A stretch of DNA of 64,000 nt from Wenjunlia tyrosinilytica. GTDB lineage: Bacteria; Actinomycetota; Actinomycetes; Streptomycetales; Streptomycetaceae. The notes beneath the pieces were generated by a model, which worked only from the letters and a program-made list of their open reading frames with translations, was not told the origin of the DNA and did no database searches. Positions 1-64,000 of this stretch are shown piece after piece (the stretch's first letter is position 1; each line of letters starts with the position of its first letter). Made by a program: the position numbers and the translations under genes. The stretch spans positions 124,001 to 188,000 of the forward strand of contig NZ_BMMS01000018.1 of NCBI RefSeq assembly GCF_014646055.1, given 5' to 3'.

Positions 1-3000
1 CCAACCGGCACTTCGATGGGACGCTGCCGCTGTCCAGGGTCGCGTTCCCCCCGCCCGCCTTCGACGTCTCCGCCAAGGGCGCCCAGGAAGAGGCGCTGCG
101 CCGCACCGACTACGCCCAGCCCGCCATCGGCGCCCTGTCGGCAGGCCAGTTCCGGTACTTGGAGGAGCTCGGCTTCAAGGCCGAGGGCTTCCTCGGACAC
201 AGCTTCGGTGAACTCACCGCGCTGTGGGCCTCCGGAGCCCTCGACGACGACGCCTACTTCGCGCTCGCCCGCGCCCGAGGAGCGGCGATGGCGCCGCCCG
301 CGAACGCGGGCTCGGGCCTCGACGCGGGCTCCGACTTCGACGCGGGCGCCATGGCCGCCGTCAGCGCGCCGGAGGAGAAGGTCGCCGAACTGCTCGCCGC
401 CCACCCCGCCCTGGTGGTGTGCAACCGCAACGCCGCCGACCAGATCGTCGTCGGGGGCGCCACACAGGAGGTGGACCGGCTCGTCGCCGCGGCGAAGGAA
501 GCCGGTGTCCGGGCCACCCGGCTGCCGGTCTCGGCCGCGTTCCACACCTCCTTCGTCGGGCACGCGGTGGAGGCGTTCCGCGCCCATGTGGAGGCCGCGC
601 AGATCCGCGAGCCGCGAGGCACGGTGTACGCCAACACCCCCGGCGCGAGCTACGGCGCCGACGTGGAGGCCAACCGGCGCGTGATCACGGAGCAGCTGAT
701 CAACCCGGTGCACTTCGCCGACCGTGTCGAGGAGATGTACGCGGCGGGCCACCGCACCTTCGTGGAATTCGGCCCCAAGGGCGTGCTCACCCAGCTGGTC
801 CGCCGCATCCTCGGCGACCGCGAGCACACCGCCGTCCAGCTCGACGCCGGTCCCGACCGTGACGCCGACACCGCGCTGAAGCAGGCCGTGGCCCAGCTCG
901 CGGTCCTCGGACTGCCGCTGGACACCGCGGACCGCTACACCGCACCGGTGCCGGAGGCCGCACCGGCCAAGGGGATGACGGTGATGCTCAACGGCATCAA
1001 CTACGTCTCCGAGCCGAGGAAGGCCGCGTACCGCGACGCCATTGAGAACGGCTACAAGGTCACCCTGCCCACCGCCCCCGTAGCCGCCCCCGCAGCCGCA
1101 GCCGCAGCCGCGCCCGCGCCGACCCCCGCAGCCGCTCCCGCACCCGCCCCGGCAGCGCCGCCGGAGCCCGTGGCGGCGCCCGTACTCGCGCCCGCCCCGG
1201 TGGCGCAGGAGCCCCCGGCCCCGGTGGCGGCCCCCGTGCCCGCCGCGCCGCCGACGCGACCCGTCCTGGAGACCACGGAGACCCCGTACATGGACAGCGA
1301 CCAGAACTCACCGCCACCGGCAGCGGGCGACACCCGCCTGACCGAGCTCGTGGCCGACCACCTCTCCCTGCACGACGACTACCTCAACGGCCAGCTGCGC
1401 AGCGCCGAACGCCTCGCCGGCCTGGTGGAGCGGGCCGCGGCCGAGGGACGCCTGGGCGAGGTCTTCGCCGGTGTCTCCGCGGTGAAGGAGCACGGCCTGG
1501 CCATCGGCCGCACCCACCTCAAGGCCAACGAGGTCCTGCGCGACCTCGCCGAACTGGAGCTGGGCCGCACCGGCCGCACCGCCGCGGCGGCGTCCCCGGC
1601 CGCGGCGCCTGCCGCTCCCGCCGCCCCGGCGGTGGCCCCGGCGGCTGCGCAGCCGCCCGCCGCACTCCCGGTCGCCCAGCCCGCCCCCGCGGCGCTGCCG
1701 CCCGCCCCGGTGGCCGAGACCCCGCCCGCCCCGGTGGCCGAGACCCCGCCCGCCCCGGTGGCCGAGATACCGGTGGCCCCGGCCCCCGCCCCGGTCGTGG
1801 AGACCCCGGCGCCCGCGGCCGTCGTGGAGGCGCCGAAGCCCACGCCCGTGGTCGAGACCCCGGCCCCCGCAGGAGTTTCCCCGGCGGCTGTGGAGCAGGC
1901 GTTGCTGGATGTGGTGGCGCAGAAGACGGGCTATCCGGCGGAGATGCTTGAGCTGGGTATGGATGTGGAGGCTGATCTGGGGATCGACTCGATCAAGCGG
2001 GTCGAGATCATGGGTGTGCTCCAGGAGCGTTTCCCCAGTGATGCCGAGGTGGGTCCGGAACAGCTCGGTGAGCTGCGGACTTTGGGCGACATCGTCGGCT
2101 TCATGGCCGACCTGTCCGGCGGTTCCGCTGCCGCCCCCGTTGCTTCGGCGGCCCCGGCTGCCCCGGCCGGTCCCTCTTCGTCGGCTGTCGAGCGGGCGTT
2201 GCTGGATGTGGTGGCGCAGAAGACGGGCTATCCGGCGGAGATGCTTGAGCTGGGTATGGATGTGGAGGCTGATCTGGGGATCGACTCGATCAAGCGGGTC
2301 GAGATCATGGGTGTGCTCCAGGAGCGTTTCCCCAGTGATGCCGAGGTGGGTCCCGAACAGCTCGGTGAGCTGCGGACCTTGGGCGACATCGTCGGCTTCA
2401 TGGCGGCAGCGACCGGAGGCGCCCCGCAGGCCGACGCTCCAGCCCAGCAGGCCGACGCGGACGCTGCTGCCCAGCAGGCCGTCGCGGACGCTGCCGCCGG
2501 ACGGCTCGGCCGGGCCCACGCGGCGCTCGCCGAACTGCCCACCCCGGACCTGCTGGCCGACGCCTACCCGGCCGGTTCCGCAGCGCTCCTCCTCGACGAC
2601 GGCGGTGAACTCGCCCCGGCCCTCGCCGCACGGCTGACCGAGGCCGGATGGCGTGTGCACACGCTGCGCCTGCCCGGTGCCGCCCGGCGCGGCGCGGACG
2701 GCGCCGATGACTCCGCTCTCGGCTCATGGGACGCGGACGAGCTGGCCGATCGGGTCAAGGAGGTTCTCGCCCACCAGGTGCGCCTGGTCGTCGGCTTCGC
2801 CACGACGGCCACCGACTGGGCCGAGGGCGTCCACCGAGCCGCCCACGCCCTCCTGCTCGCCAAGCACGTGGTCGAGCCGCTGACCGCCGCCGCGGCGACC
2901 GGCCGCTCCGCCTTCGTCACCGTCACCCGTCTCGACGGCACCTTCGGTCTCTCCGGGGTGGACGAGGACGCGGTCCCGGCCGGCGGCCTCACCGGGCTGG

Positions 3001-4895
3001 TCAAGACCCTGGCCGTGGAAGCCCCCGAGGTGTTCTGCCGGGCCGTGGACCTCGCGCCCACCGTGGACACGGTGACCGCCGCCGGTCTCCTGCTGGACGA
3101 GGTCAACGATGCCTCGGCCGAGCCCGCGCAGGTGGGCCTCGACGGCCGCCGCCGCGTCACCCTCACCCTGGCCGACAAGCCGCTGACGGCGGCAGGCGCC
3201 GACACCGAACTCACCGCCGAGGACCTGCTCGTGGTGACCGGTGGCGGCCGCGGGATCACCGCGCGGTGCGTCGTCGACCTCGCCAGGCGGTACCGGCCCG
3301 GCCTGCTCCTGCTGGGCCGCACCGCCCTTGGCGAGGAGCCCGCGTGGGCCCTGGGCGTCGAGGACGCCGCGGCGCTGAAGGCGGCGGCCGTGGCCGCGCT
3401 GAAGTCCGGTGGAGAGAAGCCCACGCCCAAGCGTGTCGAGCGGCTCTACCGCGACGTCGTGGGACAGCGTGAGATCAAGCAGACCCTCGCCGAGATCCGC
3501 GCCGCGGGCAGCCAGGCGGAGTACCTGGCGGTGGACATCACCGACGCCACCTCCGTGGCCACGGCTCTGGCCCCCATCGCCGACCGGGTCACCGGACTCG
3601 TGCACGGCGCCGGAGTCCTGGCCGACCAGCTGATATCCGGGAAGAGGCCCGAGGAGATCGCGCGGGTCTTCGCACCCAAGCTCACCGGGCTGCGCACGGT
3701 CGCGGCCGCCCTGCCCACCGACCGGCTCAAGCACGTGGTGCTGTTCTCCTCGGTCGCCGGATTCTTCGGCAACCACGGCCAGTCCGACTACGCCATGGCC
3801 AACGAGATGCTCAACGCCTGGGCGTCGGGCTTCAAGCGGCTCCACCCGAGGGCCAGGGTCAGCTCGCTGAACTGGGGCGCCTGGGACAGCGGAATGGTCT
3901 CCCCGCAGATCAAGGCGGTCTTCGAGGAGCGCGGGATCACGCTCATCCCGGTCGCGACCGGAACCCGGATGTTCACCGAGCAGTTCGCCGCCGACCGCGG
4001 CGACGACGTGGTCACCGTTCTCGGTCCGACCACACCGCTGTCGGTGCGGGAGACCGGCCGCCCCACCGCCGTCGTCCTGGAACGGCGGCTGACGGACCTG
4101 GCCGCCGACCCGGTCGTCACCGACCATGTCGTGGGCGGTGTCCCGGTCCTGCCGGCGGCGGTCGCCCTCGGCTGGGCGATCGGCGCCGTGGAGCGGGTCA
4201 CCGGTGGGATCGTCCGCCAGGTGCGGGACTTCGCGGTCCACAAGGGCGTCCTCTTCGACGGAACCGAGCAGCACCGGTTCCAGCTCGAGGCGACTCCCGC
4301 GGGCAGTGACACCACCGAGGTCGTCATACGCTCCATCGACGGCTCGGGGGCCGTCCGCCCGCGCTACGCGGCCGGGCTCGTCCTGGGCCCCGACCCCGCG
4401 CTCGAGGCGGCACGGCCGACCGTGGCCGGACTCCCCGCCCTCGGCGGCGGACGGGACGCGGGCGGCTTCTACACCGACGGCACCCTCTTCCACGGTCAGG
4501 CCCTGCGCGGTGTGCGCCGGGTGTCGGCCGAGGACGAGAACCGGCTGGTCCTGGAGTGCTCCCTGAGCGAACTCCGCCCGGCCGGTGGGGCGTTCGGCAG
4601 CGCGCTCTACGCCCCCGGAAGCGCCGATCTGCTGCTCCAGGCCGCGCTGGTGTGGATGAAGCTGTTCCGCTCCACGGCCTCCCTGCCGCTGTCCGTGGCC
4701 AAGGCGGAGCTCCACGAGGCCCTGCCGGACGGCTCCCCGTTCCTGGTGGTCGTCGAACCGGTTACGGCCGCGGGCGGCTCCAGCGCTTCTCTCACGGTCA
4801 CCGCGTGCGCCCCGGACGGACGGGTCCTCACCCGCCTGACCGGAGTGAACGTGGTCTCGACCCCGCAGCTGGCCGCCAAGTTCGTGAGCAGCTGA
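1..4895 (+). CDS. PUFA-type polyketide synthase subunit, AT-ACP-ACP-KR-DH (5' end outside window)
   Basis: PfaA-like megasynthase subunit for iterative chain building. The frame is open from base 3, so an upstream ketosynthase is probably cut off by the window edge. An acyltransferase with a GHSFGE nucleophile motif (Ser codon 201-203) is followed by a Pro/Ala-rich linker, two tandem carrier domains each with DLGIDSIKRVEI (phosphopantetheine Ser codons 1989-1991 and 2286-2288), a ketoreductase (VTGGGRGIT near 3234, SSVAGFFG and YAMAN near 3750-3810) and a C-terminal PKS-type dehydratase with HxxxGxxxxP (His codon 4125-4127) and DxxxQ (4626-4640). LGIDSIKRVEI is typical of PUFA-synthase carriers. 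Two carriers is a low number, since bacterial PfaA often has four to nine. The next gene supplies KS-CLF-AT and dehydratases, so the two proteins probably work as one complex. The product is unknown. Confidence 0.93.
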   Translation, partial: NRHFDGTLPLSRVAFPPPAFDVSAKGAQEEALRRTDYAQPAIGALSAGQFRYLEELGFKAEGFLGHSFGELTALWASGALDDDAYFALARARGAAMAPPANAGSGLDAGSDFDAGAMAAVSAPEEKVAELLAAHPALVVCNRNAADQIVVGGATQEVDRLVAAAKEAGVRATRLPVSAAFHTSFVGHAVEAFRAHVEAAQIREPRGTVYANTPGASYGADVEANRRVITEQLINPVHFADRVEEMYAAGHRTFVEFGPKGVLTQLVRRILGDREHTAVQLDAGPDRDADTALKQAVAQLAVLGLPLDTADRYTAPVPEAAPAKGMTVMLNGINYVSEPRKAAYRDAIENGYKVTLPTAPVAAPAAAAAAAPAPTPAAAPAPAPAAPPEPVAAPVLAPAPVAQEPPAPVAAPVPAAPPTRPVLETTETPYMDSDQNSPPPAAGDTRLTELVADHLSLHDDYLNGQLRSAERLAGLVERAAAEGRLGEVFAGVSAVKEHGLAIGRTHLKANEVLRDLAELELGRTGRTAAAASPAAAPAAPAAPAVAPAAAQPPAALPVAQPAPAALPPAPVAETPPAPVAETPPAPVAEIPVAPAPAPVVETPAPAAVVEAPKPTPVVETPAPAGVSPAAVEQALLDVVAQKTGYPAEMLELGMDVEADLGIDSIKRVEIMGVLQERFPSDAEVGPEQLGELRTLGDIVGFMADLSGGSAAAPVASAAPAAPAGPSSSAVERALLDVVAQKTGYPAEMLELGMDVEADLGIDSIKRVEIMGVLQERFPSDAEVGPEQLGELRTLGDIVGFMAAATGGAPQADAPAQQADADAAAQQAVADAAAGRLGRAHAALAELPTPDLLADAYPAGSAALLLDDGGELAPALAARLTEAGWRVHTLRLPGAARRGADGADDSALGSWDADELADRVKEVLAHQVRLVVGFATTATDWAEGVHRAAHALLLAKHVVEPLTAAAATGRSAFVTVTRLDGTFGLSGVDEDAVPAGGLTGLVKTLAVEAPEVFCRAVDLAPTVDTVTAAGLLLDEVNDASAEPAQVGLDGRRRVTLTLADKPLTAAGADTELTAEDLLVVTGGGRGITARCVVDLARRYRPGLLLLGRTALGEEPAWALGVEDAAALKAAAVAALKSGGEKPTPKRVERLYRDVVGQREIKQTLAEIRAAGSQAEYLAVDITDATSVATALAPIADRVTGLVHGAGVLADQLISGKRPEEIARVFAPKLTGLRTVAAALPTDRLKHVVLFSSVAGFFGNHGQSDYAMANEMLNAWASGFKRLHPRARVSSLNWGAWDSGMVSPQIKAVFEERGITLIPVATGTRMFTEQFAADRGDDVVTVLGPTTPLSVRETGRPTAVVLERRLTDLAADPVVTDHVVGGVPVLPAAVALGWAIGAVERVTGGIVRQVRDFAVHKGVLFDGTEQHRFQLEATPAGSDTTEVVIRSIDGSGAVRPRYAAGLVLGPDPALEAARPTVAGLPALGGGRDAGGFYTDGTLFHGQALRGVRRVSAEDENRLVLECSLSELRPAGGAFGSALYAPGSADLLLQAALVWMKLFRSTASLPLSVAKAELHEALPDGSPFLVVVEPVTAAGGSSASLTVTACAPDGRVLTRLTGVNVVSTPQLAAKFVSS
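1277..1292 (+). promoter_or_regulatory. In-frame internal ribosome-binding site and ATG within the AT-ACP linker
   Basis: GGAG at 1277-1280 lies 9 bases before an in-frame ATG at 1290, exactly at the end of a Pro/Ala-rich linker. The protein that follows begins MDSDQNSPPPAAGD and continues into a charged helical stretch before the carrier domains. This could be a leftover start codon from a gene fusion or an active internal start. The motif is short enough to occur by chance. Confidence 0.35.
1698..1769 (+). repeat. 24-bp tandem repeat, three units, in a linker
   Basis: Units at 1698-1721, 1722-1745 and 1746-1769 are identical except for the last two bases of the third. Each encodes the eight residues PPAPVAET (the last ends in EI). 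They lengthen the Pro/Ala-rich linker before the first carrier domain. Confidence 0.9.
1899..2404 (+). repeat. Two near-identical carrier-domain repeats, 297 bp apart
   Basis: Bases 1899-2107 recur at 2196-2404 with about two differences (ggtccggaa/ggtcccgaa and ggacttt/ggacctt). Both copies use many T- or G-ending codons (ttg, gat, ggt, ctt, gct, tat), unlike the C-ending codons of the flanking domains. This suggests a recent duplication or gene conversion of a segment with its own codon history. Confidence 0.9.
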
Positions 4896-4910
4896 CACAA
4901 CTGCCCCGAT

Positions 4911-4961
4911 CGGTCCGGCCGGTCGGCCGTCCCCAGCGGACGGCCACCGCCGGCCGGACCG
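4911..4961 (+). other. Nested hairpin between the two synthase subunit genes
   Basis: The 12-base arms CGGTCCGGCCGG (4911-4922) and CCGGCCGGACCG (4950-4961) pair perfectly. Inside them GGCCGTCC (4925-4932) pairs with GGACGGCC (4938-4945) around a 5-base loop. It lies 15 bases after the upstream stop codon and ends 10 bases before the GGAGG of the next gene. It has no T-run, so it may attenuate transcription or stabilise the message end rather than terminate. Confidence 0.6.
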
Positions 4962-4989
4962 GTCAACACCCGGAGGGATCACTGCTCGC

Positions 4990-7900
4990 ATGAGCAAGTA
5001 CGCAATCGTCGGCCTCTCCTGCCTCTTCCCCGGGGCGGGCACCCCGGCCGAGTTCTGGGACAACATCCACGCAGGTGAGGACAGCCGCCGGGAGGGCGGG
5101 GAAGAGGTCTTCGGGCCGGCCCCCGACGACCGGGACACCGATCCGGACCACCGGATCTACTGCTCGCGCGGCGGGTTCGTGACCGGCTTCGACTTCGACC
5201 CGACCGGGTACCGGATCGACCCCGACCGCCTCGCCCGACTGGACCGGGCCTTCCACTGGTCGCTGCACGTGGCCCGTGAGGCCCTTCGTGACAGCGGTTA
5301 CGCGGACCGTCCCGACACACTCGCCCGTACCGGCCTGGTCCTCGGCAACTACTCGTTCCCCACCCCCGCATCCGCCGACATCAGCCTTCCCCTGGTGCGC
5401 GAGGCCGTCCTCGACGGCCTGCGCCGGGCGGGAGTCCCCACCCCCGAGGGCGCGTTGCTCGACCGGGACTCCCTCCTCGCCGAGAACGCCGCCGTCAGCG
5501 GCGGACCCGCCCGGATCGCGGGCGCCGCCCTCGGCCTCGGCGGTCCGCGCTACGCCCTGGACGCCGCCTGCTCCTCGGCCCTGTACGCGCTCAAACTCGC
5601 CTGCGGGCACCTCGCGGCGGGCCACGCCGAGCTGGTGCTGGCCGGCGGTGTCTGCGCCCCCGACCCCACGTTGATCCATCTGTCCTTCTCCGACCTGCAC
5701 GCCTACCCGGAGAACGGCTTCAGCCAGCCGTTCGACGCCCGGTCGGCCGGCATCATCACCGGCCAGGGCGCGGGCATGGTCGCGGTCAGGCGGCTGGAGG
5801 ACGCCCTGCGCGACGGCGACCGGATCCACGCGGTCGTCGACGGCATCGGGCTGTCCAACGACGGCGCGGGCCGCCATCTGCTGGTGCCCAACGCCGCCGG
5901 ACAGCACCGCTCGTACGAACTGGCCTACGCCGAGGCGGGGGTGGACCCGGCCGAGGTGGACTACCTGGAGTGCCACGCCACCGGGACACCGATCGGCGAC
6001 CGCACCGAGGCCGAGTCCGTCGCCGCGTTCTTCGGCGAGCACGGGAAGGTGCCGCTGCTCGGGTCGGTCAAGGGCAACATCGGGCACCTCCTCACCGTCG
6101 CCGGGCTGAGCAGCCTGCTCAAGGTCGTCCTGGCGATGCGGAACGGCAGAATCCCCCCGACGACGGGCGTGGACCGGCCGGTCGCCTCCGAGAACGGCAG
6201 TGTCGGCGACGGCGTCCTCGTCCGCACCGCGCGGGAGTGGCCCGAGGGCCGGGGTCCGCGCCGGGCCGCCGTCTCCGCGTTCGGTTTCGGCGGCACCAAC
6301 GCCCATGTCGTCCTCTCCGAGCCGAGGGCCGCCGAGGACGGGTCGGCCACCCCGGACACACAGGCCGCCGACGGCACCGGCCGCACGGTGCCGCCCGCCC
6401 TGGACGTCATCGGGCTCGGCGCCCACTTCGGCCGCTTCGAGACCGTCAAGGACTTCGAACGAGCCGTCCACGACGGCACGGACGCCTACCGGCCGCTGCC
6501 CGAGCGCCGCTGGCGCGGCCTGGAGCAGACGGCGGGCGGCTCCCTGGAGAAGGCGGGACTCACCCAGGAGTCGCTCCCGGAAGGCGCGTTCGTCGACGCC
6601 GTGGACGTCGACCCGATCGACGCCAGGATCCCCCCGGCCGACCTGCGCAACTACAACCTCCAGCACGCGCTCATGTCCCGGGTCGCCGACGAGGCGCTGC
6701 ACGACGCCGGGTTCAGCCGGGCCGTGCCCGCCGGCCGGGCGGCCCCCGAGCCGCGCCGCGTCGCGGTCGTGGTGTCGATGGAGATCGAGCCCAGTGCCCA
6801 TCTGCACCTGGCCCGCCACAGCCTGGCTCCCTTCCTTCGCGAGCAGTACGCCAAGGCGGGGCTGGAGTTGACGCAGACTCAGACGCGGGCGCTCGCCGAC
6901 GCGGCCAGGACGGGAGTGCACGAGCCGATCGTCGCCAACGAGGTGCTCAGCTACATCGGCAACATCATGGCGAGCCGTATCTCCTCGCTGTGGAACCTCA
7001 CCGGCCCGTCGTTCACCGTCTCCTCCGACGGCGCCGGGACCGCCGAGGCCCTCGAAGTCGCCCGAATGCTGCTGCTCGACGAGTCCGTCGAAGCGGTGCT
7101 CGTCGGGGCCGTGGACCTCGCCGCCTCCCCCGAGGGCCTGCTGCTGCGGGCGGGAGAGGAGGGGCCCGTGGCGGGCCCCGGCCTCAGCTTCGGCGAGGGC
7201 ACCAGGGGCTGGAGGATCGGCGAGGGCGCCGGAGCGGTCGTCGTGACCCGCCCAGGAGGGTCCTCCCGTCGGGCATACGCCCGGCTCGAGTCCGTGGCCG
7301 TGCGCCACGCCGAACCGGTCGGGGGCGAACTCCCCGCGGCCGACCCCGCGGCGCTCGCCGCCGCGGCCCGCGAGGCCCTGGCCGCCGCCGGGATCGGCGC
7401 CGGTGACATCGGCTACCTGGAGGCGCACGCGGGAGGCACGGCCGAGCAGGACAGCGCCGAACTCACGGCCCTCGCCTCGGTGTACCCCGCCGGAGCCGGT
7501 CAGGTCGCCATCGGCAGCGCCAAGGCGCAGATCGGCGACGTCCAGGGCGCGGCCGCGATGGCCGGACTCATCCGGACCGTGCTGTGCCTGCACCACGGCT
7601 ACCTGCCGGGCGTTCCCGGCTGGAAGCGCCCCGCGGCCGAGCTCGCGGACGAGTTCGCCGCCTCCGCCCTCTACGTCCCCGACGCCTCCCGGCCATGGCT
7701 GCGCCGCGACAACCGCTCGCGCCGCCACGCCGCCGTCAGCTTCATCGGGAACGGCGGTGCCCACGGCCACCTCGTGCTCTCGGCCGACCGCATCCGCGCG
7801 GACGAGCGGGAGACCGCCTGGCAGGACGCGGCGGGCCCGGTGCTGCTGGCCCTCGGCGCCAAGGACCTGGACGGGCTGCTGGCCGAGATCGGCCGCCACC

Positions 7901-10900
7901 GCGACCTGCTCGCGGACGGCGCCGACCCGCTGACCCTCGCCAGGCAGGCGGCGGCCCGCCTCGGGGGCAGCGCGCTGAGGGCGGTGCTCGTCGGCCGCGA
8001 CGCCGGCGAGCTGCGGCAGCAGGTCGAGCTGGCCGCCCGTGACCTCGCCGCCAAGCACGCGGCCGGCCAGGAGTGGGCGACGCCTGCGGGCAGTTACTAC
8101 ACCTCCCGCCCGATCGGCCCCGACGGCAAGGTGGCACTGGTCTACCCGGGGGCGTTCAACTCCTACCCGGGGCTCGGCCAGGACCTCTTCCGCGCCTTCC
8201 CCGGGCTGCTGTCCCGCTTCGAGGCCGAGGCCGACGAGCCGGACCGGATGTTCCGGGCGGGGCATCTGTACCCGCGCACCGTCGAGACGCCCAAGCGGCG
8301 TGACCTGATGGAGCTCGAGGCACGGCTCGGTGAGGACCTGCCGTTCATGCTGGCCACCGGGACGAGCTTCGCGATGCTCTACACCGACCTGGTCCGCGAG
8401 ATCCTCGGGGTCCGGGCGCACGGAGCGTTCGGCTACAGCCTGGGGGAGAGCAGCATGCTCTTCGCCACCGGCGGCTGGCACCGCTCCGCCCGCCGGGACG
8501 ACCGGATCAGTGCCACGCCGCTGTTCCGCGACCGGCTGTGCGGCCCCCGGCGTACCGTCCGTGAGCTGTGGGACCTTCCGGAGCGGACGCCGGACGAGGC
8601 GGTCTGGGGAACCTTCGTCGTCCTCGGCGACGCCGAGCGTGTCGCCGAGGCCGTCGGCCGGTACGAGCGGGTCCACCTCACCCACGTCAACACTCCGGGC
8701 GAGGTCGTCGTGGCCGGTGACCCGGCCCAGTGCCGGGCGCTCATCGAGGAGTTGGGCGTCAAGTCGGCCCGTTCCCCGGTCAACCCCGTCATGCACTGCG
8801 AGGTCGTCGACGGCGAGGTGGAGGGCCTGGCCGAGCTCAATGACCACCCGACCGGTTCCACCGGCGGGCTCGAGCTCTTCAGCGCCTTCGACTACGGGCC
8901 CGTGGAAGGGCTCGACCGCCGCGTCGTCGCCGACCGCATCGCCCAGACCCTGCGCAGCACGATCGACTTCCCGCGCCTGGTGCGCACCGCCTACGAGCGG
9001 GGGTTCCGCTACTTCATCGAGGTCGGGCCCAGCGCCACCTGCTCGCGGTGGGTGCACGACACGCTCGGGGACGCCGACCACGTGGCCGTTCCCGTCGACC
9101 GTCGCGGTGTCGCGGCGAGCAAGTCGATCGCCCAACTGGTCGCCCGGCTCGTCGCCCACGGTGTCGAGGTGGACCTGGCGGCCCTGCTCGGCGAGCCGGA
9201 GCCGGCCCCCTCGCGTCCGGTCCGGGCGCGTTTCCCGGTCGGGGGCGGTGCCTCGATCCCCGAAGGCGTCGCCAAGGGCGCCGCGTTGGTGGCTGCCAAC
9301 GCGTCCGTAGCTGCCGAGGGTGCCTCGGCGGCCGCCGCCGAGGTGGCCGCCGCCACGCCCCCCGAGGTGGCCGCCCCTTCCGAGCCGCCCGCCCCGGCGG
9401 CAGCCGCGCCGCCGGCACCCGTTCCCGCCTCATCCCAACGGCCGGTCACCTCTGCCCCGCCCAAGGAGCCAGTCCCCATGCCAGCTGATCCGTCCCTCGC
9501 CGAGCCCGAGGTGATCACCTTCGAGGGTGAGCCGATCTCCTTCCTGCCCTGGGCAGAGCCGGAGCCCGCACCGGACCGGGCAACCGCCGTCGACCAAGCG
9601 GCCCAGGCCGCCGCCTCGGCCGCCGCCCCCGCCGTCCGGCCCACCCGAGCCGCGTCCCAGCCCGCACCGACGACATCCGCCCCCGCTGCCTCCACCCCGG
9701 CCGACGCGGCCGCCGAACTCATCCGTGAGCTGCGCCAGCAGATGGTGGCCACCCACTCCGTGGTGATGGAGACCCAGCGTGTCCTCCAGGAGAGCACCCT
9801 CGCCCGCGCCGAGGCCCTGCTGGCCGCACCGCCCGCGCGGGCCCCGTTCCGCAGCGAGCCCCCCGAGCCGCTGACCTTCTCCGTCCAGACCGTGGTCGAG
9901 GCGGCCCCGCCCGCCCCCGCGCTGCCGCCCGTGCAGACGCTCCCGCCGACCGCCGCGCCGACCGCCGAGGTGCCCCCCGCGCCGCCGGCGCCGTCCGCCC
10001 CCGTACCGCCCGCCCCCGTACCGCCCGCCCCCGTTTCCGCCGCCGGGGCGTCCCGGCCCAAGCCTCCCGGGGTGGTGTGGGACCACGACGACCTGATGGA
10101 GTTCGCCACAGGCAGCATCGCCAACATCTTCGGCGCCGAGTTCGCCGAGATCGACAGCTACGGCAAGCGGGTGCGCCTGCCCGCCGAGCCCTACCACTTC
10201 GTCACCCGGGTCACCGGACTCGAGGGCGAAACGGGCGTTTACAAGCCGTCGTTCATCCGCACCGAGTACGACGTCCCCGAGGACGCCTGGTACGCCGTCG
10301 ACGGGGGAGTGCCCCCGGCCGTGGCGATCGAGGCCGGGCAGTGCGACCTGCTGCTCATCAGCTACCTGGGCATCGACTTCAAGAACAAGGGCAAGCGCGT
10401 CTACCGCCTGCTCGACAGCTCCCTGGTCTTCCACGGCGACCTGCCCCGCACCGGCCAGACCCTGCGCTACGACATCTCCATCAACCGCTTCGTCCACCAG
10501 GGCGAGACCACGCTGTTCTTCTTCAGCTACTTCTGCTACGCCGACGGCGAGCTGATCCTCGAACTCCAGGACGCCTGCGCCGGGTTCTTCACCCAGGCCG
10601 AGCTCGACACCCCGCTCGGCGTCGTCATCACCGAGAAGGAGAAGGCGGAGAAGGCGGCGCTGACCAAGACCTGGTTCAAGCCGCTCGCCGCCACCGACAG
10701 GAACCACCTCACCGCCGCCGAACTCGACCTGCTCGCCCAGGGCCGCCCGGGCGAGGTCTTCGGCCGCCACCACGCCCAGGACCCGGGGATGAACCCGGCG
10801 CTGCGGCTGCCCGACTCCCGGCTGCGCATGGTCGACGAGATCACCATCGACCGCACCGGAGGCCCGCGCGGCATCGGCGCCATCACCGCGCGCAAGCGGC

Positions 10901-12471
10901 TCGAGCCCGACGCCTGGTACTTCGAGTGCCACTTCCCCGACGACCCGGTGCTCGCCGGATCGCTCGTGGCCGAGGGCGCCGTCCAGGTCCTCCAGACCTA
11001 CCTGCTCCACCAGGGCATGCACCTGGTCCTGCCCGACGCCAGGTTCCAGACCATCGTCGGCCTCAGGACCGAGGTGCAGGTCCGCGGCCAGATCACCCCG
11101 GCCCACCGGGAGATCCGGTACGAGGTCGAGGTCATGGAGCTCACCATGCTCCCCAGGCCCTCCGTGATCGCGGACATCCTCGTTCACCTCGGCGACAAGC
11201 CGGTGATCCGGATGCGCAATTTCGGCATCCAGATCCGCGAGAAGGACGGCACGCCCTACCGGCCCGGACAGGGCGGCGTCCCGGCCTTCCTCGGCCGCCG
11301 CAACCGCGACGGCGAGCCCGCCATGATCAACGAGCTGCACCTCGCGCACGCCGCCAAGGGCGACCTCGGCACCGCCATGGGCCCGGAGTTCGACGTCTAC
11401 GCCAACAGCCGCGCCCCGTACATCCCCAACGGCGACTTCCAGTTCGTGGACCGGATCATGTCGCTGACCGGCACCCGCGGCGACCTCAGCCCCGGTTCGG
11501 AGATGGTGACCGAGTACGACTCCCCGGCCGACGCCTGGTACTACACGCAGAACTCCCACCCGCACATGCCCAACGCGGTCTACATGGAGACCTCGCTCCA
11601 GGCCGCCATCCTGCTCGGCTACTACCTGGGCGCCACGCTCAAGCAGCCGAAGACCGAGTACTCCATCCGCAACCTCGACGGCCGGGCCACCCTGGTCAAG
11701 GACATCGACCTGCGCGGCAGGACCATCCGGCACCACTCCAAGCTGCTGATGACCAGCGCGGTCTCCGGAGCCGTCCTGCAGAAGTTCTCCTACGAACTGT
11801 CCGCCGACGGCGAGGTCTTCTACGTCGGAGAGTCGCTCTTCGGGTACTTCAGCGAAGCCGCCCTGGCCAACCAGGCCGGCCTGGACAACGGCCAGTACGT
11901 CGCCCCGTGGATCGAGCAGGTGACACAGGACAACGGTGCCGCCCCCGCCCGCACGCGCCGCATCGAACTGCCCGTCGACGCACCGGCGTTCAGCGACCCC
12001 ACCGGCGGGCGCCTGCACCTGCCCGGCGAGCACTTCGCGCTCGTGGACCGCGTCGACCTCGTCGAGGACGGCGGACGCCACGGAGCCGGGTACCTGCACG
12101 GCCACCGCGAAGTGCGGCCCGACGAGTGGTACTTCGACTGCCACTTCCACCGCGACCCGGTGATGCCCGGCTCGCTCGGCGTCGAGGCGATCCTCCAGGC
12201 GATGCGCCTGTTCGTCATGGAGCAGGGACTCGCCGACGGTGTCGAGGACCCCCGCTTCGCCCTGGCCAAGGGCATCGAGATGGGCTGGAAGTACCGCGGG
12301 CAGATCCTGCGGCACGACCGGGAACTGCGCTTCGACGTCCACGTCAAGGAGGTCCGGCGGGAGGCCGGCCGTGTGCTCGTGATCGCCGACGCCGACCTGT
12401 GGAAGCCGGGCCTGCGCATCTACGAGCTGACCGACGTCGCCATCGAGGTCCGCCCCGGCGCCGGGGCCTGA
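4990..12471 (+). CDS. PUFA-type synthase subunit, KS-CLF-AT with four FabA-like dehydratase segments
   Basis: A 2493-residue subunit. An N-terminal ketosynthase has active Cys194 in DAACSSAL plus CHATGTPIGD and GNIGHL. A second KS-like domain has SSDGAG (678-683) where Cys is expected, as in chain-length factors. An acyltransferase-like domain carries GYSLGE (Ser1150). After a Pro/Ala linker and a helical stretch come two double hot-dog dehydratases: one includes FECHFPDDPVLAGS (about 1978), then a segment with SHPHMPNAVYMET (about 2188), and the last has FDCHFHRDPVMPGS (about 2383). The fusion resembles PfaB plus PfaC, with the enoyl reductase split off as the next gene. It is expected to extend, dehydrate and isomerise the chain held on the carrier domains of the upstream subunit. 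GGAGG sits 13 bases before the ATG. Confidence 0.93.
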   Translation: MSKYAIVGLSCLFPGAGTPAEFWDNIHAGEDSRREGGEEVFGPAPDDRDTDPDHRIYCSRGGFVTGFDFDPTGYRIDPDRLARLDRAFHWSLHVAREALRDSGYADRPDTLARTGLVLGNYSFPTPASADISLPLVREAVLDGLRRAGVPTPEGALLDRDSLLAENAAVSGGPARIAGAALGLGGPRYALDAACSSALYALKLACGHLAAGHAELVLAGGVCAPDPTLIHLSFSDLHAYPENGFSQPFDARSAGIITGQGAGMVAVRRLEDALRDGDRIHAVVDGIGLSNDGAGRHLLVPNAAGQHRSYELAYAEAGVDPAEVDYLECHATGTPIGDRTEAESVAAFFGEHGKVPLLGSVKGNIGHLLTVAGLSSLLKVVLAMRNGRIPPTTGVDRPVASENGSVGDGVLVRTAREWPEGRGPRRAAVSAFGFGGTNAHVVLSEPRAAEDGSATPDTQAADGTGRTVPPALDVIGLGAHFGRFETVKDFERAVHDGTDAYRPLPERRWRGLEQTAGGSLEKAGLTQESLPEGAFVDAVDVDPIDARIPPADLRNYNLQHALMSRVADEALHDAGFSRAVPAGRAAPEPRRVAVVVSMEIEPSAHLHLARHSLAPFLREQYAKAGLELTQTQTRALADAARTGVHEPIVANEVLSYIGNIMASRISSLWNLTGPSFTVSSDGAGTAEALEVARMLLLDESVEAVLVGAVDLAASPEGLLLRAGEEGPVAGPGLSFGEGTRGWRIGEGAGAVVVTRPGGSSRRAYARLESVAVRHAEPVGGELPAADPAALAAAAREALAAAGIGAGDIGYLEAHAGGTAEQDSAELTALASVYPAGAGQVAIGSAKAQIGDVQGAAAMAGLIRTVLCLHHGYLPGVPGWKRPAAELADEFAASALYVPDASRPWLRRDNRSRRHAAVSFIGNGGAHGHLVLSADRIRADERETAWQDAAGPVLLALGAKDLDGLLAEIGRHRDLLADGADPLTLARQAAARLGGSALRAVLVGRDAGELRQQVELAARDLAAKHAAGQEWATPAGSYYTSRPIGPDGKVALVYPGAFNSYPGLGQDLFRAFPGLLSRFEAEADEPDRMFRAGHLYPRTVETPKRRDLMELEARLGEDLPFMLATGTSFAMLYTDLVREILGVRAHGAFGYSLGESSMLFATGGWHRSARRDDRISATPLFRDRLCGPRRTVRELWDLPERTPDEAVWGTFVVLGDAERVAEAVGRYERVHLTHVNTPGEVVVAGDPAQCRALIEELGVKSARSPVNPVMHCEVVDGEVEGLAELNDHPTGSTGGLELFSAFDYGPVEGLDRRVVADRIAQTLRSTIDFPRLVRTAYERGFRYFIEVGPSATCSRWVHDTLGDADHVAVPVDRRGVAASKSIAQLVARLVAHGVEVDLAALLGEPEPAPSRPVRARFPVGGGASIPEGVAKGAALVAANASVAAEGASAAAAEVAAATPPEVAAPSEPPAPAAAAPPAPVPASSQRPVTSAPPKEPVPMPADPSLAEPEVITFEGEPISFLPWAEPEPAPDRATAVDQAAQAAASAAAPAVRPTRAASQPAPTTSAPAASTPADAAAELIRELRQQMVATHSVVMETQRVLQESTLARAEALLAAPPARAPFRSEPPEPLTFSVQTVVEAAPPAPALPPVQTLPPTAAPTAEVPPAPPAPSAPVPPAPVPPAPVSAAGASRPKPPGVVWDHDDLMEFATGSIANIFGAEFAEIDSYGKRVRLPAEPYHFVTRVTGLEGETGVYKPSFIRTEYDVPEDAWYAVDGGVPPAVAIEAGQCDLLLISYLGIDFKNKGKRVYRLLDSSLVFHGDLPRTGQTLRYDISINRFVHQGETTLFFFSYFCYADGELILELQDACAGFFTQAELDTPLGVVITEKEKAEKAALTKTWFKPLAATDRNHLTAAELDLLAQGRPGEVFGRHHAQDPGMNPALRLPDSRLRMVDEITIDRTGGPRGIGAITARKRLEPDAWYFECHFPDDPVLAGSLVAEGAVQVLQTYLLHQGMHLVLPDARFQTIVGLRTEVQVRGQITPAHREIRYEVEVMELTMLPRPSVIADILVHLGDKPVIRMRNFGIQIREKDGTPYRPGQGGVPAFLGRRNRDGEPAMINELHLAHAAKGDLGTAMGPEFDVYANSRAPYIPNGDFQFVDRIMSLTGTRGDLSPGSEMVTEYDSPADAWYYTQNSHPHMPNAVYMETSLQAAILLGYYLGATLKQPKTEYSIRNLDGRATLVKDIDLRGRTIRHHSKLLMTSAVSGAVLQKFSYELSADGEVFYVGESLFGYFSEAALANQAGLDNGQYVAPWIEQVTQDNGAAPARTRRIELPVDAPAFSDPTGGRLHLPGEHFALVDRVDLVEDGGRHGAGYLHGHREVRPDEWYFDCHFHRDPVMPGSLGVEAILQAMRLFVMEQGLADGVEDPRFALAKGIEMGWKYRGQILRHDRELRFDVHVKEVRREAGRVLVIADADLWKPGLRIYELTDVAIEVRPGAGA
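9463..9480 (+). promoter_or_regulatory. In-frame internal ribosome-binding site and ATG at the AT-dehydratase junction
   Basis: AAGGAG at 9463-9468 is followed 9 bases later by an in-frame ATG (9478), just after a Pro/Ala-rich linker. The protein from here begins MPADPSLAEPEV and would be a separate dehydratase polypeptide of about 998 residues. In related systems KS-CLF-AT and DH parts can be separate proteins, so this could be a fusion scar or a working internal start. Confidence 0.4.
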
Positions 12472-12519
12472 CCGCCCGCCCCACGACCCACTCGACGCCC
12501 TAGGAGCGTGCGTTCACCC

Positions 12520-14154
12520 ATGGACACCCGGATGGACAACCAAGCGACGCCACTGAGGTGGCGCGGAGAGCAGTATCCGAGCACCGACCCGGCCGGGATC
12601 TACGCAGCCCTCGTCGACCTCGACCGGCCCGGCTTCATCGTCCGCACCCCGCAGGGGATCGGCGCCGTGGCGGGCGGTCGTACGGCGAGCGCGGGGGACG
12701 GCCTGCCCCTGCTGGCCGCGGTCCCCCCGCTGTCGCCCCGCCGACTCGGCTCGAAGGCGTTCCTCGCCGCCCACGGAGTGCGCCTGCCCTACATGGCCGG
12801 CGCGATGGCGGGCGGAATCGCCTCGGCCGACATGGTCGTCGCCCTGGCCAAGGAGGGCCTGCTGGCCTCGTTCGGCGCGGCGGGGCTCCTGCCGGAGTCG
12901 ATCGAGAAGGCGCTCAACCGCTTCGCCACCGCGATCCCCGGCCTTCCCTACGCCGTCAACCTGATCCACAGCCCCAGCGAGGAGCGCCTGGAACGCGAGG
13001 CGGTCGAGCTGTTCCTGCGCCACCGCGTCCCCTGCGTGGAGGCGTCGGCGTTCCTGGGCCTGACCCCGCACATCGTGCGCTACCGGGTCGCCGGGCTGCG
13101 CCGGGACGCGGACGGCCGCGTCGTCGCGGGCAACCGCGTGATCGCGAAGGTCTCCCGGTCCGAGACGGCGGAGCGGTTCATGCGCCCCGCCTCCGCCTCG
13201 CTGGTCAGCTCCCTGCTCGCCCAGGGCCTGATCACCGCCGAGCAGGCGGAGCTGGCCAAGTACGTGCCGATGGCCGACGACATCACCGTGGAGGCCGACT
13301 CCGGCGGCCACACCGACCGGCGTCCGCTGCCCGCCCTGCTGCCGACGATCCTGCGGCTGCGTGACACGGTCCAGCGCGAGCACCACTACCCGACGCTGAT
13401 CCGGGTCGGGGCGGCCGGAGGACTCGGCACCCCGACGGCGGTGGCCGCGGCGTTCGCCATGGGCGCCGCCTACGTCGTCACCGGCTCGGTCAACCAGTCG
13501 TGCGTGGAGTCGGGTGCCTCCAAGGCCACCAAGGCGATGCTGGCCGACGCCGGCATCGCCGACTGCGACATGGCCCCGGCGGCGGACATGTTCGAGATGG
13601 GCGTGGAGCTCCAGGTGCTCAAGAAAGGCACCCTGTTCCCGATGCGCGCCAAGCGCCTCTACGAGCTCTACCAGACCTACGAGGGCCTGGAGGCGCTGCC
13701 GCAGGCGGAGCGGATCCGGCTGGAGACGCAGATCTTCCGCCGTCCGCTGGAGGACGTCTGGCAGGAGTGCGTCGGCTACTTCGAGCGGCGCGACCCCGAG
13801 CAGCTCGAGCGCGCCAAGGGCAGCCCCAAGCGGCGGATGGCGCTGGTCTTCCGCTGGTACCTGGGGATGTCCTCGCGGTGGTCCACCGTCGGCGACGCCG
13901 ACCGGACGCTGGACTACCAGGTCTGGTGCGGCCCGGCGATGGGGAGCTTCAACGACTGGGTGACCGCCAGCTACCTGAAGCCGCCGGGCAACCGCCGGGT
14001 CGCCGACGTCGCCGAGCACCTCATGCGCGGCGCCGCCTTCCACACCCGCCTCGCCCAGCTGCGCACGGCAGGCGTCCAACTCCCGGTCTCGGCGGCCGAC
14101 TACCGCCCCGTGCCGCTGGAGACGGCGGCGGCCTCGCTGGGAGGTGCGGCGTGA
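12520..14154 (+). CDS. PfaD-like enoyl reductase
   Basis: An FMN-dependent TIM-barrel reductase of the nitronate-monooxygenase superfamily, PfaD branch, expected to reduce selected enoyl intermediates on the synthase. Family-typical stretches are YMAGAMAGGIASADMVVALA near the N-terminus, GAAGGLGTPTAVAAAFAMGA in the middle (flavin phosphate region) and ADMFEMGVELQVLKKGTLFP. The length of 544 residues fits PfaD. A GTG at 12508 is in frame but only one base after AGGAG (12502-12506), so the ATG at 12520 is preferred. It lies directly downstream of the KS-CLF-AT-DH gene, and its stop overlaps the GTG of a repeated segment. Confidence 0.92.
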   Translation: MDTRMDNQATPLRWRGEQYPSTDPAGIYAALVDLDRPGFIVRTPQGIGAVAGGRTASAGDGLPLLAAVPPLSPRRLGSKAFLAAHGVRLPYMAGAMAGGIASADMVVALAKEGLLASFGAAGLLPESIEKALNRFATAIPGLPYAVNLIHSPSEERLEREAVELFLRHRVPCVEASAFLGLTPHIVRYRVAGLRRDADGRVVAGNRVIAKVSRSETAERFMRPASASLVSSLLAQGLITAEQAELAKYVPMADDITVEADSGGHTDRRPLPALLPTILRLRDTVQREHHYPTLIRVGAAGGLGTPTAVAAAFAMGAAYVVTGSVNQSCVESGASKATKAMLADAGIADCDMAPAADMFEMGVELQVLKKGTLFPMRAKRLYELYQTYEGLEALPQAERIRLETQIFRRPLEDVWQECVGYFERRDPEQLERAKGSPKRRMALVFRWYLGMSSRWSTVGDADRTLDYQVWCGPAMGSFNDWVTASYLKPPGNRRVADVAEHLMRGAAFHTRLAQLRTAGVQLPVSAADYRPVPLETAAASLGGAA

Positions 14155-14329
14155 GCGGCGCGCGTGAGGCTGCTCGTCGTCGGTCGAGTGTGTGGCCGGG
14201 TTTTCGCCGAGTGGGCGGAGAAGCGAACGGGAGAGGTGCGGTGAGCGGCGCGCGTGAGGCTGCTCGTCGTCGGTCGAGTGTGTGGCCGGGTTTTCGCCGA
14301 GTGGGCGGAGAAGCGAACGGGAGAGGTGC
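14151..14329 (+). repeat. 90-bp tandem duplication between enoyl reductase and dehydrogenase genes
   Basis: Bases 14151-14240 are repeated at 14241-14329 with no difference visible up to the last base. Each copy begins gtgagcggcgcgcgtgag and ends with a ribosome-binding-like gggagaggtgc. The unit is a multiple of three, so the frame is kept. A third related stretch (gaggtgcggc) precedes copy one. It looks like a recent slippage or unequal-crossover duplication. Confidence 0.95.
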
Positions 14330-14336
14330 AACATGA
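14151..14336 (+). CDS. Possible 61-residue repeat peptide coupled to both neighbours
   Basis: A GTG at 14151 overlaps the enoyl-reductase stop (GTGA), and the TGA at 14334-14336 overlaps the next gene's ATG (ATGA). GGGAGG lies about 6 bases upstream of the GTG. The product would be two 30-residue Arg-rich repeats (MSGAREAARRRSSVWPGFRR...). No family is recognised. It may be a true small protein, a device to keep ribosomes moving between genes, or only the coding by-product of a duplicated spacer. Confidence 0.3.
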   Translation: MSGAREAARRRSSVWPGFRRVGGEANGRGAVSGAREAARRRSSVWPGFRRVGGEANGRGAT

Positions 14337-16210
14337 CCATCACCGAGACCCCCGTCTGCGGTGCGTCGGGCACCGGGGCGGAGTGGGTGGGGGCCCGTGC
14401 CGAGGAGTTGGAGCGGCTCCTCGGTGACCCCCGTGACCCCGACAGCCCGTTCGGGTTCGCCGCGGCCGTCGCCCGCGACGAGCACGACCGGTTCCCGACC
14501 GAGCTGGTCCACGCCCTGCGCGGCACCGGCTTCCACCTCAACTACCTGCCCGCCGAACTCGGCGGCACCTTCCGCTCGTTCGCCCACAGCCTCGTCCTGG
14601 TGCGCACCGCGGCCCGCCGCGACCTGAACGTCATGCCCGGCACGATGTTCGGCATCACCGCCGCCACCTGCCTGATGCTGCACGGCTCGCCCGAACAGCA
14701 GCGCCGCGCCGCCGGGATCCTGCGGCGCGGCGGGGCCGTGGCCTTCGCGCTCTCGGAGGCCGACCACGGCAGCGACCTGCTCGCCAACACCGCCCGGCTG
14801 GATCGGGATCCCGACAGCGACGGATGGCGGCTGACCGGCCGCAAGTGGATGGTCGGCCTCGGGCAGCGGTGCGAGGCGGCCTACCTGGTCGCCAGGACCG
14901 GGCAACGCGGTCCGGCCGCCTTCTCCGCGGTCCTGCTCGATCTCGGCGGCGCCGCCGACAAACACCTCGAGCGCGGCCCCGACGTGCGCACCGGCGGGAT
15001 GCGCGGCATCGACTTCGCCGACCTGGACTTCAATGACTTCCCCGTCCCGGCCGACGCCCTCGTCGGCCGGGAGGGCGAGGCGCTGGAGGCCGCCGTCAAG
15101 GCCCAGCAGGTGGTGCGTGTGATGAGCACCGCCGGCAGCCTGGGCTGCGCCGACACCGCGCTGCGGCTCACGCTCGACTTCGCCACCGGCCGCCGTGTCG
15201 GCCGCACCCCGCTCACCGAGGCCCCCCACCCCCGGCGGGACCTCGCGGTGGCCTCCGCGGCGCTCATCGCCGCCGACGCCGTGGCCATGGCCGCGGCACG
15301 GGGGCTGCATGTCGTCCCGGAGACGTTCAGCGTGTGGGGCTGCGCCGCCAAGCACGTGGTGGCCGAGGCCGCCGAGGACGTGATCGGCCGCTGCGCCACG
15401 GTCCTGGCGACCCGTTCCGTCCTGCGCACGGGCGGTCCCGGCGCGGGGCTGTTCCAAAAGCTCCAGCGCGACGCCGCACTGGTGCGGGTGGTGGACACCA
15501 GCACGGTGGCCAACCTCCGCTCGTTCGCGGGCCAGTTGCCCGCCGTCGCGGCGGCCGCCCACGCCGGCGGCGAGGAGTGGCAGCACGGCAGGGGAGGGCA
15601 GGACGGCACACTGCGCACGGTCTTCGCGCTCGACGCCGAACTGCCCGCCTACGACCCGGCCGCGCTCGACCTGAACGCCCGCGGCCACGACCCGGTCACG
15701 GCGGGTCTGGGCCGCCTGGTCACCTTCGCCCGCAGGTCGCTGTCCGACGGCGGAGCGAGCGAGACCGCCGCGCTCGTGGACCGGCTGGGCGACGACGTCT
15801 CCCGCCTGTCCGGTGATATCGAGCGGGCCCGCTCCGGCGGCGACCCCTGCGAACTGGTCGACCTCGCCGAGCGGTTCGCGTTCCTCCACGCCGCCGCCTG
15901 CTGCCTGCACCTGTGGTGGGCCAACCGGCATCTGTCCCTGGTCGGCTGGGCCGAGCGCCACCCGGCGCTGTACGGCACCGCGCCCGGCTCCCCCGAATGG
16001 CTCGGCGCCGCCCTGGCCTACCTGCTGGCCAAGGCGGACGGGACCGACCCGCGCCGGCAGGCAGCGATGCTGCTGCCCGCCCTGGACGTCATCACCGATC
16101 TGCACGGCACGGACCGCCTCTTCAGCGCCGTCCCCGTCCGACTGGCCCGCCACGCCGACCTCGACGCCGACTTCGACGCCGACTCCCCGGCCCGCAATCC
16201 CGGAACCTGA
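14333..16210 (+). CDS. Acyl-CoA dehydrogenase-like protein, paralogue 1
   Basis: A 625-residue acyl-CoA dehydrogenase superfamily flavoprotein, much longer than the usual 380 or so because of a C-terminal extension. The N-terminal and middle domains are recognisable, with FALSEADHGSDLLANTA as the FAD/substrate segment and GRKWMVGLG. Near residue 388 the usual catalytic EGT region reads VVDTSTVAN, with Asp where many family members have Glu. ATG 14333 follows a gggagaggtgc ribosome-binding stretch. It is probably made with paralogue 2 and may insert a double bond into the synthase product. Whether the substrate is bound to CoA or carrier protein cannot be told. Confidence 0.82.
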   Translation: MTITETPVCGASGTGAEWVGARAEELERLLGDPRDPDSPFGFAAAVARDEHDRFPTELVHALRGTGFHLNYLPAELGGTFRSFAHSLVLVRTAARRDLNVMPGTMFGITAATCLMLHGSPEQQRRAAGILRRGGAVAFALSEADHGSDLLANTARLDRDPDSDGWRLTGRKWMVGLGQRCEAAYLVARTGQRGPAAFSAVLLDLGGAADKHLERGPDVRTGGMRGIDFADLDFNDFPVPADALVGREGEALEAAVKAQQVVRVMSTAGSLGCADTALRLTLDFATGRRVGRTPLTEAPHPRRDLAVASAALIAADAVAMAAARGLHVVPETFSVWGCAAKHVVAEAAEDVIGRCATVLATRSVLRTGGPGAGLFQKLQRDAALVRVVDTSTVANLRSFAGQLPAVAAAAHAGGEEWQHGRGGQDGTLRTVFALDAELPAYDPAALDLNARGHDPVTAGLGRLVTFARRSLSDGGASETAALVDRLGDDVSRLSGDIERARSGGDPCELVDLAERFAFLHAAACCLHLWWANRHLSLVGWAERHPALYGTAPGSPEWLGAALAYLLAKADGTDPRRQAAMLLPALDVITDLHGTDRLFSAVPVRLARHADLDADFDADSPARNPGT

Positions 16211-16224
16211 CAGGAGCCCCTCCC

Positions 16225-18015
16225 GTGCCGAAAGCACATCTGACGGAGCTGGCCGAGCGGCTCGAACGCCATCTCGGTGATCCGCACGACCCCGCCAGCC
16301 GGATGCCGTACCGGAAGATCCTCGAACACGACGAGCGCGAGGAGTACCCCTACCCCTTCGTCAACCTCCTTCGGCGCTGGGGTGTGCACGAGTACTCCAT
16401 CCCCATGGCCCAGGGCGGCAAAGCGGGGGACGTCGAGGTCGGATTCAACCTGATGCGGCTGATCGCCAGGCGCGACCCCACCTCCGCCACCGCGCTGATC
16501 ATCAGCAACCTCAGCTTCATGCCCGCCTGGATCGCCGGCACCGACGAGCAGAAGACGTACCTGGTCGACGCGATCAAGCGGGGAACCCGGTACGCCTGGG
16601 GGCTGTCCGAGCGGCATCACGGCAGCGACCTGCTCAGCAATGAGCTGACGGCGCAGAAGGTCGACGGCGGCTATCTGCTGACCGGTGAGAAATGGCTGAT
16701 CGGCAACGGCACCGTCGCCGACGGGGTCAGTGTCTTCGCCCGCACCAACGCCAAGGGCGGCCCCGCCGGTTACTCGATCTTCCTGTTGGAGAAGCGGAAG
16801 ACCCCCGCCGGCTCGGTCGACGAGCTCCCCAACGAACGTCTGCACGGGCTGCGTGCCCTGGACATGAGCGGCTTCCGCCTCGACCGGGTCTTCGTTCCGG
16901 ACTCCGCGCTCCTGGGAGCGGAGGGCCAGGGTCTGGAGATCGCCCTCCAGACCTCCCAGACGGCACGCGCCCTGATCGGCGGCATCGCGCTGTCCGCCGT
17001 CGACACCTCCCTGCGGGTCACCCTGGACTTCACCGAGGGCAGGGAGATCTTCGGCAAGGCGGTCAGTGACATCGCCTACTCGCGCCGACAGCTCGTCGAG
17101 TGCTTCGCCGACCTGATGCTCGCCGACGCGGTCAGCATCGGCGCGGTGCGCAGCCTCCAGGTGGTGCCGGAGCAGACCAGTGTGTGGTCCTCGGTGGTGA
17201 AGTACTTCGTCCCCACGCTGCTCGAGCGAACGATGTCCCAGCTCAACACGGTCCTGGGAGCCCGTTTCTATCTGCGCGGGCACGCCCACTACGGCATCCA
17301 CCAGAAGATGCTGCGCGACCAGCTGGTGGCGAACTTCGCCGACGGCAACACGGTGGTGAACCTCAAGAACATCGCCCTCCAGCTCGACGGCCTGCTGACC
17401 GCCTCCGCCGAGGCCGACGACGCGGCGAGGGCGGCCGCGGACGAGCGGGCCGCCACCCTCTACGGAATCGACCGCGAACTGCCCATGTACCGGCCGTGGG
17501 CCCAGGAGCTGTTCAGCCGCGGCCTCGACGACGCGCTGCTGGCCGCCCCCGGCTCCCTGCGGCAGCTGCGCGAACTCGCCGAGCAGGCCAAGGGCGACGA
17601 GCGCGACTGGCTCTCACGCGCCGCGGACGTCGCCGCCGAACTCCTCGGCCACGCACCGAGGCTGCGGGAGCGGGCCACGGCTTTGAAGGCCGAACTCGGC
17701 CGGGACTACGGCCAGTCGGCCGAGCTGTTCGACCTGGCCAAGCAGTACTGCTTCCTCCACGCGGCCGCGGCCTGCGTGCACACCCACGTCCACTCCCACG
17801 GCGCGCTGGAGGACCCGCTGCCCAGCGGGGCCCTGCTCCTGCTCCAGCTCGAGCGTGTCCGCCGTCATCTGCGCCCGCACGAGTCCGTCACCGACGCCGC
17901 CGTCGTCGACGAGGTCATGCGGGTCCTGCGCCACCTGCACCGAGGCAACCGCCTCTTCTCGTACTGGCAGTTCCCCCTGGCGGAGCGCGGCGACCTCGCC
18001 GCCGCCCGCAGCTGA
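16225..18015 (+). CDS. Acyl-CoA dehydrogenase-like protein, paralogue 2
   Basis: A 596-residue relative of the gene upstream, sharing the N-terminal pattern (LERHLGDPHDP here, LERLLGDPRDP there), the GLSERHHGSDLLSNELT segment and a C-terminal extension with FLHAAAACVH. At the usual catalytic Glu region it has ADGNT (Asp near 373). The GTG start at 16225 is set by AGGAG at 16212-16216. The 14-base gap to the upstream stop suggests one transcript and perhaps a heteromeric enzyme, as known for two-gene acyl-CoA dehydrogenases in actinobacterial steroid catabolism. A desaturation role in this cluster is inferred. Confidence 0.84.
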   Translation: MPKAHLTELAERLERHLGDPHDPASRMPYRKILEHDEREEYPYPFVNLLRRWGVHEYSIPMAQGGKAGDVEVGFNLMRLIARRDPTSATALIISNLSFMPAWIAGTDEQKTYLVDAIKRGTRYAWGLSERHHGSDLLSNELTAQKVDGGYLLTGEKWLIGNGTVADGVSVFARTNAKGGPAGYSIFLLEKRKTPAGSVDELPNERLHGLRALDMSGFRLDRVFVPDSALLGAEGQGLEIALQTSQTARALIGGIALSAVDTSLRVTLDFTEGREIFGKAVSDIAYSRRQLVECFADLMLADAVSIGAVRSLQVVPEQTSVWSSVVKYFVPTLLERTMSQLNTVLGARFYLRGHAHYGIHQKMLRDQLVANFADGNTVVNLKNIALQLDGLLTASAEADDAARAAADERAATLYGIDRELPMYRPWAQELFSRGLDDALLAAPGSLRQLRELAEQAKGDERDWLSRAADVAAELLGHAPRLRERATALKAELGRDYGQSAELFDLAKQYCFLHAAAACVHTHVHSHGALEDPLPSGALLLLQLERVRRHLRPHESVTDAAVVDEVMRVLRHLHRGNRLFSYWQFPLAERGDLAAARS

Positions 18016-18048
18016 CCACGTCCGCCCCGGAGTATCTGGAGCTTGACC

Positions 18049-19689
18049 ATGCGCTCATCGCCTCCCCTGTGGCGCACCATCGTCGCCACCTCAGTCCCGA
18101 TGTTCATGGTGGTCCTGGACAACCTCGTGGTGACCACCGCCCTGCCCGCCATCCGCACGGACCTCAACGCCTCGCTCCAGGACCTTCAGTGGTTCGTCAG
18201 CGCCTACGTCCTGTCCTTCGCCACGCTGCTGCTGACCGGCGCGGCGCTGGGCGACCGCTACGGGCGCCGCAGGGTCTTCGTCGCGGGCATCTCCCTGTTC
18301 ACCGCCTCCTCCCTGCTCGCGGGGCTCTCCACCAGCTCGGGGATGCTGATCTTCGCCCGGGCGCTCCAGGGGGCGGGCGGCGCGATGGTCATGCCGCTGT
18401 CGCTCACCCTGCTGGCCGCGGCCGCGGGACCAGGCAGAAGGGCCCTGGCGGTGGGAGTCTGGGGCGCCATCAGCGGCGCCGCTGTCTCGGTCGGCCCGGT
18501 CGTCGGAGGCGCGGTCACCGACGGTCTGGACTGGCAGTCGATCTTCTGGCTGAACATCCCGATCGGACTGCTGGCCATCCCGTTCGCCTACCGCACCATC
18601 GGGGAGAGCAAGGGCAGCGACCGCGGACTCGACCTGTTCGGCCTGCTGCTGGCCGGCGGCGGTGTCTTCTCCCTCGTCTGGGGCATCGTCAGGGCCGAGA
18701 CGCAGGGCTGGTCCTCCACCGAGACCCTGACCACCATCACCCTCGGCGCCGTCCTGCTGATCGCCTTCGTCGTCTGGGAGCGCCGCGCGAAGACCCCGAT
18801 GCTGCCGCTGCGCTTCTACCGCAACCCCGCGTTCTCCCTGACCAACCTGCTCTCGATGGCCATGTACTTCGGAGTCTTCGGGTCGATCTTCCTGCTCTCG
18901 CAGTTCCTCCAGATCGCCCAGGGCTACAGCGCGTTGGAGGCGGGGCTGCGCACCCTGCCCTGGACGCTGATGCCGGCCTTCGTGGCCCCCGTGGCAGGCA
19001 TCCTCACCCCGAGGGTCGGCGGTGGGCCGCTCATGGCCGCGGGCCTGGTGCTCCAGGCGACCGGGCTCGGCTGGCTCGCCCTCATCCTCGACCCGGGCAC
19101 GTCGTACAGCTCGATGCTGGCCCCGTTCGTCCTCGCCGGAACCGGCATGGGCCTGGTCTTCGCCCCCAGTGCCAACGTGGTCCTGGGCGCCGTCCGCCCG
19201 TCCGAGCACGGCAAGGCCTCGGGCGCCAACAGCACGGTGCGTGAGATCGGCGGAGCGCTCGGCATCTCCGTCCTCGGCGCGGTCTTCGCCCACCACGGCG
19301 GCTACACCACGCCGCAGACCTTCACCGACGGACTCACCCCGGCCGTGTGGGTCGGCGTCGCTGTCGTGGCGGTCGGAGCGCTGCTGGCGGTCTTCGTGCC
19401 CAAGCGCCGTCCGCTCACCGAGGACGGGGAGGAGGCGGCGCCGGGTGAGTCGGCCACGGTGGAGCGGACCGCGTCACTGACGCTCGTGGCCGACGGCACC
19501 GGCACCGCCGACAGCGCTCACGCCGACAGCACTCACGCCGACGGCTCCACCGCCCACAGCGCTCACGCCGACGGCACCAACGCCGATGGAGGCACCCCGT
19601 CGGGCCGGACCCTCGAGGCGGCGGCCGGTTCCGAGGCCGAGGCCACCCGCGGCCTGCACATCGTCCCCTCGCTCAGCGGCAAGGAGTAG
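18049..19689 (+). CDS. MFS transporter, DHA2 (14-helix) drug-efflux type
   Basis: An integral membrane exporter with MFMVVLDNLVVTTALPAIRT in helix 1, GDRYGRRRVF (motif A) after helix 2 and about 14 hydrophobic segments, the pattern of EmrB/QacA proton antiporters. ATG 18049 follows TGGAG; an in-frame TTG six bases earlier is less likely. The cytoplasmic C-terminal tail has six five-residue repeats rich in Ala, Asp, His and Ser. Its place behind the synthase and dehydrogenases suggests it exports or gives resistance to the cluster product. Confidence 0.88.
   Translation: MRSSPPLWRTIVATSVPMFMVVLDNLVVTTALPAIRTDLNASLQDLQWFVSAYVLSFATLLLTGAALGDRYGRRRVFVAGISLFTASSLLAGLSTSSGMLIFARALQGAGGAMVMPLSLTLLAAAAGPGRRALAVGVWGAISGAAVSVGPVVGGAVTDGLDWQSIFWLNIPIGLLAIPFAYRTIGESKGSDRGLDLFGLLLAGGGVFSLVWGIVRAETQGWSSTETLTTITLGAVLLIAFVVWERRAKTPMLPLRFYRNPAFSLTNLLSMAMYFGVFGSIFLLSQFLQIAQGYSALEAGLRTLPWTLMPAFVAPVAGILTPRVGGGPLMAAGLVLQATGLGWLALILDPGTSYSSMLAPFVLAGTGMGLVFAPSANVVLGAVRPSEHGKASGANSTVREIGGALGISVLGAVFAHHGGYTTPQTFTDGLTPAVWVGVAVVAVGALLAVFVPKRRPLTEDGEEAAPGESATVERTASLTLVADGTGTADSAHADSTHADGSTAHSAHADGTNADGGTPSGRTLEAAAGSEAEATRGLHIVPSLSGKE
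19507..19596 (+). repeat. 15-bp tandem repeat, six units, in the transporter tail
   Basis: Units start at 19507, 19522, 19537, 19552, 19567 and 19582, variants of gccgacagcgctcac. They encode ADSAH, ADSTH, ADGST, AHSAH, ADGTN and ADGGT. The repeat lies outside the membrane domain and is probably neutral for transport. Confidence 0.85.
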
Positions 19690-19709
19690 CGCGCCATGGC
19701 CCGAGACCG

Positions 19710-20123
19710 TCAGCCCTCGCCCCGCTGGGCGGCCTCCTGTGCCAGCCGGCTGTGCACCTCGGGCCAGTCCAGCCCCGTGGAGACAGTGGTGTTGAAGAAC
19801 GAGAACACCGAACCCGCCATGTGCGGGCGGTACTTCTCGACGATCTGCTTGTGCGGGGAGGCGGAGTTGAACTCCATCAGCGCCTTGCGGTCGACCCAGG
19901 CCGACTGGGTCCAGAAGACCTTCTTGGTCGGCTCGACCGCCAGTGCGTGCCCGACCCCGCCGGCCGAACCCACCGCCTGGCGCCTGATGGCCGTCGAGGC
20001 CATCAGGAAGGGCAGTACATGGCGGAACGAACGCAGCTCCAGCTTGGAGATCATCACGTACACCTCCCCGTCGGCCGTGCGCGGTGCGGGCGCCGGGCCC
20101 TTGGCCCAAGGCAGCTTCAGCAT
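19710..20123 (-). CDS. Small monooxygenase-like (dimeric alpha/beta barrel) protein
   Basis: A 137-residue protein with the pattern of dimeric alpha/beta-barrel proteins related to spheroidene-monooxygenase-like or DUF3291-type families: YVMISKLELRSFRHVLPFL early, then AVEPTKKVFWTQSAWVDRKA and SPHKQIVEKYRPHMAGSVFS. The Trp-Thr segment and late His are typical of the fold. ATG at 20123 follows GGGAGGGG. It converges on the transporter with only 20 bases between the stops and is back to back with the phosphopantetheinyl transferase. Cluster membership is likely from position only; the reaction is unknown. Confidence 0.7.
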   Translation of the reverse strand: MLKLPWAKGPAPAPRTADGEVYVMISKLELRSFRHVLPFLMASTAIRRQAVGSAGGVGHALAVEPTKKVFWTQSAWVDRKALMEFNSASPHKQIVEKYRPHMAGSVFSFFNTTVSTGLDWPEVHSRLAQEAAQRGEG

Positions 20124-20164
20124 CGTCCCCTCCCAGGGTGCGGGCGCTGATGTCTAGGACCGAC

Positions 20165-20977
20165 ATGATGGCCGGAACCGACGTGGCGACCGCGACCCTA
20201 CTGCACAATCGTGTTCCGCTCGTGGAGACACGGTCGATCGTCCCCGCCCGCCCGCGCCCCGCGGCGGACCCCGGGCGGGCGGACACCGACCTGTGGCTGC
20301 TGCCGGAGAGCGCGGTGGCGCGTTTCGTCAGCCGCGTCGAAGGCGTCGGCCTCTTGAGGCCCGCCGAACGGGAGCGTCTGGACCGTATGCGCACCGAGGG
20401 CGGCCGCAGGCGCTTCCTGGGCGGGCGGGCCCTGTGCCGCTACGCGCTCAGCGCCCGCACCGGACTGCCGATGGACTCCTGGCGCTTCTACGAGGACGAG
20501 TTCGGGCGTCCGGAGCCCGAACCGACCGGCCACAGCGTCCGGTTCAACCTCTCGCACACCGACGGCCTCATCGCCTGCGTGGTGACCGACGAGGACCGGG
20601 CGTGCGGTGTCGACGTGGAGCGGACCCCCGCGGGCCCGCAGGCGCTGCGGCACGTGCCCCGTCATCTCGCCGAGGCCGAGCAGGCCACCCTGGACGCGGC
20701 CCCGCCCGGGGTGCGCGCCGCGAAGGTGGCGGCCTACTGGGTGCTGAAGGAGGCGTACCTCAAGGCCCTCGGTGTCGGTATGACCCGGGGACTGAGCGGA
20801 TTCACCTTCTCCGACCCCGCCGCCGGAAGTATCCGCGTCGACGACCCCGACCACGGCGCGGCGGACCGCGACCGCTGGCTGTTCGACCTTTTCTACCCCA
20901 GCCCCGGACATGTTCTGGCCATCGCCGTCAAGGGCGCCCGCCCCGGCTCGCTGCACCGCGTCCCCCTGACGGGCTGA
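20165..20977 (+). CDS. Sfp-type 4'-phosphopantetheinyl transferase
   Basis: Transfers phosphopantetheine from CoA to the Ser of carrier proteins. The three family motifs are present: FNLSHTDG, ACGVDVER (Mg-binding Asp/Glu) and WVLKEAYLKALGVG. The length of about 270 residues fits the Sfp class. Start choice: ATG 20165 has AGGA 6 bases upstream; ATG 20150 and ATG 20168 are alternatives. Its place among the synthase genes makes the two tandem carrier domains the obvious substrate, as PfaE does for PUFA synthases. Confidence 0.93.
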   Translation: MMAGTDVATATLLHNRVPLVETRSIVPARPRPAADPGRADTDLWLLPESAVARFVSRVEGVGLLRPAERERLDRMRTEGGRRRFLGGRALCRYALSARTGLPMDSWRFYEDEFGRPEPEPTGHSVRFNLSHTDGLIACVVTDEDRACGVDVERTPAGPQALRHVPRHLAEAEQATLDAAPPGVRAAKVAAYWVLKEAYLKALGVGMTRGLSGFTFSDPAAGSIRVDDPDHGAADRDRWLFDLFYPSPGHVLAIAVKGARPGSLHRVPLTG

Positions 20978-21067
20978 CCCCGGCCGCACCGCCCCCACCT
21001 CCCGACCTCGAGTGCGCCGAGTGCCCCGTACCGACTTCCCGACATCGAGCCCCTTAAGGAAGACACC

Positions 21068-22369
21068 ATGACCGCGAACTCCTCCACCCACAGGCCCCGG
21101 GTCGCCGTCGTCGGCGCCGGAGTCGCCGGTATCTCCGCCGCCTACGCCCTGCGCGAGCACGCCGAGATCACCATGTTCGAGCAGGACGGCAGGCCGGGCG
21201 GCCACGCCAACACCATCGAGGTCGAGGAGAACGGGCGGACGCTCGGCATCGACACCGCGTTCGTTGTCTTCAACCGGCCCAGCTACCCCAACATGACCCG
21301 GTTCTTCGACGAGCTCGATGTCGAGGCCGTCGAGCACCTCGGCGGGTTCAACTTCTTCGACCTCGACACCGGGACGGAGTACGGCAGCGCCGAGATGAAC
21401 CTCGGCGAGGCCGACGTGGCCACGCGCTACTCCGAGCGGTTCCGGACGGTCTGGCGCGAGGCCCGCCGCTTCCACGAGGAGGGCCGCCGCGACTTCTTCC
21501 GCAAGCGGACCGACATGCCGCTGGGGGAGTACCTCGACCGGGGCGGCTACAGCCAGGAGTTCCGCCACTCGTACGTCGTCCTGCTGGCCACCGCCGTGTG
21601 GTCGGTGCCGGCGGAGCTGATCTGGGAGATGCCCGCCACCACCGTCATCGCGTTCTTCATGGCCCACGACGAGGGCGGCCTCGGCGGCCGGCGGGTGGAC
21701 TGGCGCACGGTGCGCGGAGGCTCGATCAGCTACGTGCGCAAGGCCATCGCCGCGATCAACCCCAAGCTGCGCCTCGGCGAGGCGGTCACCGGAGTGCGCC
21801 AGGAGGAGGACGGGGTCACCGTCGCCACGGCGGGCGGCAGCGAGCACTTCGACTACGCGGTCGTCGCCGCCCACGGCGACCAGGCGCGCGCCCTCCTGGA
21901 CAACCCGACCGACGTCCAGCGGGCCACCCTCGGCAACATCCGCTACAACGCCTCCACCGCCATCCTGCACACCGACCCGACCGTGATGCCGCCCACCCGG
22001 CAGCGGTGGGAGAGCTGGAACTACGGCAAGGTGACGGTCGACGGGCAGGTGCGCCCCTACGTGGCCTACTACATGAACCGGCTGCACGGATTCACCGCGG
22101 AGAAGGACTACTTCGTCACCCTGGACTACCCGCTGGCGGTGCGCGAGGAGGCGGTCATCAGGGAGATGAGCTACTCCCACCCGGTGATCGACATGAACCT
22201 GCGCAACCTCCAGGCCACCATCTACCAGGTCAACGAGGGCACCCGGGTCAAGCTGTGCGGTTCCTACTTCCATTCCAAGCAGCAGTACTTCGACCAGATC
22301 GGCTCGCACGAGGCGGCGTTCAGCTCCGGCATGGAGGCGGCCAAGCAGCTGCTGAGAGAACTGGGCTAA
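21068..22369 (+). CDS. NAD/FAD-binding amine-oxidase-like flavoprotein
   Basis: A 433-residue protein opening with a dinucleotide-binding fold, AVVGAGVAGISAAYAL, then FEQDGRPGGHANTIE, the start pattern of the predicted NAD/FAD-binding family COG2907. Members often sit beside cyclopropane-fatty-acid synthase genes and are thought to act on acyl chains or isoprenoids. No CFA synthase is present here. The ATG follows AAGGA. With two dehydrogenases and an exporter in the same cluster, an oxidative or isomerising step on the polyene chain is plausible but inferred. Confidence 0.8.
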   Translation: MTANSSTHRPRVAVVGAGVAGISAAYALREHAEITMFEQDGRPGGHANTIEVEENGRTLGIDTAFVVFNRPSYPNMTRFFDELDVEAVEHLGGFNFFDLDTGTEYGSAEMNLGEADVATRYSERFRTVWREARRFHEEGRRDFFRKRTDMPLGEYLDRGGYSQEFRHSYVVLLATAVWSVPAELIWEMPATTVIAFFMAHDEGGLGGRRVDWRTVRGGSISYVRKAIAAINPKLRLGEAVTGVRQEEDGVTVATAGGSEHFDYAVVAAHGDQARALLDNPTDVQRATLGNIRYNASTAILHTDPTVMPPTRQRWESWNYGKVTVDGQVRPYVAYYMNRLHGFTAEKDYFVTLDYPLAVREEAVIREMSYSHPVIDMNLRNLQATIYQVNEGTRVKLCGSYFHSKQQYFDQIGSHEAAFSSGMEAAKQLLRELG

Positions 22370-22382
22370 TCCGATTGCCGCC

Positions 22383-22640
22383 GTGGCCGGGGCCGGTGAG
22401 AATCGGGCGGTGCCCCCTCCCACCGGCTTCGACCACCGAGAACGCGGCGACGGATCCGTCGTCATCCTCCACCACGGCAGCGTGGCGACCGTCCTGCGGG
22501 GCGGGCGCGCGGCCCGGTTCCTGGCCGAGGTGCGTGCGGGCGAACCCCAGCTGGTGATGGCCCGCTGGACGGGCAACTACCGGCGGGGCAACGAGCGCAC
22601 GGCCGCTGAGCACCCGCGCAACTCGCGCCCGCGCCGGTAG
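22383..22640 (+). CDS. Small conserved actinobacterial protein of unknown function
   Basis: An 85-residue basic protein with GDGSVVILHHGSVATVLRGG, RAARFLAEV and WTGNYRRGNER, a combination I recognise from many Streptomyces hypothetical proteins. Starts at GTG 22383 or GTG 22410 are both possible; the conserved part begins after the second. It is probably a common chromosomal gene rather than part of the biosynthetic cluster, so the cluster likely ends just upstream. No function can be inferred. Confidence 0.65.
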   Translation: MAGAGENRAVPPPTGFDHRERGDGSVVILHHGSVATVLRGGRAARFLAEVRAGEPQLVMARWTGNYRRGNERTAAEHPRNSRPRR

Positions 22641-22686
22641 GGCCGCGGGCCCCAGCGGTCCGGACGACGAGCCCGGCGGGTGGTGG

Positions 22687-23844
22687 TCACGTCTCCAGCT
22701 CGGCCAGCCGCATGGCGACATTGCGGCGGACGGCGGGGACCCGTCCGATCGCCGCCAGCGCCGCGTTGCGCGCGGCGCGCTGGACGGGGTTGCGCATCGT
22801 GGCCATCTTCGTCATCCGGTCGGTGAACGCGACCACCTGCTTGGCGATCGGCCGGCGGGTCGCCTCGTACCGGTCCAGCAGGGTCTCCGGCTCCCCGTGC
22901 ACGACGGCGGCCAGCGCCCGGCCGAGCTCCACCGCGTCCTGGATGCCGATGTTCATGCCCTGGCCGCCCGCGGGGCTGTGCACATGGGCGGCGTCGCCCG
23001 CGAGCATCACCCGCCCGGCGCGGTAGCGGTCAGCGAGGCGGTGGTGCACATGGAAGCGGGAGCTCCACAGCACCTCGGTGACCTTGGCGTCCTTGCCCGG
23101 CCCCCGCTCGTCCAGCAGCGCCTGCACATCGGCCGGGCCCGGCTGCTCGGGCGCGTCGCGCACGGTGGCCACGACGCGGTACCGGCCGTGGGGCAGGGGA
23201 GCGATCACGGTGACGCCCTCGGGGGCGAGCAGCAACTCGACCGACTGCTCCCGGGGCCAGTGCATCCGCACGTCGGCCAGCACGAACGACTCGGCGTAGG
23301 GCGCCCCGGCGAAGCCGATGCGGACCTTGTCCCGCACGGTGCTGTGCATGCCGTCGGCGCCGATCGCGTAGCGGGCGCGGACCGTGTGCTCGGTTCCGTC
23401 CTCGCCGGTGGCGGTCACGGTGACGCCCTGGCTGTCCTGTGTGAGCCCGGTGACCTTGTAGGGGCGGTGGACGCTGCCCCCGAGCTCCTCGAGCCGCTCG
23501 GTCAGGACCGCCTCGGTCTCGTTCTGCGGGATCATCAGCGCGTACTGGTAGGCGGTGGGCAGCCCCTTGAACGAGATGTGCATCAGTGAGCGGCCGCGGT
23601 CGTGGACCGTGAAGTCGGACAGCTCGATACCGCGGGCCTGAAGGAACTCACTGACCTTCAGCGCTTCCAGCGCCTCGAGGGTCCGGGCGTGCACGACGGC
23701 CGCACGCGAGGTGTTGGCGCCCTGTGCCTGGGCGTCGAGGAGCACGAAGTCCACCCCGCCGGCGGCGAGCATGCCTGCCGCCGTGAGGCCCACCGGACCC
23801 GCGCCCACGATCACGACATCGGTCTCGTTCGGCAGCGCACCCAT
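22687..23844 (-). CDS. FAD-dependent aromatic monooxygenase (PheA/TfdB class)
   Basis: A 385-residue class A flavoprotein monooxygenase. The Rossmann motif VVIVGAGPVGLTAAGML is at the N-terminus, the GD motif is at LAGDAAHVHSPAGGQGMNIGIQDA, and ADGMHS is the DG region. Such enzymes hydroxylate aromatic or polyketide substrates with NAD(P)H and O2; this one lacks the C-terminal thioredoxin-like domain of phenol hydroxylases. It is divergent from a TetR gene, with palindromes in the shared promoter region, so it is probably repressed by that protein and induced by an aromatic compound. The real substrate is unknown. Confidence 0.88.
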   Translation of the reverse strand: MGALPNETDVVIVGAGPVGLTAAGMLAAGGVDFVLLDAQAQGANTSRAAVVHARTLEALEALKVSEFLQARGIELSDFTVHDRGRSLMHISFKGLPTAYQYALMIPQNETEAVLTERLEELGGSVHRPYKVTGLTQDSQGVTVTATGEDGTEHTVRARYAIGADGMHSTVRDKVRIGFAGAPYAESFVLADVRMHWPREQSVELLLAPEGVTVIAPLPHGRYRVVATVRDAPEQPGPADVQALLDERGPGKDAKVTEVLWSSRFHVHHRLADRYRAGRVMLAGDAAHVHSPAGGQGMNIGIQDAVELGRALAAVVHGEPETLLDRYEATRRPIAKQVVAFTDRMTKMATMRNPVQRAARNAALAAIGRVPAVRRNVAMRLAELET

Positions 23845-23870
23845 GTGACTGGTCCTCTCCTGGACTCTTT

Positions 23871-23956
23871 GCCAACGCTTGTTGGCCTACCGGCTGTCGC
23901 TGAACGTATACCCCCGTGTCTGGCCGGTCAACACGTGTTGGCCTACGATCGTTGGC
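23871..23956. promoter_or_regulatory. Three operator-like palindromes between monooxygenase and TetR genes
   Basis: GCCAACGCTTGTTGGC (23871-23886), GTCAACACGTGTTGGC (23927-23942) and the degenerate GCCTACGATCGTTGGC (23941-23956) share GYCWAC-N4-GTTGGC. The third touches the TetR start codon at 23957; the first lies 27 bases before the monooxygenase start. This layout fits a TetR repressor controlling itself and its neighbour. Confidence 0.8.
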
Positions 23957-24523
23957 ATGGCAGGGACGACATCCACTCCACGGCGCTCCGACCGGACCCG
24001 GGCCGCGATCCTGGCGGCGGCCCGCAAGCGCTTCACCGCCGAGGGCTACGAACGGGCGACCATCCGGGCTATAGCGGCCGACGCCGCCATCGACCCGTCG
24101 ATGGTGATGCGGTACTTCGGCAGCAAGGAACAGCTGTTCAGCGCCGCCGCCGACATAGACCTGCGGCTGCCGGACCTGTCCGGCGTGCCCAGGGAGGAAC
24201 TGGGCCGCGCCATCGTCGAGCACTTCTTCACGGCCTGGGAGGGCGTGCCCGACGACGACGCGTTCCTGGTTCTGCTGCGCTCGGCCGTCACCAATGAGAA
24301 GGCCGCCGAGCGCACCCGTGAGATCTTCCGCGACCAGGTCCGCCCGGCCCTGATGGCGGTCCTGGGCGAGGAGGGGGCCGAACGGGCGTCACTGGTCTCC
24401 TGCCAGCTCCTCGGGCTGGCCCTCGGGCGCTACCTGATCCGCCTTCCGGGCGTCTCCTCGATGTCCGCCGACCAGGTGGTGGACGGGCTGTCGCCCTGCA
24501 TTCAGACGGCGCTGACCGGGTGA
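23957..24523 (+). CDS. TetR-family transcriptional repressor
   Basis: A 188-residue repressor. The N-terminal helix-turn-helix runs through RTRAAILAAARKRFTAEGYE, ATIRAIAADAAIDPSMVMRY and FGSKEQLF. The C-terminal half is the ligand and dimer domain and gives no ligand clue. ATG 23957 directly abuts the third palindrome. It is the probable regulator of the divergent monooxygenase and of itself. Confidence 0.92.
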   Translation: MAGTTSTPRRSDRTRAAILAAARKRFTAEGYERATIRAIAADAAIDPSMVMRYFGSKEQLFSAAADIDLRLPDLSGVPREELGRAIVEHFFTAWEGVPDDDAFLVLLRSAVTNEKAAERTREIFRDQVRPALMAVLGEEGAERASLVSCQLLGLALGRYLIRLPGVSSMSADQVVDGLSPCIQTALTG

Positions 24524-24573
24524 GCGCGCGGGGCGGACCGGGAAGGCCTCCGGATGGACGACCGCTGCGCCCT

Positions 24574-24597
24574 GCCCGGGCCACCGGGCTCCCGGGC
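24574..24597. terminator. Stem-loop between convergent TetR and LuxR genes
   Basis: GCCCGGG (24574-24580) pairs with CCCGGGC (24591-24597) across a 10-base loop, in the 87-base gap between two convergent stop codons. It has no T-run. It could serve both directions. Confidence 0.5.
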
Positions 24598-24610
24598 GGA
24601 GCCGGGGCCC

Positions 24611-25441
24611 CTACGGCAGGAGGCCTGCTCGGCGGGCGGTCACCACTGCCTCGAGGCGGGTGTGGGTGCCCAGTTTGCGCATGGCGGAGCGCAGATAGCT
24701 CTTGACCGTCTCCATGCGCAGGCCCAGACGCTCGGCCGCGTCCGTGTTGGTGCAGCCCGTCGCGACCAGGGCGAGGACGTCCGTCTCGCGGGGCGAGAGC
24801 CCCGGACGGCCGGAGAGGACGGGGTGGTCGCCGGGGGTGGCCGACGCCGAGGCCAGCCGGGAGCAGACGCCGTGCAGCCGGGCCCGCAGCCGCGCGTCCT
24901 CGATCTCGCCGGCCAGCGCGCGCAGCTCGCTGTGGACCTGCCGGACCTCCTCCCACGCCGGCTGCGCCGCCGGAGCGTCCAGGCGGGTGAGCAGGCGCTC
25001 CGTCTCGTAGCGGACCGCCAGGCTCTGCTCCAACCCGCGGGCCGCCGCGACCACCGCGGAGATCGTCCGATCGCCCAGCGGCAAGGGCTGGCGCAGGGCC
25101 CCGTAGAGCACCGCCCTCACAGTGCGCCCCACGACCACGGGGACCGCCACCACCGAGCACAGCCCCTCCGCCGTCACCGCGCCGTCGTACTCGTGGCTGA
25201 TCGTCCGCGCGGAGCGGTAGTCCACTACCGCGAACGGCCGAGCCAGCGCGACCGCCTTGCCGCCCAGGCCATTGCCGGAGACCACGGACAGACCACGCAG
25301 GGATTCGGTGGCATTGCCGGTCAACTCGCGGATGCGCAGCGACTCCTGTCCGGTCACCGTCCCCCCGAAGGCCACCGGCAGCCCGCTCGTGCGGCGCAGG
25401 GCGAGCAGGGCGGCACGTATCTCCACCGCTTCCTCGGTCAT
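24611..25441 (-). CDS. GAF-LuxR transcriptional regulator
   Basis: A 276-residue protein. Residues up to about 130 resemble a GAF sensor (VAVPVVVGRTVRAVLYGALR), followed by a helical linker and a C-terminal LuxR helix-turn-helix (LSPRETDVLALVATGCTNTD, then LRMETVKSYLRSAMRKLG). ATG 25441 follows GAGGAGG. It is divergent from two acyl-CoA ligase genes, an arrangement common in Streptomyces, so it probably controls them in response to a small ligand. Confidence 0.88.
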   Translation of the reverse strand: MTEEAVEIRAALLALRRTSGLPVAFGGTVTGQESLRIRELTGNATESLRGLSVVSGNGLGGKAVALARPFAVVDYRSARTISHEYDGAVTAEGLCSVVAVPVVVGRTVRAVLYGALRQPLPLGDRTISAVVAAARGLEQSLAVRYETERLLTRLDAPAAQPAWEEVRQVHSELRALAGEIEDARLRARLHGVCSRLASASATPGDHPVLSGRPGLSPRETDVLALVATGCTNTDAAERLGLRMETVKSYLRSAMRKLGTHTRLEAVVTARRAGLLP

Positions 25442-25534
25442 GGCTCGTGCCTCCTCACCCTCGTTCGGGGGTAGTGAGTGATCCGGGTCTCACTGGACGA
25501 TGCAATGTAGCGCGTGGTCACGAGGAGGAAACAC

Positions 25535-27214
25535 ATGGCGGACAGCAGTGCCGGAGTCGAGGGCTTCCGCGAGGCCCGGGACTTCCTGCTGCGGCACCGG
25601 GGAGACTACGGCACGGCGTACCGCGACTTCCGATGGCCGCGGCTGGACGAGTTCAACTGGGCGCTGGACTGGTTCGACGCCATCGCCGAGGGCAATGAGC
25701 GTCCCGCGCTGTGGATCGTCGAGGAGGACGGGTCCGAGGACCGCTACTCCTTCCGCGAGATGTCCCGCCGATCCTCCCGGGTGGCGAACTGGCTGCGCGA
25801 GCAGGGCGTGGGGGCCGGGGACCGCATCCTCCTCATGCTCGGCAACCAGGTCGAGCTGTGGGAGACGATGCTCGCCGCCATGAAGCTGCGGGCGGTGGTC
25901 ATCCCCGCGACGACCCTCCTCGGCACGGACGACCTGATCGACCGGGTGGAGCGGGGGCAGGTCGCCCATGTGGTCACCGGCTCGGCCGACACGGGCAAGT
26001 TCGACGGGGTGCCGGGGGAGTACACGCGTATCGCGATCGGGGACCCGGTGCCGGGGTGGCTGCGGTACGCGGACGCGTACGCCGACCCACCGGACTTCGC
26101 CCCGGACGGGCCGACCCGGGCGGACGACACCCTGCTGCTGTACTTCACCTCGGGCACCACGGCCCAGCCCAAGCTGGTCGAGCACACCCACGCCTCGTAC
26201 CCGGTGGGCCACCTGTCCACCATGTACTGGATCGGCCTCGAGCCCGGCGATGTGCACCTCAATATCTCCTCGCCGGGCTGGGCGAAGCACGCGTGGAGCA
26301 ATCTGTTCGCCCCCTGGAACGCCGAGGCGACGGTCTTCATCCACAACTACTCGCGCTTCGACCCCGCCCGCCTCCTCACCGAGATCCAGCGCTGCGGGGT
26401 GACGAGCTTCTGCGCCCCGCCCACCGTGTGGCGGATGCTGATCCAGGCGGACATGAGCACACTGAAGACCCCTCCGGCCAAGGCCGTTGGCGCGGGCGAG
26501 CCGCTCAACCCCGAGGTCATCGAGCATGTGCGGCGGGCCTGGGGGGTGACGATCCGCGACGGCTTCGGGCAGACCGAGACAACCGTCCAGGTGGCCAACT
26601 CGCCCGGGCAGCCGCTCAAGACCGGCTCCATGGGGCGGCCGAGCCCCGGATACCGGGTGGTACTCCTCGACCCCGGCACCGGTGAGGCCGCCGACGAGGG
26701 CGAGATCTGCCTGGACCTGAGCGAGCGGCCGCTCGGGCTCATGGTGGGCTACCACGGCGACGAGGAGCGCAACGCCGAGGCGATGGCGGGCGGTTACTAC
26801 CACACGGGAGACGTGGGCTCGCGCGACGAGGACGGCTACATCACCTATGTCGGCCGCGCCGACGACGTGTTCAAGGCGAGCGACTACAAGATCTCCCCGT
26901 TCGAGCTGGAGAGCGTCCTGCTGGAACACCCCGCCGTCGCCGAGGCCGCCGTCGTGCCCTCGCCCGATCCGCTGCGCCTCGCGGTGCCGAAGGCGTTCGT
27001 CGTGCTCACCGCCGGATGGGAGCCGGGCGAGGAGACGGCCCGTTCGATCTTCGAGCACTCCAGGAATCACCTGGCGCCCTACAAGCGGGTCAGGCGGCTG
27101 GAGTTCGCGGAACTGCCGAAGACCGTCTCGGGGAAGATCCGGCGCACCGAGCTTCGCGCCCGCGAGATCGAGCGCCGGTCGGACCGCGAGTTCACCGAGG
27201 ACGGCGTCGAATGA
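25535..27214 (+). CDS. Acyl-CoA synthetase, AMP-forming (medium-chain/acetyl-CoA-synthetase-like)
   Basis: A 559-residue ANL-family ligase that activates a carboxylic acid via an acyl-adenylate. [17 protein letters not shown] is the phosphate-binding loop, DGFGQTETT the A5 motif, [20 protein letters not shown] the A7-A8 region and KTVSGKIRR the C-terminal catalytic Lys. The N-terminus ([20 protein letters not shown]) is like medium-chain acyl-CoA synthetases. ATG 25535 has a strong GAGGAGG. Its stop overlaps the next gene's ATG (ATGA), so the two ligases are translated together. Confidence 0.92.
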
Positions 27215-28839
27215 GCGAGCCCAGCTACGCGAGCGGCGTGGGGGAGGTGCCGCTGCTCGGCGACACCATCGGGGGCAATCTCCAACGGGCCGTCGACGCC
27301 TTCCCCGAGCGCGAGGCCCTGGTCGACTGCCCCAGCGGCCGCCGGTGGACCTACGCGGAGTTCGGCGCGGCCGTGGAGGAGGTGGCGCTCGGCCTGCTCG
27401 CCAAGGGAGTGGAGAAGGGCGACCGCGTCGGCATCTGGGCCGTCAACTGCCCGGAATGGGTGCTGGTCCAGTACGCCACCGCCCGCATCGGGGCGGTCAT
27501 GGTGAACATCAACCCCGCCTACCGAGTCCATGAGCTGGAGTTCGTGCTCAAGCAGTCGGGGATCTCCCTCCTCGTCTCCTTCACCGAGTACCGCACCAGC
27601 GACTACCGGGGTATGGCCGAGCAGGTCAGGGGCGCGTGCCCGGACCTTCGGGAGATCGTCCACATCGGCGACCCCACCTGGGACCGGCTGGTCGCGGCGG
27701 GCGCCGCCGTCCCGGCGGGACGGCTTGCCGAGCGCGAGGCACGGCTGTCCTGCGACGACCCGGTCAACATCCAGTACACCTCCGGCACCACGGGCTTCCC
27801 CAAGGGCGCGACGCTCTCGCACCACAACATCCTCAACAACGGCTACTTCGTCGGCGAGACGATCGGGTACACCGAGCAGGACCGGATCTGCCTGCCCGTC
27901 CCGTTCTACCACTGCTTCGGCATGGTCATGGGAAACCTCGGGGCCACCACCCACGGAGCCTGCGTCATCATCCCGGCGCCGTCGTTCGACCCCGCGGCGA
28001 CGCTGCGCGCGGTCGCGCGGGAGCGGGCCACCTCCCTGTACGGCGTCCCCACCATGTTCATCGCCGAACTCGAGCTGCGCGACTTCGCCGAGTACGACCT
28101 GTCCAGCCTGCGCACCGGGATCATGGCGGGCTCACCCTGCCCCGTCGAGGTGATGAAGCGGGTCGTCACCGAGATGAACATGGCCGAGGTGTCCATCTGC
28201 TACGGCATGACCGAGACCTCGCCCGTCTCCACCCAGACCCGCCGCGACGACGACCTCGAACGGCGCACGGGCACGGTCGGCCGCGTGCTTCCCCACATCG
28301 AGGTCAAGGTGGTCGACCCCGCCGACGGCACCACCCTTCCCCGCGGGGAGGCGGGGGAGCTGTGCACCCGCGGCTACTCGGTGATGCTCGGCTACTGGGA
28401 CGAGCCGGAGCGGACGGCCGAGGCGGTCGACCCGGCCCGCTGGATGCACACCGGGGACCTCGCCGTGATGCGCGAGGACGGCTGTGTGCAGATCGTCGGC
28501 CGCATCAAGGACATGATCATCAGAGGCGGGGAGAACATCTACCCGCGTGAGATCGAGGAGTTCCTCCACACCCACCCGGCGATCCGCGATGTGCAGGTGG
28601 TCGGGGTGCCGGACGAGAAGTACGGGGAGGAGATCCTGGCCTGTGTGATCCTGCGCGAACCCGGCGGCACACTCGGCGTGGAGGACATCGCGGCGTTCTG
28701 CGAGGGCAGGCTGGCCCGCTACAAGGTGCCCCGCCACGTCGAGGTCGTCGATTCCTTCCCGATGACCGTCAGCGGCAAGGTGCGCAAGGTGGAACTGCGC
28801 GAGCGGGCTACGGAACGGTTGGCGCGCCCACGCGGATGA
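27211..28839 (+). CDS. Acyl-CoA synthetase, FadD-like
   Basis: A 542-residue ANL-family ligase, coupled by ATGA to the ligase upstream. Motifs are [49 protein letters not shown] and MTVSGKVRK near the C-terminus. The overall pattern is of fatty-acyl-CoA synthetases of the FadD type. Two different ligases from one transcript may cover different chain lengths in fatty-acid use, or feed acyl starters to a synthase. The latter is only a guess from proximity. Confidence 0.92.
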
Positions 28840-29539
28840 GGACCTCCGCCGCCTCGTTGACCGCCTGCGGGGTGCCCGTGAGGTCGAGGACGAACAGCGG
28901 GATGGACAGCTGGTCGGCGCGGACGCGGGCGTCGCGCGAGTAGCCGGCCAGCGCGAAGAAGGCCGAGGCGCAGTCCTCGTTGAGGCTGTTCAGCCACAGG
29001 CACTCGACCTCCTTGAGCGCCGTCGGTCTGATGTCCCCGTCGACCTGGGCGACCACTCCCTTGCCCCGTATGTCTATCCCGCTGCGGGCGCGGTCCTCGC
29101 TCGGCCTGACCTCGGCGAAGCCGAGCCACTTCAGATACTGGACGGCCGCGGTGACCGCGTCCGCCGAGGTGCGGATGGTGACCGGATGGAACGGAGGGCG
29201 CAGCGGCGGCAGGGAGGCCGCCGCGGTCGTCTGGCGGCGGGGCCCGGAACGGCCGGACGGCTGGTCGGTGCCGGTGCGCCCGGTGTCCACGGGGAGGCGG
29301 ACCGTCGCCCCGCAGGCGCAGCCGAACTCCGGCTGCGGCCACTGGTCGCAGCGCCCGCACTCGCCGCAGCGCAGTATCACCCAGGAGTCGTCCCAGGAGC
29401 GGTGCCTCACCTGCACGGGGATGCCCGCGCGCAGCAGTGGGACCGTCAGCGGCGCTCCGCAGGCGCAGGGAAACGTGGCCGGAGTGAACGCGTGTTCACG
29501 CCGGCATGCCGGGCAGCGCACCGGAACGCTCTCCGCCAT
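28808..29539 (-). CDS. Zinc-ribbon protein with a restriction-endonuclease-like C-terminal domain
   Basis: A 243-residue protein. The N-terminal part has two or three cysteine clusters (CPAC, CACG, CGECGRC, CACG), probably zinc ribbons. After a low-complexity linker, the C-terminal domain reads [34 protein letters not shown] and [10 protein letters not shown], resembling the D-xn-QVK core of Mrr-type nuclease folds. ATG 29539 is chosen because the cysteine motif begins right after it. Its 3' end overlaps the upstream ligase tail to tail by 32 bases. Nuclease activity is unproven. Confidence 0.7.
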
Positions 29540-30213
29540 GGCTGGGCCTCCCGCAACAATCGCATCGGCTGTCCTGCTGTTCCCATGGTCTCCCATGGTC
29601 CACGAAGCGGGCCCGCCGGGGGAACGGGTTCCAGGACACGACATGGCTCGTCACCGTACGGAAGGGGCGATGAGCCGCCCTGCGGCGCTGCGGGCGCGAC
29701 TGAACTGGTGTGCCGCCGGGCGGAGTTGGTCCCATCCGGTCCACGTCGTGGCCGACGGACCGAAGGGGTGATCGGGAGAAAGGATCAGGAGGGCCGATCA
29801 GGAGGGGTGATCAGGAAGGCTGATCAGAAGGGCTGATCAGAAGGGCTGACAGAAGTACTGGCAGGATGCTGATCGAAGGAGCGGTTCAGCCCCGGGCGGG
29901 GGCTCGAACTTCCTGACAGCGCCCCATGTACGGGCCATGCGCAGTGTCCGCCTCATGCTCGACGAGTGTCTCGACGAGGACCGGGCGGCCGACGAGGAAC
30001 GGGCGGGAGGTGGAGACGGCTTTCCTGTTCCTTGCGCGCGCGGTCGATGGCCGGAAGAACCCCTTCCGCTCGTCCCCGTCCGGCTTTCCGTAATGCTCCG
30101 TAGTGATCCGTAATGCGGAATGCGTTTTTTGTATGCCGGAGGAGTGCGGGCGGGCTCGGCGCAGTGTCATGGGGGCATTTCGTCGAGCCGTGGGGAAGGG
30201 CTACTTTTGCCGC
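29540..30213. other. Intergenic stretch without a convincing gene
   Basis: About 670 bases. I see a tandem 13-bp repeat (29770-29847) and several short open frames on both strands with no family resemblance or good ribosome-binding site. Base composition around 30070-30130 drops (aatgctccgtagtgatccgtaatgcgg), as expected for a promoter region of the gene at 30214. Confidence 0.6.
29770..29847 (+). repeat. 13-bp tandem repeat, six units
   Basis: Units gatcgggagaaag, gatcaggagggcc, gatcaggaggggt, gatcaggaaggct and gatcagaagggct (twice) run head to tail, then gacagaag. The junctions of later units form TGATCA. The 13-base period is not a codon multiple, so it is not coding-driven. Confidence 0.92.
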
Positions 30214-30602
<389 letters not shown>

Positions 30603-30606
<4 letters not shown>

Positions 30607-30989
30607 CGGCGGCCGAGGGCACCGAGCACCCCTTCGTTTCGGCGGTCAAGCCGCTGGTGGACGCGATGGGTGGCGAGTTCGTCGAGCCCGGCCGCGCCCG
30701 CGGCGACGATGTCGTGCTCAGTTGGGAGGGCCGCGAGCTGGTGGCCGTACGGCTGCCGCACCTGTCCGACTCCTTGGAGCATTTGCTCGCCGATCTGAAG
30801 CGCAGGCACGGGATGCCCCTGGCCGAGCTGGACCGGGCGACCAAGCGATCCGTGGTCAAGATCCTGGAGGAGCGCGGAGCGTTCTCCGTCCGTCATGGGG
30901 TGGAGACGGTGGCGGCGGCGCTCGGCGTCAGCCGGTTCACCGTGTACAACTACTTGAACCGCGAGGACGCGGCGGAAGGCCGGGAATGA
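30603..30989 (+). CDS. Small helix-turn-helix DNA-binding protein
   Basis: A 128-residue protein. The C-terminal half VRHGVETVAAALGVSRFTVY then NYLNRE is a Fis/PucR-type helix-turn-helix. The N-terminal half (HPFVSAVKPLVDAMGGEF) is a small conserved domain. The GTG start overlaps the upstream stop. It lies 260 bases before the urate operon in the same direction, so a role in purine catabolism is possible but not shown. Confidence 0.8.
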
Positions 30990-31087
30990 CCCGTAGTGTG
31001 GGCGCCGTTGAGTGAACGAGGGGTCGCTCCGAGCGCCGAAGCCGTCGTCCAGCGGGTCCGGGCGGCGGCTTTTCGGCGCGCCGGACT

Positions 31088-31127
31088 TCAACAAAGTGTT
31101 GACGTGGCGGAGTGTTGGACCTAGCTT
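31088..31127 (+). promoter_or_regulatory. Promoter and overlapping inverted repeat of the urate operon
   Basis: TTGACG (31099-31104) and TAGCTT (31122-31127) are 17 bases apart, a good primary-sigma promoter. The perfect inverted repeat TCAACA-AAG-TGTTGA (31088-31102) covers the -35 element, so a bound repressor would block polymerase. The start codon lies 125 bases downstream at 31252. Confidence 0.7.
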
Positions 31128-31251
31128 CCTTAGCGGCCGCACACCGAGGCGGCCGACCGGTTCGGCCACCCCGTTCCGCCGCCCGGACGGCCGGGCGACG
31201 CTCCGTCGGCGATTCTCCGTGCCTTTCACCGCTCCCCCGCAGGAGGCCCCA

Positions 31252-31779
31252 GTGTCCTCAGCTTCCTCCCTTTCGAACGCCGCGACGACCGGGCTCGCCT
31301 GGCTCAACGCCGCCGCCGAGGAGGAGGCCGCGCCGCTGCTCCACGAGGTGTGCTCCGCCCGGGCCTGGGGGCAGGCGGTCCTGTCCGCCCGCCCCTACGC
31401 GGACACCGGGGCGCTGTTCGCCGCGAGCGACCGGGCGACGGCGGCGCTCACCGACTCCGGCCTCGAGGAGGCCATGGCCGGGCATCCGCCGATCGGGCGC
31501 CCCAAGGCCGGGGACCCGACGTCCGCGCGAGAGCAGAGCGGAGTGCGCGAGTCCCAGCGGGAGGAACTGCTGGAGATGAACCTCCGGTACCAGGACACAT
31601 TCGGGCATGTCTTCCTGATCTGCGCCACCGGCCGCACCGGGGACGAGATGCTCGCCGCCCTGCGGGAGCGCCTGGGCAACACCCCCGAGCGCGAACGGGA
31701 GATCGTCCGGGTCGAGCTGGGAAGGATCAACCGCATCCGGCTCGACCGGCTCGTGACCGAGAAGGGAGGAACGGTATGA
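31252..31779 (+). CDS. OHCU decarboxylase
   Basis: 2-oxo-4-hydroxy-4-carboxy-5-ureidoimidazoline decarboxylase, the last of three steps from urate to S-allantoin. Residues near 80-85 (GHPPIGRPK) match the family's HPRIG-like active-site loop, and RYQDTFGHVFLICATGRT with LRERLGN is the family C-terminal signature. The GTG at 31252 has AGGAGG five bases upstream. It is translationally coupled to HIU hydrolase (ATGA at 31776). Confidence 0.92.
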   Translation: MSSASSLSNAATTGLAWLNAAAEEEAAPLLHEVCSARAWGQAVLSARPYADTGALFAASDRATAALTDSGLEEAMAGHPPIGRPKAGDPTSAREQSGVRESQREELLEMNLRYQDTFGHVFLICATGRTGDEMLAALRERLGNTPEREREIVRVELGRINRIRLDRLVTEKGGTV

Positions 31780-32255
31780 GTGAGCACGCGGGAACCTCGG
31801 TCTCCACGCACATCCTCGACACCAGCGTCGGCCGCCCGGCCGAAGGGGTGGCGGTGGAGCTCGCCGTCCGCTCCGGCGACGGGACGTCCTGGGACCGCTT
31901 CGCCGCGTCCGCGACCGACACGGACGGCCGATGCAAAGACCTTCCCGAACTGCCCCTGGGCACCAGGGACGTGCGACTGCGCTTCGAGGTCGCGCCGTAT
32001 TTCCTGAGCCAGGACAGGCGATCCCCGAACGTGCACGGGCATTTCCCGCAGGACGCCGAGGACGAGCAGGCCGAGGGCAAGCAGGCCGAGGGCAAGCAGG
32101 ACGCCCCCCGCACAAGGGACAGCGCCCCTGAGAACAGGGACCGTGGGGTCTTCTTCCCGGAAGTGTCGGTGGCCTTCACCGTCGAGCCGGGCGAGCACTA
32201 CCACGTACCGCTGCTGCTCAACCCGTTCGGCTACTCCGTATACCGAGGGAGCTAG
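31776..32255 (+). CDS. 5-hydroxyisourate hydrolase with an acidic loop insertion
   Basis: Transthyretin-like hydrolase for the second step from urate to allantoin. It has the family's STHILDTSVGRPA at the N-terminus (catalytic His), a central Arg region and the C-terminal HYHVPLLLNPFGYSVYRGS with the diagnostic YRGS end. At 159 residues it is longer than the usual 105-120, because about 30 charged residues with an AEGKQ repeat are inserted between PNVHGHFP and FFPEV. ATG overlaps the upstream stop by 4 bases. Confidence 0.93.
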   Translation: MSEHAGTSVSTHILDTSVGRPAEGVAVELAVRSGDGTSWDRFAASATDTDGRCKDLPELPLGTRDVRLRFEVAPYFLSQDRRSPNVHGHFPQDAEDEQAEGKQAEGKQDAPRTRDSAPENRDRGVFFPEVSVAFTVEPGEHYHVPLLLNPFGYSVYRGS

Positions 32256-32262
32256 CAGCGAC

Positions 32263-33276
32263 ATGACCGATCAGTCCCGCCCCGTACTCCTGGGCCAGAA
32301 CCAGTACGGCAAGGCGGAGAACCGCGTCGTCAGGATCGTCCGGGACGGCCGTATCCACCACATCAAGGACCTCAGTGTCTCGGTCGCCCTCTCGGGTGAC
32401 ATGGAGGAGGTCCACACTTCCGGCAGCAATGCCACGGTGCTGCCGACCGACACGACCAAGAACACCGTGTTCGCCTTCGCCAAGGAGCACGGCATCGAGT
32501 CGGCCGAGCGGTTCGGTATCGCCCTCGCCCGCCACTTCGTCACCAGCCAGGAGCCGATCGAGCGGGCCCGTATCCGGATCGAGGAGTACGCCTGGGAGCG
32601 GATCGAGCCGAACCGCGGCGCCCGCTCCGACGGCGGCGCCGAATCCAATGGCGCTGAATCCAATGGCACTGAATCCAACGGCGCCGACTCCACCGGCGCC
32701 GACTCCGAAGGCGCCGACGAGGCCAAGCACTCGTTCGTCAGGAAGGGCCAGGAGACCCGGATCGCCCAGATCACGTTCGACGGGGAGGACTGGGAGGTCC
32801 TTGCGGGCCTGAAGGACCTCACGGTCCTCAACTCCACCGACTCGGAGTTCTGGGGCTACGTCAAGGACAAGTACACGACCCTCCAGGAGGCGTACGACCG
32901 CATCCTGGCCACCGAGGTCAGCGCCCTGTGGCGGTACAACTGGACCGGCGGCGAGGACGGGCAGCCCGACTGGGAACGCTCCTACGGCGAGGCGAGGAAG
33001 CACCTGCTGGAGGCGTTCGCCGAGACCTACAGCCTCTCGTTGCAGCAGACCCTGTACCAGATGGGCTCACGGGTGATCGACCACCGCGCGGAGATCGACG
33101 AGGTGCGCCTGTCCCTGCCGAACAAGCATCACTTCCTGGTCGACCTCACGCCCTTCGGGCTGAAGAACGACAACGAGGTCTACTACGCGGCCGACCGGCC
33201 CTACGGCCTCATCGAGGGCACCGTGCTGCGCGCCGGCGCACAGCAGAGGATCCCCGTGGACATGACCAACCTCTGA
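32263..33276 (+). CDS. Urate oxidase (uricase) with a pentapeptide-repeat insertion
   Basis: Cofactor-free oxidase converting urate to 5-hydroxyisourate, the first step of the operon's pathway. Family stretches are LGQNQYGKAENRVV, PTDTTKNTVFAFAKE (catalytic Thr/Lys region), HSFVRKGQETR, LKDLTVLNSTDSEFWGYVKD, ATEVSALWRYN and SLPNKHHFLVDLTPFGLKND. At 337 residues it exceeds the usual 300 or so. The excess is a GAESN-type repeat at about residues 118-158, where normal uricases have a short loop before HSFVRKG. ATG 32263 is 7 bases after the HIU hydrolase stop. Confidence 0.95.
   Translation: MTDQSRPVLLGQNQYGKAENRVVRIVRDGRIHHIKDLSVSVALSGDMEEVHTSGSNATVLPTDTTKNTVFAFAKEHGIESAERFGIALARHFVTSQEPIERARIRIEEYAWERIEPNRGARSDGGAESNGAESNGTESNGADSTGADSEGADEAKHSFVRKGQETRIAQITFDGEDWEVLAGLKDLTVLNSTDSEFWGYVKDKYTTLQEAYDRILATEVSALWRYNWTGGEDGQPDWERSYGEARKHLLEAFAETYSLSLQQTLYQMGSRVIDHRAEIDEVRLSLPNKHHFLVDLTPFGLKNDNEVYYAADRPYGLIEGTVLRAGAQQRIPVDMTNL
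32634..32723 (+). repeat. 15-bp tandem repeat, about six units, inside uricase
   Basis: Units such as ggcgccgaatccaat, ggcgctgaatccaat, ggcactgaatccaac and ggcgccgactccacc run in frame, encoding GAESN, GAESN, GTESN, GADST, GADSE and GADEA. Frame and fold-critical parts on both sides are intact. Confidence 0.88.
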
Positions 33277-33374
33277 CCCCTCGGGGCGAACCAGCACCGC
33301 CGACGGGCTCGGCGGCCGTCCGGTCCACCGGCCGCGAGGCTCGTACCCTTGAATGAGAGAACCGAGGAAGAACC

Positions 33375-34769
33375 ATGGCAGCACCCGTCGCACGGGACCG
33401 CGCCCCGGAGCGGATCGTCGTCGAGAACGTCGCCGTCGCCACCGTGGACGCCGAGGACACCGAGTACGACTCGGGCCACGTCGTGGTCGCGGGCAACCGC
33501 ATCGAGTCGGTCGGCCCCGGCGCCGCCCCGGCCGTCGACAACGTGGTGCGGCGCGTCGACGGCACGGGCCACCTCGTCACTCCGGGCCTGGTCAACACCC
33601 ACCACCACTTCTACCAGTGGATCACCCGGGGGCTGGCCCAGGACGCCAACCTCTTCGACTGGCTCGTTGCGCTCTACCCCATGTGGTCGCGGATCGACGA
33701 GCCCATGGTCCACGCGGCCGCGCAGGGGTCGCTGGGCATGATGGTGCGCGGCGGAGTGACCACCGCGATGGACCATCACTACGTCTTCCCGCGGGGCGCG
33801 GGCGACCTGCTCGGTGCGGAGATCCGCGCCGCCGCCGAGATCGGCGTGCGGTTCAGCGCCACCCGTGGATCCATGGACCGCGGTGAGTCCCAGGGCGGCC
33901 TGCCGCCGGACTTCGCCGTCGAGACCACCGAGGCGGCGCTGACCGCCACCGAGGCGGCGGTCGACAAGCACCACGACGCCTCGTTCGACTCGATGCTGCG
34001 CATCGGCGTCGCCCCGTGCTCGCCGTTCTCCGTCTCCACGGAGCTCATGCGCGAGGCCGCGGTGCTCGCCCGCCGCAAGGGAGTGCGCCTGCACACCCAT
34101 GGCTCGGAGACGATCGAGGAGGAGGAGTTCTGCAAGGAGCTCTTCGGTATGGGGCCCACCGACTACTTCGAGAGCACCGGATGGCTCGGCGGCGACGTGT
34201 GGATGGCGCACTGCGTCCACATGAACGACTCCGACATCGCCGCCTTCGCCCGCACCGGCACCGGGGTGGCGCACTGCCCCTCCTCCAACGCCCGTCTGGC
34301 GGCGGGCATCGCCCGTGTCCCGGACATGCTGGCGGCGGGGGTCCCCGTGGGCATCGGGGTGGACGGCACCGCCTCCAACGAGTCCGGTGAACTCCACACC
34401 GAGCTGCGCAACGCCCTGCTGATCAACCGCCTCGGCGGCCATCGCGAGAAGGCGCTCAGCGTCCGTCAGGCACTGCGGCTGGGCACCTACGGCGGCGCCC
34501 AGGTCCTCGGCCGCCAGGACGAGATCGGCTCCATCGAGCCCGGCAAGCTCGCCGACCTGGCCCTGTGGAAGCTCGACGGCATCGGCCACGCCGGGATCGC
34601 CGACCCGGTCGCCGCCCTGGTCCTGGGAGCCGCGGCCCCGCTGACCCTCCTGCTCGTGAACGGCCGTGCCGTGGTCGAGGAGGGCCGTCTGACGACCGTG
34701 GACGAGGACACCGTTGCGCGCAACGCCGGGCGCGAGGCCCGACGCCTCGCGGCGATCATGGCGGGCTGA
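33375..34769 (+). CDS. 8-oxoguanine deaminase-like amidohydrolase
   Basis: A 464-residue metal-dependent amidohydrolase. Metal and substrate residues sit in GLVNTHHHFYQWITRGLAQ, RLHTHGSET, MAHCVHMNDSD and GIGVDGTASNE; the family is annotated as 8-oxoguanine deaminase, acting on oxidised or normal purines to yield urate or xanthine. ATG 33375 follows GAGGAAG. Its place about 100 bases after uricase supports a role in feeding the urate pathway. A different purine or triazine-like substrate is possible. Confidence 0.88.
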   Translation: MAAPVARDRAPERIVVENVAVATVDAEDTEYDSGHVVVAGNRIESVGPGAAPAVDNVVRRVDGTGHLVTPGLVNTHHHFYQWITRGLAQDANLFDWLVALYPMWSRIDEPMVHAAAQGSLGMMVRGGVTTAMDHHYVFPRGAGDLLGAEIRAAAEIGVRFSATRGSMDRGESQGGLPPDFAVETTEAALTATEAAVDKHHDASFDSMLRIGVAPCSPFSVSTELMREAAVLARRKGVRLHTHGSETIEEEEFCKELFGMGPTDYFESTGWLGGDVWMAHCVHMNDSDIAAFARTGTGVAHCPSSNARLAAGIARVPDMLAAGVPVGIGVDGTASNESGELHTELRNALLINRLGGHREKALSVRQALRLGTYGGAQVLGRQDEIGSIEPGKLADLALWKLDGIGHAGIADPVAALVLGAAAPLTLLLVNGRAVVEEGRLTTVDEDTVARNAGREARRLAAIMAG

Positions 34770-34876
34770 CTCCCGGCACTCGCCGACTCCCCGTCACGCA
34801 CGCACATACCGCGCAGGTCACGCACAGAGTCCGGCCGGGCGGGACAGCGTTTCGGACGGGTCGCTCCGGCCCCAGG

Positions 34877-34921
34877 GAGCCCGGAGCCGCCGAGCCCGGA
34901 GCCGCCGAGCCCGGAGCTGCC
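34877..34921 (+). repeat. 15-bp tandem repeat, three units, intergenic
   Basis: gagcccggagccgcc at 34877-34891 and 34892-34906, gagcccggagctgcc at 34907-34921, then a partial unit gagcccgg. It lies between genes. Confidence 0.9.
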
Positions 34922-34941
34922 GAGCCCGGCGCGTGGGCCGA

Positions 34942-34973
34942 CCCGCCCCCGCCCCCTCGGGGGTGGGGGCGGG
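34942..34973. terminator. Strong hairpin between convergent genes
   Basis: CCCGCCCCCGCCCCC (34942-34956) pairs with GGGGGTGGGGGCGGG (34959-34973), fully in RNA if one G-U pair is allowed, with a minimal loop that must open by one or two pairs. It lies between the convergent deaminase and sigma-factor genes and probably serves both. Confidence 0.7.
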
Positions 34974-35112
34974 GGCCATGGCGGTCCGGTCGGCCCATGA
35001 GCACTTCGAGGACACCGGGAACGAGGTGGGGCCGCAGCCGTGGCGACCGTCCGGATGCTTCCCGGCGGGGGCCGCGGCGCCCCGCCGGGAAGCCCCGTCC
35101 GGCGGCCGGAGT

Positions 35113-35763
35113 TCAGCGCGCGGCCGCCAGGCGTGCGGGCGCGGCCGGCGCACCGCCGTGCTGGGTGTCCGCGTGCTGCGTGTCGCTGTGCCGCGTGTCG
35201 GCGCATTGGGTGCCGCTGTCTGCGCGCTCGGCCGCGTACAGCAGCGCGACGAGGTCCTCGCGGGCGCGGGCCACCCTGGACCGGATGGTCCCCAGGGGGC
35301 ACCCCGCCACCTGTGCCGCCTCCTTGTAGGGCAGGCCGAGCAACTGGGTGAGGACGAAGGCCTCGCGGCGGGGCCCGGCGAGCCCGTCCAGCAGTTCGCC
35401 CAGCGCCACCCCCTCGTCGAAGCCGGGCAGGTCGCGGGGCTGCCTGCGCTCGGCCGCCTCCTGCCAGTCCGCCATATCCGCCGTACGCGGGCGGGCGGCC
35501 GCGGAGCGGTAGCGGTCCACGACGGTGCGGCGCGCGATGGACAGCAGCCAGGTGCGGGCGCTGGAGCGCGCCGCGAAGCCGGGCAGGCTGCGCAGCGCCC
35601 GGAGGAAGGTCTCCTGTGTCAGATCGTCGGCGCTCTGCACATCGCTCAGGTGCGCGACGAACCGCCACACATCGCGGTGGGTGGCTCTCACCAGGCTCTC
35701 CACGGCCTCGTCCTCGCCGTCGCGGGCGGCCAGGGCCAGGGCGGTCACCTGCTCGTCGTCCAT
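35113..35763 (-). CDS. ECF-type RNA polymerase sigma factor
   Basis: A 216-residue group IV sigma factor. Region 2 is seen in DVWRFVAHLSDVQSADDLTQ then ETFLRALRSL and SARTWLLSIARRTVVDRYRS; region 4 in REAFVLTQLLGLPYKEAAQV and GCPLGTIRSRVARAREDL. ATG 35763 follows GGGAGG; a GTG at 35772 is a weaker option. The C-terminal tail carries ADTQH-type five-residue repeats, His-rich and outside region 4. It is divergent from a small zinc-finger protein that is probably its anti-sigma factor. Confidence 0.93.
   Translation of the reverse strand: MDDEQVTALALAARDGEDEAVESLVRATHRDVWRFVAHLSDVQSADDLTQETFLRALRSLPGFAARSSARTWLLSIARRTVVDRYRSAAARPRTADMADWQEAAERRQPRDLPGFDEGVALGELLDGLAGPRREAFVLTQLLGLPYKEAAQVAGCPLGTIRSRVARAREDLVALLYAAERADSGTQCADTRHSDTQHADTQHGGAPAAPARLAAAR
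35158..35217 (-). repeat. 15-bp tandem repeat, four units, in the sigma-factor tail
   Basis: Plus-strand units gtgctgggtgtccgc, gtgctgcgtgtcgct, gtgccgcgtgtcggc and gcattgggtgccgct. On the coding strand they give ADTQH, SDTRH, ADTQH and SGTQC. Confidence 0.85.
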
Positions 35764-35816
35764 CCGGCGCACCTCCCGGATGGCACCCTCGCCGGGGCAT
35801 CGGCGACGATCGAAGG

Positions 35817-36089
35817 GTGAACTGCTCCGACTACCGCACCGCCCTGTCCTGCCGCCTCGACGGCGAACCGCTGCCGGAGGGGATCGACGAGCGGTCGCTC
35901 GAGGAGCACCTGGCGCAGTGCCCCAGGTGCCGGGAGTGGGAGCGCCGGGCGAAGCGGCTGCGCGAGGAGACCCAGGAGCGGGCCGCGGGGGACCACATCC
36001 CGCAGGCGCCCGATCCGGAGGTCGTCCGGCGCATCCTCAAGGCGCTGCAGTCGGAGGAGCCCGAGCAGCCCGAGCAGCCCGAGCAGTGA
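35817..36089 (+). CDS. Putative zinc-binding anti-sigma factor (zf-HC2 type)
   Basis: A 90-residue protein. An N-terminal helix (CSDYRTALSCRLDGE) is followed by HLAQCPRCREW, the HxxxCxxC zinc motif of ZAS anti-sigma proteins. No membrane segment follows, so it would be cytoplasmic. The tail ends in a PEQ repeat from a 9-bp unit. Its divergent start lies 53 bases from the sigma gene's start. The GTG start (35817) has only a weak GAAGG. Partnership with the sigma factor is inferred from motif and position. Confidence 0.75.
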   Translation: MNCSDYRTALSCRLDGEPLPEGIDERSLEEHLAQCPRCREWERRAKRLREETQERAAGDHIPQAPDPEVVRRILKALQSEEPEQPEQPEQ

Positions 36090-36388
36090 GCCTGTCGGGA
36101 TCCGGGTGCTGGGGGCTTGGACGGTCGGGGCCGCAGGGGTGGGGGCCGGACGGTTCGGGGCCGGAGAGGTCGGGGTCACAGGGGGCGGGGCCAGAGGGTT
36201 CGGGGCTGGCGGGGGCGTGGCTCGGGATGCCGGGGCTTGTGCGGTCGGGGCATGGGTGATCGAAGAGGTCGTCAAGACGCGTCCTCACATCGTGGAGGGC
36301 ATGCGGTGAAGGCATGCGCTGAACGGCATGCGCGGGAAGGCACGGTCGGCGGCCCCACCGCCGACGGACAGGACGCGGCAGGGGGCGG
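36090..36388. other. G-rich degenerate repeat tract between convergent genes
   Basis: About 300 bases with no convincing gene. From about 36100 to 36255 the plus strand is dominated by variants of cggtcggggcc and gggggccggacggttcgg with many GGGG runs, which could form G-quadruplexes in single-stranded DNA or in a read-through transcript of the anti-sigma gene. Confidence 0.6.
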
Positions 36389-37066
36389 TCAGCTCGGAAC
36401 CGGCGACGCCGGAGGACCCCTCAGTGAGACGGCGTGGGCGAGCAGGACCCCACGGGCCCGGAACGGCCTGCGGGGCACCGGCCGCCGCTGGGGCGGCTTG
36501 GCGCCCTCGACGCGGCGGAGCAGGAGCAGAACGGGGGCGAACACCACCGCGAGCAGGGCCTGGCACAGCCGGAACGCGGCCGTCTCACCGCGCCACAGCC
36601 ACAGCCCGCACAGCACCGCGGCCAGCAGGTGGGCCAGGACCATGCCGGATCCGGATCCGGAGTGGGCCATGGGCATCCCGTGCGCGGCCATGCTCTGCGC
36701 GGCCATCTCGTGCACGCTCGTGCCATGCAGCTCGTGGACGGCCGAGGCCTCGTGCGGGCGGGTGAGGATCACCACCGGATCCAGGGCGCGGGGGCGGTCG
36801 GACATGCCCTGGCCGGACGCCTGACGGAACAGCGAGTGCAGGCCGTACTGGGTGACCAGCGTCGCCCCGACGATGCCCGCGGGCCCGCACCGTCGCCCCG
36901 CAAGGGCCCACGCGGCGCCAAGCGTGGCGCACCATCCCGCCGCGAGCGACCACCACGGCAGCGGCCGACCGGACATCACCGCGTGCCCCAGGGCCGCGAG
37001 CGCCACGCAGACCGCGGCGAACACGGCGGCTCGCGCGGTGCGGGGAACGGGTCGGTCGGCAGTCAT
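36389..37066 (-). CDS. Membrane protein with a His/Met-rich loop
   Basis: A 225-residue protein with about five hydrophobic segments (e.g. AAVFAAVCVALAALGHAVM, WSLAAGWCATLGAAWALAG, GMVLAHLLAAVLCGLWLW). Between segments three and four is a loop containing HELHGTSVHEMAAQ and MAAHGMPMAHSGSG, the kind of His/Met content seen in copper-binding proteins. ATG 37066 is the start. It lies next to the sigma/anti-sigma pair, which may respond to metal, but this is inference. No named family is recognised. Confidence 0.65.
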   Translation of the reverse strand: MTADRPVPRTARAAVFAAVCVALAALGHAVMSGRPLPWWSLAAGWCATLGAAWALAGRRCGPAGIVGATLVTQYGLHSLFRQASGQGMSDRPRALDPVVILTRPHEASAVHELHGTSVHEMAAQSMAAHGMPMAHSGSGSGMVLAHLLAAVLCGLWLWRGETAAFRLCQALLAVVFAPVLLLLRRVEGAKPPQRRPVPRRPFRARGVLLAHAVSLRGPPASPVPS

Positions 37067-37239
37067 GTCCGGGTCATCGTCGCATCCAAGGTCAGCGGCC
37101 GGAGGGCAGGGTGCGCAACACGAGCTTTCCGCGGTTTGCCCGCATTGTTACCGCGACCACTTGATTCGTGGGGTCCGCGGGCGAATAGTGGGGCCTCAGC
37201 GGCGCTGAACGGGGGCGCCGAGGTGGAGGGAGAGACCCC

Positions 37240-37614
37240 ATGTCTCGATTTCCCGTGGTCACCGGAACGGCCGACGGCAGCACCGTCGTGGAGCTGTCCG
37301 GCGACATCGATCTGCTGACCGCCCCCACGGTTGCCCGGTGCATCGACGCCGTGACCCGCAATCCGCACCCGCGGGTGGTCCTGGACCTGCGGCCGGTCAC
37401 CTTCATGGACTGCCGCGGTATGTCCCTCCTGGTCCGGGCGCGGCGCCGCATCAGAGAGCGGGCCGGCATGCTCGTGGTGGTGACCGACGACAGCCGGATC
37501 CTGCGGACGATGCGCACGACCGGCCTGCTGGAATCGTTCGTCGTCCACTCGGAGCTGCGCTCGGCACTGGCCGCGGTCTCCTCGCCGCTGCGCAACCCCG
37601 CCGCGTCCGCCTGA
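37240..37614 (+). CDS. STAS-domain protein (anti-sigma factor antagonist-like)
   Basis: A 124-residue protein with the single STAS fold: VVELSGDIDLLTAPTVARCI then VVLDLRPVTFMDCRGMSLLV. In classical antagonists the loop is DSSG with a phosphorylated Ser. Here it is DCRG, with no Ser at either position, so kinase control at this loop is unlikely. ATG 37240 follows GGAGGGAGAG. No kinase gene is adjacent. Confidence 0.85.
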   Translation: MSRFPVVTGTADGSTVVELSGDIDLLTAPTVARCIDAVTRNPHPRVVLDLRPVTFMDCRGMSLLVRARRRIRERAGMLVVVTDDSRILRTMRTTGLLESFVVHSELRSALAAVSSPLRNPAASA

Positions 37615-37666
37615 CCCCCTCGCCCCGGTACTCACACCCGCCCCACGCCCCGCCGTACACCCTGCC

Positions 37667-38524
37667 TCACCGTTGCTCGGGGACGCCTTCGCCGGAGAGT
37701 CCGTAGACCCGTGCCGCCGTGCCGCCGAGCACGGCGGCCTGCTCGTCCGGGCCCAGGGACGCCGTCAGCTCCACCGCGGCCTTGAGCACATCCGCGTAGG
37801 AGGCCGCGACCAGGCACACCGGCCAGTCCGAGCCGAACATCAGCCGGTCCGGACCGAACGCCTCCAGCACCGTGTCGGCGAACGGCCGCAGCGCCTCCAC
37901 CGTCCAGGTGCGCCAGTCCGCCTCGGTGACCATGCCGGACAGCTTGCAGACGGTGTTCGGCAGCTCCGCGAGCGCCCGGACGTCCCGCGCCCAGGGCTCC
38001 GGCTCCCCGGCGGCGATCGGCGGCTTGCCCAGATGGTCGAGAACGAAGGTCAGCTCCGGCACCGCCGCGGCGACCTCCACGGCCGCCGGAAGCTGGTGCG
38101 GCAGCACCACCAGGTCGTAGACCAGTCCGGCACTCGCCACCGCCTGGAGCCCCCTCAGCGCCTCGGGGCGCACCAGCCAGCGTGGATCGGGCTCGGCCTG
38201 CACCTGGTGGCGGATGCCCACCAGCGGGCCCGTCCCGGCGAGGCGCGCCAGGTTCTCTCCGACATCGCGCGAGGTCAGATCGGTCCAGCCGACGACCCCG
38301 GCGATCAGCGGACTGGAGGCTGCCAGCTCCAGGAACTCCGGGGTCTCCCGCGCCACCGTGACCGTCTGCACGAGAACGGTGGCGTCCACCCCGGCCGCCG
38401 CGGCCTCACGCTGCAGCTCCTCCACCGTGAATGTGCGCCGCAGCGGCTCCAGCTCCGGACCGGCGATCCAGTCCTGGGCGCGGACCGCGAGGTCCCACAC
38501 ATGGTGGTGCGCGTCGACGATCAC
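37667..38524 (-). CDS. Amidohydrolase, probable sugar lactonase (L-fuconolactonase-like)
   Basis: A 285-residue amidohydrolase of the COG3618 type. VDAHHHVWDL begins the protein (metal-binding HxH), TFVLDHLGKPPI and LMFGSDWPVC carry the later His and Asp. Family members open L-fucono- and L-rhamnono-lactones. The GTG start at 38524 overlaps the upstream stop (GTGA). It is the last gene of a four-gene operon with a mutarotase, an aldo/keto reductase and an SDR, which fits oxidative L-fucose-type degradation. Confidence 0.85.
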   Translation of the reverse strand: MIVDAHHHVWDLAVRAQDWIAGPELEPLRRTFTVEELQREAAAAGVDATVLVQTVTVARETPEFLELAASSPLIAGVVGWTDLTSRDVGENLARLAGTGPLVGIRHQVQAEPDPRWLVRPEALRGLQAVASAGLVYDLVVLPHQLPAAVEVAAAVPELTFVLDHLGKPPIAAGEPEPWARDVRALAELPNTVCKLSGMVTEADWRTWTVEALRPFADTVLEAFGPDRLMFGSDWPVCLVAASYADVLKAAVELTASLGPDEQAAVLGGTAARVYGLSGEGVPEQR

Positions 38525-38832
38525 AGCTGCCACACCACCGGCAGGCATGCCCCGGTGCCGTCCCGCGAGTAGTCGTGGGAGACCTCCAGCAACTCGGCCA
38601 TACGCGCCTGCCACGCCGCGTTGACCGGCAGCCCCTCCAGCTCACCGATGAGCCGGGAGTAGTCCTCGCAGTCGATCACGTGGAACAGATCCGTACCGCT
38701 GCGCCAGATCGTCCACGACGTCGCTCCCGCCGCGCGGATCGCATCGGTCAGCTCCTGCGGAACCTCCCGGTGCGCCGCCTCGTACTCCTCGATCCCGTCG
38801 GCGCGCACGCGGGTGTGCAGGGCCACTCTCAT
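38521..38832 (-). CDS. L-rhamnose/L-fucose mutarotase-like protein
   Basis: A 103-residue RhaM-type protein interconverting sugar anomers. Family stretches: VALHTRVRADGIEEYEAAHR, VPQELTDAIRAAGATSWTIW, LFHVIDCEDYSRLI and NAAWQARMAELL. ATG overlaps the aldo/keto-reductase stop and its own stop overlaps the lactonase start, so the three are tightly coupled. Whether it prefers fucose or rhamnose cannot be judged. Confidence 0.9.
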   Translation of the reverse strand: MRVALHTRVRADGIEEYEAAHREVPQELTDAIRAAGATSWTIWRSGTDLFHVIDCEDYSRLIGELEGLPVNAAWQARMAELLEVSHDYSRDGTGACLPVVWQL

Positions 38833-39824
38833 GTCGGGCTCCCTCCCGGGACGGGGACCTCCACGGGCAGCAGACCCCCGGTGCGCAGCGAGGTCCACAG
38901 CCGCTGCGGCACCGCTCGGCACAGCATGGCCGCCGCGTCCCTGACCTCCGCGGCGGTACGGGCGCCGAGCAGGACGCTCGCGACCGCCGGGTGCCCGAAC
39001 GGGAAGCGCAGTGCCGCCGCGCGCAGCGGCACCCCCTCCCGTGCGCACACTCCCTTGAACCGCAGCGCGCGCTCCAGCACGGACTCCGGCGCGGTCGCAT
39101 AGTCATAGGTGGCGCCCGGCCTCGGGTCGGCGAGCAGGCCGGAGTTGAAGACCCCGCCGACCACCACCGAGGCCCCCCGCTCACGGGCCAGCGGCAGGAG
39201 TTCGTCCAGGCCGCTCTGGTCGAGCAGGCTGTAGCGGCCGGCGAGCAGGACCACGTCCATGTCGGTCTCCCGCAGGAAGCGGGTCAGGAGTGCGGCCTGG
39301 TTCATCCCGGCCCCGATCGCCCCCACGACGCCCTCGGAGCGCAGCCGCTCCAGCGCCGGGTACGCCCCGCTCAGCGCCTGCTCGGGATGGTCGTCGGGAT
39401 CGTGCAGATAGACGATGTCGACGCGGGAGAGGTCCAGGCGCTTCAGGCTCGCCTCGATACTGCGCATCACCCCGTCCGCGGTGAAGTCCCAGCGGCGGTG
39501 GTGGGTGGCGGGGACGGCGAACCCCTGCGCCAGATCGTCCCCCTCCACCCGGTCGACCGGCTCCAGCAGGCGCCCGACCTTGGTGGAGACGGTGAACTCC
39601 TCGCGCGGTCTGCCCCGCAGCGCCAGGCCCAGCCGCCGCTCCGCCAGACCGAGTCCGTAGTGGGGCGCGGTGTCGAAGTACCGCACCCCGACGTCCCACG
39701 CGGCGTCCACGGTCGCCCGCGCGTCGTCGTCCGAGACGGGGGAGTAGAGATTGCCGATCGGGGCGGTGCCCAGGGACAGCACGGTCACCTCGACGCCGCT
39801 GCCGCCGAGCCCCACGCTTCTCAC
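38829..39824 (-). CDS. Aldo/keto reductase, probable L-fucose-type dehydrogenase
   Basis: A 331-residue aldo/keto reductase. The tetrad is suggested by YFDTAPHYGLGLAERRLG (Asp, Tyr), STKVGR (Lys) and DIVYLHDPDD (His). It resembles the D-threo-aldose/L-fucose dehydrogenase branch, which oxidises C1 of the sugar to a lactone. In the operon it would act between the mutarotase and the lactonase. GTG start at 39824, 9 bases after the SDR stop. Confidence 0.87.
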   Translation of the reverse strand: MRSVGLGGSGVEVTVLSLGTAPIGNLYSPVSDDDARATVDAAWDVGVRYFDTAPHYGLGLAERRLGLALRGRPREEFTVSTKVGRLLEPVDRVEGDDLAQGFAVPATHHRRWDFTADGVMRSIEASLKRLDLSRVDIVYLHDPDDHPEQALSGAYPALERLRSEGVVGAIGAGMNQAALLTRFLRETDMDVVLLAGRYSLLDQSGLDELLPLARERGASVVVGGVFNSGLLADPRPGATYDYATAPESVLERALRFKGVCAREGVPLRAAALRFPFGHPAVASVLLGARTAAEVRDAAAMLCRAVPQRLWTSLRTGGLLPVEVPVPGGSPT

Positions 39825-39833
39825 GGCGGCCGG

Positions 39834-40601
39834 CTACTTCGCCGGGCGCGGTCGAAGGCCCTGCATCCCGCCGTCGACGGCGAGCGCCGTGCCGGTGACC
39901 GAGGCGGCGTCGGGTCCGGCGAGGTACACGATCGCGGCGGCGACGTCCTCGGCGGAGACGAGGCGGCCCATCGGCTGACGGGCGTTCAGCGCGGCCCGTT
40001 CGGCCTCGGGGTCGTCGGCGGCGTCCAGCAGGCGGGCGATCCAGGGGGTGTCGGCGGTGCCGGGGTTGACGCAGTTGACGCGTATGCCCTCGCGGACGTG
40101 GTCTGCGGCCATGGCGAGGGTCAGTGAGAGCACGGCGCCCTTGCTCGCCGAGTACAGCGCGCGCTGCGGCAGGCCCGCGGTCGCGGCGATGGAGCAGGTG
40201 TTGACGATGGCGGCCCTGCCGGGGCGGCCGGCCGCTGCCCGGCGCAGATGGGGCAGAGCCGCCCGGGAGGTGCGGACCATGCCGAGGAGATTCACCTCCA
40301 GGACGCGGTGCCACTCCTCGTCGTCGTTGTCCTCCACGGTCCCGATGGCGCCGATGCCCGCGTTGTTCACCAGGACGTCGATGCCGCCGAGTTCGGCGGC
40401 GGCGGTCTCCACGGCCGCGGTCACGGAGACGCCGTCCGAGATATCGGCGTGGAACGCGTGCAAGGGCTTCTCGGCACCGCTGGGATCGAGGTCCAGCACG
40501 GCGACCTCTGCACCGCGCTCGGCGAGCAGCCGCGCGGTCGCCTTCCCGATACCGGACGCGCCGCCGGTGACGACAGCTTTCAGCCCACGGAAGTCCGCCA
40601 T
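39834..40601 (-). CDS. Short-chain dehydrogenase/reductase
   Basis: A 255-residue classical SDR: VVTGGASGIGKATARLLAER (cofactor), NNAGIG, NTCSIAATAGLPQRALYSAS then KGAV (Ser, YxxxK), NPGTADTPW. First gene of the deoxysugar operon. In oxidative fucose pathways an SDR oxidises 2-keto-3-deoxy-L-fuconate, which is the likely role. The dehydratase normally needed before that step is not in this operon. Confidence 0.87.
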   Translation of the reverse strand: MADFRGLKAVVTGGASGIGKATARLLAERGAEVAVLDLDPSGAEKPLHAFHADISDGVSVTAAVETAAAELGGIDVLVNNAGIGAIGTVEDNDDEEWHRVLEVNLLGMVRTSRAALPHLRRAAAGRPGRAAIVNTCSIAATAGLPQRALYSASKGAVLSLTLAMAADHVREGIRVNCVNPGTADTPWIARLLDAADDPEAERAALNARQPMGRLVSAEDVAAAIVYLAGPDAASVTGTALAVDGGMQGLRPRPAK

Positions 40602-40695
40602 GACCGGCGACTCTACAAGAAGTTCTCCGACCAATCCATGGGCCGTAGGGCGCGATCCGGGGGAATGGGCGGCGCATTGTGGGCCGCTTAAATCA

Positions 40696-40710
40696 AGTGA
40701 TCCGATCACT
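40696..40710. promoter_or_regulatory. Operator-like palindrome upstream of the deoxysugar operon
   Basis: AGTGATC-C-GATCACT is a perfect 7-base inverted repeat about 95 bases before the SDR start. TGATC-GATCA cores are common in operators of GntR/FadR-type sugar-acid regulators. No such regulator is adjacent. Confidence 0.65.
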
Positions 40711-40726
40711 GAGTGTTGGGGGCAGT

Positions 40727-40764
40727 GGAAGGACCCGCCCTTTTCGGCGAGGGCGGGTCCTTCC
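40727..40764 (-). terminator. Terminator of the malate synthase gene
   Basis: GGAAGGACCCGCCC (40727-40740) and GGGCGGGTCCTTCC (40751-40764) form a perfect 14-bp stem with a 10-base loop, 37 bases after the malate synthase stop and ahead of the deoxysugar operon promoter region. Confidence 0.85.
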
Positions 40765-40800
40765 GGAAGGAGCTGAGGTGTCGCCGGGCTCCAGCCGTCG

Positions 40801-42414
<1,614 letters not shown>

Positions 42415-42525
42415 GGATGTCACTCCTTTGCGGGCGGTGCCGGCGGCGACCCAGCCGCGACATCCGGCACGCGGTGCCGGATGTGGACCGGGGGCGGTCG
42501 CGGGCGCCGCCCGAGTCCGCGGCGC

Positions 42526-42561
42526 TTCTGACCAGTGGAGAATAGTTTTTGCATTGCGGAA
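42526..42561. promoter_or_regulatory. Pair of AllR-like boxes upstream of malate synthase
   Basis: TTCTGACCAGTGGAG (42526-42540) and TTTTGCATTGCGGAA (42547-42561) both fit TTYY-N7-GRAR and start 21 bases apart. The same arrangement occurs twice before the allR/allB genes. The pair lies 112-147 bases before the aceB start. Confidence 0.6.
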
Positions 42562-42629
42562 CTTCAATGGTTTGTTGATGGTGGGTCGTGACTGAGGGGG
42601 CCGCTGTGACGCACAGTGCCGGCCGCCGC

Positions 42630-43229
42630 TCAACCCTCCAGCAGGGTGAGGGCGTCCGGGGTGTCCACATCGTCGGGGGCGGCGATGTCGGAGCACTCGA
42701 CGAGCGCGAGATCGCGCGCGTGGGCGAGCAGGAAGTCACGGGCGCCCCGGTCGCCGCGGGCGCTGTCCGCGACCTCGTCCCAGTAGCGGGCCGCGACCAG
42801 GACCGGGTGACCGCGCTCGCCCCCGTAGGAGGCGGCGACGAGATCCGCGCCCGCCCGGTGCGCGGCGATCAGCCGCGCCACGACTCCCGAGCCGATGCGC
42901 GGCTGGTCCACGAGCATCACCACGAGGGCGGACGCCTCGACCCCGCGCAGGGAGACCAGTCCCGCCCGCAGAGACGAGCCCATCCCGGACTCCCAGTCGG
43001 GGTTGTCGACGAGGAGTGAGCCGGTGAGCCGGGCGCGCTCTCGGACCTTGTCCGCCGAGGCCCCCACCACGATGTGCACGGGCGCGCACCCGCCCTCCCG
43101 CAGCACGGCGTCGGCCCGCTCCACGAGCGGCCGCCCCCGGTGGTTCAGCAGCGCCTTGGCCCTGCCCCCGAGCCGCCGCCCCCCACCAGCCGCCAGCACC
43201 AACCCCGCCACCCGCTCAGGAGACCCCAT
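42630..43229 (-). CDS. MobA-like nucleotidyltransferase
   Basis: A 199-residue protein with [19 protein letters not shown], the LAAGxxxRxGxxK signature of MobA/MocA-type enzymes that attach CMP or GMP to molybdopterin, then [11 protein letters not shown] and [11 protein letters not shown] 43229 is chosen; a longer frame upstream lacks support. In purine catabolism such a protein would mature xanthine dehydrogenase, whose genes are not in this window. Confidence 0.85.
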
Positions 43230-43263
43230 GTCCCCACAGTGCCACGATGTCCCCACAGTGCCA
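43228..43263 (+). repeat. 18-bp tandem duplication at the nucleotidyltransferase start
   Basis: atgtccccacagtgccacg occurs at 43228 and again at 43246. The first copy includes the start codon of the minus-strand nucleotidyltransferase gene, the second its upstream region, so the duplication changes the 5' leader. Confidence 0.8.
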
Positions 43264-43371
43264 CGCACCGGGACGCAGGGCTCACCCCCGTCCCTCGGCG
43301 CCGCCCCCTCCGCCGGCACCGACGGGTGACGGGAAAGGTGCCGCACGGACGAAGGGTGTGCGGACGCGCCG

Positions 43372-44850
43372 CTACTTTCTCCGGGACACCGCCGGGTACG
43401 CGGCCAACGTCCCCGACGTCTGGAACAGGCCTGTGTCCTTCGAGGTGAAGACCGGCACCGCCGTGTTCTTCGGCTGCGGGGTGGTCACCCCGGTTCTCAG
43501 GTCGGTCTCCACCACCCGCGTGGGCACGGCCTCCTCCTCGGTGCCGAAGTCGAACGGGAAGGCCCCATAAGCCGTGTCCGCCCAACGGGACGTGCTGCGG
43601 GTGACCCCGAACGCGCGGCCGGAGTCGTCCACCGCCGTCAGGGTGATGCCCTTGCTCTTCGCCGAACCCGCGAAGCACGATCCCCGCTTCGCCGCCAGGT
43701 CGAACCCCACCTGCCCCGAGACCAGGTACTCCCCGCTCGGCGAGAGCTGCGTCGTGGACTGCGCCGCCAGCTCCCGCACCGAGCCATTGCCCACCGCCGG
43801 GTCGGTGATGTCGCAGGCGACCTGCGCCACCAGCTCGCCGTCGTCCAGGTCGTGCACGGCCACGACGTCCTTCTTCGACCCCTCCGCCGTCCGCGCGTCC
43901 GGGAAGAGCGTCCAGTCGACGACGATGTAGCCACCGGCGACCGCCAGCGGGGTGGCGCTCGCGGCGCGCTTGGGGGCCACCTTCCCGGTGTTCCAGGCCG
44001 TGCCGACGGCGAACCCGTCCGCGCAGGGAAGGTACGCGTCGGGCTTCCAGCGGAAGTCGCAGTAGCTGGACTGCTCGAAGGAGGACACCGGCCCGGCCGC
44101 CGTCATGAACTGCGCGGTGCCCTCCGCCGAGCACGACGCCCCCGGCGGCATGTCCTGTTCGCGGCACCGCGGCAGCTTCACCGACGTGGGCCGCTGCCCG
44201 ACCCTTCGCTCCTTGCCGGTGACCGGATCGAGGGCGACCACCCGGGACTCCGCCCGCTGCGTGATCAGCAGTCCCCCCGCGAAGTCGCCCACCTCACCGC
44301 CCGCGTACGTGTAGTGGCGAATCGCCTTCGCCGTACCCGTGGCGGTCGCGTGCACGGTGTCCACGGTGAGCAACGGCCCGTTCTCCGTGCGCCCGTCGCG
44401 CACGATCACCACGATCTCCTCGCCGTCGGTGTCCGAGGCGATACGGATGTCGGTGCTCGCCCCGCTCATCGCGGTGGGCGCGCTGAACGTCCACGCCTGC
44501 CTGCCCCCGTCCAGCGAGCGCGCGTGCACCTTCCCGTCGTTGTTCATCGCCTGCACGAACACCCCGCTGTGCGGGGCGACCACCCATGAACCATGGGTGC
44601 GCGACTGAGGCGAGGTGACCGCCTCGGTCCAACCGTGCTTGTTGTCGAATCCCTTGGGCACCGTGAAGCGGCTCTGCGCGGGCAGCGCCGGGCGGCCGCT
44701 CGCCGACGCCGAGGCCTTCCCCCCGCCGAACAGCGGCCCTTCACCGTCCGAGGAGTGCGAGCCACCGGACGAGGTGCAGGAAGCCGCACCCGCCAAGGCC
44801 ACGCAGACGGCGGCCGCGGTGAACGGGGCGCGCCTGCCGACAGCCCTCAC
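43372..44850 (-). CDS. Secreted lipoprotein, probable beta-propeller
   Basis: A 492-residue protein with a short basic N-terminus, hydrophobic core and LAGAASC lipobox, so probably membrane-anchored outside the cell. The mature part has WD40/PQQ-like segments (VHARSLDGGRQAWTFSAPTA, SRVVALDPVTGKERRVG, VVAVHDLDDGELVAQVACD) and at least six later Cys residues that could form disulfides. GTG 44850 overlaps the stop of the membrane-protein gene upstream (GTGA). The function is unknown. Confidence 0.78.
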   Translation of the reverse strand: MRAVGRRAPFTAAAVCVALAGAASCTSSGGSHSSDGEGPLFGGGKASASASGRPALPAQSRFTVPKGFDNKHGWTEAVTSPQSRTHGSWVVAPHSGVFVQAMNNDGKVHARSLDGGRQAWTFSAPTAMSGASTDIRIASDTDGEEIVVIVRDGRTENGPLLTVDTVHATATGTAKAIRHYTYAGGEVGDFAGGLLITQRAESRVVALDPVTGKERRVGQRPTSVKLPRCREQDMPPGASCSAEGTAQFMTAAGPVSSFEQSSYCDFRWKPDAYLPCADGFAVGTAWNTGKVAPKRAASATPLAVAGGYIVVDWTLFPDARTAEGSKKDVVAVHDLDDGELVAQVACDITDPAVGNGSVRELAAQSTTQLSPSGEYLVSGQVGFDLAAKRGSCFAGSAKSKGITLTAVDDSGRAFGVTRSTSRWADTAYGAFPFDFGTEEEAVPTRVVETDLRTGVTTPQPKNTAVPVFTSKDTGLFQTSGTLAAYPAVSRRK

Positions 44851-45905
44851 GGCGACACCTTCCTCGCACCGGGAGCGGGACCGGACCCCGGCGCTCCTGG
44901 CCCGTCGGCCCCTGTCCCCGGCCTGCCGGCCCCTGCGCCGATCGCGGCCGCAGCGGCCGCCTGCTCCAACGCGGCCGGGAAGCCGGTGGGGAACAGGCAC
45001 AGCCAGCGGTCATCGCCGATCCTCAGCCGCTGCGCCGCCATCACCCCGTTGCCGATCATCACACCGGCGACCGCGACCGTGGCCTCCGTCGAGCGGCTGA
45101 GGCTGTCCAGGCGGTCCGCGGTGTAGCTGATGTCCCTCGGCGTCAGCGCGGCGCCGAGCGAATCGGCGCGTGCCGCCACCGCGTCCTGGCAGTGCGTTCC
45201 CCACGCGAACTGCTCGGCCAGTCCGATCACCAGCCCGCTGATCCACTGCGTGGTGGCAGGCGCGGGCGGTACGACGATCCGCAGGGTGTCGACCGTCCTG
45301 CCGTCCTTGACGACGTCGAACACCGCGAGCAGCGCCTCGCCCCGCAGATCCACGCGGGTGACGGAGTGACCGTCGAGGTGGACGCGGGACGTGCCCCACG
45401 CCCGGCCGCCGCCGACTCCCATCATCCCCCCGGAGCCGCCCAACTGCCCGGCCATGACGCTCACCGACCGGAACGAGTGCCGCATCCAGCCGTCGATCGC
45501 CATCGTCGTCTGCTGGTCGAAGTGCCGCTGGACGGTGATCGGCCGCAGGGAGGTGACCAGGGTGCTGCCCGTGTGGTCGCCGTAGGCGAGGTCACCGCGC
45601 GCCGCCGTGGTGTCGAGCCCGCCGCCGAGGCGCCGACTCGCCGCGTGGTCGGCCGCGTTGTCCGTCCGGACACGCGCACCGCGCGTGAACCAGACGCACA
45701 GCGCGGCGACGCAGACGCAGGCGAGGAAGAAGATGATGAGCACGTCCAGGGCGCCCAGGCCCACGGTCTTGCCGTGCTCGTCGGTGAACACCCCGCCCAC
45801 CCCGGCGAACACGAGCAGCGCGCCGAAAGCCCCCGACAGGATCGACAGAACCAGAGCCGCCCTCGGCATGCGCACCTTCGCCGCCCTCGACAACGGCACC
45901 GACAT
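44847..45905 (-). CDS. Two-helix membrane protein of unknown function
   Basis: A 352-residue protein. After a short basic start there are two hydrophobic segments (ALVLSILSGAFGALLVFAGV and LDVLIIFFLACVCVAALCVW), then a large soluble domain without a family I recognise and an Ala/Gly/Pro-rich tail. It is coupled to the following lipoprotein gene, suggesting a joint role at the cell envelope. ATG 45905 is the start. Confidence 0.7.
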   Translation of the reverse strand: MSVPLSRAAKVRMPRAALVLSILSGAFGALLVFAGVGGVFTDEHGKTVGLGALDVLIIFFLACVCVAALCVWFTRGARVRTDNAADHAASRRLGGGLDTTAARGDLAYGDHTGSTLVTSLRPITVQRHFDQQTTMAIDGWMRHSFRSVSVMAGQLGGSGGMMGVGGGRAWGTSRVHLDGHSVTRVDLRGEALLAVFDVVKDGRTVDTLRIVVPPAPATTQWISGLVIGLAEQFAWGTHCQDAVAARADSLGAALTPRDISYTADRLDSLSRSTEATVAVAGVMIGNGVMAAQRLRIGDDRWLCLFPTGFPAALEQAAAAAAIGAGAGRPGTGADGPGAPGSGPAPGARKVSP

Positions 45906-46283
45906 GCTTTCCCCCAACTGCGTCGTCCTGTGCGAACCGGCGGACCGTGTCCGGCCGCGACTGCCAGTCAACACGATCCGGAGCCCCCGCGGGTCGGCGC
46001 CCGGGCCTCGTGCGGGGATGTCGAGGGGTCGGGGCGCAGGTCTCCGGGTCGGAGGGATCCGGGGGAACGAAAGCGGCAGTCGGCCGCGTCCTTGGCAACT
46101 GGTGCCGCGAGAACCGGTGCCGCGAGAACCGGTGCCGCGGGAACTGGTGCCGCCGAGGCTGAGGAGACAAGAAGGGCGACCACGGTCGGGACACGGCTCG
46201 ACACGGCAGGACACAGCAGGACACGGCACAGGACACGGCACCGATCGAGTCCGCCATCGACCAGCACCCGAAGGCCGAGGACC
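45906..46283. other. Intergenic stretch with two tandem-repeat tracts
   Basis: No convincing gene. It carries the 15-bp repeat at 46102-46161 and, at about 46190-46245, a degenerate acacggcagg repeat (gacacggctcgacacggcag...). It is the divergent promoter region of the membrane-protein pair and the amidase, though no clear -35/-10 pair stands out. Confidence 0.55.
46102..46161 (+). repeat. 15-bp tandem repeat, four units, intergenic
   Basis: ggtgccgcgagaacc twice (46102, 46117), ggtgccgcgggaact (46132) and ggtgccgccgaggct (46147). Confidence 0.9.
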
Positions 46284-47453
46284 ATGGGAACGGGACCACT
46301 GGATTCCCTGAGCTACAGCGAGTTGACCGCCCGTCGGATCGCTGACGCCGTGCTCCGGAGGGAGCTGTCAGCCGTCGAGGTCGCTGGGGCTGCTCTTGGG
46401 CGTATGGACGATCTCGACCCCTGGCTGTGCGCCTTCACCGAGGTGTGGCCCGCCCGGGCGCGGACGGTGGCGCTCGAGGTGGACCGGGCCGTCCGTCGAG
46501 GGGAGGCACTGCCGCTCGCCGGCGTGCCCCTTGGGCTCAAGGCATCGGAGGGGGCCGGCTCGCTTCAGGCCCAGCGGCTGATCGCTGCCGGGTGCGTTCC
46601 CGTGGGGACCACTTCCGTGGCGGGGAAGGGCACCGACTGGCAGACGTGGGGGTGGACGGACCGGGGGCCCACGGTCAACCCGTGGCGGCCCGATCTGTCG
46701 CCCGGAGGGTCCTCGGCCGGGTCGGCCGCCGCCGTCGGGGCCGGGTGCGTGCCGCTGGCGACCGGCAGTGACGGGGCCGGGTCCGTGCGGATCCCCGCGG
46801 CGTGGTGCGGGATCGTCGGGGCGAAGCCGACGAACGGCGCGCTGCCCGCCCGCGACCGGGCGGGCCTCAACGTGGGTGGGCCGCTGGCCAGGACCGTCGA
46901 GGACGCCGCGGCCTACTGGCAGGTGGTGATCGGCGAGGATCCGCTGCGCGTGCGGCCCGCCGAGCCCCCGCGGGCGGCCTGGTCGGCGACATTGGGGTAC
47001 GCGGCTACGCAGGACGAGGTGCGCGGGACGGCCTGGCGTGCCGCGCGGGCGCTGTTCGCGAGCGGTTGCGTCGAAGAGCGGGAGACGGAAGTGGCGCTCC
47101 TGGACCCCGAGCCGGCGTGGCGCGGTCTGCGCTCCGGGCATCCGGACGCCGAGGCGGTCAGGGTGCGGGAGGAGAACGAACGGCGGCTGGAGCGGCTGTT
47201 CGGGGACGTGGACGTTCTCCTGACCCCGACCACGCCCAACCGCCCCCATGGGCACCGTGGGCCGGGTGGGGCGATGAGCGTCGCGATGGCCTGGGTGTTC
47301 AATGTCAGTGGGCACCCGGCCGTCACAGTCCCCGCCGGGCGCACCGAGGACGGCTGCCCGGTCGGGCTCCAACTGGTCGGGCGGCGCGGCGAGGAGGCGA
47401 CGGTCTTCTCCGCGGCGCTTGCCGTCGAGAGATCGGGAAGAGGAACCACATGA
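46284..47453 (+). CDS. Amidase, amidase-signature family
   Basis: A 389-residue amidase-signature enzyme with the Ser-Ser-Lys triad: Lys in LAGVPLGLKASEG, the first Ser in SPGGSSAGSAAAVGAG, and the nucleophile Ser in GSDGAGSVRIPAAWCG (usually TDGGGSIRIPA). It is slightly short for the family. The substrate is unknown; near purine-catabolic genes a ureido or amide compound is possible. ATG 46284 follows GAGG; its stop overlaps the HD-protein start (ATGA). Confidence 0.87.
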   Translation: MGTGPLDSLSYSELTARRIADAVLRRELSAVEVAGAALGRMDDLDPWLCAFTEVWPARARTVALEVDRAVRRGEALPLAGVPLGLKASEGAGSLQAQRLIAAGCVPVGTTSVAGKGTDWQTWGWTDRGPTVNPWRPDLSPGGSSAGSAAAVGAGCVPLATGSDGAGSVRIPAAWCGIVGAKPTNGALPARDRAGLNVGGPLARTVEDAAAYWQVVIGEDPLRVRPAEPPRAAWSATLGYAATQDEVRGTAWRAARALFASGCVEERETEVALLDPEPAWRGLRSGHPDAEAVRVREENERRLERLFGDVDVLLTPTTPNRPHGHRGPGGAMSVAMAWVFNVSGHPAVTVPAGRTEDGCPVGLQLVGRRGEEATVFSAALAVERSGRGTT

Positions 47454-48046
47454 TCCAGCCACCCATCACCCTCGCCGACGTCGACGCGCTCGCCGCACGG
47501 GCCCACGCCGGGCAGAAGGACAAGATCGGTGTCGACTACATGGAGCACGTCAGGGCGGTGGCGGCCGGCCTGGAGCCGTTCGGCGAGCGCGCGCAGATGG
47601 CCGGACTGCTCCACGACGTGCTGGAGGACACGGAGTTGACCACCGTCGACCTGCTGGCGGCGGGCGTGCCCGGCACGGTCGTGGAGACGGTCGAGCGGGT
47701 GACCCGCCGACCGGGACTCGACTACACCGAGATGATCCGCGTGGTCGCGGCGGACCGCTGGGCGTGCCTGGTGAAGATCGCCGACAACGCGCACAACAGC
47801 CGGGCGGACCGTGCCGCCGGCCTCGAGCCCGGACTACGCGAACGGCTCGCCCGGCGGTACGCCGAGGCCCGCGCGGTGCTGTGGGCGGCGGTGCCGGAGG
47901 AGGATGTGCGGGCGATCGTCTCCCTGGTCAACCCGGACCTGCTGGAAGCCCGCCCGTCCGCCCCCGCCTCGCAGGACGCAGCCGCCTCGGACGGCCCGCG
48001 AGACGCTCTCGACCACCCGCGAGCTCTGGACTACCCCGGAGCCTAG
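47450..48046 (+). CDS. HD-domain phosphohydrolase, MESH1/SpoT-hydrolase-like
   Basis: A 198-residue single-domain HD protein: ARAHAGQKDKIGVDYMEHVR, MAGLLHDVLEDTELTTVDLL (the HD pair) and CLVKIADNAHNSRADRA (later Asp/Asn), the metal-site pattern of (p)ppGpp hydrolases and MESH1. No synthetase domain is present. It is coupled to the amidase. The tail after about 170 is low-complexity. It ends 4 bases inside the convergent regulator gene. Confidence 0.82.
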   Translation: MIQPPITLADVDALAARAHAGQKDKIGVDYMEHVRAVAAGLEPFGERAQMAGLLHDVLEDTELTTVDLLAAGVPGTVVETVERVTRRPGLDYTEMIRVVAADRWACLVKIADNAHNSRADRAAGLEPGLRERLARRYAEARAVLWAAVPEEDVRAIVSLVNPDLLEARPSAPASQDAAASDGPRDALDHPRALDYPGA

Positions 48047-48843
48047 GCGGCGCCGTTGCCGGCGAGCGCCGCCGACAGCTTGACGGCCACGTCGTGGAGC
48101 ACGGGCACGATCTTGCCCGTCGCCGCCTCGGTCACCCGGCCGGCCGGGCCCGAGATGGAGATGGCCGCGGCCGTGGGGGAATCGGGCACGGTCACCGCGA
48201 GGCAGCGGACGCCGATCTCCTGCTCGTTGTCGTCCATCGCATAGCCGAGTTCGCGCACCCGCGCCAGCGACTCCAGGAACCGCTCGGGGTCGGTGATGGT
48301 CTGCCCGGTCGCGGCGGGCATCCCGGTACGGGCGAGCAGCGCGCGCACCTCCTGCGCGGGGACGTTCGCGAGCAGCGCCTTGCCGACACCGGTGGAGTGG
48401 GGCAGCACCCGGCGGCCCACCTCGGTGAACATGCGCATCGAGTGGCGTGAGGGCACCTGGGCCACGTACACGACCTCGTCGCCGTCGAGCAGGGCCATGT
48501 TCGCCGTCTCGCCGGTGGCCTCGACCAACTCCGCCAGATACGGCCTCGCCCAGGTGCCCAGCAGGCGGCCGGCGCTCTCACCGAGCCGGATGAGACGGGG
48601 GCCGAGGGCGTACCGCCGGTTGGGCTGCTGGCGGACGTAGCCGCATGTCACCAGCGTCCGCATGAGGCGGTGAATGGTGGGCAGAGGCAGGCCGCTGCCG
48701 GCCGACAGCTCGCTCAGACCGACTTCGCCCCCGGCGTCAGCCATCCGCTCCAGCAGGTCGAAGGCGCGCTCGAGGGACTGGACGCCCCCGGAGCCGCCGG
48801 TCGGCTTGCTGTCGGAGGAGCTGTTGGTGCTGGCAGGCGGCAA
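48043..48843 (-). CDS. allR: IclR-family regulator, AllR-like
   Basis: A 266-residue IclR-type regulator. An N-terminal winged helix (VQSLERAFDLLERMADAGGE, then LSELSAGSGLPLPTIHRLMR) is followed by the effector domain (SMRMFTEVGRRVLPHSTGVG then KALLANV; IGVRCLAVTVPDS). TTG 48843 is used, set by AGAGGA six bases upstream. AllR represses allantoin genes and is released by glyoxylate or allantoate in enterics and has a counterpart in Streptomyces. Its divergent placement next to allantoinase supports the name. Confidence 0.88.
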   Translation of the reverse strand: MPPASTNSSSDSKPTGGSGGVQSLERAFDLLERMADAGGEVGLSELSAGSGLPLPTIHRLMRTLVTCGYVRQQPNRRYALGPRLIRLGESAGRLLGTWARPYLAELVEATGETANMALLDGDEVVYVAQVPSRHSMRMFTEVGRRVLPHSTGVGKALLANVPAQEVRALLARTGMPAATGQTITDPERFLESLARVRELGYAMDDNEQEIGVRCLAVTVPDSPTAAAISISGPAGRVTEAATGKIVPVLHDVAVKLSAALAGNGAA

Positions 48844-48951
48844 TTTCGGTCCTCTCGGGGCCCGCTGTTCGGTAGCCGCAGCTTACCTGTCCACCGATCG
48901 CACTCAAGGTCGTGCGGTGCGATGAACGGCCATGGGCTGGAGGAAAGCACA

Positions 48952-49097
48952 TTCCCTGATCCGAAATATACCTTCCGTTCAGTGGAATCGCCCAAAGTTG
49001 AGGCGAGCGCTCCGGAAGGGTACGGGTGACTCTTGACGCAACAGTGCGCGACGGATCAGGATTCCCTTTGGTGAAAGATACTTTTCGGAAAGTGAAA
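48952..49097. promoter_or_regulatory. Two pairs of AllR-like boxes between allR and allB
   Basis: Four 15-bp sites: TTCCCTGATCCGAAA (48952), TTCCGTTCAGTGGAA (48973), TTCCCTTTGGTGAAA (49062) and TTTCGGAAAGTGAAA (49083). All fit TTYC-N7-GRAA. Within each pair the start-to-start distance is exactly 21 bases, two DNA turns, so two dimers could bind the same face. One pair is nearer allR, the other nearer allB. Confidence 0.75.
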
Positions 49098-49126
49098 TAG
49101 CTCGTCCGGCAGTGAGAGTCGTACGA

Positions 49127-49204
49127 CATGGGCGGCGACATGGGCGGCGGGAACGACAGCGGGAACGACAGCGGGAATGGGAAGCGGGAACGGGCGGCGG
49201 GAAT
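49127..49204 (+). repeat. Degenerate 12-bp repeat tract in the allantoinase leader
   Basis: gacatgggcggc occurs twice, then gggaacgacagc twice, then looser gggaatgggaagc, gggaacgggcggc and gggaatggacagc variants, ending about 28 bases before the GTG start at 49232. It would lie in the 5' leader of the transcript. Confidence 0.75.
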
Positions 49205-49231
49205 GGACAGCGCACGAAGGGAGAGCGCCGG

Positions 49232-50578
49232 GTGCCGATTGATCTCGTACTCCGCTCGACGCGGGTGATCACCCCCGACGGCGAGCGCCCCGCGGCGATC
49301 GCCGTCGCCGACGGGCGAATCGCGCAGGTGCTGGCGTACGACGCTCCGCCGCCTGACGGCGCGCGGGTCGTCGAGCTGGGCGACGACGCGCTCATGCCCG
49401 GCGTCGTCGACACCCATGTGCACATCAACGAGCCCGGACGCACCGAGTGGGAGGGGTTCGCATCCGCCACGCGTGCGGCGGCCGCCGGGGGCGTGACCAC
49501 CCTCATCGACATGCCGCTCAACAGTATTCCGCCCACCACCACCGTCGACGCGCTGGCGATCAAGCGGGACGCGGCTCTCGGCCGGGTCCACGTCGATGTC
49601 GGCTTTTGGGGCGGCGCCGTCCCCGGCAACGTCCGGCACCTCGAACCGCTGCACCATCGGGGTGTGTTCGGGTTCAAATGCTTTCTGCTGCACTCCGGAG
49701 TCGAGGAGTTCCCGCAACTGCCGGCCGCGGAACTGGCCGAGGCGATGGAGGAGCTCGCCCGCATCGACGCCCTCCTCATCGTGCACGCCGAGGACGCCCA
49801 GGTCATCGACTCGGCGCCGCGGCGCCCCGGCCGCGCCTACGCCGACTTCCTCGCCTCCCGTCCGCGCGAGGCCGAGAACACCGCCATCGAGCACCTCATC
49901 CCGCTCGCACGGCGTCTGGGCACGCGGGTGCACATCCTGCATCTGTCCTCCTCCGACGCGCTGCCGCTGATCGAGGCGGCAAGGCGCGAAGGCGTGGCCG
50001 TGACCGCCGAGACCTGCCCGCACTACCTCACCCTCACGGCGCAGGATGTGCCCGACGGGGCAACGGAGTTCAAGTGCTGCCCGCCCATCCGTGAGGCCGC
50101 CAACCAGGACCGGCTCTGGGAGGGCCTGGCCGCGGGCACCATTGACTGCGTCGTCTCCGACCATTCACCGTGCACCCCGGAGCTGAAACGTTTCGACACC
50201 GGGGACTTCGCCCAGGCATGGGGCGGCATCGCCTCCGTCCAGCTCGGTCTGGCCGCGATCTGGACCGAGGCGTCGAGCCGCGGTCACACGCTGTCCGACG
50301 TCGCGCGGTGGATGTCCGCGGCCCCCGCCCGGCTCGCCGGGCTCGCCCGCAAGGGCGCCATCACCCACGGCAACGACGCCGACTTCGCGGTCTTCGCGCC
50401 CGAGGAGTCGTTCACCGTCGACCCGGCCGCGCTGCACCACCGCAACCCGGTCTCCGCCTACGCCGGGCGCACGCTCAACGGAGTCGTCCGCTCGACCTGG
50501 CTGCGCGGCCGGCTCATCGCCGAGAACGGCAAGGTCCGCGAGCCCGCCGGCCGACTCATCGAGCGAGGGGAATCATGA
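49232..50578 (+). CDS. allB: Allantoinase
   Basis: Opens the ring of allantoin to allantoate. A 448-residue cyclic amidohydrolase: [20 protein letters not shown] holds the HxH metal pair, [11 protein letters not shown] the Lys bridging the metals, IVHAEDAQ and [10 protein letters not shown] later His residues, and [14 protein letters not shown] the catalytic Asp. The GTG at 49232 is set by gaagggagag. The stop overlaps the allantoicase ATG (ATGA). Confidence 0.95.
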
Positions 50579-51702
50579 CGGCCAACCAGAACGACGCCCC
50601 GCCGTACACCGGCGCAGACCCCTACGCCGACTACCGCGGCGGGGACTTCGCCTTCACCGGCCTCGTGGACCTGGCCGACCGCCGCCTCGGCGCCGGTGTC
50701 GTCGCGGCCAACGACGAGTCCTTCGCCGAGCGGGAGAACCTGCTGCGACCGCAGGCGCCCCATTTCGACCCCGAGGCGTTCGGCCACAAGGGCAAGGTCA
50801 TGGACGGCTGGGAGACACGTCGCCGCAGGGGCGCCGACGCCGGCGACCCGCACCCTGCCGACACCGATCACGACTGGGCCCTGATCCGCCTCGGCGCCCC
50901 GGGAATCGTGCGGGGGATCGTCGTCGACACCGCCCACTTCCGCGGCAACCACCCGCAGGCCATCAGTGTCGAGGCGGCCGGTGTGGACGGCTCGCCCGGC
51001 CCGGGGGAACTGCTCGCGGACCACGTGGAATGGGAGGAGATCGTCCCCCGTTCTCCGGTGCGCGGCCACGCCGCCAATGGCTTCACGGTCGGCGCCGAGC
51101 GGCGTTTCACGCATCTGCGGCTCAAGCAGTACCCCGACGGCGGGGTGGCCCGGCTGCGTGTGCACGGCGAGGTCGTCGCCGATCCGCGGTGGCTCGAGAC
51201 CCTCGGCACCTTCGACCTGGTCGCTCTGGAGAACGGGGGAGTCGTCGAGGACGCCTCCGACCGCTTCTACTCACCGCCGGCCAATATGATCCTGCCCGAC
51301 CGGTCCCGCACGATGGACGACGGCTGGGAGAACCGCCGCCGCCGCGACAGGGGCAATGACTGGGTGCGCCTGCGGCTCGCCGGGCACGGCGGCATCCGCG
51401 CCGTAGAGATCGACACCAGCAACTACAAGTTCAACGCGCCCGGTTGGGCCGCCCTGTCCGGCTTCGACGCCACCTCGGGCGCCGACATCGCCGATCCGGA
51501 CGCCTGGTTCGAGATCATCGGGCGCACCCGCCTCGAGCCGGACGCCTTCCACCGCTTCCCCCTCGGGTCCGTGCGCTCGGCCACCCATGTACGGATCGAT
51601 GTCTTCCCGGACGGCGGCATCGCCCGGTTGCGTCTGCACGGAACCCTGACAGCGAAGGGACGGCAGGCCCTGGCCGACCGGTGGAGCGCCCTGGGCGGGT
51701 AG
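50575..51702 (+). CDS. alc: Allantoicase
   Basis: Hydrolyses allantoate to ureidoglycolate and urea. A 375-residue protein with two similar beta-sandwich halves, each showing [12 protein letters not shown] / [12 protein letters not shown], then [17 protein letters not shown] / [17 protein letters not shown] and [20 protein letters not shown] / [20 protein letters not shown], the internal duplication typical of the family. Coupled to allantoinase. Confidence 0.95.
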
Positions 51703-51974
51703 GCGGTAGCGGCCGGCGGGCCGCGGCCGACGGGGTTACGGCAAACGGGGCTGCGCCGAGCGGGGCTGCGGCCGACAGGGCCGCGGGCACAGCGGGGCTG
51801 CGGCGACTGGAGCCGCGGGCAGAGCGGGGCTGCGGCCGACGGGGCGGACTGAGCGCCGCTCGAGCCATGGCGGTGGTCTGGCTCAAGACCCTGCTGACGT
51901 GCGGTCCACTTCGGGTTAGCGTGGGAACCCGGTGCAACATGACCACGACCGCGGCCCATCGGGGAGGGCGCCGG
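51703..51974. other. Intergenic tract with degenerate repeats before the P450 gene
   Basis: From about 51708 to 51850 the plus strand repeats variants of agcggggctgcggccga; exact gcggggctgcgg occurs at 51760, 51792 and 51824, 32 bases apart. Downstream, 51895-51940 is less repetitive and probably carries the P450 promoter. Confidence 0.55.
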
Positions 51975-53192
51975 ATGAGCGATCAGGCAGTGGACCTCAA
52001 GAGGCTCGGCCCCGGATTCTGGAAGGACCCGTACCCGGTCTACGCGAAGCTGAGAGCCGAGGGGCCCGTGCACCGGGTGGCGATTCCCGGCCGCGGCGAG
52101 GGCTGGCTGGTCGTCGGCTACGAGGAGGCCAGAACGGCCCTCGCCCATCCCGGACTTGCCAAGGACTGGGGAAAGGGCAACCGGGAGTGGAAGGCGCTCG
52201 AACTCGGTGACCCGGACGCCGAGGGCAGGCCCTGGGGACGGCACATGCTCAACGCCGACCCACCGGACCACACCCGTCTGCGCAGGCTGGTCAGCAAGGA
52301 GTTCACCCCGCGGCGGATCGAGGCGCTGCGCCCCCGCGTCCAGGAGATCACCGACCGGCTGCTCGACGCGCTGCCCGCCGAGGGCCGCTTCGACCTCATG
52401 GACACCCTCGCCTTCCCGCTGCCCATGGCGGTGATCACCGAACTGCTCGGGGTGCCGGACCTGGACGGCGAGCGGTTCCGCGCCTGGTCCAACCTGGTGG
52501 TGGCCCCCGACCTCGACAACCCCGAGGCGAACTCCGAGGCGTTCCACCGGCTCAATGAGTACCTGCGCGACCTGATCGAGGACAAGCGCGGCCGCCCCGG
52601 CGACGACCTGCTCAGCGCGCTGATCCAGACCAGGGACGAGGACGGCGACCGGCTCAGCGGGGACGACCTCCAGGCCATGGCGCAACTCCTGCTGATCGCC
52701 GGACACGAGACCACCGTCAACCTCATCGGGAACGGCTTACTCGCCCTGCTCAGGCACCCCCGCCAACTCGCCGCGCTGCGTGCCGACTTCTCCCTCCTCG
52801 ACAACGCGGTGGAGGAGATGCTGCGCTACGACGGGCCGGTGGAGGGCTCGACGCTGCGCTTCGCCGTCGATCCCGTGGAGATCGGCGGCACGGTCATCCC
52901 CGGCGGCGGGACCCTGGTCGTCGTGATCATGGCTTCCGCCCACCGGGATCCGGCCCGCTACGAGGACCCGGACACCTTCGACATCCACCGCGATCCCGGA
53001 GGGCATCTGGCCTTCGGCCATGGCATCCACTACTGCCTGGGCGCACCCCTGGCCCGGATGGAGGGGCGGATCGCCATCCGGACCCTGCTGGAACGCTGCC
53101 CGGATCTCGCCCTCGACGCCGACCCCTGCGAGCTGGAGTGGCGAACGGGCCTGCTGATGCGCGGAGTCCACCACCTGCCCCTGCGCCGCTGA
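51975..53192 (+). CDS. Cytochrome P450
   Basis: A 405-residue soluble bacterial P450: LLLIAGHETTVNLIGNG (I-helix, oxygen-activating Thr), EEMLRYDGPV (K-helix ExxR) and LAFGHGIHYCLGAPLARMEG (heme Cys). ATG 51975 has GGGAGGG six bases upstream; ATG 51939 is possible but less supported. A TTA codon at 52737-52739 makes translation depend on the bldA tRNA if this is a Streptomyces, so it is probably made late in growth. No ferredoxin is adjacent. The substrate is unknown. Confidence 0.93.
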   Translation: MSDQAVDLKRLGPGFWKDPYPVYAKLRAEGPVHRVAIPGRGEGWLVVGYEEARTALAHPGLAKDWGKGNREWKALELGDPDAEGRPWGRHMLNADPPDHTRLRRLVSKEFTPRRIEALRPRVQEITDRLLDALPAEGRFDLMDTLAFPLPMAVITELLGVPDLDGERFRAWSNLVVAPDLDNPEANSEAFHRLNEYLRDLIEDKRGRPGDDLLSALIQTRDEDGDRLSGDDLQAMAQLLLIAGHETTVNLIGNGLLALLRHPRQLAALRADFSLLDNAVEEMLRYDGPVEGSTLRFAVDPVEIGGTVIPGGGTLVVVIMASAHRDPARYEDPDTFDIHRDPGGHLAFGHGIHYCLGAPLARMEGRIAIRTLLERCPDLALDADPCELEWRTGLLMRGVHHLPLRR

Positions 53193-53204
53193 CCGGGCGC
53201 CGCC

Positions 53205-53224
53205 CCGAAGTCCGGGCGCTTCGG
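53205..53224. terminator. Small stem-loop between convergent P450 and STAS genes
   Basis: CCGAAG (53205-53210) pairs with CTTCGG (53219-53224) around an 8-base loop, 13 bases after the P450 stop. Modest, without a T-run. Confidence 0.4.
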
Positions 53225-53294
53225 ACGCGGTGCCCACAGCCCCGGCGCGACCGGCGGGCGCGGACACCGCCGGTACCGCCACGGCCCGCCGCGC

Positions 53295-53624
53295 CTACTC
53301 CTGCGTGAACGCCAGTCCCGGCGTGCTGTCCCAGCCCACCAGGGCCATCACCCTTCGCAGATGCGGCGAGAGTTCATGCAGCACCAGCTGCCTCCCGTCC
53401 CGCATCCCCCGGGCCGTCGACACCACGAGCTCCAGCCCGGACACGTCCATGAACTGCAGCTGCGACAGCTCCAGATGGATGTTTCCCGGTGTGTCCGCCA
53501 GGGTCCGCAACGCGCTCTCCAGCACCGGCACGGCGAAGGCGTCGACGTCCCCCACCAGCAGTAGTCCCGATGGCTGGCGGGTGCGGGCGACCTTCAGCAA
53601 CCCGCTCTCGTAGAGCACGTCCAA
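53295..53624 (-). CDS. STAS-domain protein
   Basis: A protein of about 109 residues with one STAS domain: SGLLLVGDVDAFAVPVLESA, NIHLELSQLQFMDVSGLELV and VLHELSPHLRRVM. The loop reads DVSG: the usual phosphoserine position is Val but the next Ser is kept. The start is uncertain; TTG 53624 is chosen because GGGAGGGAG precedes it, while the open frame extends to 53717. It converges with the P450 gene. Confidence 0.8.
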   Translation of the reverse strand: MDVLYESGLLKVARTRQPSGLLLVGDVDAFAVPVLESALRTLADTPGNIHLELSQLQFMDVSGLELVVSTARGMRDGRQLVLHELSPHLRRVMALVGWDSTPGLAFTQE

Positions 53625-53807
53625 ACCGACGCTCCCTCCCCTATGGGGTGCGACGCGCTCAGGGTAGGCCCGCCCGGTGGAGGCTGTCACGGAATTGCCC
53701 GCAAACGCTTTCGGCACCGTAAAGTTGATGGTTCAATTGGTGGCCGCGGACGCCGAAATGGCTTCCGGCCCGCCGCCACCGGTGCTGGACAGCGCGCCAA
53801 CGGCGCC

Positions 53808-55673
53808 TCAGATGTGGTGCCGCTGAGCCGACTTCGCCGACTCGTACGCCTCCCTGGCCTTGCGGGTGGAGTCGCGCTGCGCGACCTCGGCCACCGGCAC
53901 GTCCCACCAGGCCTGCGCCGAGGGCCCATTGCCCTGCGGGTCGACCTCGACGTACACGGCGGTGGGCCGCGACGACAGCCGGGAGGCGCGCAGGGCGCTC
54001 CTCAGGTCGTCCGCGGTGGACGCACGGATGACGTCGAGGCCGAGGCTCGCCGCGTTGGCCGCCAGATCGACGGGCAGAGGATCACCGGTGAAGGTCCCGT
54101 CGGTGCCGCGGAACCGGTAGGGGGTGCCGTACCGCTCGGCGCCGACCGACTCCGACAGCCCGCCGATCGAGGCGTAGCCGTGGTTCTGCACGATCACCAG
54201 GTTGATCTTCACTCCCTCCTGCACCGCCGTGACGATCTCGGTCGGCATCATCAGATAGGTGCCGTCGCCCACGAGCACGAACACCTCGCGGTCGGGGGCC
54301 GCCAGCCGCACCCCGATCCCGGCCGGGATCTCGTAGCCCATGCACGAGTAGCCGTACTCCACGTGGTACTGCTTGGGGTCGCGGGCCCGCCAGAGCTTGT
54401 GCAGGTCACCGGGGAGCGAGCCGGCCGCGTTGATCACCACGTCCCGGTCGTCCATCACGGCGTCGAGCGCGCCCAGGACCTCGGTCTGTGTGGGCCGCGC
54501 GGCGCCGCCCGCGCCGAAGAGGCCGTCGGTGAGCCGGTGCCACCGCGCCACCGCGTCGGTGTACTCGGTGAGGTAGGAGGGGTCCACCGTGTGTCCGGCG
54601 ACGGCCCCGGTCAGGGCGTCGAGTCCGGCGCGGGCGTCGGCGACCAGCGGGGTGGCCGCCATCTTGTGGGCGTCGAACGAGGTGATGTTGAGATTGACGA
54701 ACCGCACCCCGGGCCGGGTGAACAGCGTGTTGGACGCCGTGGTGAAGTCCGAGTAGCGCGTGCCGACCCCGATCACCAGGTCGGCCTCACGGGCGGCGCG
54801 GTCGGCCGCCGCCGTGCCCGTGTGCCCGACGGCGCCCAGCGCCTGCGGGTGGTCGTGGCGCAGCGACCCCTTGCCCGCCTGGGTCTCGGCGACCGGGATA
54901 CCGGTGGCCTCCGCGAACTGCCGCAGGGACTGCGTCGCCTCGCTGTAGATCGTGCCCCCGCCGGAGATGATCAGCGGCCGCTGCGCGCGCCGGACGAGCT
55001 CGGCGGCCTCCGTCAGTGATTCCTCGTCAGGAACGGGCCGGCGCACCTTCCAGACCCGGGTCCGGAAGAACTCCTCCGGCCAGTCGAAGGCTTCGGCCTG
55101 CACGTCCTGCGGCAGGGCGAGCGTGACCGCGCCGGTCTCGACGGGGTCGGTGAGCACCCGCATCGCCTGGAGGACCGAGGGCATGAGCATCTGCGCCCGC
55201 CAGATCCGGTCGAAGTACCGGGAGACCGGGCGCAGGGCGTCATTGACCGACACATCGTAGGAGTGGGGGAGTTCGAGCTGCTGGAGCACCGGGTCGGCCG
55301 GGCGGGTGGCGAACACGTCGCCGGGCAGCAGCAGGACCGGGACGCGGTTGATGGTGGCCAGTGCGGCGCCGGTGACGAGGTTGGTGGCGCCGGGGCCGAT
55401 CGAGGTGGTGCAGGCCATCGTGGACAGCCGGTTGTTCATGCGGGCGTAGCCCACGGACGCGTGCACCATGGACTGCTCGTTGCGTCCCTGGTAGTACGGC
55501 ATCTCGTCCTGGCCGGCCTGGAGGAGCGCCTGGCCGAGGCCCGCCACGTTGCCGTGGCCGAAGATCCCCCAGGTGCCCGCGATCAGACGGCGGCGGACCC
55601 CGTCGCGCTCGGTGTGCTGGTTGGCGAGGAAGCGGACCAGCGCCTGCGCGACGGTCAGCCGGACGGTGGCCAT
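53808..55673 (-). CDS. iolD: 3D-(3,5/4)-trihydroxycyclohexane-1,2-dione hydrolase
   Basis: ThDP-dependent ring-opening enzyme of myo-inositol catabolism. At 621 residues it matches IolD. Family parts: NEQSMVHASVGYARMNNRLS near the N-terminus, IISGGGTIYSEA, GYSCMGYEIPAGIGVRLA and the ThDP motif VLVGDGTYLMMPTEIVTAVQ with VIVQNHGYASIGGL. ATG 55673 is 2 bases from the iolB stop. Last gene of the operon. Confidence 0.95.
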   Translation of the reverse strand: MATVRLTVAQALVRFLANQHTERDGVRRRLIAGTWGIFGHGNVAGLGQALLQAGQDEMPYYQGRNEQSMVHASVGYARMNNRLSTMACTTSIGPGATNLVTGAALATINRVPVLLLPGDVFATRPADPVLQQLELPHSYDVSVNDALRPVSRYFDRIWRAQMLMPSVLQAMRVLTDPVETGAVTLALPQDVQAEAFDWPEEFFRTRVWKVRRPVPDEESLTEAAELVRRAQRPLIISGGGTIYSEATQSLRQFAEATGIPVAETQAGKGSLRHDHPQALGAVGHTGTAAADRAAREADLVIGVGTRYSDFTTASNTLFTRPGVRFVNLNITSFDAHKMAATPLVADARAGLDALTGAVAGHTVDPSYLTEYTDAVARWHRLTDGLFGAGGAARPTQTEVLGALDAVMDDRDVVINAAGSLPGDLHKLWRARDPKQYHVEYGYSCMGYEIPAGIGVRLAAPDREVFVLVGDGTYLMMPTEIVTAVQEGVKINLVIVQNHGYASIGGLSESVGAERYGTPYRFRGTDGTFTGDPLPVDLAANAASLGLDVIRASTADDLRSALRASRLSSRPTAVYVEVDPQGNGPSAQAWWDVPVAEVAQRDSTRKAREAYESAKSAQRHHI

Positions 55674-55675
55674 GA

Positions 55676-56554
55676 CTACTCGTTTCCTTCCTGAGGTGCG
55701 GTGTACAGGGGCAGACGGGGATCGACCGGCTGTTCCGGCCAGGTGGAGCGCACCCACGCGTGCGCGGGGTCGTCGCAGATGAGCCAGGAGCGCTCGGGGG
55801 AGGGGCCGGCCATGACATTGAGGTAGTACATGTCGTAGCCGGGCACGGCCATGCTGGGGCCGTGCCAGCCGTTGGGGATGAGCACCGCGTCGCCCGAGCG
55901 GACCTCGGCGAGGACGTCGCTGTCCTTGCCCGCGCCCGAGGGGTAGACCCTCTGGTAGCCCATGGCGGTGGGGCCGCCCGCCAGTTCGAAGTAGTAGATC
56001 TCCTCCAGCTCGGACTCGCCCTCGCGCTGCTCGTCGTGCTTGTGCGGGGGGAACGAGGACCAGTTGCCGCCTGGGGTGAGCACCTCCACCGCGATGACCT
56101 TGTCGGTCTCGAAGACCCCGGCCGCCGCGAAGTTGTTGACCTGGCGGCTGGCCGAGCCCGCGCCCCGCAGCTCGACCGGCACGCCCGAGGCGGGCCCGTA
56201 GCGGGCGGGCAGGCGCCGCTCGCACCGCGCCCCGGCGAGGGCGAACCGGCCGCCGGTGCCGGAGGCTACGCGGGCGTGGGCGTCCCTGGGCAGGTAGGCG
56301 AAGTCGGTGACCGCGCTGAACACGTCGGGCCTGCCGTGCAGTTCGAAGGACTCGCCGTCGACGAGGACCGTGCAGCCGCCGTTCAGCGGCAGCACGATCC
56401 ACTCCGTGTCGCCGGTGAGGAAGGAGTGCACCCCGTCTTCCGGGAGCTCCAGGACCCGCAGGCTGGAATACCCCCATCCGGCGGAGTCCGGGTCGACCGC
56501 CAGGGCGTATCCGTCCTGGGCGGCGCTCCCGGCGGGCAGGTACAGCGACGTCAT
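55676..56554 (-). CDS. iolB: 5-deoxyglucuronate isomerase
   Basis: A 292-residue cupin-type isomerase converting 5-deoxyglucuronate to 2-deoxy-5-keto-gluconate. Metal-site stretch: TPGGNWSSFPPHKHDEQREG (two His and Glu) with ELEEIYYFEL, and late IPNGWHGPSMAVPGYDMYYL. ATG 56554 has AGGAG about 8 bases upstream. Between the aldolase and iolD genes. Confidence 0.94.
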   Translation of the reverse strand: MTSLYLPAGSAAQDGYALAVDPDSAGWGYSSLRVLELPEDGVHSFLTGDTEWIVLPLNGGCTVLVDGESFELHGRPDVFSAVTDFAYLPRDAHARVASGTGGRFALAGARCERRLPARYGPASGVPVELRGAGSASRQVNNFAAAGVFETDKVIAVEVLTPGGNWSSFPPHKHDEQREGESELEEIYYFELAGGPTAMGYQRVYPSGAGKDSDVLAEVRSGDAVLIPNGWHGPSMAVPGYDMYYLNVMAGPSPERSWLICDDPAHAWVRSTWPEQPVDPRLPLYTAPQEGNE

Positions 56555-56577
56555 CCGGGCACTCCTCATGTCGGCGG

Positions 56578-57462
56578 TCAGCGGTTGAGCAGGGAGACGG
56601 CGGTGTCCACCGCACCGGCCACGTCCCCGTCGGCGGGGAACAGCATGGTCCTCCCTATCGTCAGGCCGCGGACCTGCGGGACCTTCAGCGCGTTCTGCCA
56701 GGCCGCGTACATCGCGTCGGTGTCCTTGCCGCCCTCGCCGCCGAGCAGGAGGGTGGGCAGCGTCGTGGAGGCCATCATGCGCTCCATCTCGTCGACCACC
56801 GGGACCTTCAGCCAGGTGTGGGCCGAGGTGCGGCCGAGCCCCTGCGCGATGTTGTTGGCGTAGATCTGCGCGTCGGGGGTGAGGATGTTGCGCACCTGCC
56901 CGTCCTCCCGGCGGGAGGCGAACGGTTCGACGAGTGCGAGCAGCCCCCGGTCGGCCAGCTCGTCCACCGCACGCGCGCACCCCACGAGTGTCTCCCTGGT
57001 GCCGGGGTCCGCCGGGTCGACCCGCAGGAGCATCTTGCCCCCGTCGAGCCCTCCCTCGGCGACGCCCCGCGCGTCATAGCCGGTGAAGCGGTCGTCCAGC
57101 TCGAACGACGCGCCCGGCAGGCCGCCGCGGTTCATCGAGCCCAGCACGAGCTTGCCCTCGAGCGCGCCCAGCAGGGTCAGGTCCTCCACGAGGTCGGCGG
57201 TGCCGAGGAAGCCGTCCACTCCGGGCCGCCCCAGCGCCTCGACGCAGCGGGCCAGCAGCTCGTGCCGGTCGCCCATGGCGGTCGGGTCGCCGCCCGCGGC
57301 CACGGCGCCGCGGGCGGGGTGGTCGGCGGCGAGGACGAACAGGGGGCGGGCGAACCCCTCGGGAGCGAAGCGCGTCCTGGCCTGTGCCGCGCGCCGTACG
57401 GCGCCGGGGTCGGTGACGCGAATGCGGGTCAGTTCCGCGATGCTGCGGGCGAACGGGCTCAC
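56578..57462 (-). CDS. Class I aldolase-like protein of the inositol operon
   Basis: A 294-residue TIM-barrel protein related to the DeoC/FbaB-type aldolases (LFVLAADHPARGAVAAGGDP, KLVLGSMNRGGLPG, GGKMLLRVDPADPGT, TWLKVPVV with a likely Schiff-base Lys, LLLGGEGGKD). It is the natural candidate to split 2-deoxy-5-keto-gluconate-6-phosphate, the IolJ step, though it is not the usual IolJ family. GTG 57462 overlaps the iolC stop (GTGA). Confidence 0.82.
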   Translation of the reverse strand: MSPFARSIAELTRIRVTDPGAVRRAAQARTRFAPEGFARPLFVLAADHPARGAVAAGGDPTAMGDRHELLARCVEALGRPGVDGFLGTADLVEDLTLLGALEGKLVLGSMNRGGLPGASFELDDRFTGYDARGVAEGGLDGGKMLLRVDPADPGTRETLVGCARAVDELADRGLLALVEPFASRREDGQVRNILTPDAQIYANNIAQGLGRTSAHTWLKVPVVDEMERMMASTTLPTLLLGGEGGKDTDAMYAAWQNALKVPQVRGLTIGRTMLFPADGDVAGAVDTAVSLLNR

Positions 57463-58505
57463 GCGCGACCACCCGCGGGGACCGCGACGGGCGCCGACGG
57501 GTCGGCCGCTTCCTCGTGACGGCGCAGCAACTCGTCCACCTCCTCCAGTGTGGGCATGTCGTCGGCGCAGGCATGGCGCCCGGCGACGAGTGCCCCGGCG
57601 GCGTTGGCCACGGTCAGCGCCCGCTCCAGCGGCCATCCGGACAGCAGCCCCTTGCACAGGGCGCCGCCGAACGCGTCGCCCGCGCCGAGACCGTTGACCA
57701 CGACCACCGGCACCGGCCGCACCACGACCTCCTCCTTCTGCGTTCTGGCGAGCACACCGCGGGGGCCCTGCTTGACGACGGCGAGCCGTACTCCGCGCTC
57801 CAGCAGGAGGTCGGCGGCCCGGTCGGGGTCGCGGGTGCCGACGGCGACCTCGACCTCGTCGAGGTTTCCGACGGCCACGGTCGCGTGGCGCAGCGCCCTC
57901 GCGTACCAGGGGCCCGCCTCGGCCGGGTCGGCCCAGAAACTGGGCCGGTAGTCGAGGTCGAAGACCGTCTCGCCGTAAACGTCTGCGTCAACCTCCCCGT
58001 CGCCCTCGCCGCGGTGGCCCTCGCCGCGGTCGCGCGCCTCGCACGCGGCGAGCAGGGTCGAGCGGGTCGGCTCGACGGCCAGCGCGCTGCCGGTGATCCA
58101 CAGGACGCGGGCCTCGCGCACCGCGGAGCGGTCCAGATGGTCGGCCGTCAGGCACTGGTCCGGCGCCTTGGGGCGCCGGTAGAAGTGGATCGGGAAGTGG
58201 TCCGGCGGGAAGATCTCGCAGAAGACCACGGGGGTCTGCTGCTCCGGCACGGTCACCACATGGGCGTCGTCCACGCCGAACCCCCGCAGCGCCGAGCGCA
58301 CATACTTCCCGAAGGGGTCGTCGCCGACCCCGGTGAGGACGGCCGAGCGCAGGCCGTAGCGGGCGGCGGCGACGGCGACATTGGTGGCCGTGCCGCCCAG
58401 GTACTTGGCGAAGGTCCTGACCTCGGCGAGGCCGACGCCGGTCTGCTCGGGGTACAGGTCCACCCCGACCCGGCCCAGGGTGATCACGTCGTGCGGGCGG
58501 TTCAT
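57459..58505 (-). CDS. iolC: 5-dehydro-2-deoxygluconokinase
   Basis: A 348-residue PfkB-family sugar kinase: TLGRVGVDLYPEQTGVGLAE, KYLGGTATNVAVAAARYG and the catalytic VNGLGAGDAFGGALCKGLL. It phosphorylates 2-deoxy-5-keto-gluconate. An insertion with a GEGHR/GEGD repeat (about residue 160-180) precedes FDLDYRPSFW, coming from a 15-bp duplication (58002-58031). ATG 58505 overlaps the iolE stop. Confidence 0.93.
   Translation of the reverse strand: MNRPHDVITLGRVGVDLYPEQTGVGLAEVRTFAKYLGGTATNVAVAAARYGLRSAVLTGVGDDPFGKYVRSALRGFGVDDAHVVTVPEQQTPVVFCEIFPPDHFPIHFYRRPKAPDQCLTADHLDRSAVREARVLWITGSALAVEPTRSTLLAACEARDRGEGHRGEGDGEVDADVYGETVFDLDYRPSFWADPAEAGPWYARALRHATVAVGNLDEVEVAVGTRDPDRAADLLLERGVRLAVVKQGPRGVLARTQKEEVVVRPVPVVVVNGLGAGDAFGGALCKGLLSGWPLERALTVANAAGALVAGRHACADDMPTLEEVDELLRRHEEAADPSAPVAVPAGGRA
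58002..58031 (-). repeat. 15-bp tandem duplication inside iolC
   Basis: Plus-strand gccctcgccgcggtg (58002-58016) is followed by gccctcgccgcggtc (58017-58031). The coding strand gives two Arg/Gly/Glu/Gly/His-or-Asp-like pentapeptides in a loop before FDLDYRP. Confidence 0.8.
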
Positions 58506-59404
58506 CGTGCCAACTCCCCGCTGATGCGGGCCAGATGGGCCATCGAGGCACGGACGTCCTCGATCGGTCCACTGCCGGGGGCGGGGTCCTCGGTGAGTAC
58601 GGTGTCCTGCTCCATCACGTACCAGCCCTGGTAGCCGCTGCCCTCGAGGGCGTTGACGATGGCGCGTACGTCCACGTCCCCCTCGCCGAGCGGCCGGTAC
58701 ATCCCGGCGGCGACCGCGGCGGTGTATCCCGTGCGGCCCTCCAGGACCTCGCGGGCGGCGGCGGCGTCCACGTCCTTGAGGTGCACATGGGCGATGCGCG
58801 AGGGCGCTGTGCGGGCGATGGCGACCGGGTCGGCGCCGCCCACCATCAGATGCCCGGTGTCCAGGCAGAGGGCGACGGAGCTGCCGTCGAGCACCCGGTC
58901 GACCTCGGCGGCGTTCTCCACCATCGTGCCGACGTGCGGGTGCAGTACGGCGGTGACACCGATGTCGGAGGCCGCCTCGGCGATCCGCCCGAGGTTGTCC
59001 AGCAGGCAGCGCCAGCCGGAGGCGTCGAGAGCGGGCCGCTCGTCGTAGCCGTCGAGGCCGGTGGCGGCGGCCAGCACCAGGGTGCCCGCCCCCGCCTCGG
59101 TGAAGGAGGCGAGCTCGGTGCGGATGGCGGGCAGCGGATCGTGGCCGGGGTCGTGCAGCACGGTGGGCACGAACCCGCCGACGGCGGCGAGCCCCCGCTC
59201 GGCGAGCGCCGCCGCCTTCTCCCCGGGGTCGGCGGGCAGGAAGCCGTCGGGTCCGAACTCTGTGGCGGCCACGCCCAGTTCCACCATTTCCCCGAGTACG
59301 CGCTCGGGGGTGAGCTGGTGTCCCCAGCCCGGCACCTCGCACACGCCCCAGGAGATGGGAGCGGCGGCGACGCGCTCGCTGACCGTCGTGGTGCGGGTGC
59401 TCAT
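58502..59404 (-). CDS. iolE: Inosose dehydratase
   Basis: A 300-residue sugar-isomerase-fold TIM barrel that dehydrates scyllo-inosose to the diketone used by IolD. Family parts: AAPISWGVCEVPGWGHQL, VTAVLHPHVGTMVEN, ALCLDTGHLMVGGADPV, IAHVHLKDVD and GWYVMEQDTVL, which supply metal-binding Glu, Asp and His. Coupled to iolG and iolC by ATGA overlaps. Confidence 0.94.
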   Translation of the reverse strand: MSTRTTTVSERVAAAPISWGVCEVPGWGHQLTPERVLGEMVELGVAATEFGPDGFLPADPGEKAAALAERGLAAVGGFVPTVLHDPGHDPLPAIRTELASFTEAGAGTLVLAAATGLDGYDERPALDASGWRCLLDNLGRIAEAASDIGVTAVLHPHVGTMVENAAEVDRVLDGSSVALCLDTGHLMVGGADPVAIARTAPSRIAHVHLKDVDAAAAREVLEGRTGYTAAVAAGMYRPLGEGDVDVRAIVNALEGSGYQGWYVMEQDTVLTEDPAPGSGPIEDVRASMAHLARISGELAR

Positions 59405-60441
59405 GCCACGGTCTCCTTCGCGGCCTCGACCTCGGCGGTCAGTGCCTCGATCTCGGCGAGGGCGACCGGGCGCCGCTCCCGCCTCGACAGCTCGCAGGCC
59501 TCGGCGACCTGGAGGGCGCGCAGCGCCTCCTCGCCGGAGCAGGGGTTCTCCGCCCGGCCGGCGGCGACCTGGACGAAGGTGGCCAGCTCGGCGCGGTACG
59601 CCGGATCGAAGCGGTCCAGGAAGCCGGTCCACGGATGCGGGACGCAGGGCGCCGAGCCGGGTTCGACGGAGGTGATCGGGGTGCGGGCGTCCACGCCCAC
59701 CGCGATCTGGTCGTCCGAGCCGGCGAGTTCCATGCGCACGTCGTATCCGGCGCCGTTGTAGCGGGTGGCGGTGGCCGTGGCGAGCGTTCCGTCGTCGAGG
59801 GTCAGCAGGGCGGCGGCGGTGTCGACGTCCCCGGCGGCGCGGAAGAAGTCGGCTCCGCCGGCGGTGCCGGTGGCGAAGACCTCGGTCACCTCACGGCCGG
59901 TCACCCAGCGGATGATGTCGAAGTCGTGGACCAGGCAGTCCCGGTACAGGCCGCCGGACAGCGGCACATAGGCGGCGGGCGGCGGCGCCGGGTCCGAGGT
60001 CATGGCGCGGACGGTGTGCAGCCGGCCGAGGCTCCCGGCGAGGACGGCCTCGCGCGCGGCCCGGTACCCGGCGTCGAAGCGCCGCTGGAAGCCCATCTGC
60101 AGCACGGTCCCGGCCTCGCGCACCTCGCGCAGCGCGGCGACCGTGCCGTGCAGGTCGAGCGAGATGGGCTTCTCGCAGTACACGGGCAGACCGGCGCGGG
60201 CGGCGCGGACGATGAGCTCGGCGTGCGAGGCGGTCGCCGTGCTGATCACGACGGCGTCCACCCCCGCGGCGAACACCTCGTCGACGCTTTGCGCGGCCCG
60301 GCTGCCTGTCTGCTCCGCGACGGCTGCGGCGCGGTCCTGGTCGACATCCGCGACGACCAGCTCTCCTACACCCGCCGTCCCGCTCAGGGCCGCCGCGTGG
60401 AAGGCTCCGATCCGGCCGGCGCCGAGAAGTCCGATGCGCAT
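59401..60441 (-). CDS. iolG: Inositol 2-dehydrogenase-like oxidoreductase (Gfo/Idh/MocA)
   Basis: A 346-residue NAD-dependent dehydrogenase: IGLLGAGRIGAFHAAALSGT (NAD), PVYCEKPISLDLHGT (EKP motif Lys) and LYRDCLVHDFDIIRWVTG (catalytic Asp/His). First gene of the iol operon and expected to oxidise myo-inositol to scyllo-inosose. ATG 60441 follows AGG-rich sequence. The C-terminal tail is helical. Confidence 0.92.
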   Translation of the reverse strand: MRIGLLGAGRIGAFHAAALSGTAGVGELVVADVDQDRAAAVAEQTGSRAAQSVDEVFAAGVDAVVISTATASHAELIVRAARAGLPVYCEKPISLDLHGTVAALREVREAGTVLQMGFQRRFDAGYRAAREAVLAGSLGRLHTVRAMTSDPAPPPAAYVPLSGGLYRDCLVHDFDIIRWVTGREVTEVFATGTAGGADFFRAAGDVDTAAALLTLDDGTLATATATRYNGAGYDVRMELAGSDDQIAVGVDARTPITSVEPGSAPCVPHPWTGFLDRFDPAYRAELATFVQVAAGRAENPCSGEEALRALQVAEACELSRRERRPVALAEIEALTAEVEAAKETVA

Positions 60442-60528
60442 GGGTTCCTGCACTTTCGTCTCGGGGGCCCGGTGGCGGCCCCGACGCGCTCCCAACCTCT
60501 CGCCTCGGCGCCACCCCTGTCAATCGTT

Positions 60529-60538
60529 TGTCCTGACA
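60529..60538. promoter_or_regulatory. Candidate GntR operator between iolG and the regulator gene
   Basis: TGTCCTGACA, a 4-base inverted repeat, lies 51 bases before the GntR start and 88 before iolG. TGTCTTAACA upstream of the transporter operon fits the same TGTCYTRACA pattern. A further TGTC at 60518-60521 may add a half site. Confidence 0.55.
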
Positions 60539-60588
60539 TACTTACTTGCAGACTTCCGGTCATCAGGTCACCTGGGTAGGCTCAGCCC

Positions 60589-61341
60589 GTGTCCACCACC
60601 CCGGTCAACCTCGCGCTCACCGTCGACCGCAGCAGCCCCGTGCCGCTGTACTTCCAGGTCGCGCAGCAGCTGGAGCACGCGATCGAGACGGGCCGCCTCG
60701 AGCCCGGCAGCCGCCTGGGCAACGAGATCGAGCTCGCCGGCCGCCTCGGCCTGTCCCGGCCGACCGTGCGTCAGGCCATCCAGTCCCTGGTGGACAAGGG
60801 CCTGCTCGTGCGCCGACGCGGAGTCGGCACCCAGGTCGTGCACAGCCAGGTCAAGCGACCGCTGGAGCTGAGCAGCCTCTACGACGACCTGCTGGCCGCC
60901 GGGCAGCGCCCGACGACCTCGGTGCTGCGCAGCGCCACCGGACCCGCCTCGGCCGCGGTCGCCGCGGCCCTCGGCATCGCCGAAGGGGCGGAGGTGGTCA
61001 CGGTGGAGCGGCTGCGCTCGGCGCACGGGGAGCCGATCGCCCGCCTGCTCAACCACCTCCCCGTGGGCCTGGTGCGGCTGGAGACCGCGGACCTCGAGGC
61101 AACAGGTCTGTATCGATTGATGCGGGCCGCGGGCATCATCCTGCACAGCGCAAGGCAGACCGTGGGCGCCCGTGCGGCAACGGCCGCCGAGGGTGCGCTG
61201 CTGTCCGAGTCCGAGGGCGCCCCACTGCTGACCATGGAGCGGGTGAGCTTCGACGACCACGGCCGTGCGGTCGAGTACGGCACGCACATCTATCGTGCGA
61301 CCAGGTACTCCTTCGAGTTCTCACTCCTCGTGCGTCCCTGA
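60589..61341 (+). CDS. GntR-family (HutC/UTRA) regulator of inositol genes
   Basis: A 250-residue regulator. The N-terminal winged helix (PLYFQVAQQLEHAIETGRLE, LGLSRPTVRQAIQSLVDKGL) is followed by a UTRA ligand domain (SVLRSATGPASAAVAAALGI, VVTVERLRSAHGEPIARLLN, ending YSFEFSLLVRP). GTG 60589 is the start. It is divergent from iolG and just upstream of the transporter genes, so it probably represses both and senses an inositol pathway intermediate. Confidence 0.9.
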   Translation: MSTTPVNLALTVDRSSPVPLYFQVAQQLEHAIETGRLEPGSRLGNEIELAGRLGLSRPTVRQAIQSLVDKGLLVRRRGVGTQVVHSQVKRPLELSSLYDDLLAAGQRPTTSVLRSATGPASAAVAAALGIAEGAEVVTVERLRSAHGEPIARLLNHLPVGLVRLETADLEATGLYRLMRAAGIILHSARQTVGARAATAAEGALLSESEGAPLLTMERVSFDDHGRAVEYGTHIYRATRYSFEFSLLVRP

Positions 61342-61356
61342 GTACGTTGGTAATAA

Positions 61357-61401
61357 TGTCTTAACAAAGTATTGACGTGACCCCTCCGTCAGGCATAGAA
61401 C
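61357..61401 (+). promoter_or_regulatory. Promoter and candidate operator of the sugar ABC transporter operon
   Basis: TTGACG (61372-61377) and TAGAAC (61396-61401) with an 18-base spacer look like a primary-sigma promoter. TGTCTTAACA (61357-61366) sits just upstream of the -35. Bases around the -35 (TTAACAAAGTATTGACGTGA) closely resemble the urate operon promoter. Confidence 0.6.
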
Positions 61402-61450
61402 TCACCCCAATCAAGCCCCCAGGCTTCGCCGGACGGAAGGCAGAACCACC

Positions 61451-62455
61451 ATGGCTCGCAGACGTGCAACGGTCCCAGCGGCGGCTCTCGCACTGGCTCT
61501 CGCACTCACCGTCGCCGGATGCAGCAGCTCCGGCGGTAAGGACAGCGAAGAGAAGTCCAACCCCTCGGGCAGCACCGGCAAGAGCGTCGGCACCCCCCGC
61601 CTGAAGATCGCGATGATCACCCACGCGGGCCAGGGCGATACCTTCTGGGACATCGTGAAGAAGGGTGCCCAGCAGGCCGCCGCCAAGGACAACGTCGAAT
61701 TCCTGTACGACAGCAGCAACCAGGCGCAGAAGCAGGCCGAGAGCGTCCAGACCTACATCGACAAGAAGGTCGACGGGATCATCGTCACCCTGGCCAAGCC
61801 GGAGGCGATGAAGGATGTGCTCGGCAAGGCCAAGCAGGCCGGAATCCCCGTGGTGACCATCAACTCCGGTGGTGACTTCTCCGCCAAGTTCGGCGCGCTG
61901 TCGCACATCGGCCAGGACGAGTCCGTGGCGGGCGAGGCGGTCGGCACCGAGCTGGCCAAGCGCGGCAAGAAGAAGGCCATCTGCGTCATCCACGAGCAGG
62001 GCAACGTCTCGCTCGAGCAGCGCTGCGCCGGAGCCAAGAAGACCTTCGGCGGCGCCATGTCCAAGCTCTACGTCGAGGGCACCAACATGCCCGACGTCCT
62101 GTCGACCATCACCTCCAAGCTCCAGTCCGACAAGTCCATCGACTCGGTGGTCGCCCTCGGAGCGCCGTTCGCGGCGACCGCCGCCAAGGCGGCCAAGGAC
62201 GTCGGCAGCAAGGCGGAGATCGACACGTTCGACCTCAACGCCGAGGTCGTCAAGCAGCTCAAGTCCAAGGAGATCGGCTTCGCCGTCGACCAGCAGCCGT
62301 ACCTCCAGGGCTACCTCGCCGTGGACGAGCTCTGGCTGAACAAGTACAACGCCAACGTCCTCGGTGGCGGCAAGCCCGTCCTGACCGGCCCCGCCATCGT
62401 GACCGACAAGGACGTTCCGGCGCTGGAGAAGTTCACCGCCCGGAGTACTCGGTGA
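61451..62455 (+). CDS. Sugar ABC transporter substrate-binding lipoprotein (probably inositol)
   Basis: A 334-residue periplasmic-binding-protein type I. The signal peptide ends in the lipobox LTVAGC, so it is anchored outside the membrane. The mature part has LKIAMITHAGQGDTFWDIVK, TYIDKKVDGIIVTLAKPEAM, IPVVTINSGGDFSAKFGALS and YVEGTNMPDVLSTITSKLQS, typical of ribose/inositol binders. Context with the iol operon and GntR gene supports inositol. Confidence 0.9.
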   Translation: MARRRATVPAAALALALALTVAGCSSSGGKDSEEKSNPSGSTGKSVGTPRLKIAMITHAGQGDTFWDIVKKGAQQAAAKDNVEFLYDSSNQAQKQAESVQTYIDKKVDGIIVTLAKPEAMKDVLGKAKQAGIPVVTINSGGDFSAKFGALSHIGQDESVAGEAVGTELAKRGKKKAICVIHEQGNVSLEQRCAGAKKTFGGAMSKLYVEGTNMPDVLSTITSKLQSDKSIDSVVALGAPFAATAAKAAKDVGSKAEIDTFDLNAEVVKQLKSKEIGFAVDQQPYLQGYLAVDELWLNKYNANVLGGGKPVLTGPAIVTDKDVPALEKFTARSTR

Positions 62456-62568
62456 CCTTCACCACCCCCCTTCCACCAGCGTCCTCGGACACTGGTGAGG
62501 CCGTGCGGGCGTCCGCCCGCACGGCCGCCGACAGGCTCGAGAAGCACATCGACCGGGAGACCCGATGA
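62452..62568 (+). CDS. Possible 38-residue peptide within the transporter operon
   Basis: A GTG at 62452 overlaps the binding-protein stop (GTGA), has GGAG seven bases upstream, and its TGA overlaps the permease ATG (ATGA). The product would begin MTFTTPLPPASSDTGEAV and end in a short basic helix (RASARTAADRLEKHIDRE). No family is recognised. It could be a real small protein or a ribosome-relay device; chance is not excluded. Confidence 0.4.
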   Translation: MTFTTPLPPASSDTGEAVRASARTAADRLEKHIDRETR

Positions 62569-63650
62569 GCGGGGCAACCGCTGCCCATACGCAGCCCCAC
62601 CACAAGGACAAGAAGGAAAGGCCGGACGCGGCCGCCGACGAACGGCTCGTGCACCGCTCGCTCGCCCGCCGCCTGATGGGGCGGCCCGAGCTCGGCTCCG
62701 TGGTCGGCGCCGTCGCCGTGTTCGTCTTCTTCGCCGTCGCCGCCGACAGCTTCATGCAGCTGTCCTCGTTCAGTACCGTGCTCTACGCCTCGTCCACCAT
62801 CGGGATCATGGCGGTGCCGGTTGCGCTGCTGATGATCGGCGGAGAGTTCGACCTGTCCGCGGGTGTGATGGTGACCAGCTCGGCGCTGATCGCGTCGATG
62901 TTCTCCTACCAGATGACCGCCAATGTCTGGCTCGGCGTCCTGGTCTCGCTCGTGGTCACCCTGGCCGTCGGCTTCTTCAACGGCTTCATGCTGATCCGCA
63001 CCAAGCTGCCGAGCTTCATCATCACCCTCGGCACCTTCCTGATGCTCACCGGCCTGAACCTGGGCTTCACCCAGCTGATCAGCGGCTCGGTCAGCACCAA
63101 GAAGATCGGGGACATGGCGGGCTTCTCCTCCGCCCACGCCCTGTTCGCCTCACGGTTCAAGATCGGGGACATCGACCTCCAGGTCACCATCCTGTGGTGG
63201 CTGGGCCTGGTGGCCGTGGCCACCTGGGTGCTCCTGCGCACCCGGGCAGGCAACTGGATCTTCGCCTCGGGAGGCGGGGCGGACGCGGCCCGCGCGGTCG
63301 GTGTACCGGTCGCCCGCACCAAGATCGGCCTGTACATGGCGGTCGCCTTCTGCGCCTGGATCTCCGGCCAGCACCTGCTCTTCTCGTTCGACGTCGTCCA
63401 GTCCGGCGAGGGCATCGGCAACGAGTTCCTGTACATCATCGCGGCCGTCATCGGCGGCTGCCTGATGACCGGCGGCTACGGGTCGGCGGTCGGCTCGGCC
63501 GTGGGCGCGTTCATCTTCGGCATGACCAGCAAGGGCATCGTCTACGCCGAGTGGGACCCCAACTGGTTCAAGTTCTTCCTCGGCGCGATGCTGCTGCTCG
63601 CCACACTGCTCAACGCCTGGGTTCGCAAGCGCGCGGAGGCCTCGAAATGA
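62565..63650 (+). CDS. Sugar ABC transporter permease
   Basis: A 361-residue inner-membrane permease of the ribose/inositol (RbsC-like) family, about ten hydrophobic segments. Family stretches: LLMIGGEFDLSAGVMVTSSA, KLPSFIITLGTFLMLTGLNL, AARAVGVPVARTKIGLYMAV and IAAVIGGCLMTGGYGSAVGS. ATG 62565 has GGGAG six bases upstream; the stop overlaps the ATPase start (ATGA). Confidence 0.92.
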   Translation: MSGATAAHTQPHHKDKKERPDAAADERLVHRSLARRLMGRPELGSVVGAVAVFVFFAVAADSFMQLSSFSTVLYASSTIGIMAVPVALLMIGGEFDLSAGVMVTSSALIASMFSYQMTANVWLGVLVSLVVTLAVGFFNGFMLIRTKLPSFIITLGTFLMLTGLNLGFTQLISGSVSTKKIGDMAGFSSAHALFASRFKIGDIDLQVTILWWLGLVAVATWVLLRTRAGNWIFASGGGADAARAVGVPVARTKIGLYMAVAFCAWISGQHLLFSFDVVQSGEGIGNEFLYIIAAVIGGCLMTGGYGSAVGSAVGAFIFGMTSKGIVYAEWDPNWFKFFLGAMLLLATLLNAWVRKRAEASK

Positions 63651-64000
63651 CCGGGACGAAGACCGGGACGAAGGAGCCGACCGGGACCGAGGAGCTCGTC
63701 GAGCTCGCCTCGGTGAGCAAGTTCTACGGCAACATCAAGGCACTGGAGGGCGTCTCCCTCAAGGTCGACGCGGGCCGGATCACCTGTGTCCTCGGTGACA
63801 ACGGCGCCGGCAAGTCCACCCTCATCAAGATCATCGCGGGCCTGCACCAGCACGACGCCGGCACCTACACGATCCAGGGCGAGGAGGTGCGCCTCGGCTC
63901 GCCCCGCGAGGCGCTGGACCTGGGCATCGCCACGGTCTACCAGGACCTGGCCGTCGTGCCCCTGATGCCCGTGTGGCGCAACTTCTTCCTCGGCTCGGAG
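63647..64000 (+). CDS. Sugar ABC transporter ATP-binding protein (3' end outside window)
   Basis: The first 118 residues of an ABC ATPase: VSKFYGNIKALEGVSLKVDA, Walker A GDNGAGKST, and the Q-loop YQDLAVVPLMPVWRNFFLG. This Q-loop region is typical of single-domain sugar ATPases. The N-terminus begins MTGTKTGTKEPTGTEEL, from a 12-bp repeat (accgggacgaag) at 63650. Energises uptake with the permease and binding protein. Confidence 0.9.
   Translation, partial: MTGTKTGTKEPTGTEELVELASVSKFYGNIKALEGVSLKVDAGRITCVLGDNGAGKSTLIKIIAGLHQHDAGTYTIQGEEVRLGSPREALDLGIATVYQDLAVVPLMPVWRNFFLGSE

Follow-up and report, generated by a model that had tools for sequence, protein, structure and literature searches.

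A polyunsaturated fatty acid synthase gene cluster with a conserved set of apparent desaturation and export genes in Wenjunlia tyrosinilytica and other Streptomycetaceae

In the 64,000-nucleotide stretch of Wenjunlia tyrosinilytica DNA analysed in this study (the window) and in the adjoining 3.1 kb to its left, we identified what looks like a complete and conserved bacterial gene set, apparently for the assembly of a polyunsaturated fatty acid (PUFA), the introduction of extra double bonds and export. A pair of acyl-CoA-dehydrogenase-like proteins (ACAD1 and ACAD2) and a flavoprotein are tied to one subtype of PUFA synthase, being encoded in all 26 clusters but in none of 20 control loci, a linkage beyond chance. 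We consider it somewhat probable that the polyunsaturated chain made by the synthase is transferred to a free ACP, where it gains more double bonds, perhaps conjugated ones, before release and export. The likely product is a highly unsaturated fatty acid, conjugated at least in part and located outside the cell, or a simple derivative of such an acid.

The anatomy of the cluster is shown in Table 1. The PfaA gene is truncated by the window edge, with a GTG start 1798 bases to the left of position 1. Immediately upstream of it, and likewise outside the window, are genes for a discrete ACP and a thioesterase. All the parts named in the initial annotation (the synthase genes, PfaD-like reductase, two ACADs, MFS exporter, phosphopantetheinyl transferase and flavoprotein) were recovered by profile and domain searches. 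The initial annotation read the first gene correctly as far as AT-ACP-ACP-KR-DH but lacked its KS, which falls outside the window, and its inventory was without the discrete ACP and the thioesterase, which are outside the window, and the DUF3291 gene.

Table 1. Genes and domains of the cluster inside the window
Feature	Position	Strand	Basis
PfaA-type synthase, KS-AT-ACP-ACP-KR-DH	1..4895 (in-window part, begins after start of KS-AT region)	+	TIGR02813, domains, motifs
PfaBC-type fusion, KS-CLF-AT-DH-DH	4990..12471	+	domain search; 6riw ORF10 E 5.5e-178
PfaB-like acyltransferase domain (GYSLGE) in PfaBC	8068..9186	+	pfaB_fam; PDB 9ry8
Two FabA-type dehydratase/isomerase regions in PfaBC	10057..12468	+	PF07977, two stretches
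PfaD-type enoyl reductase	12508..14154	+	TIGR02814
ACAD1, acyl-CoA-dehydrogenase-like	14333..16210	+	Pfam; alignment
ACAD2, acyl-CoA-dehydrogenase-like	16225..18015	+	Pfam; model; fold match
DHA2/EmrB-family MFS exporter	18043..19689	+	TIGR00711, 285.8 bits vs cut-off 230.2
DUF3291-type small protein	19710..20123	-	homology to counterpart in other clusters
Sfp-type phosphopantetheinyl transferase	20150..20977 (alternative starts 20165, 20168)	+	PF01648 E 9.9e-16
Flavoprotein, amine-oxidase family, UfaD-like by paralogue's gene context	21068..22369	+	Pfam; fold; context

The predicted PfaA, PfaBC and PfaD proteins show the parts and motifs suited to iterative acyl-chain building. PfaA scored 1809.6 bits against TIGR02813 in the NCBIfam profile search (cut-off 1010.1), and carries the KS cysteine motif DAACASS at 213, GHSFGE, two GIDSIKRVEI ACPs, KR YAMAN and DH HVVGGVPVLP, so that the KS, AT, tandem ACPs and KR of a Pfa-type PfaA are all present. 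PfaBC contains the KS-CLF and the two FabA dehydratases of PfaC type; by eye, its second KS reads VSSDGA where the first reads DAACSS, the FabA regions carry the motif stretches CHFPDDPVLAGS and CHFHRDPVMPGS, and FabA structures match the second of them. In known Pfa synthases, FabA-type domains place non-conjugated cis double bonds. The PfaB-like AT matches the PfaBs structure 9ry8 (E 2.7e-34), and its pfaB_fam score of 119.7 bits, below the cut-off of 144.3, counts against our preferred reading. PfaD is of Pfa type (TIGR02814, 652.6 bits, cut-off 449.25), and the PfaE phosphopantetheinyl transferase is present within the cluster as the PF01648-type protein, found in 23 of the 26 fetched clusters.

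In the NCBIfam search, the ACP best matched the N-terminal ACP region of Pks13 and the thioesterase its TE region, both with scores far below the Pks13 whole-protein cut-off. The DUF3291 gene, placed between the MFS and phosphopantetheinyl transferase genes, is homologous to its counterpart in L047 (E 1.4e-26), and the homologue in L046 matches PF11695; the plus-strand ORF 19690-20157 overlapping it has no Pfam match. A MerR gene occurs in 24 of the 26 fetched clusters and is absent from the present one, where the sole match across 92 kb is antisense to the MFS gene. Several neighbours were rejected as cluster parts, namely the xanthine-dehydrogenase-type, XdhC and pucR genes on the left, a FAD_binding_3 gene (22687-23844, minus strand), two AMP-ligases (25511-28836), and a TetR and a LuxR-type gene that belong to no recurrent neighbour family. 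Matches to the FAD_binding_3 gene and the AMP-ligases in the flanks of other clusters were confined to 26-36% identity, in G316 and one plasmid copy.

A close PfaD was found in 32 of 394 sampled genomes of the family, and the identical 32 carry ACAD1; homologous sets are thus present in 31 other sampled genomes, and in addition on three Streptomyces plasmids (the S. globosus plasmid cluster is taken to be the G341 contig C3 cluster and not an additional one). The other member of the genus sampled lacks both close PfaD and ACAD1. Both sides of the cluster were covered for 26 of the 31 other genomes (G234 without its mid-cluster piece) and parts for G360, G226, G298 and G282, G337 being excluded. 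ACP, PfaA, PfaBC, ACAD1, ACAD2, flavoprotein and DUF3291 are each present in all 26; the PfaBC of G234 and G316 are true ones, with 54% and 69% identity (blastp without composition correction, and phmmer).

As controls, we chose 20 PfaD places in 19 genomes, all actinobacterial, from matches of about 50-59% identity, and covered about 10 kb or less on either side of PfaD (L139, L142 and L149 being shortened by contig ends). In these stretches ACP, ACAD1, ACAD2, phosphopantetheinyl transferase, flavoprotein, MerR, DUF3291 and MFS were absent at all 20 loci by both tblastn and phmmer. The initial claim that Pfa clusters lack paired dehydrogenases and an exporter is thus borne out at these loci, but the gene set is not unique to the present genome. 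In the PfaD tree, built from matches of at least 440 residues (the split G182 thereby being dropped), the ACAD-type clusters all fall on one side of a branch with support 83/91, not starred; long branches were flagged, including L063, L141, L145 and L061, and the 46 ACAD-type rows contain six zero-length-branch pairs, each probably one genome represented twice.

The two ACADs form a tandem pair of the lipopeptide-cassette family and are 32% identical to each other. The predicted ACAD2 model (pLDDT 90.8) matches the ACAD fold with Z 32.2 and rmsd 2.4 over 375 residues. At 11 of 14 fetched non-cluster loci, a selection among matches of 33-39% identity, the relatives of these ACADs are arranged in the order FAAL-ACAD-ACAD-ACP. 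ACAD pairs of this kind have been proposed to introduce Delta2 and Delta4 bonds into the tails of lipopeptides, with the acyl chain probably carried by ACP or FAAL (PMC9113097; PMC8552735). No FAAL gene adjoins the ACADs of the present cluster; in its flanks and those of 27 other clusters, we detected, as candidates for FAAL, ligase matches of 26-30% alone, at 27-28.8 kb of the window and in G316. At the presumed catalytic-base column of the alignment, Asp is found in 18/18 ACAD1 and 19/19 ACAD2 rows; among 13 FAAL-type pairs (from 11 of the 14 loci plus L066 and L067, with L157, L161 and L163 omitted) the first ACAD has Asp in 13/13, and the second His in 12/13 with one gap. The cluster pair does not match this pattern of one Asp-type and one His-type ACAD, which was derived in the present alignment and not taken from print. 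In the midpoint-rooted ACAD tree, ACAD2 groups with two cyanobacterial proteins (90/93), the deeper branching is without resolution, and the two cluster ACADs do not pair off with the two ACAD types of the lipopeptide cassettes; the Delta2 and Delta4 roles are therefore not transferable to them.

The flavoprotein has the FAD amine-oxidase/phytoene-desaturase fold according to Pfam and its predicted model (pLDDT 75.8), which matches phytoene desaturase with Z 26.6 and rmsd 3.6 over 391, and the P. acnes isomerase 2b9w with Z 24.3 and rmsd 3.7 over 370. A paralogue on contig C1 of the same genome, 35% identical over 431 aligned positions, adjoins DUF1365 and CMAS genes, which is the gene setting of UfaD, a fatty-acyl desaturase that yields a conjugated diene, UfaO being the DUF1365 protein (PMC7380195). 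Judged from the gene setting of this paralogue, the cluster flavoprotein appears to resemble UfaD; no DUF1365 gene stands beside it, the single DUF1365 match of the genome being the one that adjoins the paralogue.

From this gene set we infer both the product and the chemical steps that would lead to it. Once complete, the chain would be transferred by the PfaB-like AT to the discrete ACP; for PfaB, a role as terminal acyltransferase, possibly unloading onto an ACP, has been described (PMC12895367). ACAD1 and ACAD2 would each dehydrogenate the ACP-bound chain near its carboxyl end, the simplest outcome being alpha,beta plus gamma,delta unsaturation, and the UfaD-like flavoprotein may add another double bond, or shift one, into conjugation. 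Release would then fall to the thioesterase and export to the DHA2 MFS pump; the scheme gives DUF3291 none of these steps. A secreted, further desaturated product, as the initial annotation had suggested, is the best reading since the ACADs and the flavoprotein are tied to the synthase subtype and the exporter nearly so, and since the kin of the ACADs are lipid-tail desaturation cassettes; its secretion, substrate and identity are deduced from gene content. Counting against this reading are the distance of the ACP gene, at one extreme of the cluster, from the ACADs, the absence of the thioesterase from 4 and of the phosphopantetheinyl transferase from 3 of the 26 fetched clusters, and the MFS exporter, which is present in 25 of the 26 but in 4 of these is 33-35% identical. 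We know of no product or enzyme assay for any member of this cluster type, and found no published account of the gene set in the open-licence PubMed Central literature.

The Pfa-like character of the core synthase throughout would also agree with an ordinary EPA- or DHA-like membrane fatty acid, with lipid-turnover roles for the ACAD and flavoprotein genes, which would be neighbours by chance, and S. coelicolor SCO0126-0127, known here by label and not by sequence, are labelled for eicosapentaenoic acid synthesis (PMC5932044), its production in S. coelicolor being described as not demonstrated in a 2011 survey (PMC3098273). We regard this explanation as distinctly improbable, for ACADs, flavoprotein, ACP and DUF3291 track the PfaD clade (26/26 clusters against 0/20 controls), and a dedicated exporter and thioesterase would be ill-suited to membrane use. 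It is unlikely, though less so, that the polyunsaturated chain is a building block, which the discrete ACP and the Pks13-like thioesterase deliver to a second partner such as an amine, sugar or aromatic acid, giving a hybrid lipid. The Pks13 matches noted above fit such a role, PUFA synthase-like genes supply hybrid peptides elsewhere (PMC13291983), and upstream of one plasmid copy there are genes for chorismate-derived aromatic acids, another plasmid copy having acyl-CoA carboxylase genes. Nevertheless, no recurring partner gene was seen and the flanks are without FAAL apart from the weak ligase matches; the recurrent neighbour families checked by Pfam (those other than F13 and F20-F28) are housekeeping ones, namely MurB, adenosine deaminase, aminotransferase, NusG and MaoC-type dehydratase, confined to one genus-level, Kitasatospora-like group.

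The flavoprotein could alternatively be an LkcE-like amine or amide oxidase/cyclase, in which case the product would contain nitrogen or be cyclised. LkcE is indeed its best match among solved structures, both by sequence (E 7.9e-25) and structurally (Z 32.6, rmsd 3.3 for 391 residues at 25% identity). However, the UfaD-type paralogue is closer than LkcE, the annotated conserved set contains no nitrogen-handling gene, and the position of LkcE Glu64, mutated in entry 6f7v, is occupied by Val66, nearly invariant across the 14-row alignment; we hold this assignment to be the least probable of all those considered.

Streptomyces PUFA-like genes were still labelled as eicosapentaenoic acid synthesis genes in 2018 (PMC5932044). 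One PUFA-synthase subtype with a fixed tailoring set is now separable, in 32 of the 394 sampled family genomes and on the three plasmids. The preferred reading of a further desaturated, exported lipid makes a testable prediction, that loss of ACAD1, ACAD2 or the flavoprotein should each shift the product by two hydrogens. Tentatively, we raise the possibility of a widespread, sometimes plasmid-borne actinobacterial pathway in which a PUFA synthase is combined with a lipid desaturation pair acting on ACP, two systems previously known apart, and with a UfaD-like desaturase. Such a pathway would make a secreted polyunsaturated acid with skipped cis bonds as well as a conjugated polyene at the carboxyl end, and this kind of lipid would be one so far undescribed.

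With the marine PfaABCDE synthases for EPA and DHA the cluster shares tandem ACPs, KS-CLF, PfaB-like AT, two FabA dehydratases, PfaD reductase and phosphopantetheinyl transferase, but its PfaB and PfaC are fused and it adds the discrete ACP, thioesterase, two ACADs, flavoprotein, DUF3291 and exporter, a contrast tested on the 20 actinobacterial loci. Fused pfaBC is likewise described for the secondary-lipid synthase types C and L of Shulse and Allen 2011 (PMC3098273), compared here by description: type C, from one Deltaproteobacterium, is KS-CLF-AT-DH2 and has pfaD at its 3' end, S. coelicolor belongs to type L, and the terms acyl-CoA dehydrogenase, exporter and amine oxidase are absent from the main text of that paper. 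The lipopeptide cassettes (taromycin Tar5/Tar6, malacidin MlcH/MlcI, friulimicin LipB and rotihibin RthH-I-J-K, by their descriptions) also combine tandem ACADs of about 30% mutual identity with a free-standing ACP; in contrast, the present cluster has neither FAAL nor NRPS, its acyl chain would derive from the PUFA synthase, and both its ACADs are of Asp type, whereas each of the 13 FAAL-type pairs combines an Asp type with a His type. UfaD, which acts in the synthesis of furan fatty acids in Rhodobacter, is also a FAD protein likened to phytoene desaturases (PMC7380195), the likeness to the cluster flavoprotein passing through the 35% paralogue and not the UfaD sequence, but no DUF1365 or methyltransferase gene stands next to the cluster copy. 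The iterative polyene synthase RerA/RerB of Rhodococcus is likewise an actinobacterial PUFA-like system; its KS-AT-ACP-ACP-KR-DH protein produces polyenes of up to C22 (PMC11563203). The present cluster has in addition KS-CLF, FabA dehydratases, PfaD and the ACAD pair, none of which appears in the first part of that description of RerA/RerB.

The PUFA-type synthase cluster with a tailoring gene set that the initial annotation had placed at the start of this stretch (G000:C18:124001-188000 of the 8.49-Mb Wenjunlia tyrosinilytica genome) was confirmed by family and motif matches, and the left edge of the window was found to cut through it. PfaA gave 1809.6 bits against the PfaA-model cut-off of 1010.1, and PfaD gave 652.6 bits against its own-model cut-off of 449.25. 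PfaBC, a PfaB-PfaC-type fusion for which the nearest solved structure is 6riw (ORF10), is composed of KS, a KS-like domain lacking the active-site Cys (CLF), AT and two FabA domains. Motifs were identified for KS, both ATs, both ACPs, KR, PKS-type DH and both FabA domains [note that the number of ACP motifs in PfaA varies from 1 to 5 per frame among 23 frames compared, some of them cut]. Since the AT domain of PfaBC scored 119.7 bits, below the PfaB family cut-off of 144.3, it is named herein only PfaB-like; apart from this sub-threshold domain, all the testable features that define a Pfa-type synthase were found. In a 2026 study, PfaB is described as a terminal acyltransferase, which may off-load the chain to an ACP (PMC12895367).

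Gene order of the cluster (window coordinates, or those of L009, the stretch to the left of the window)
Gene	Position	Remark
discrete ACP	L009:12878-13144	first in cluster order, outside window
thioesterase	L009:13128-14177	second in order, outside window
PfaA	GTG start 1798 bases left of position 1, end 4895	
PfaBC	4990-12471	
PfaD	12508-14154	
ACAD1	14333-16210	
ACAD2	16225-18015	
MFS	18043-19689	
DUF3291	19710-20123	minus strand
PPTase	about 20150-20977	
flavoprotein	21068-22369	

The tailoring set is tied to the synthase. Among 394 family genomes, PfaD and ACAD1-like matches at E 1e-60 were detected in 107 and 75, respectively, while PfaD of at least 66% identity and ACAD1 of at least 45% identity were each found in 32 genomes, the two sets being identical and including W. 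tyrosinilytica (G182 is counted with its PfaD in two pieces). A second genome of the same genus carried neither a close PfaD nor a close ACAD1. For 26 other clusters covered on both sides, ACP, PfaA, PfaBC, ACAD1, ACAD2, flavoprotein and DUF3291 were present in all (PfaBC of G234 and G316 after separate confirmation), followed by PfaD and MFS (25 each), MerR (24), PPTase (23) and thioesterase (22). The missing PfaD, that of G234, is not regarded as a loss because the mid-cluster lay outside the covered stretch and the genome-level search does show PfaD there. The MFS match is just 33-35% identical in G234, G316, G349 and G375, and the flavoprotein gene lies upstream of PfaA in G194, G333, G383 and G234; it was not found in L057, L059, L060 and L061, for which the stretches covered exclude the far upstream side.

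As controls, we analyzed 20 further PUFA-like loci from this family, whose PfaD is 50-58% identical. PfaA- and PfaBC-like matches were detected in all 20. A tblastn search detected ACP, ACAD1, ACAD2, PPTase, flavoprotein, MerR, DUF3291 and MFS in none of them, and the same outcome came from phmmer on six-frame ORFs, which recovered PfaD in all 20; these searches gave a weak thioesterase match in one locus. A PfaD tree with 67 rows places its 46 ACAD-type rows together on a single side of one branch (support 83/91), a split that recurs in 84% of bootstrap trees.

Named copies come from the genera Streptomyces, Kitasatospora, Sphaerisporangium, Actinocrispum, Kutzneria and Solirubrobacter. The cluster is also present on three plasmids of Streptomyces, 337-562 kb in size, two of which are annotated and show the order ACP, thioesterase, PfaA, PfaBC, PfaD, two ACADs, FAD oxidoreductase, MerR, DUF3291 and MFS. 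On the plasmid copy L169 (NZ_CP107856.1), genes for a chorismate-derived aromatic acid, together with KAS III, AMP-ligase and carrier protein, are located directly upstream. In a genus-level group including Kitasatospora (L051, L079, L099), the cluster is flanked by a MaoC-type dehydratase on one side and MurB, adenosine deaminase, aminotransferase and NusG on the other, a chromosomal site different from that of W. tyrosinilytica. In the latter, PucR, molybdopterin dehydrogenase subunits and XdhC lie to the left (L009:2426-9929) and OHCU decarboxylase, uricase, amidohydrolase and malate synthase to the right (window 31012-34766 and 40801-42735); purine-catabolism genes on both sides suggest that the cluster was inserted into this region. 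From the plasmid copies and the differing chromosomal surroundings, we infer that the cluster is transferred as one block. Two neighbouring AMP-binding ligases (window 25511-28836), which stand behind regulators of the TetR and LuxR types, are not conserved with it.

The cluster is a real, conserved and uncharacterised specialised-lipid pathway. PfaA, PfaBC and PfaD would build an acyl chain, to be moved onto the discrete ACP and putatively dehydrogenated near its carboxyl end by ACAD1 and ACAD2; the flavoprotein could add one more desaturation or an isomerisation, the thioesterase (absent from 4 of the 26 clusters) may release the product, and MFS is predicted to export it. Shulse and Allen list Streptomyces among uncharacterised types, and the main text of their paper contains none of the terms "acyl-CoA dehydrogenase", "exporter" and "amine oxidase" (PMC3098273). 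PfaA/PfaC homologues of Streptomyces sp. TP-A0356 (contig L055) were reported in 2015, the tailoring genes not being described (PMC4675949), and no published account of this tailoring set was found in the open-licence literature.

The flavoprotein model (pLDDT only 75.8) was closest in fold to LkcE (Z 32.6, rmsd 3.3 over 391). Phytoene desaturase came next (Z 26.6, rmsd 3.6 over 391), and 2b9w, a fatty acid isomerase of P. acnes, ranked further down (Z 24.3, rmsd 3.7 over 370). The position of LkcE Glu64 is Val in the alignment. A paralogue in the same genome (35% identity, 431 aligned positions) is followed 3' by DUF1365, a cyclopropane-synthase-type methyltransferase (CMAS) and DUF1295. This neighbourhood resembles the surroundings of UfaD and UfaO, and the name UfaD-like rests on such gene context. 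UfaD was shown to make 11Me-10t,12t-18:2 from 11Me-12t-18:1, and UfaO is a DUF1365 protein (PMC7380195). The UfaD-like flavoprotein-DUF1365-CMAS-DUF1295 run (L167, G000:C1:30500-42500) adjoins an anti-sigma-K-type gene and may be an operon for furan or branched fatty acids.

ACAD1 and ACAD2 are 32% identical. The ACAD2 model (pLDDT 90.8) has the acyl-CoA dehydrogenase fold (Z 32.2, rmsd 2.4 over 375 residues), the match bearing on residues up to about 391 and barely covering those beyond. Outside this cluster type, 14 loci with related ACADs were compared, of which 11 show the order FAAL, ACAD, ACAD, ACP, and two (L157 and L163) carry a single ACAD each. The remaining one of the 14, from W. 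tyrosinilytica itself, is a separate FAAL-type ACAD-ACAD-ACP set (L150, G000:C12:91000-105000), with no FAAL within that stretch. Distant ACAD2 relatives of 37% identity from Acinetobacter baumannii (H16 and H17, plasmid collection) were among the matches listed. Each of four sets in the ACAD tree (ACAD1, ACAD2 and two FAAL-type groups) is split off from all other rows by a branch with 100/100 support, and ACAD2 groups with two cyanobacterial proteins (90/93), the remaining deep branches being without resolution. Anabaena sp. UHCC 0204 (L063) has a PfaD (54%) at most 10 kb from a FAAL-ACAD-ACP set, along with an MBOAT acyltransferase; because of this proximity, PUFA and ACAD systems may meet in cyanobacteria too.

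At the presumed base column, which we equate with Glu376 of medium-chain acyl-CoA dehydrogenase, Asp is present in 19/19 ACAD2, 18/18 ACAD1 and 13/13 first FAAL-type ACADs, whereas the second FAAL-type ACADs carry His in 12 of 13 and a gap in one. Given Asp/Asp here versus Asp/His in the FAAL-type pairs, both cluster ACADs seem, by sequence, to be carboxylate-type enzymes, and a strict assignment of Delta2 and Delta4 to ACAD1 and ACAD2 is not justified. In the rotihibin cluster, the gene order is given as RthH-RthI-RthJ-RthK (PMC8552735). In its account of such enzymes, a review (PMC9113097) states that ACAD pairs are thought to form the Delta2 and Delta4 bonds of the taromycin and malacidin tails, acting on FAAL- or ACP-bound chains, that the role of LipB in friulimicin was shown by gene disruption, and that no mechanistic study of these ACADs had been reported at its time. 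The PUFA cluster falls outside the definition of the lipopeptide cassette, its flanks holding no FAAL beyond weak ligase matches, and it is without the His-type ACAD that the cassette pairs have; its ACADs nevertheless probably work like those of the lipopeptide cassettes.
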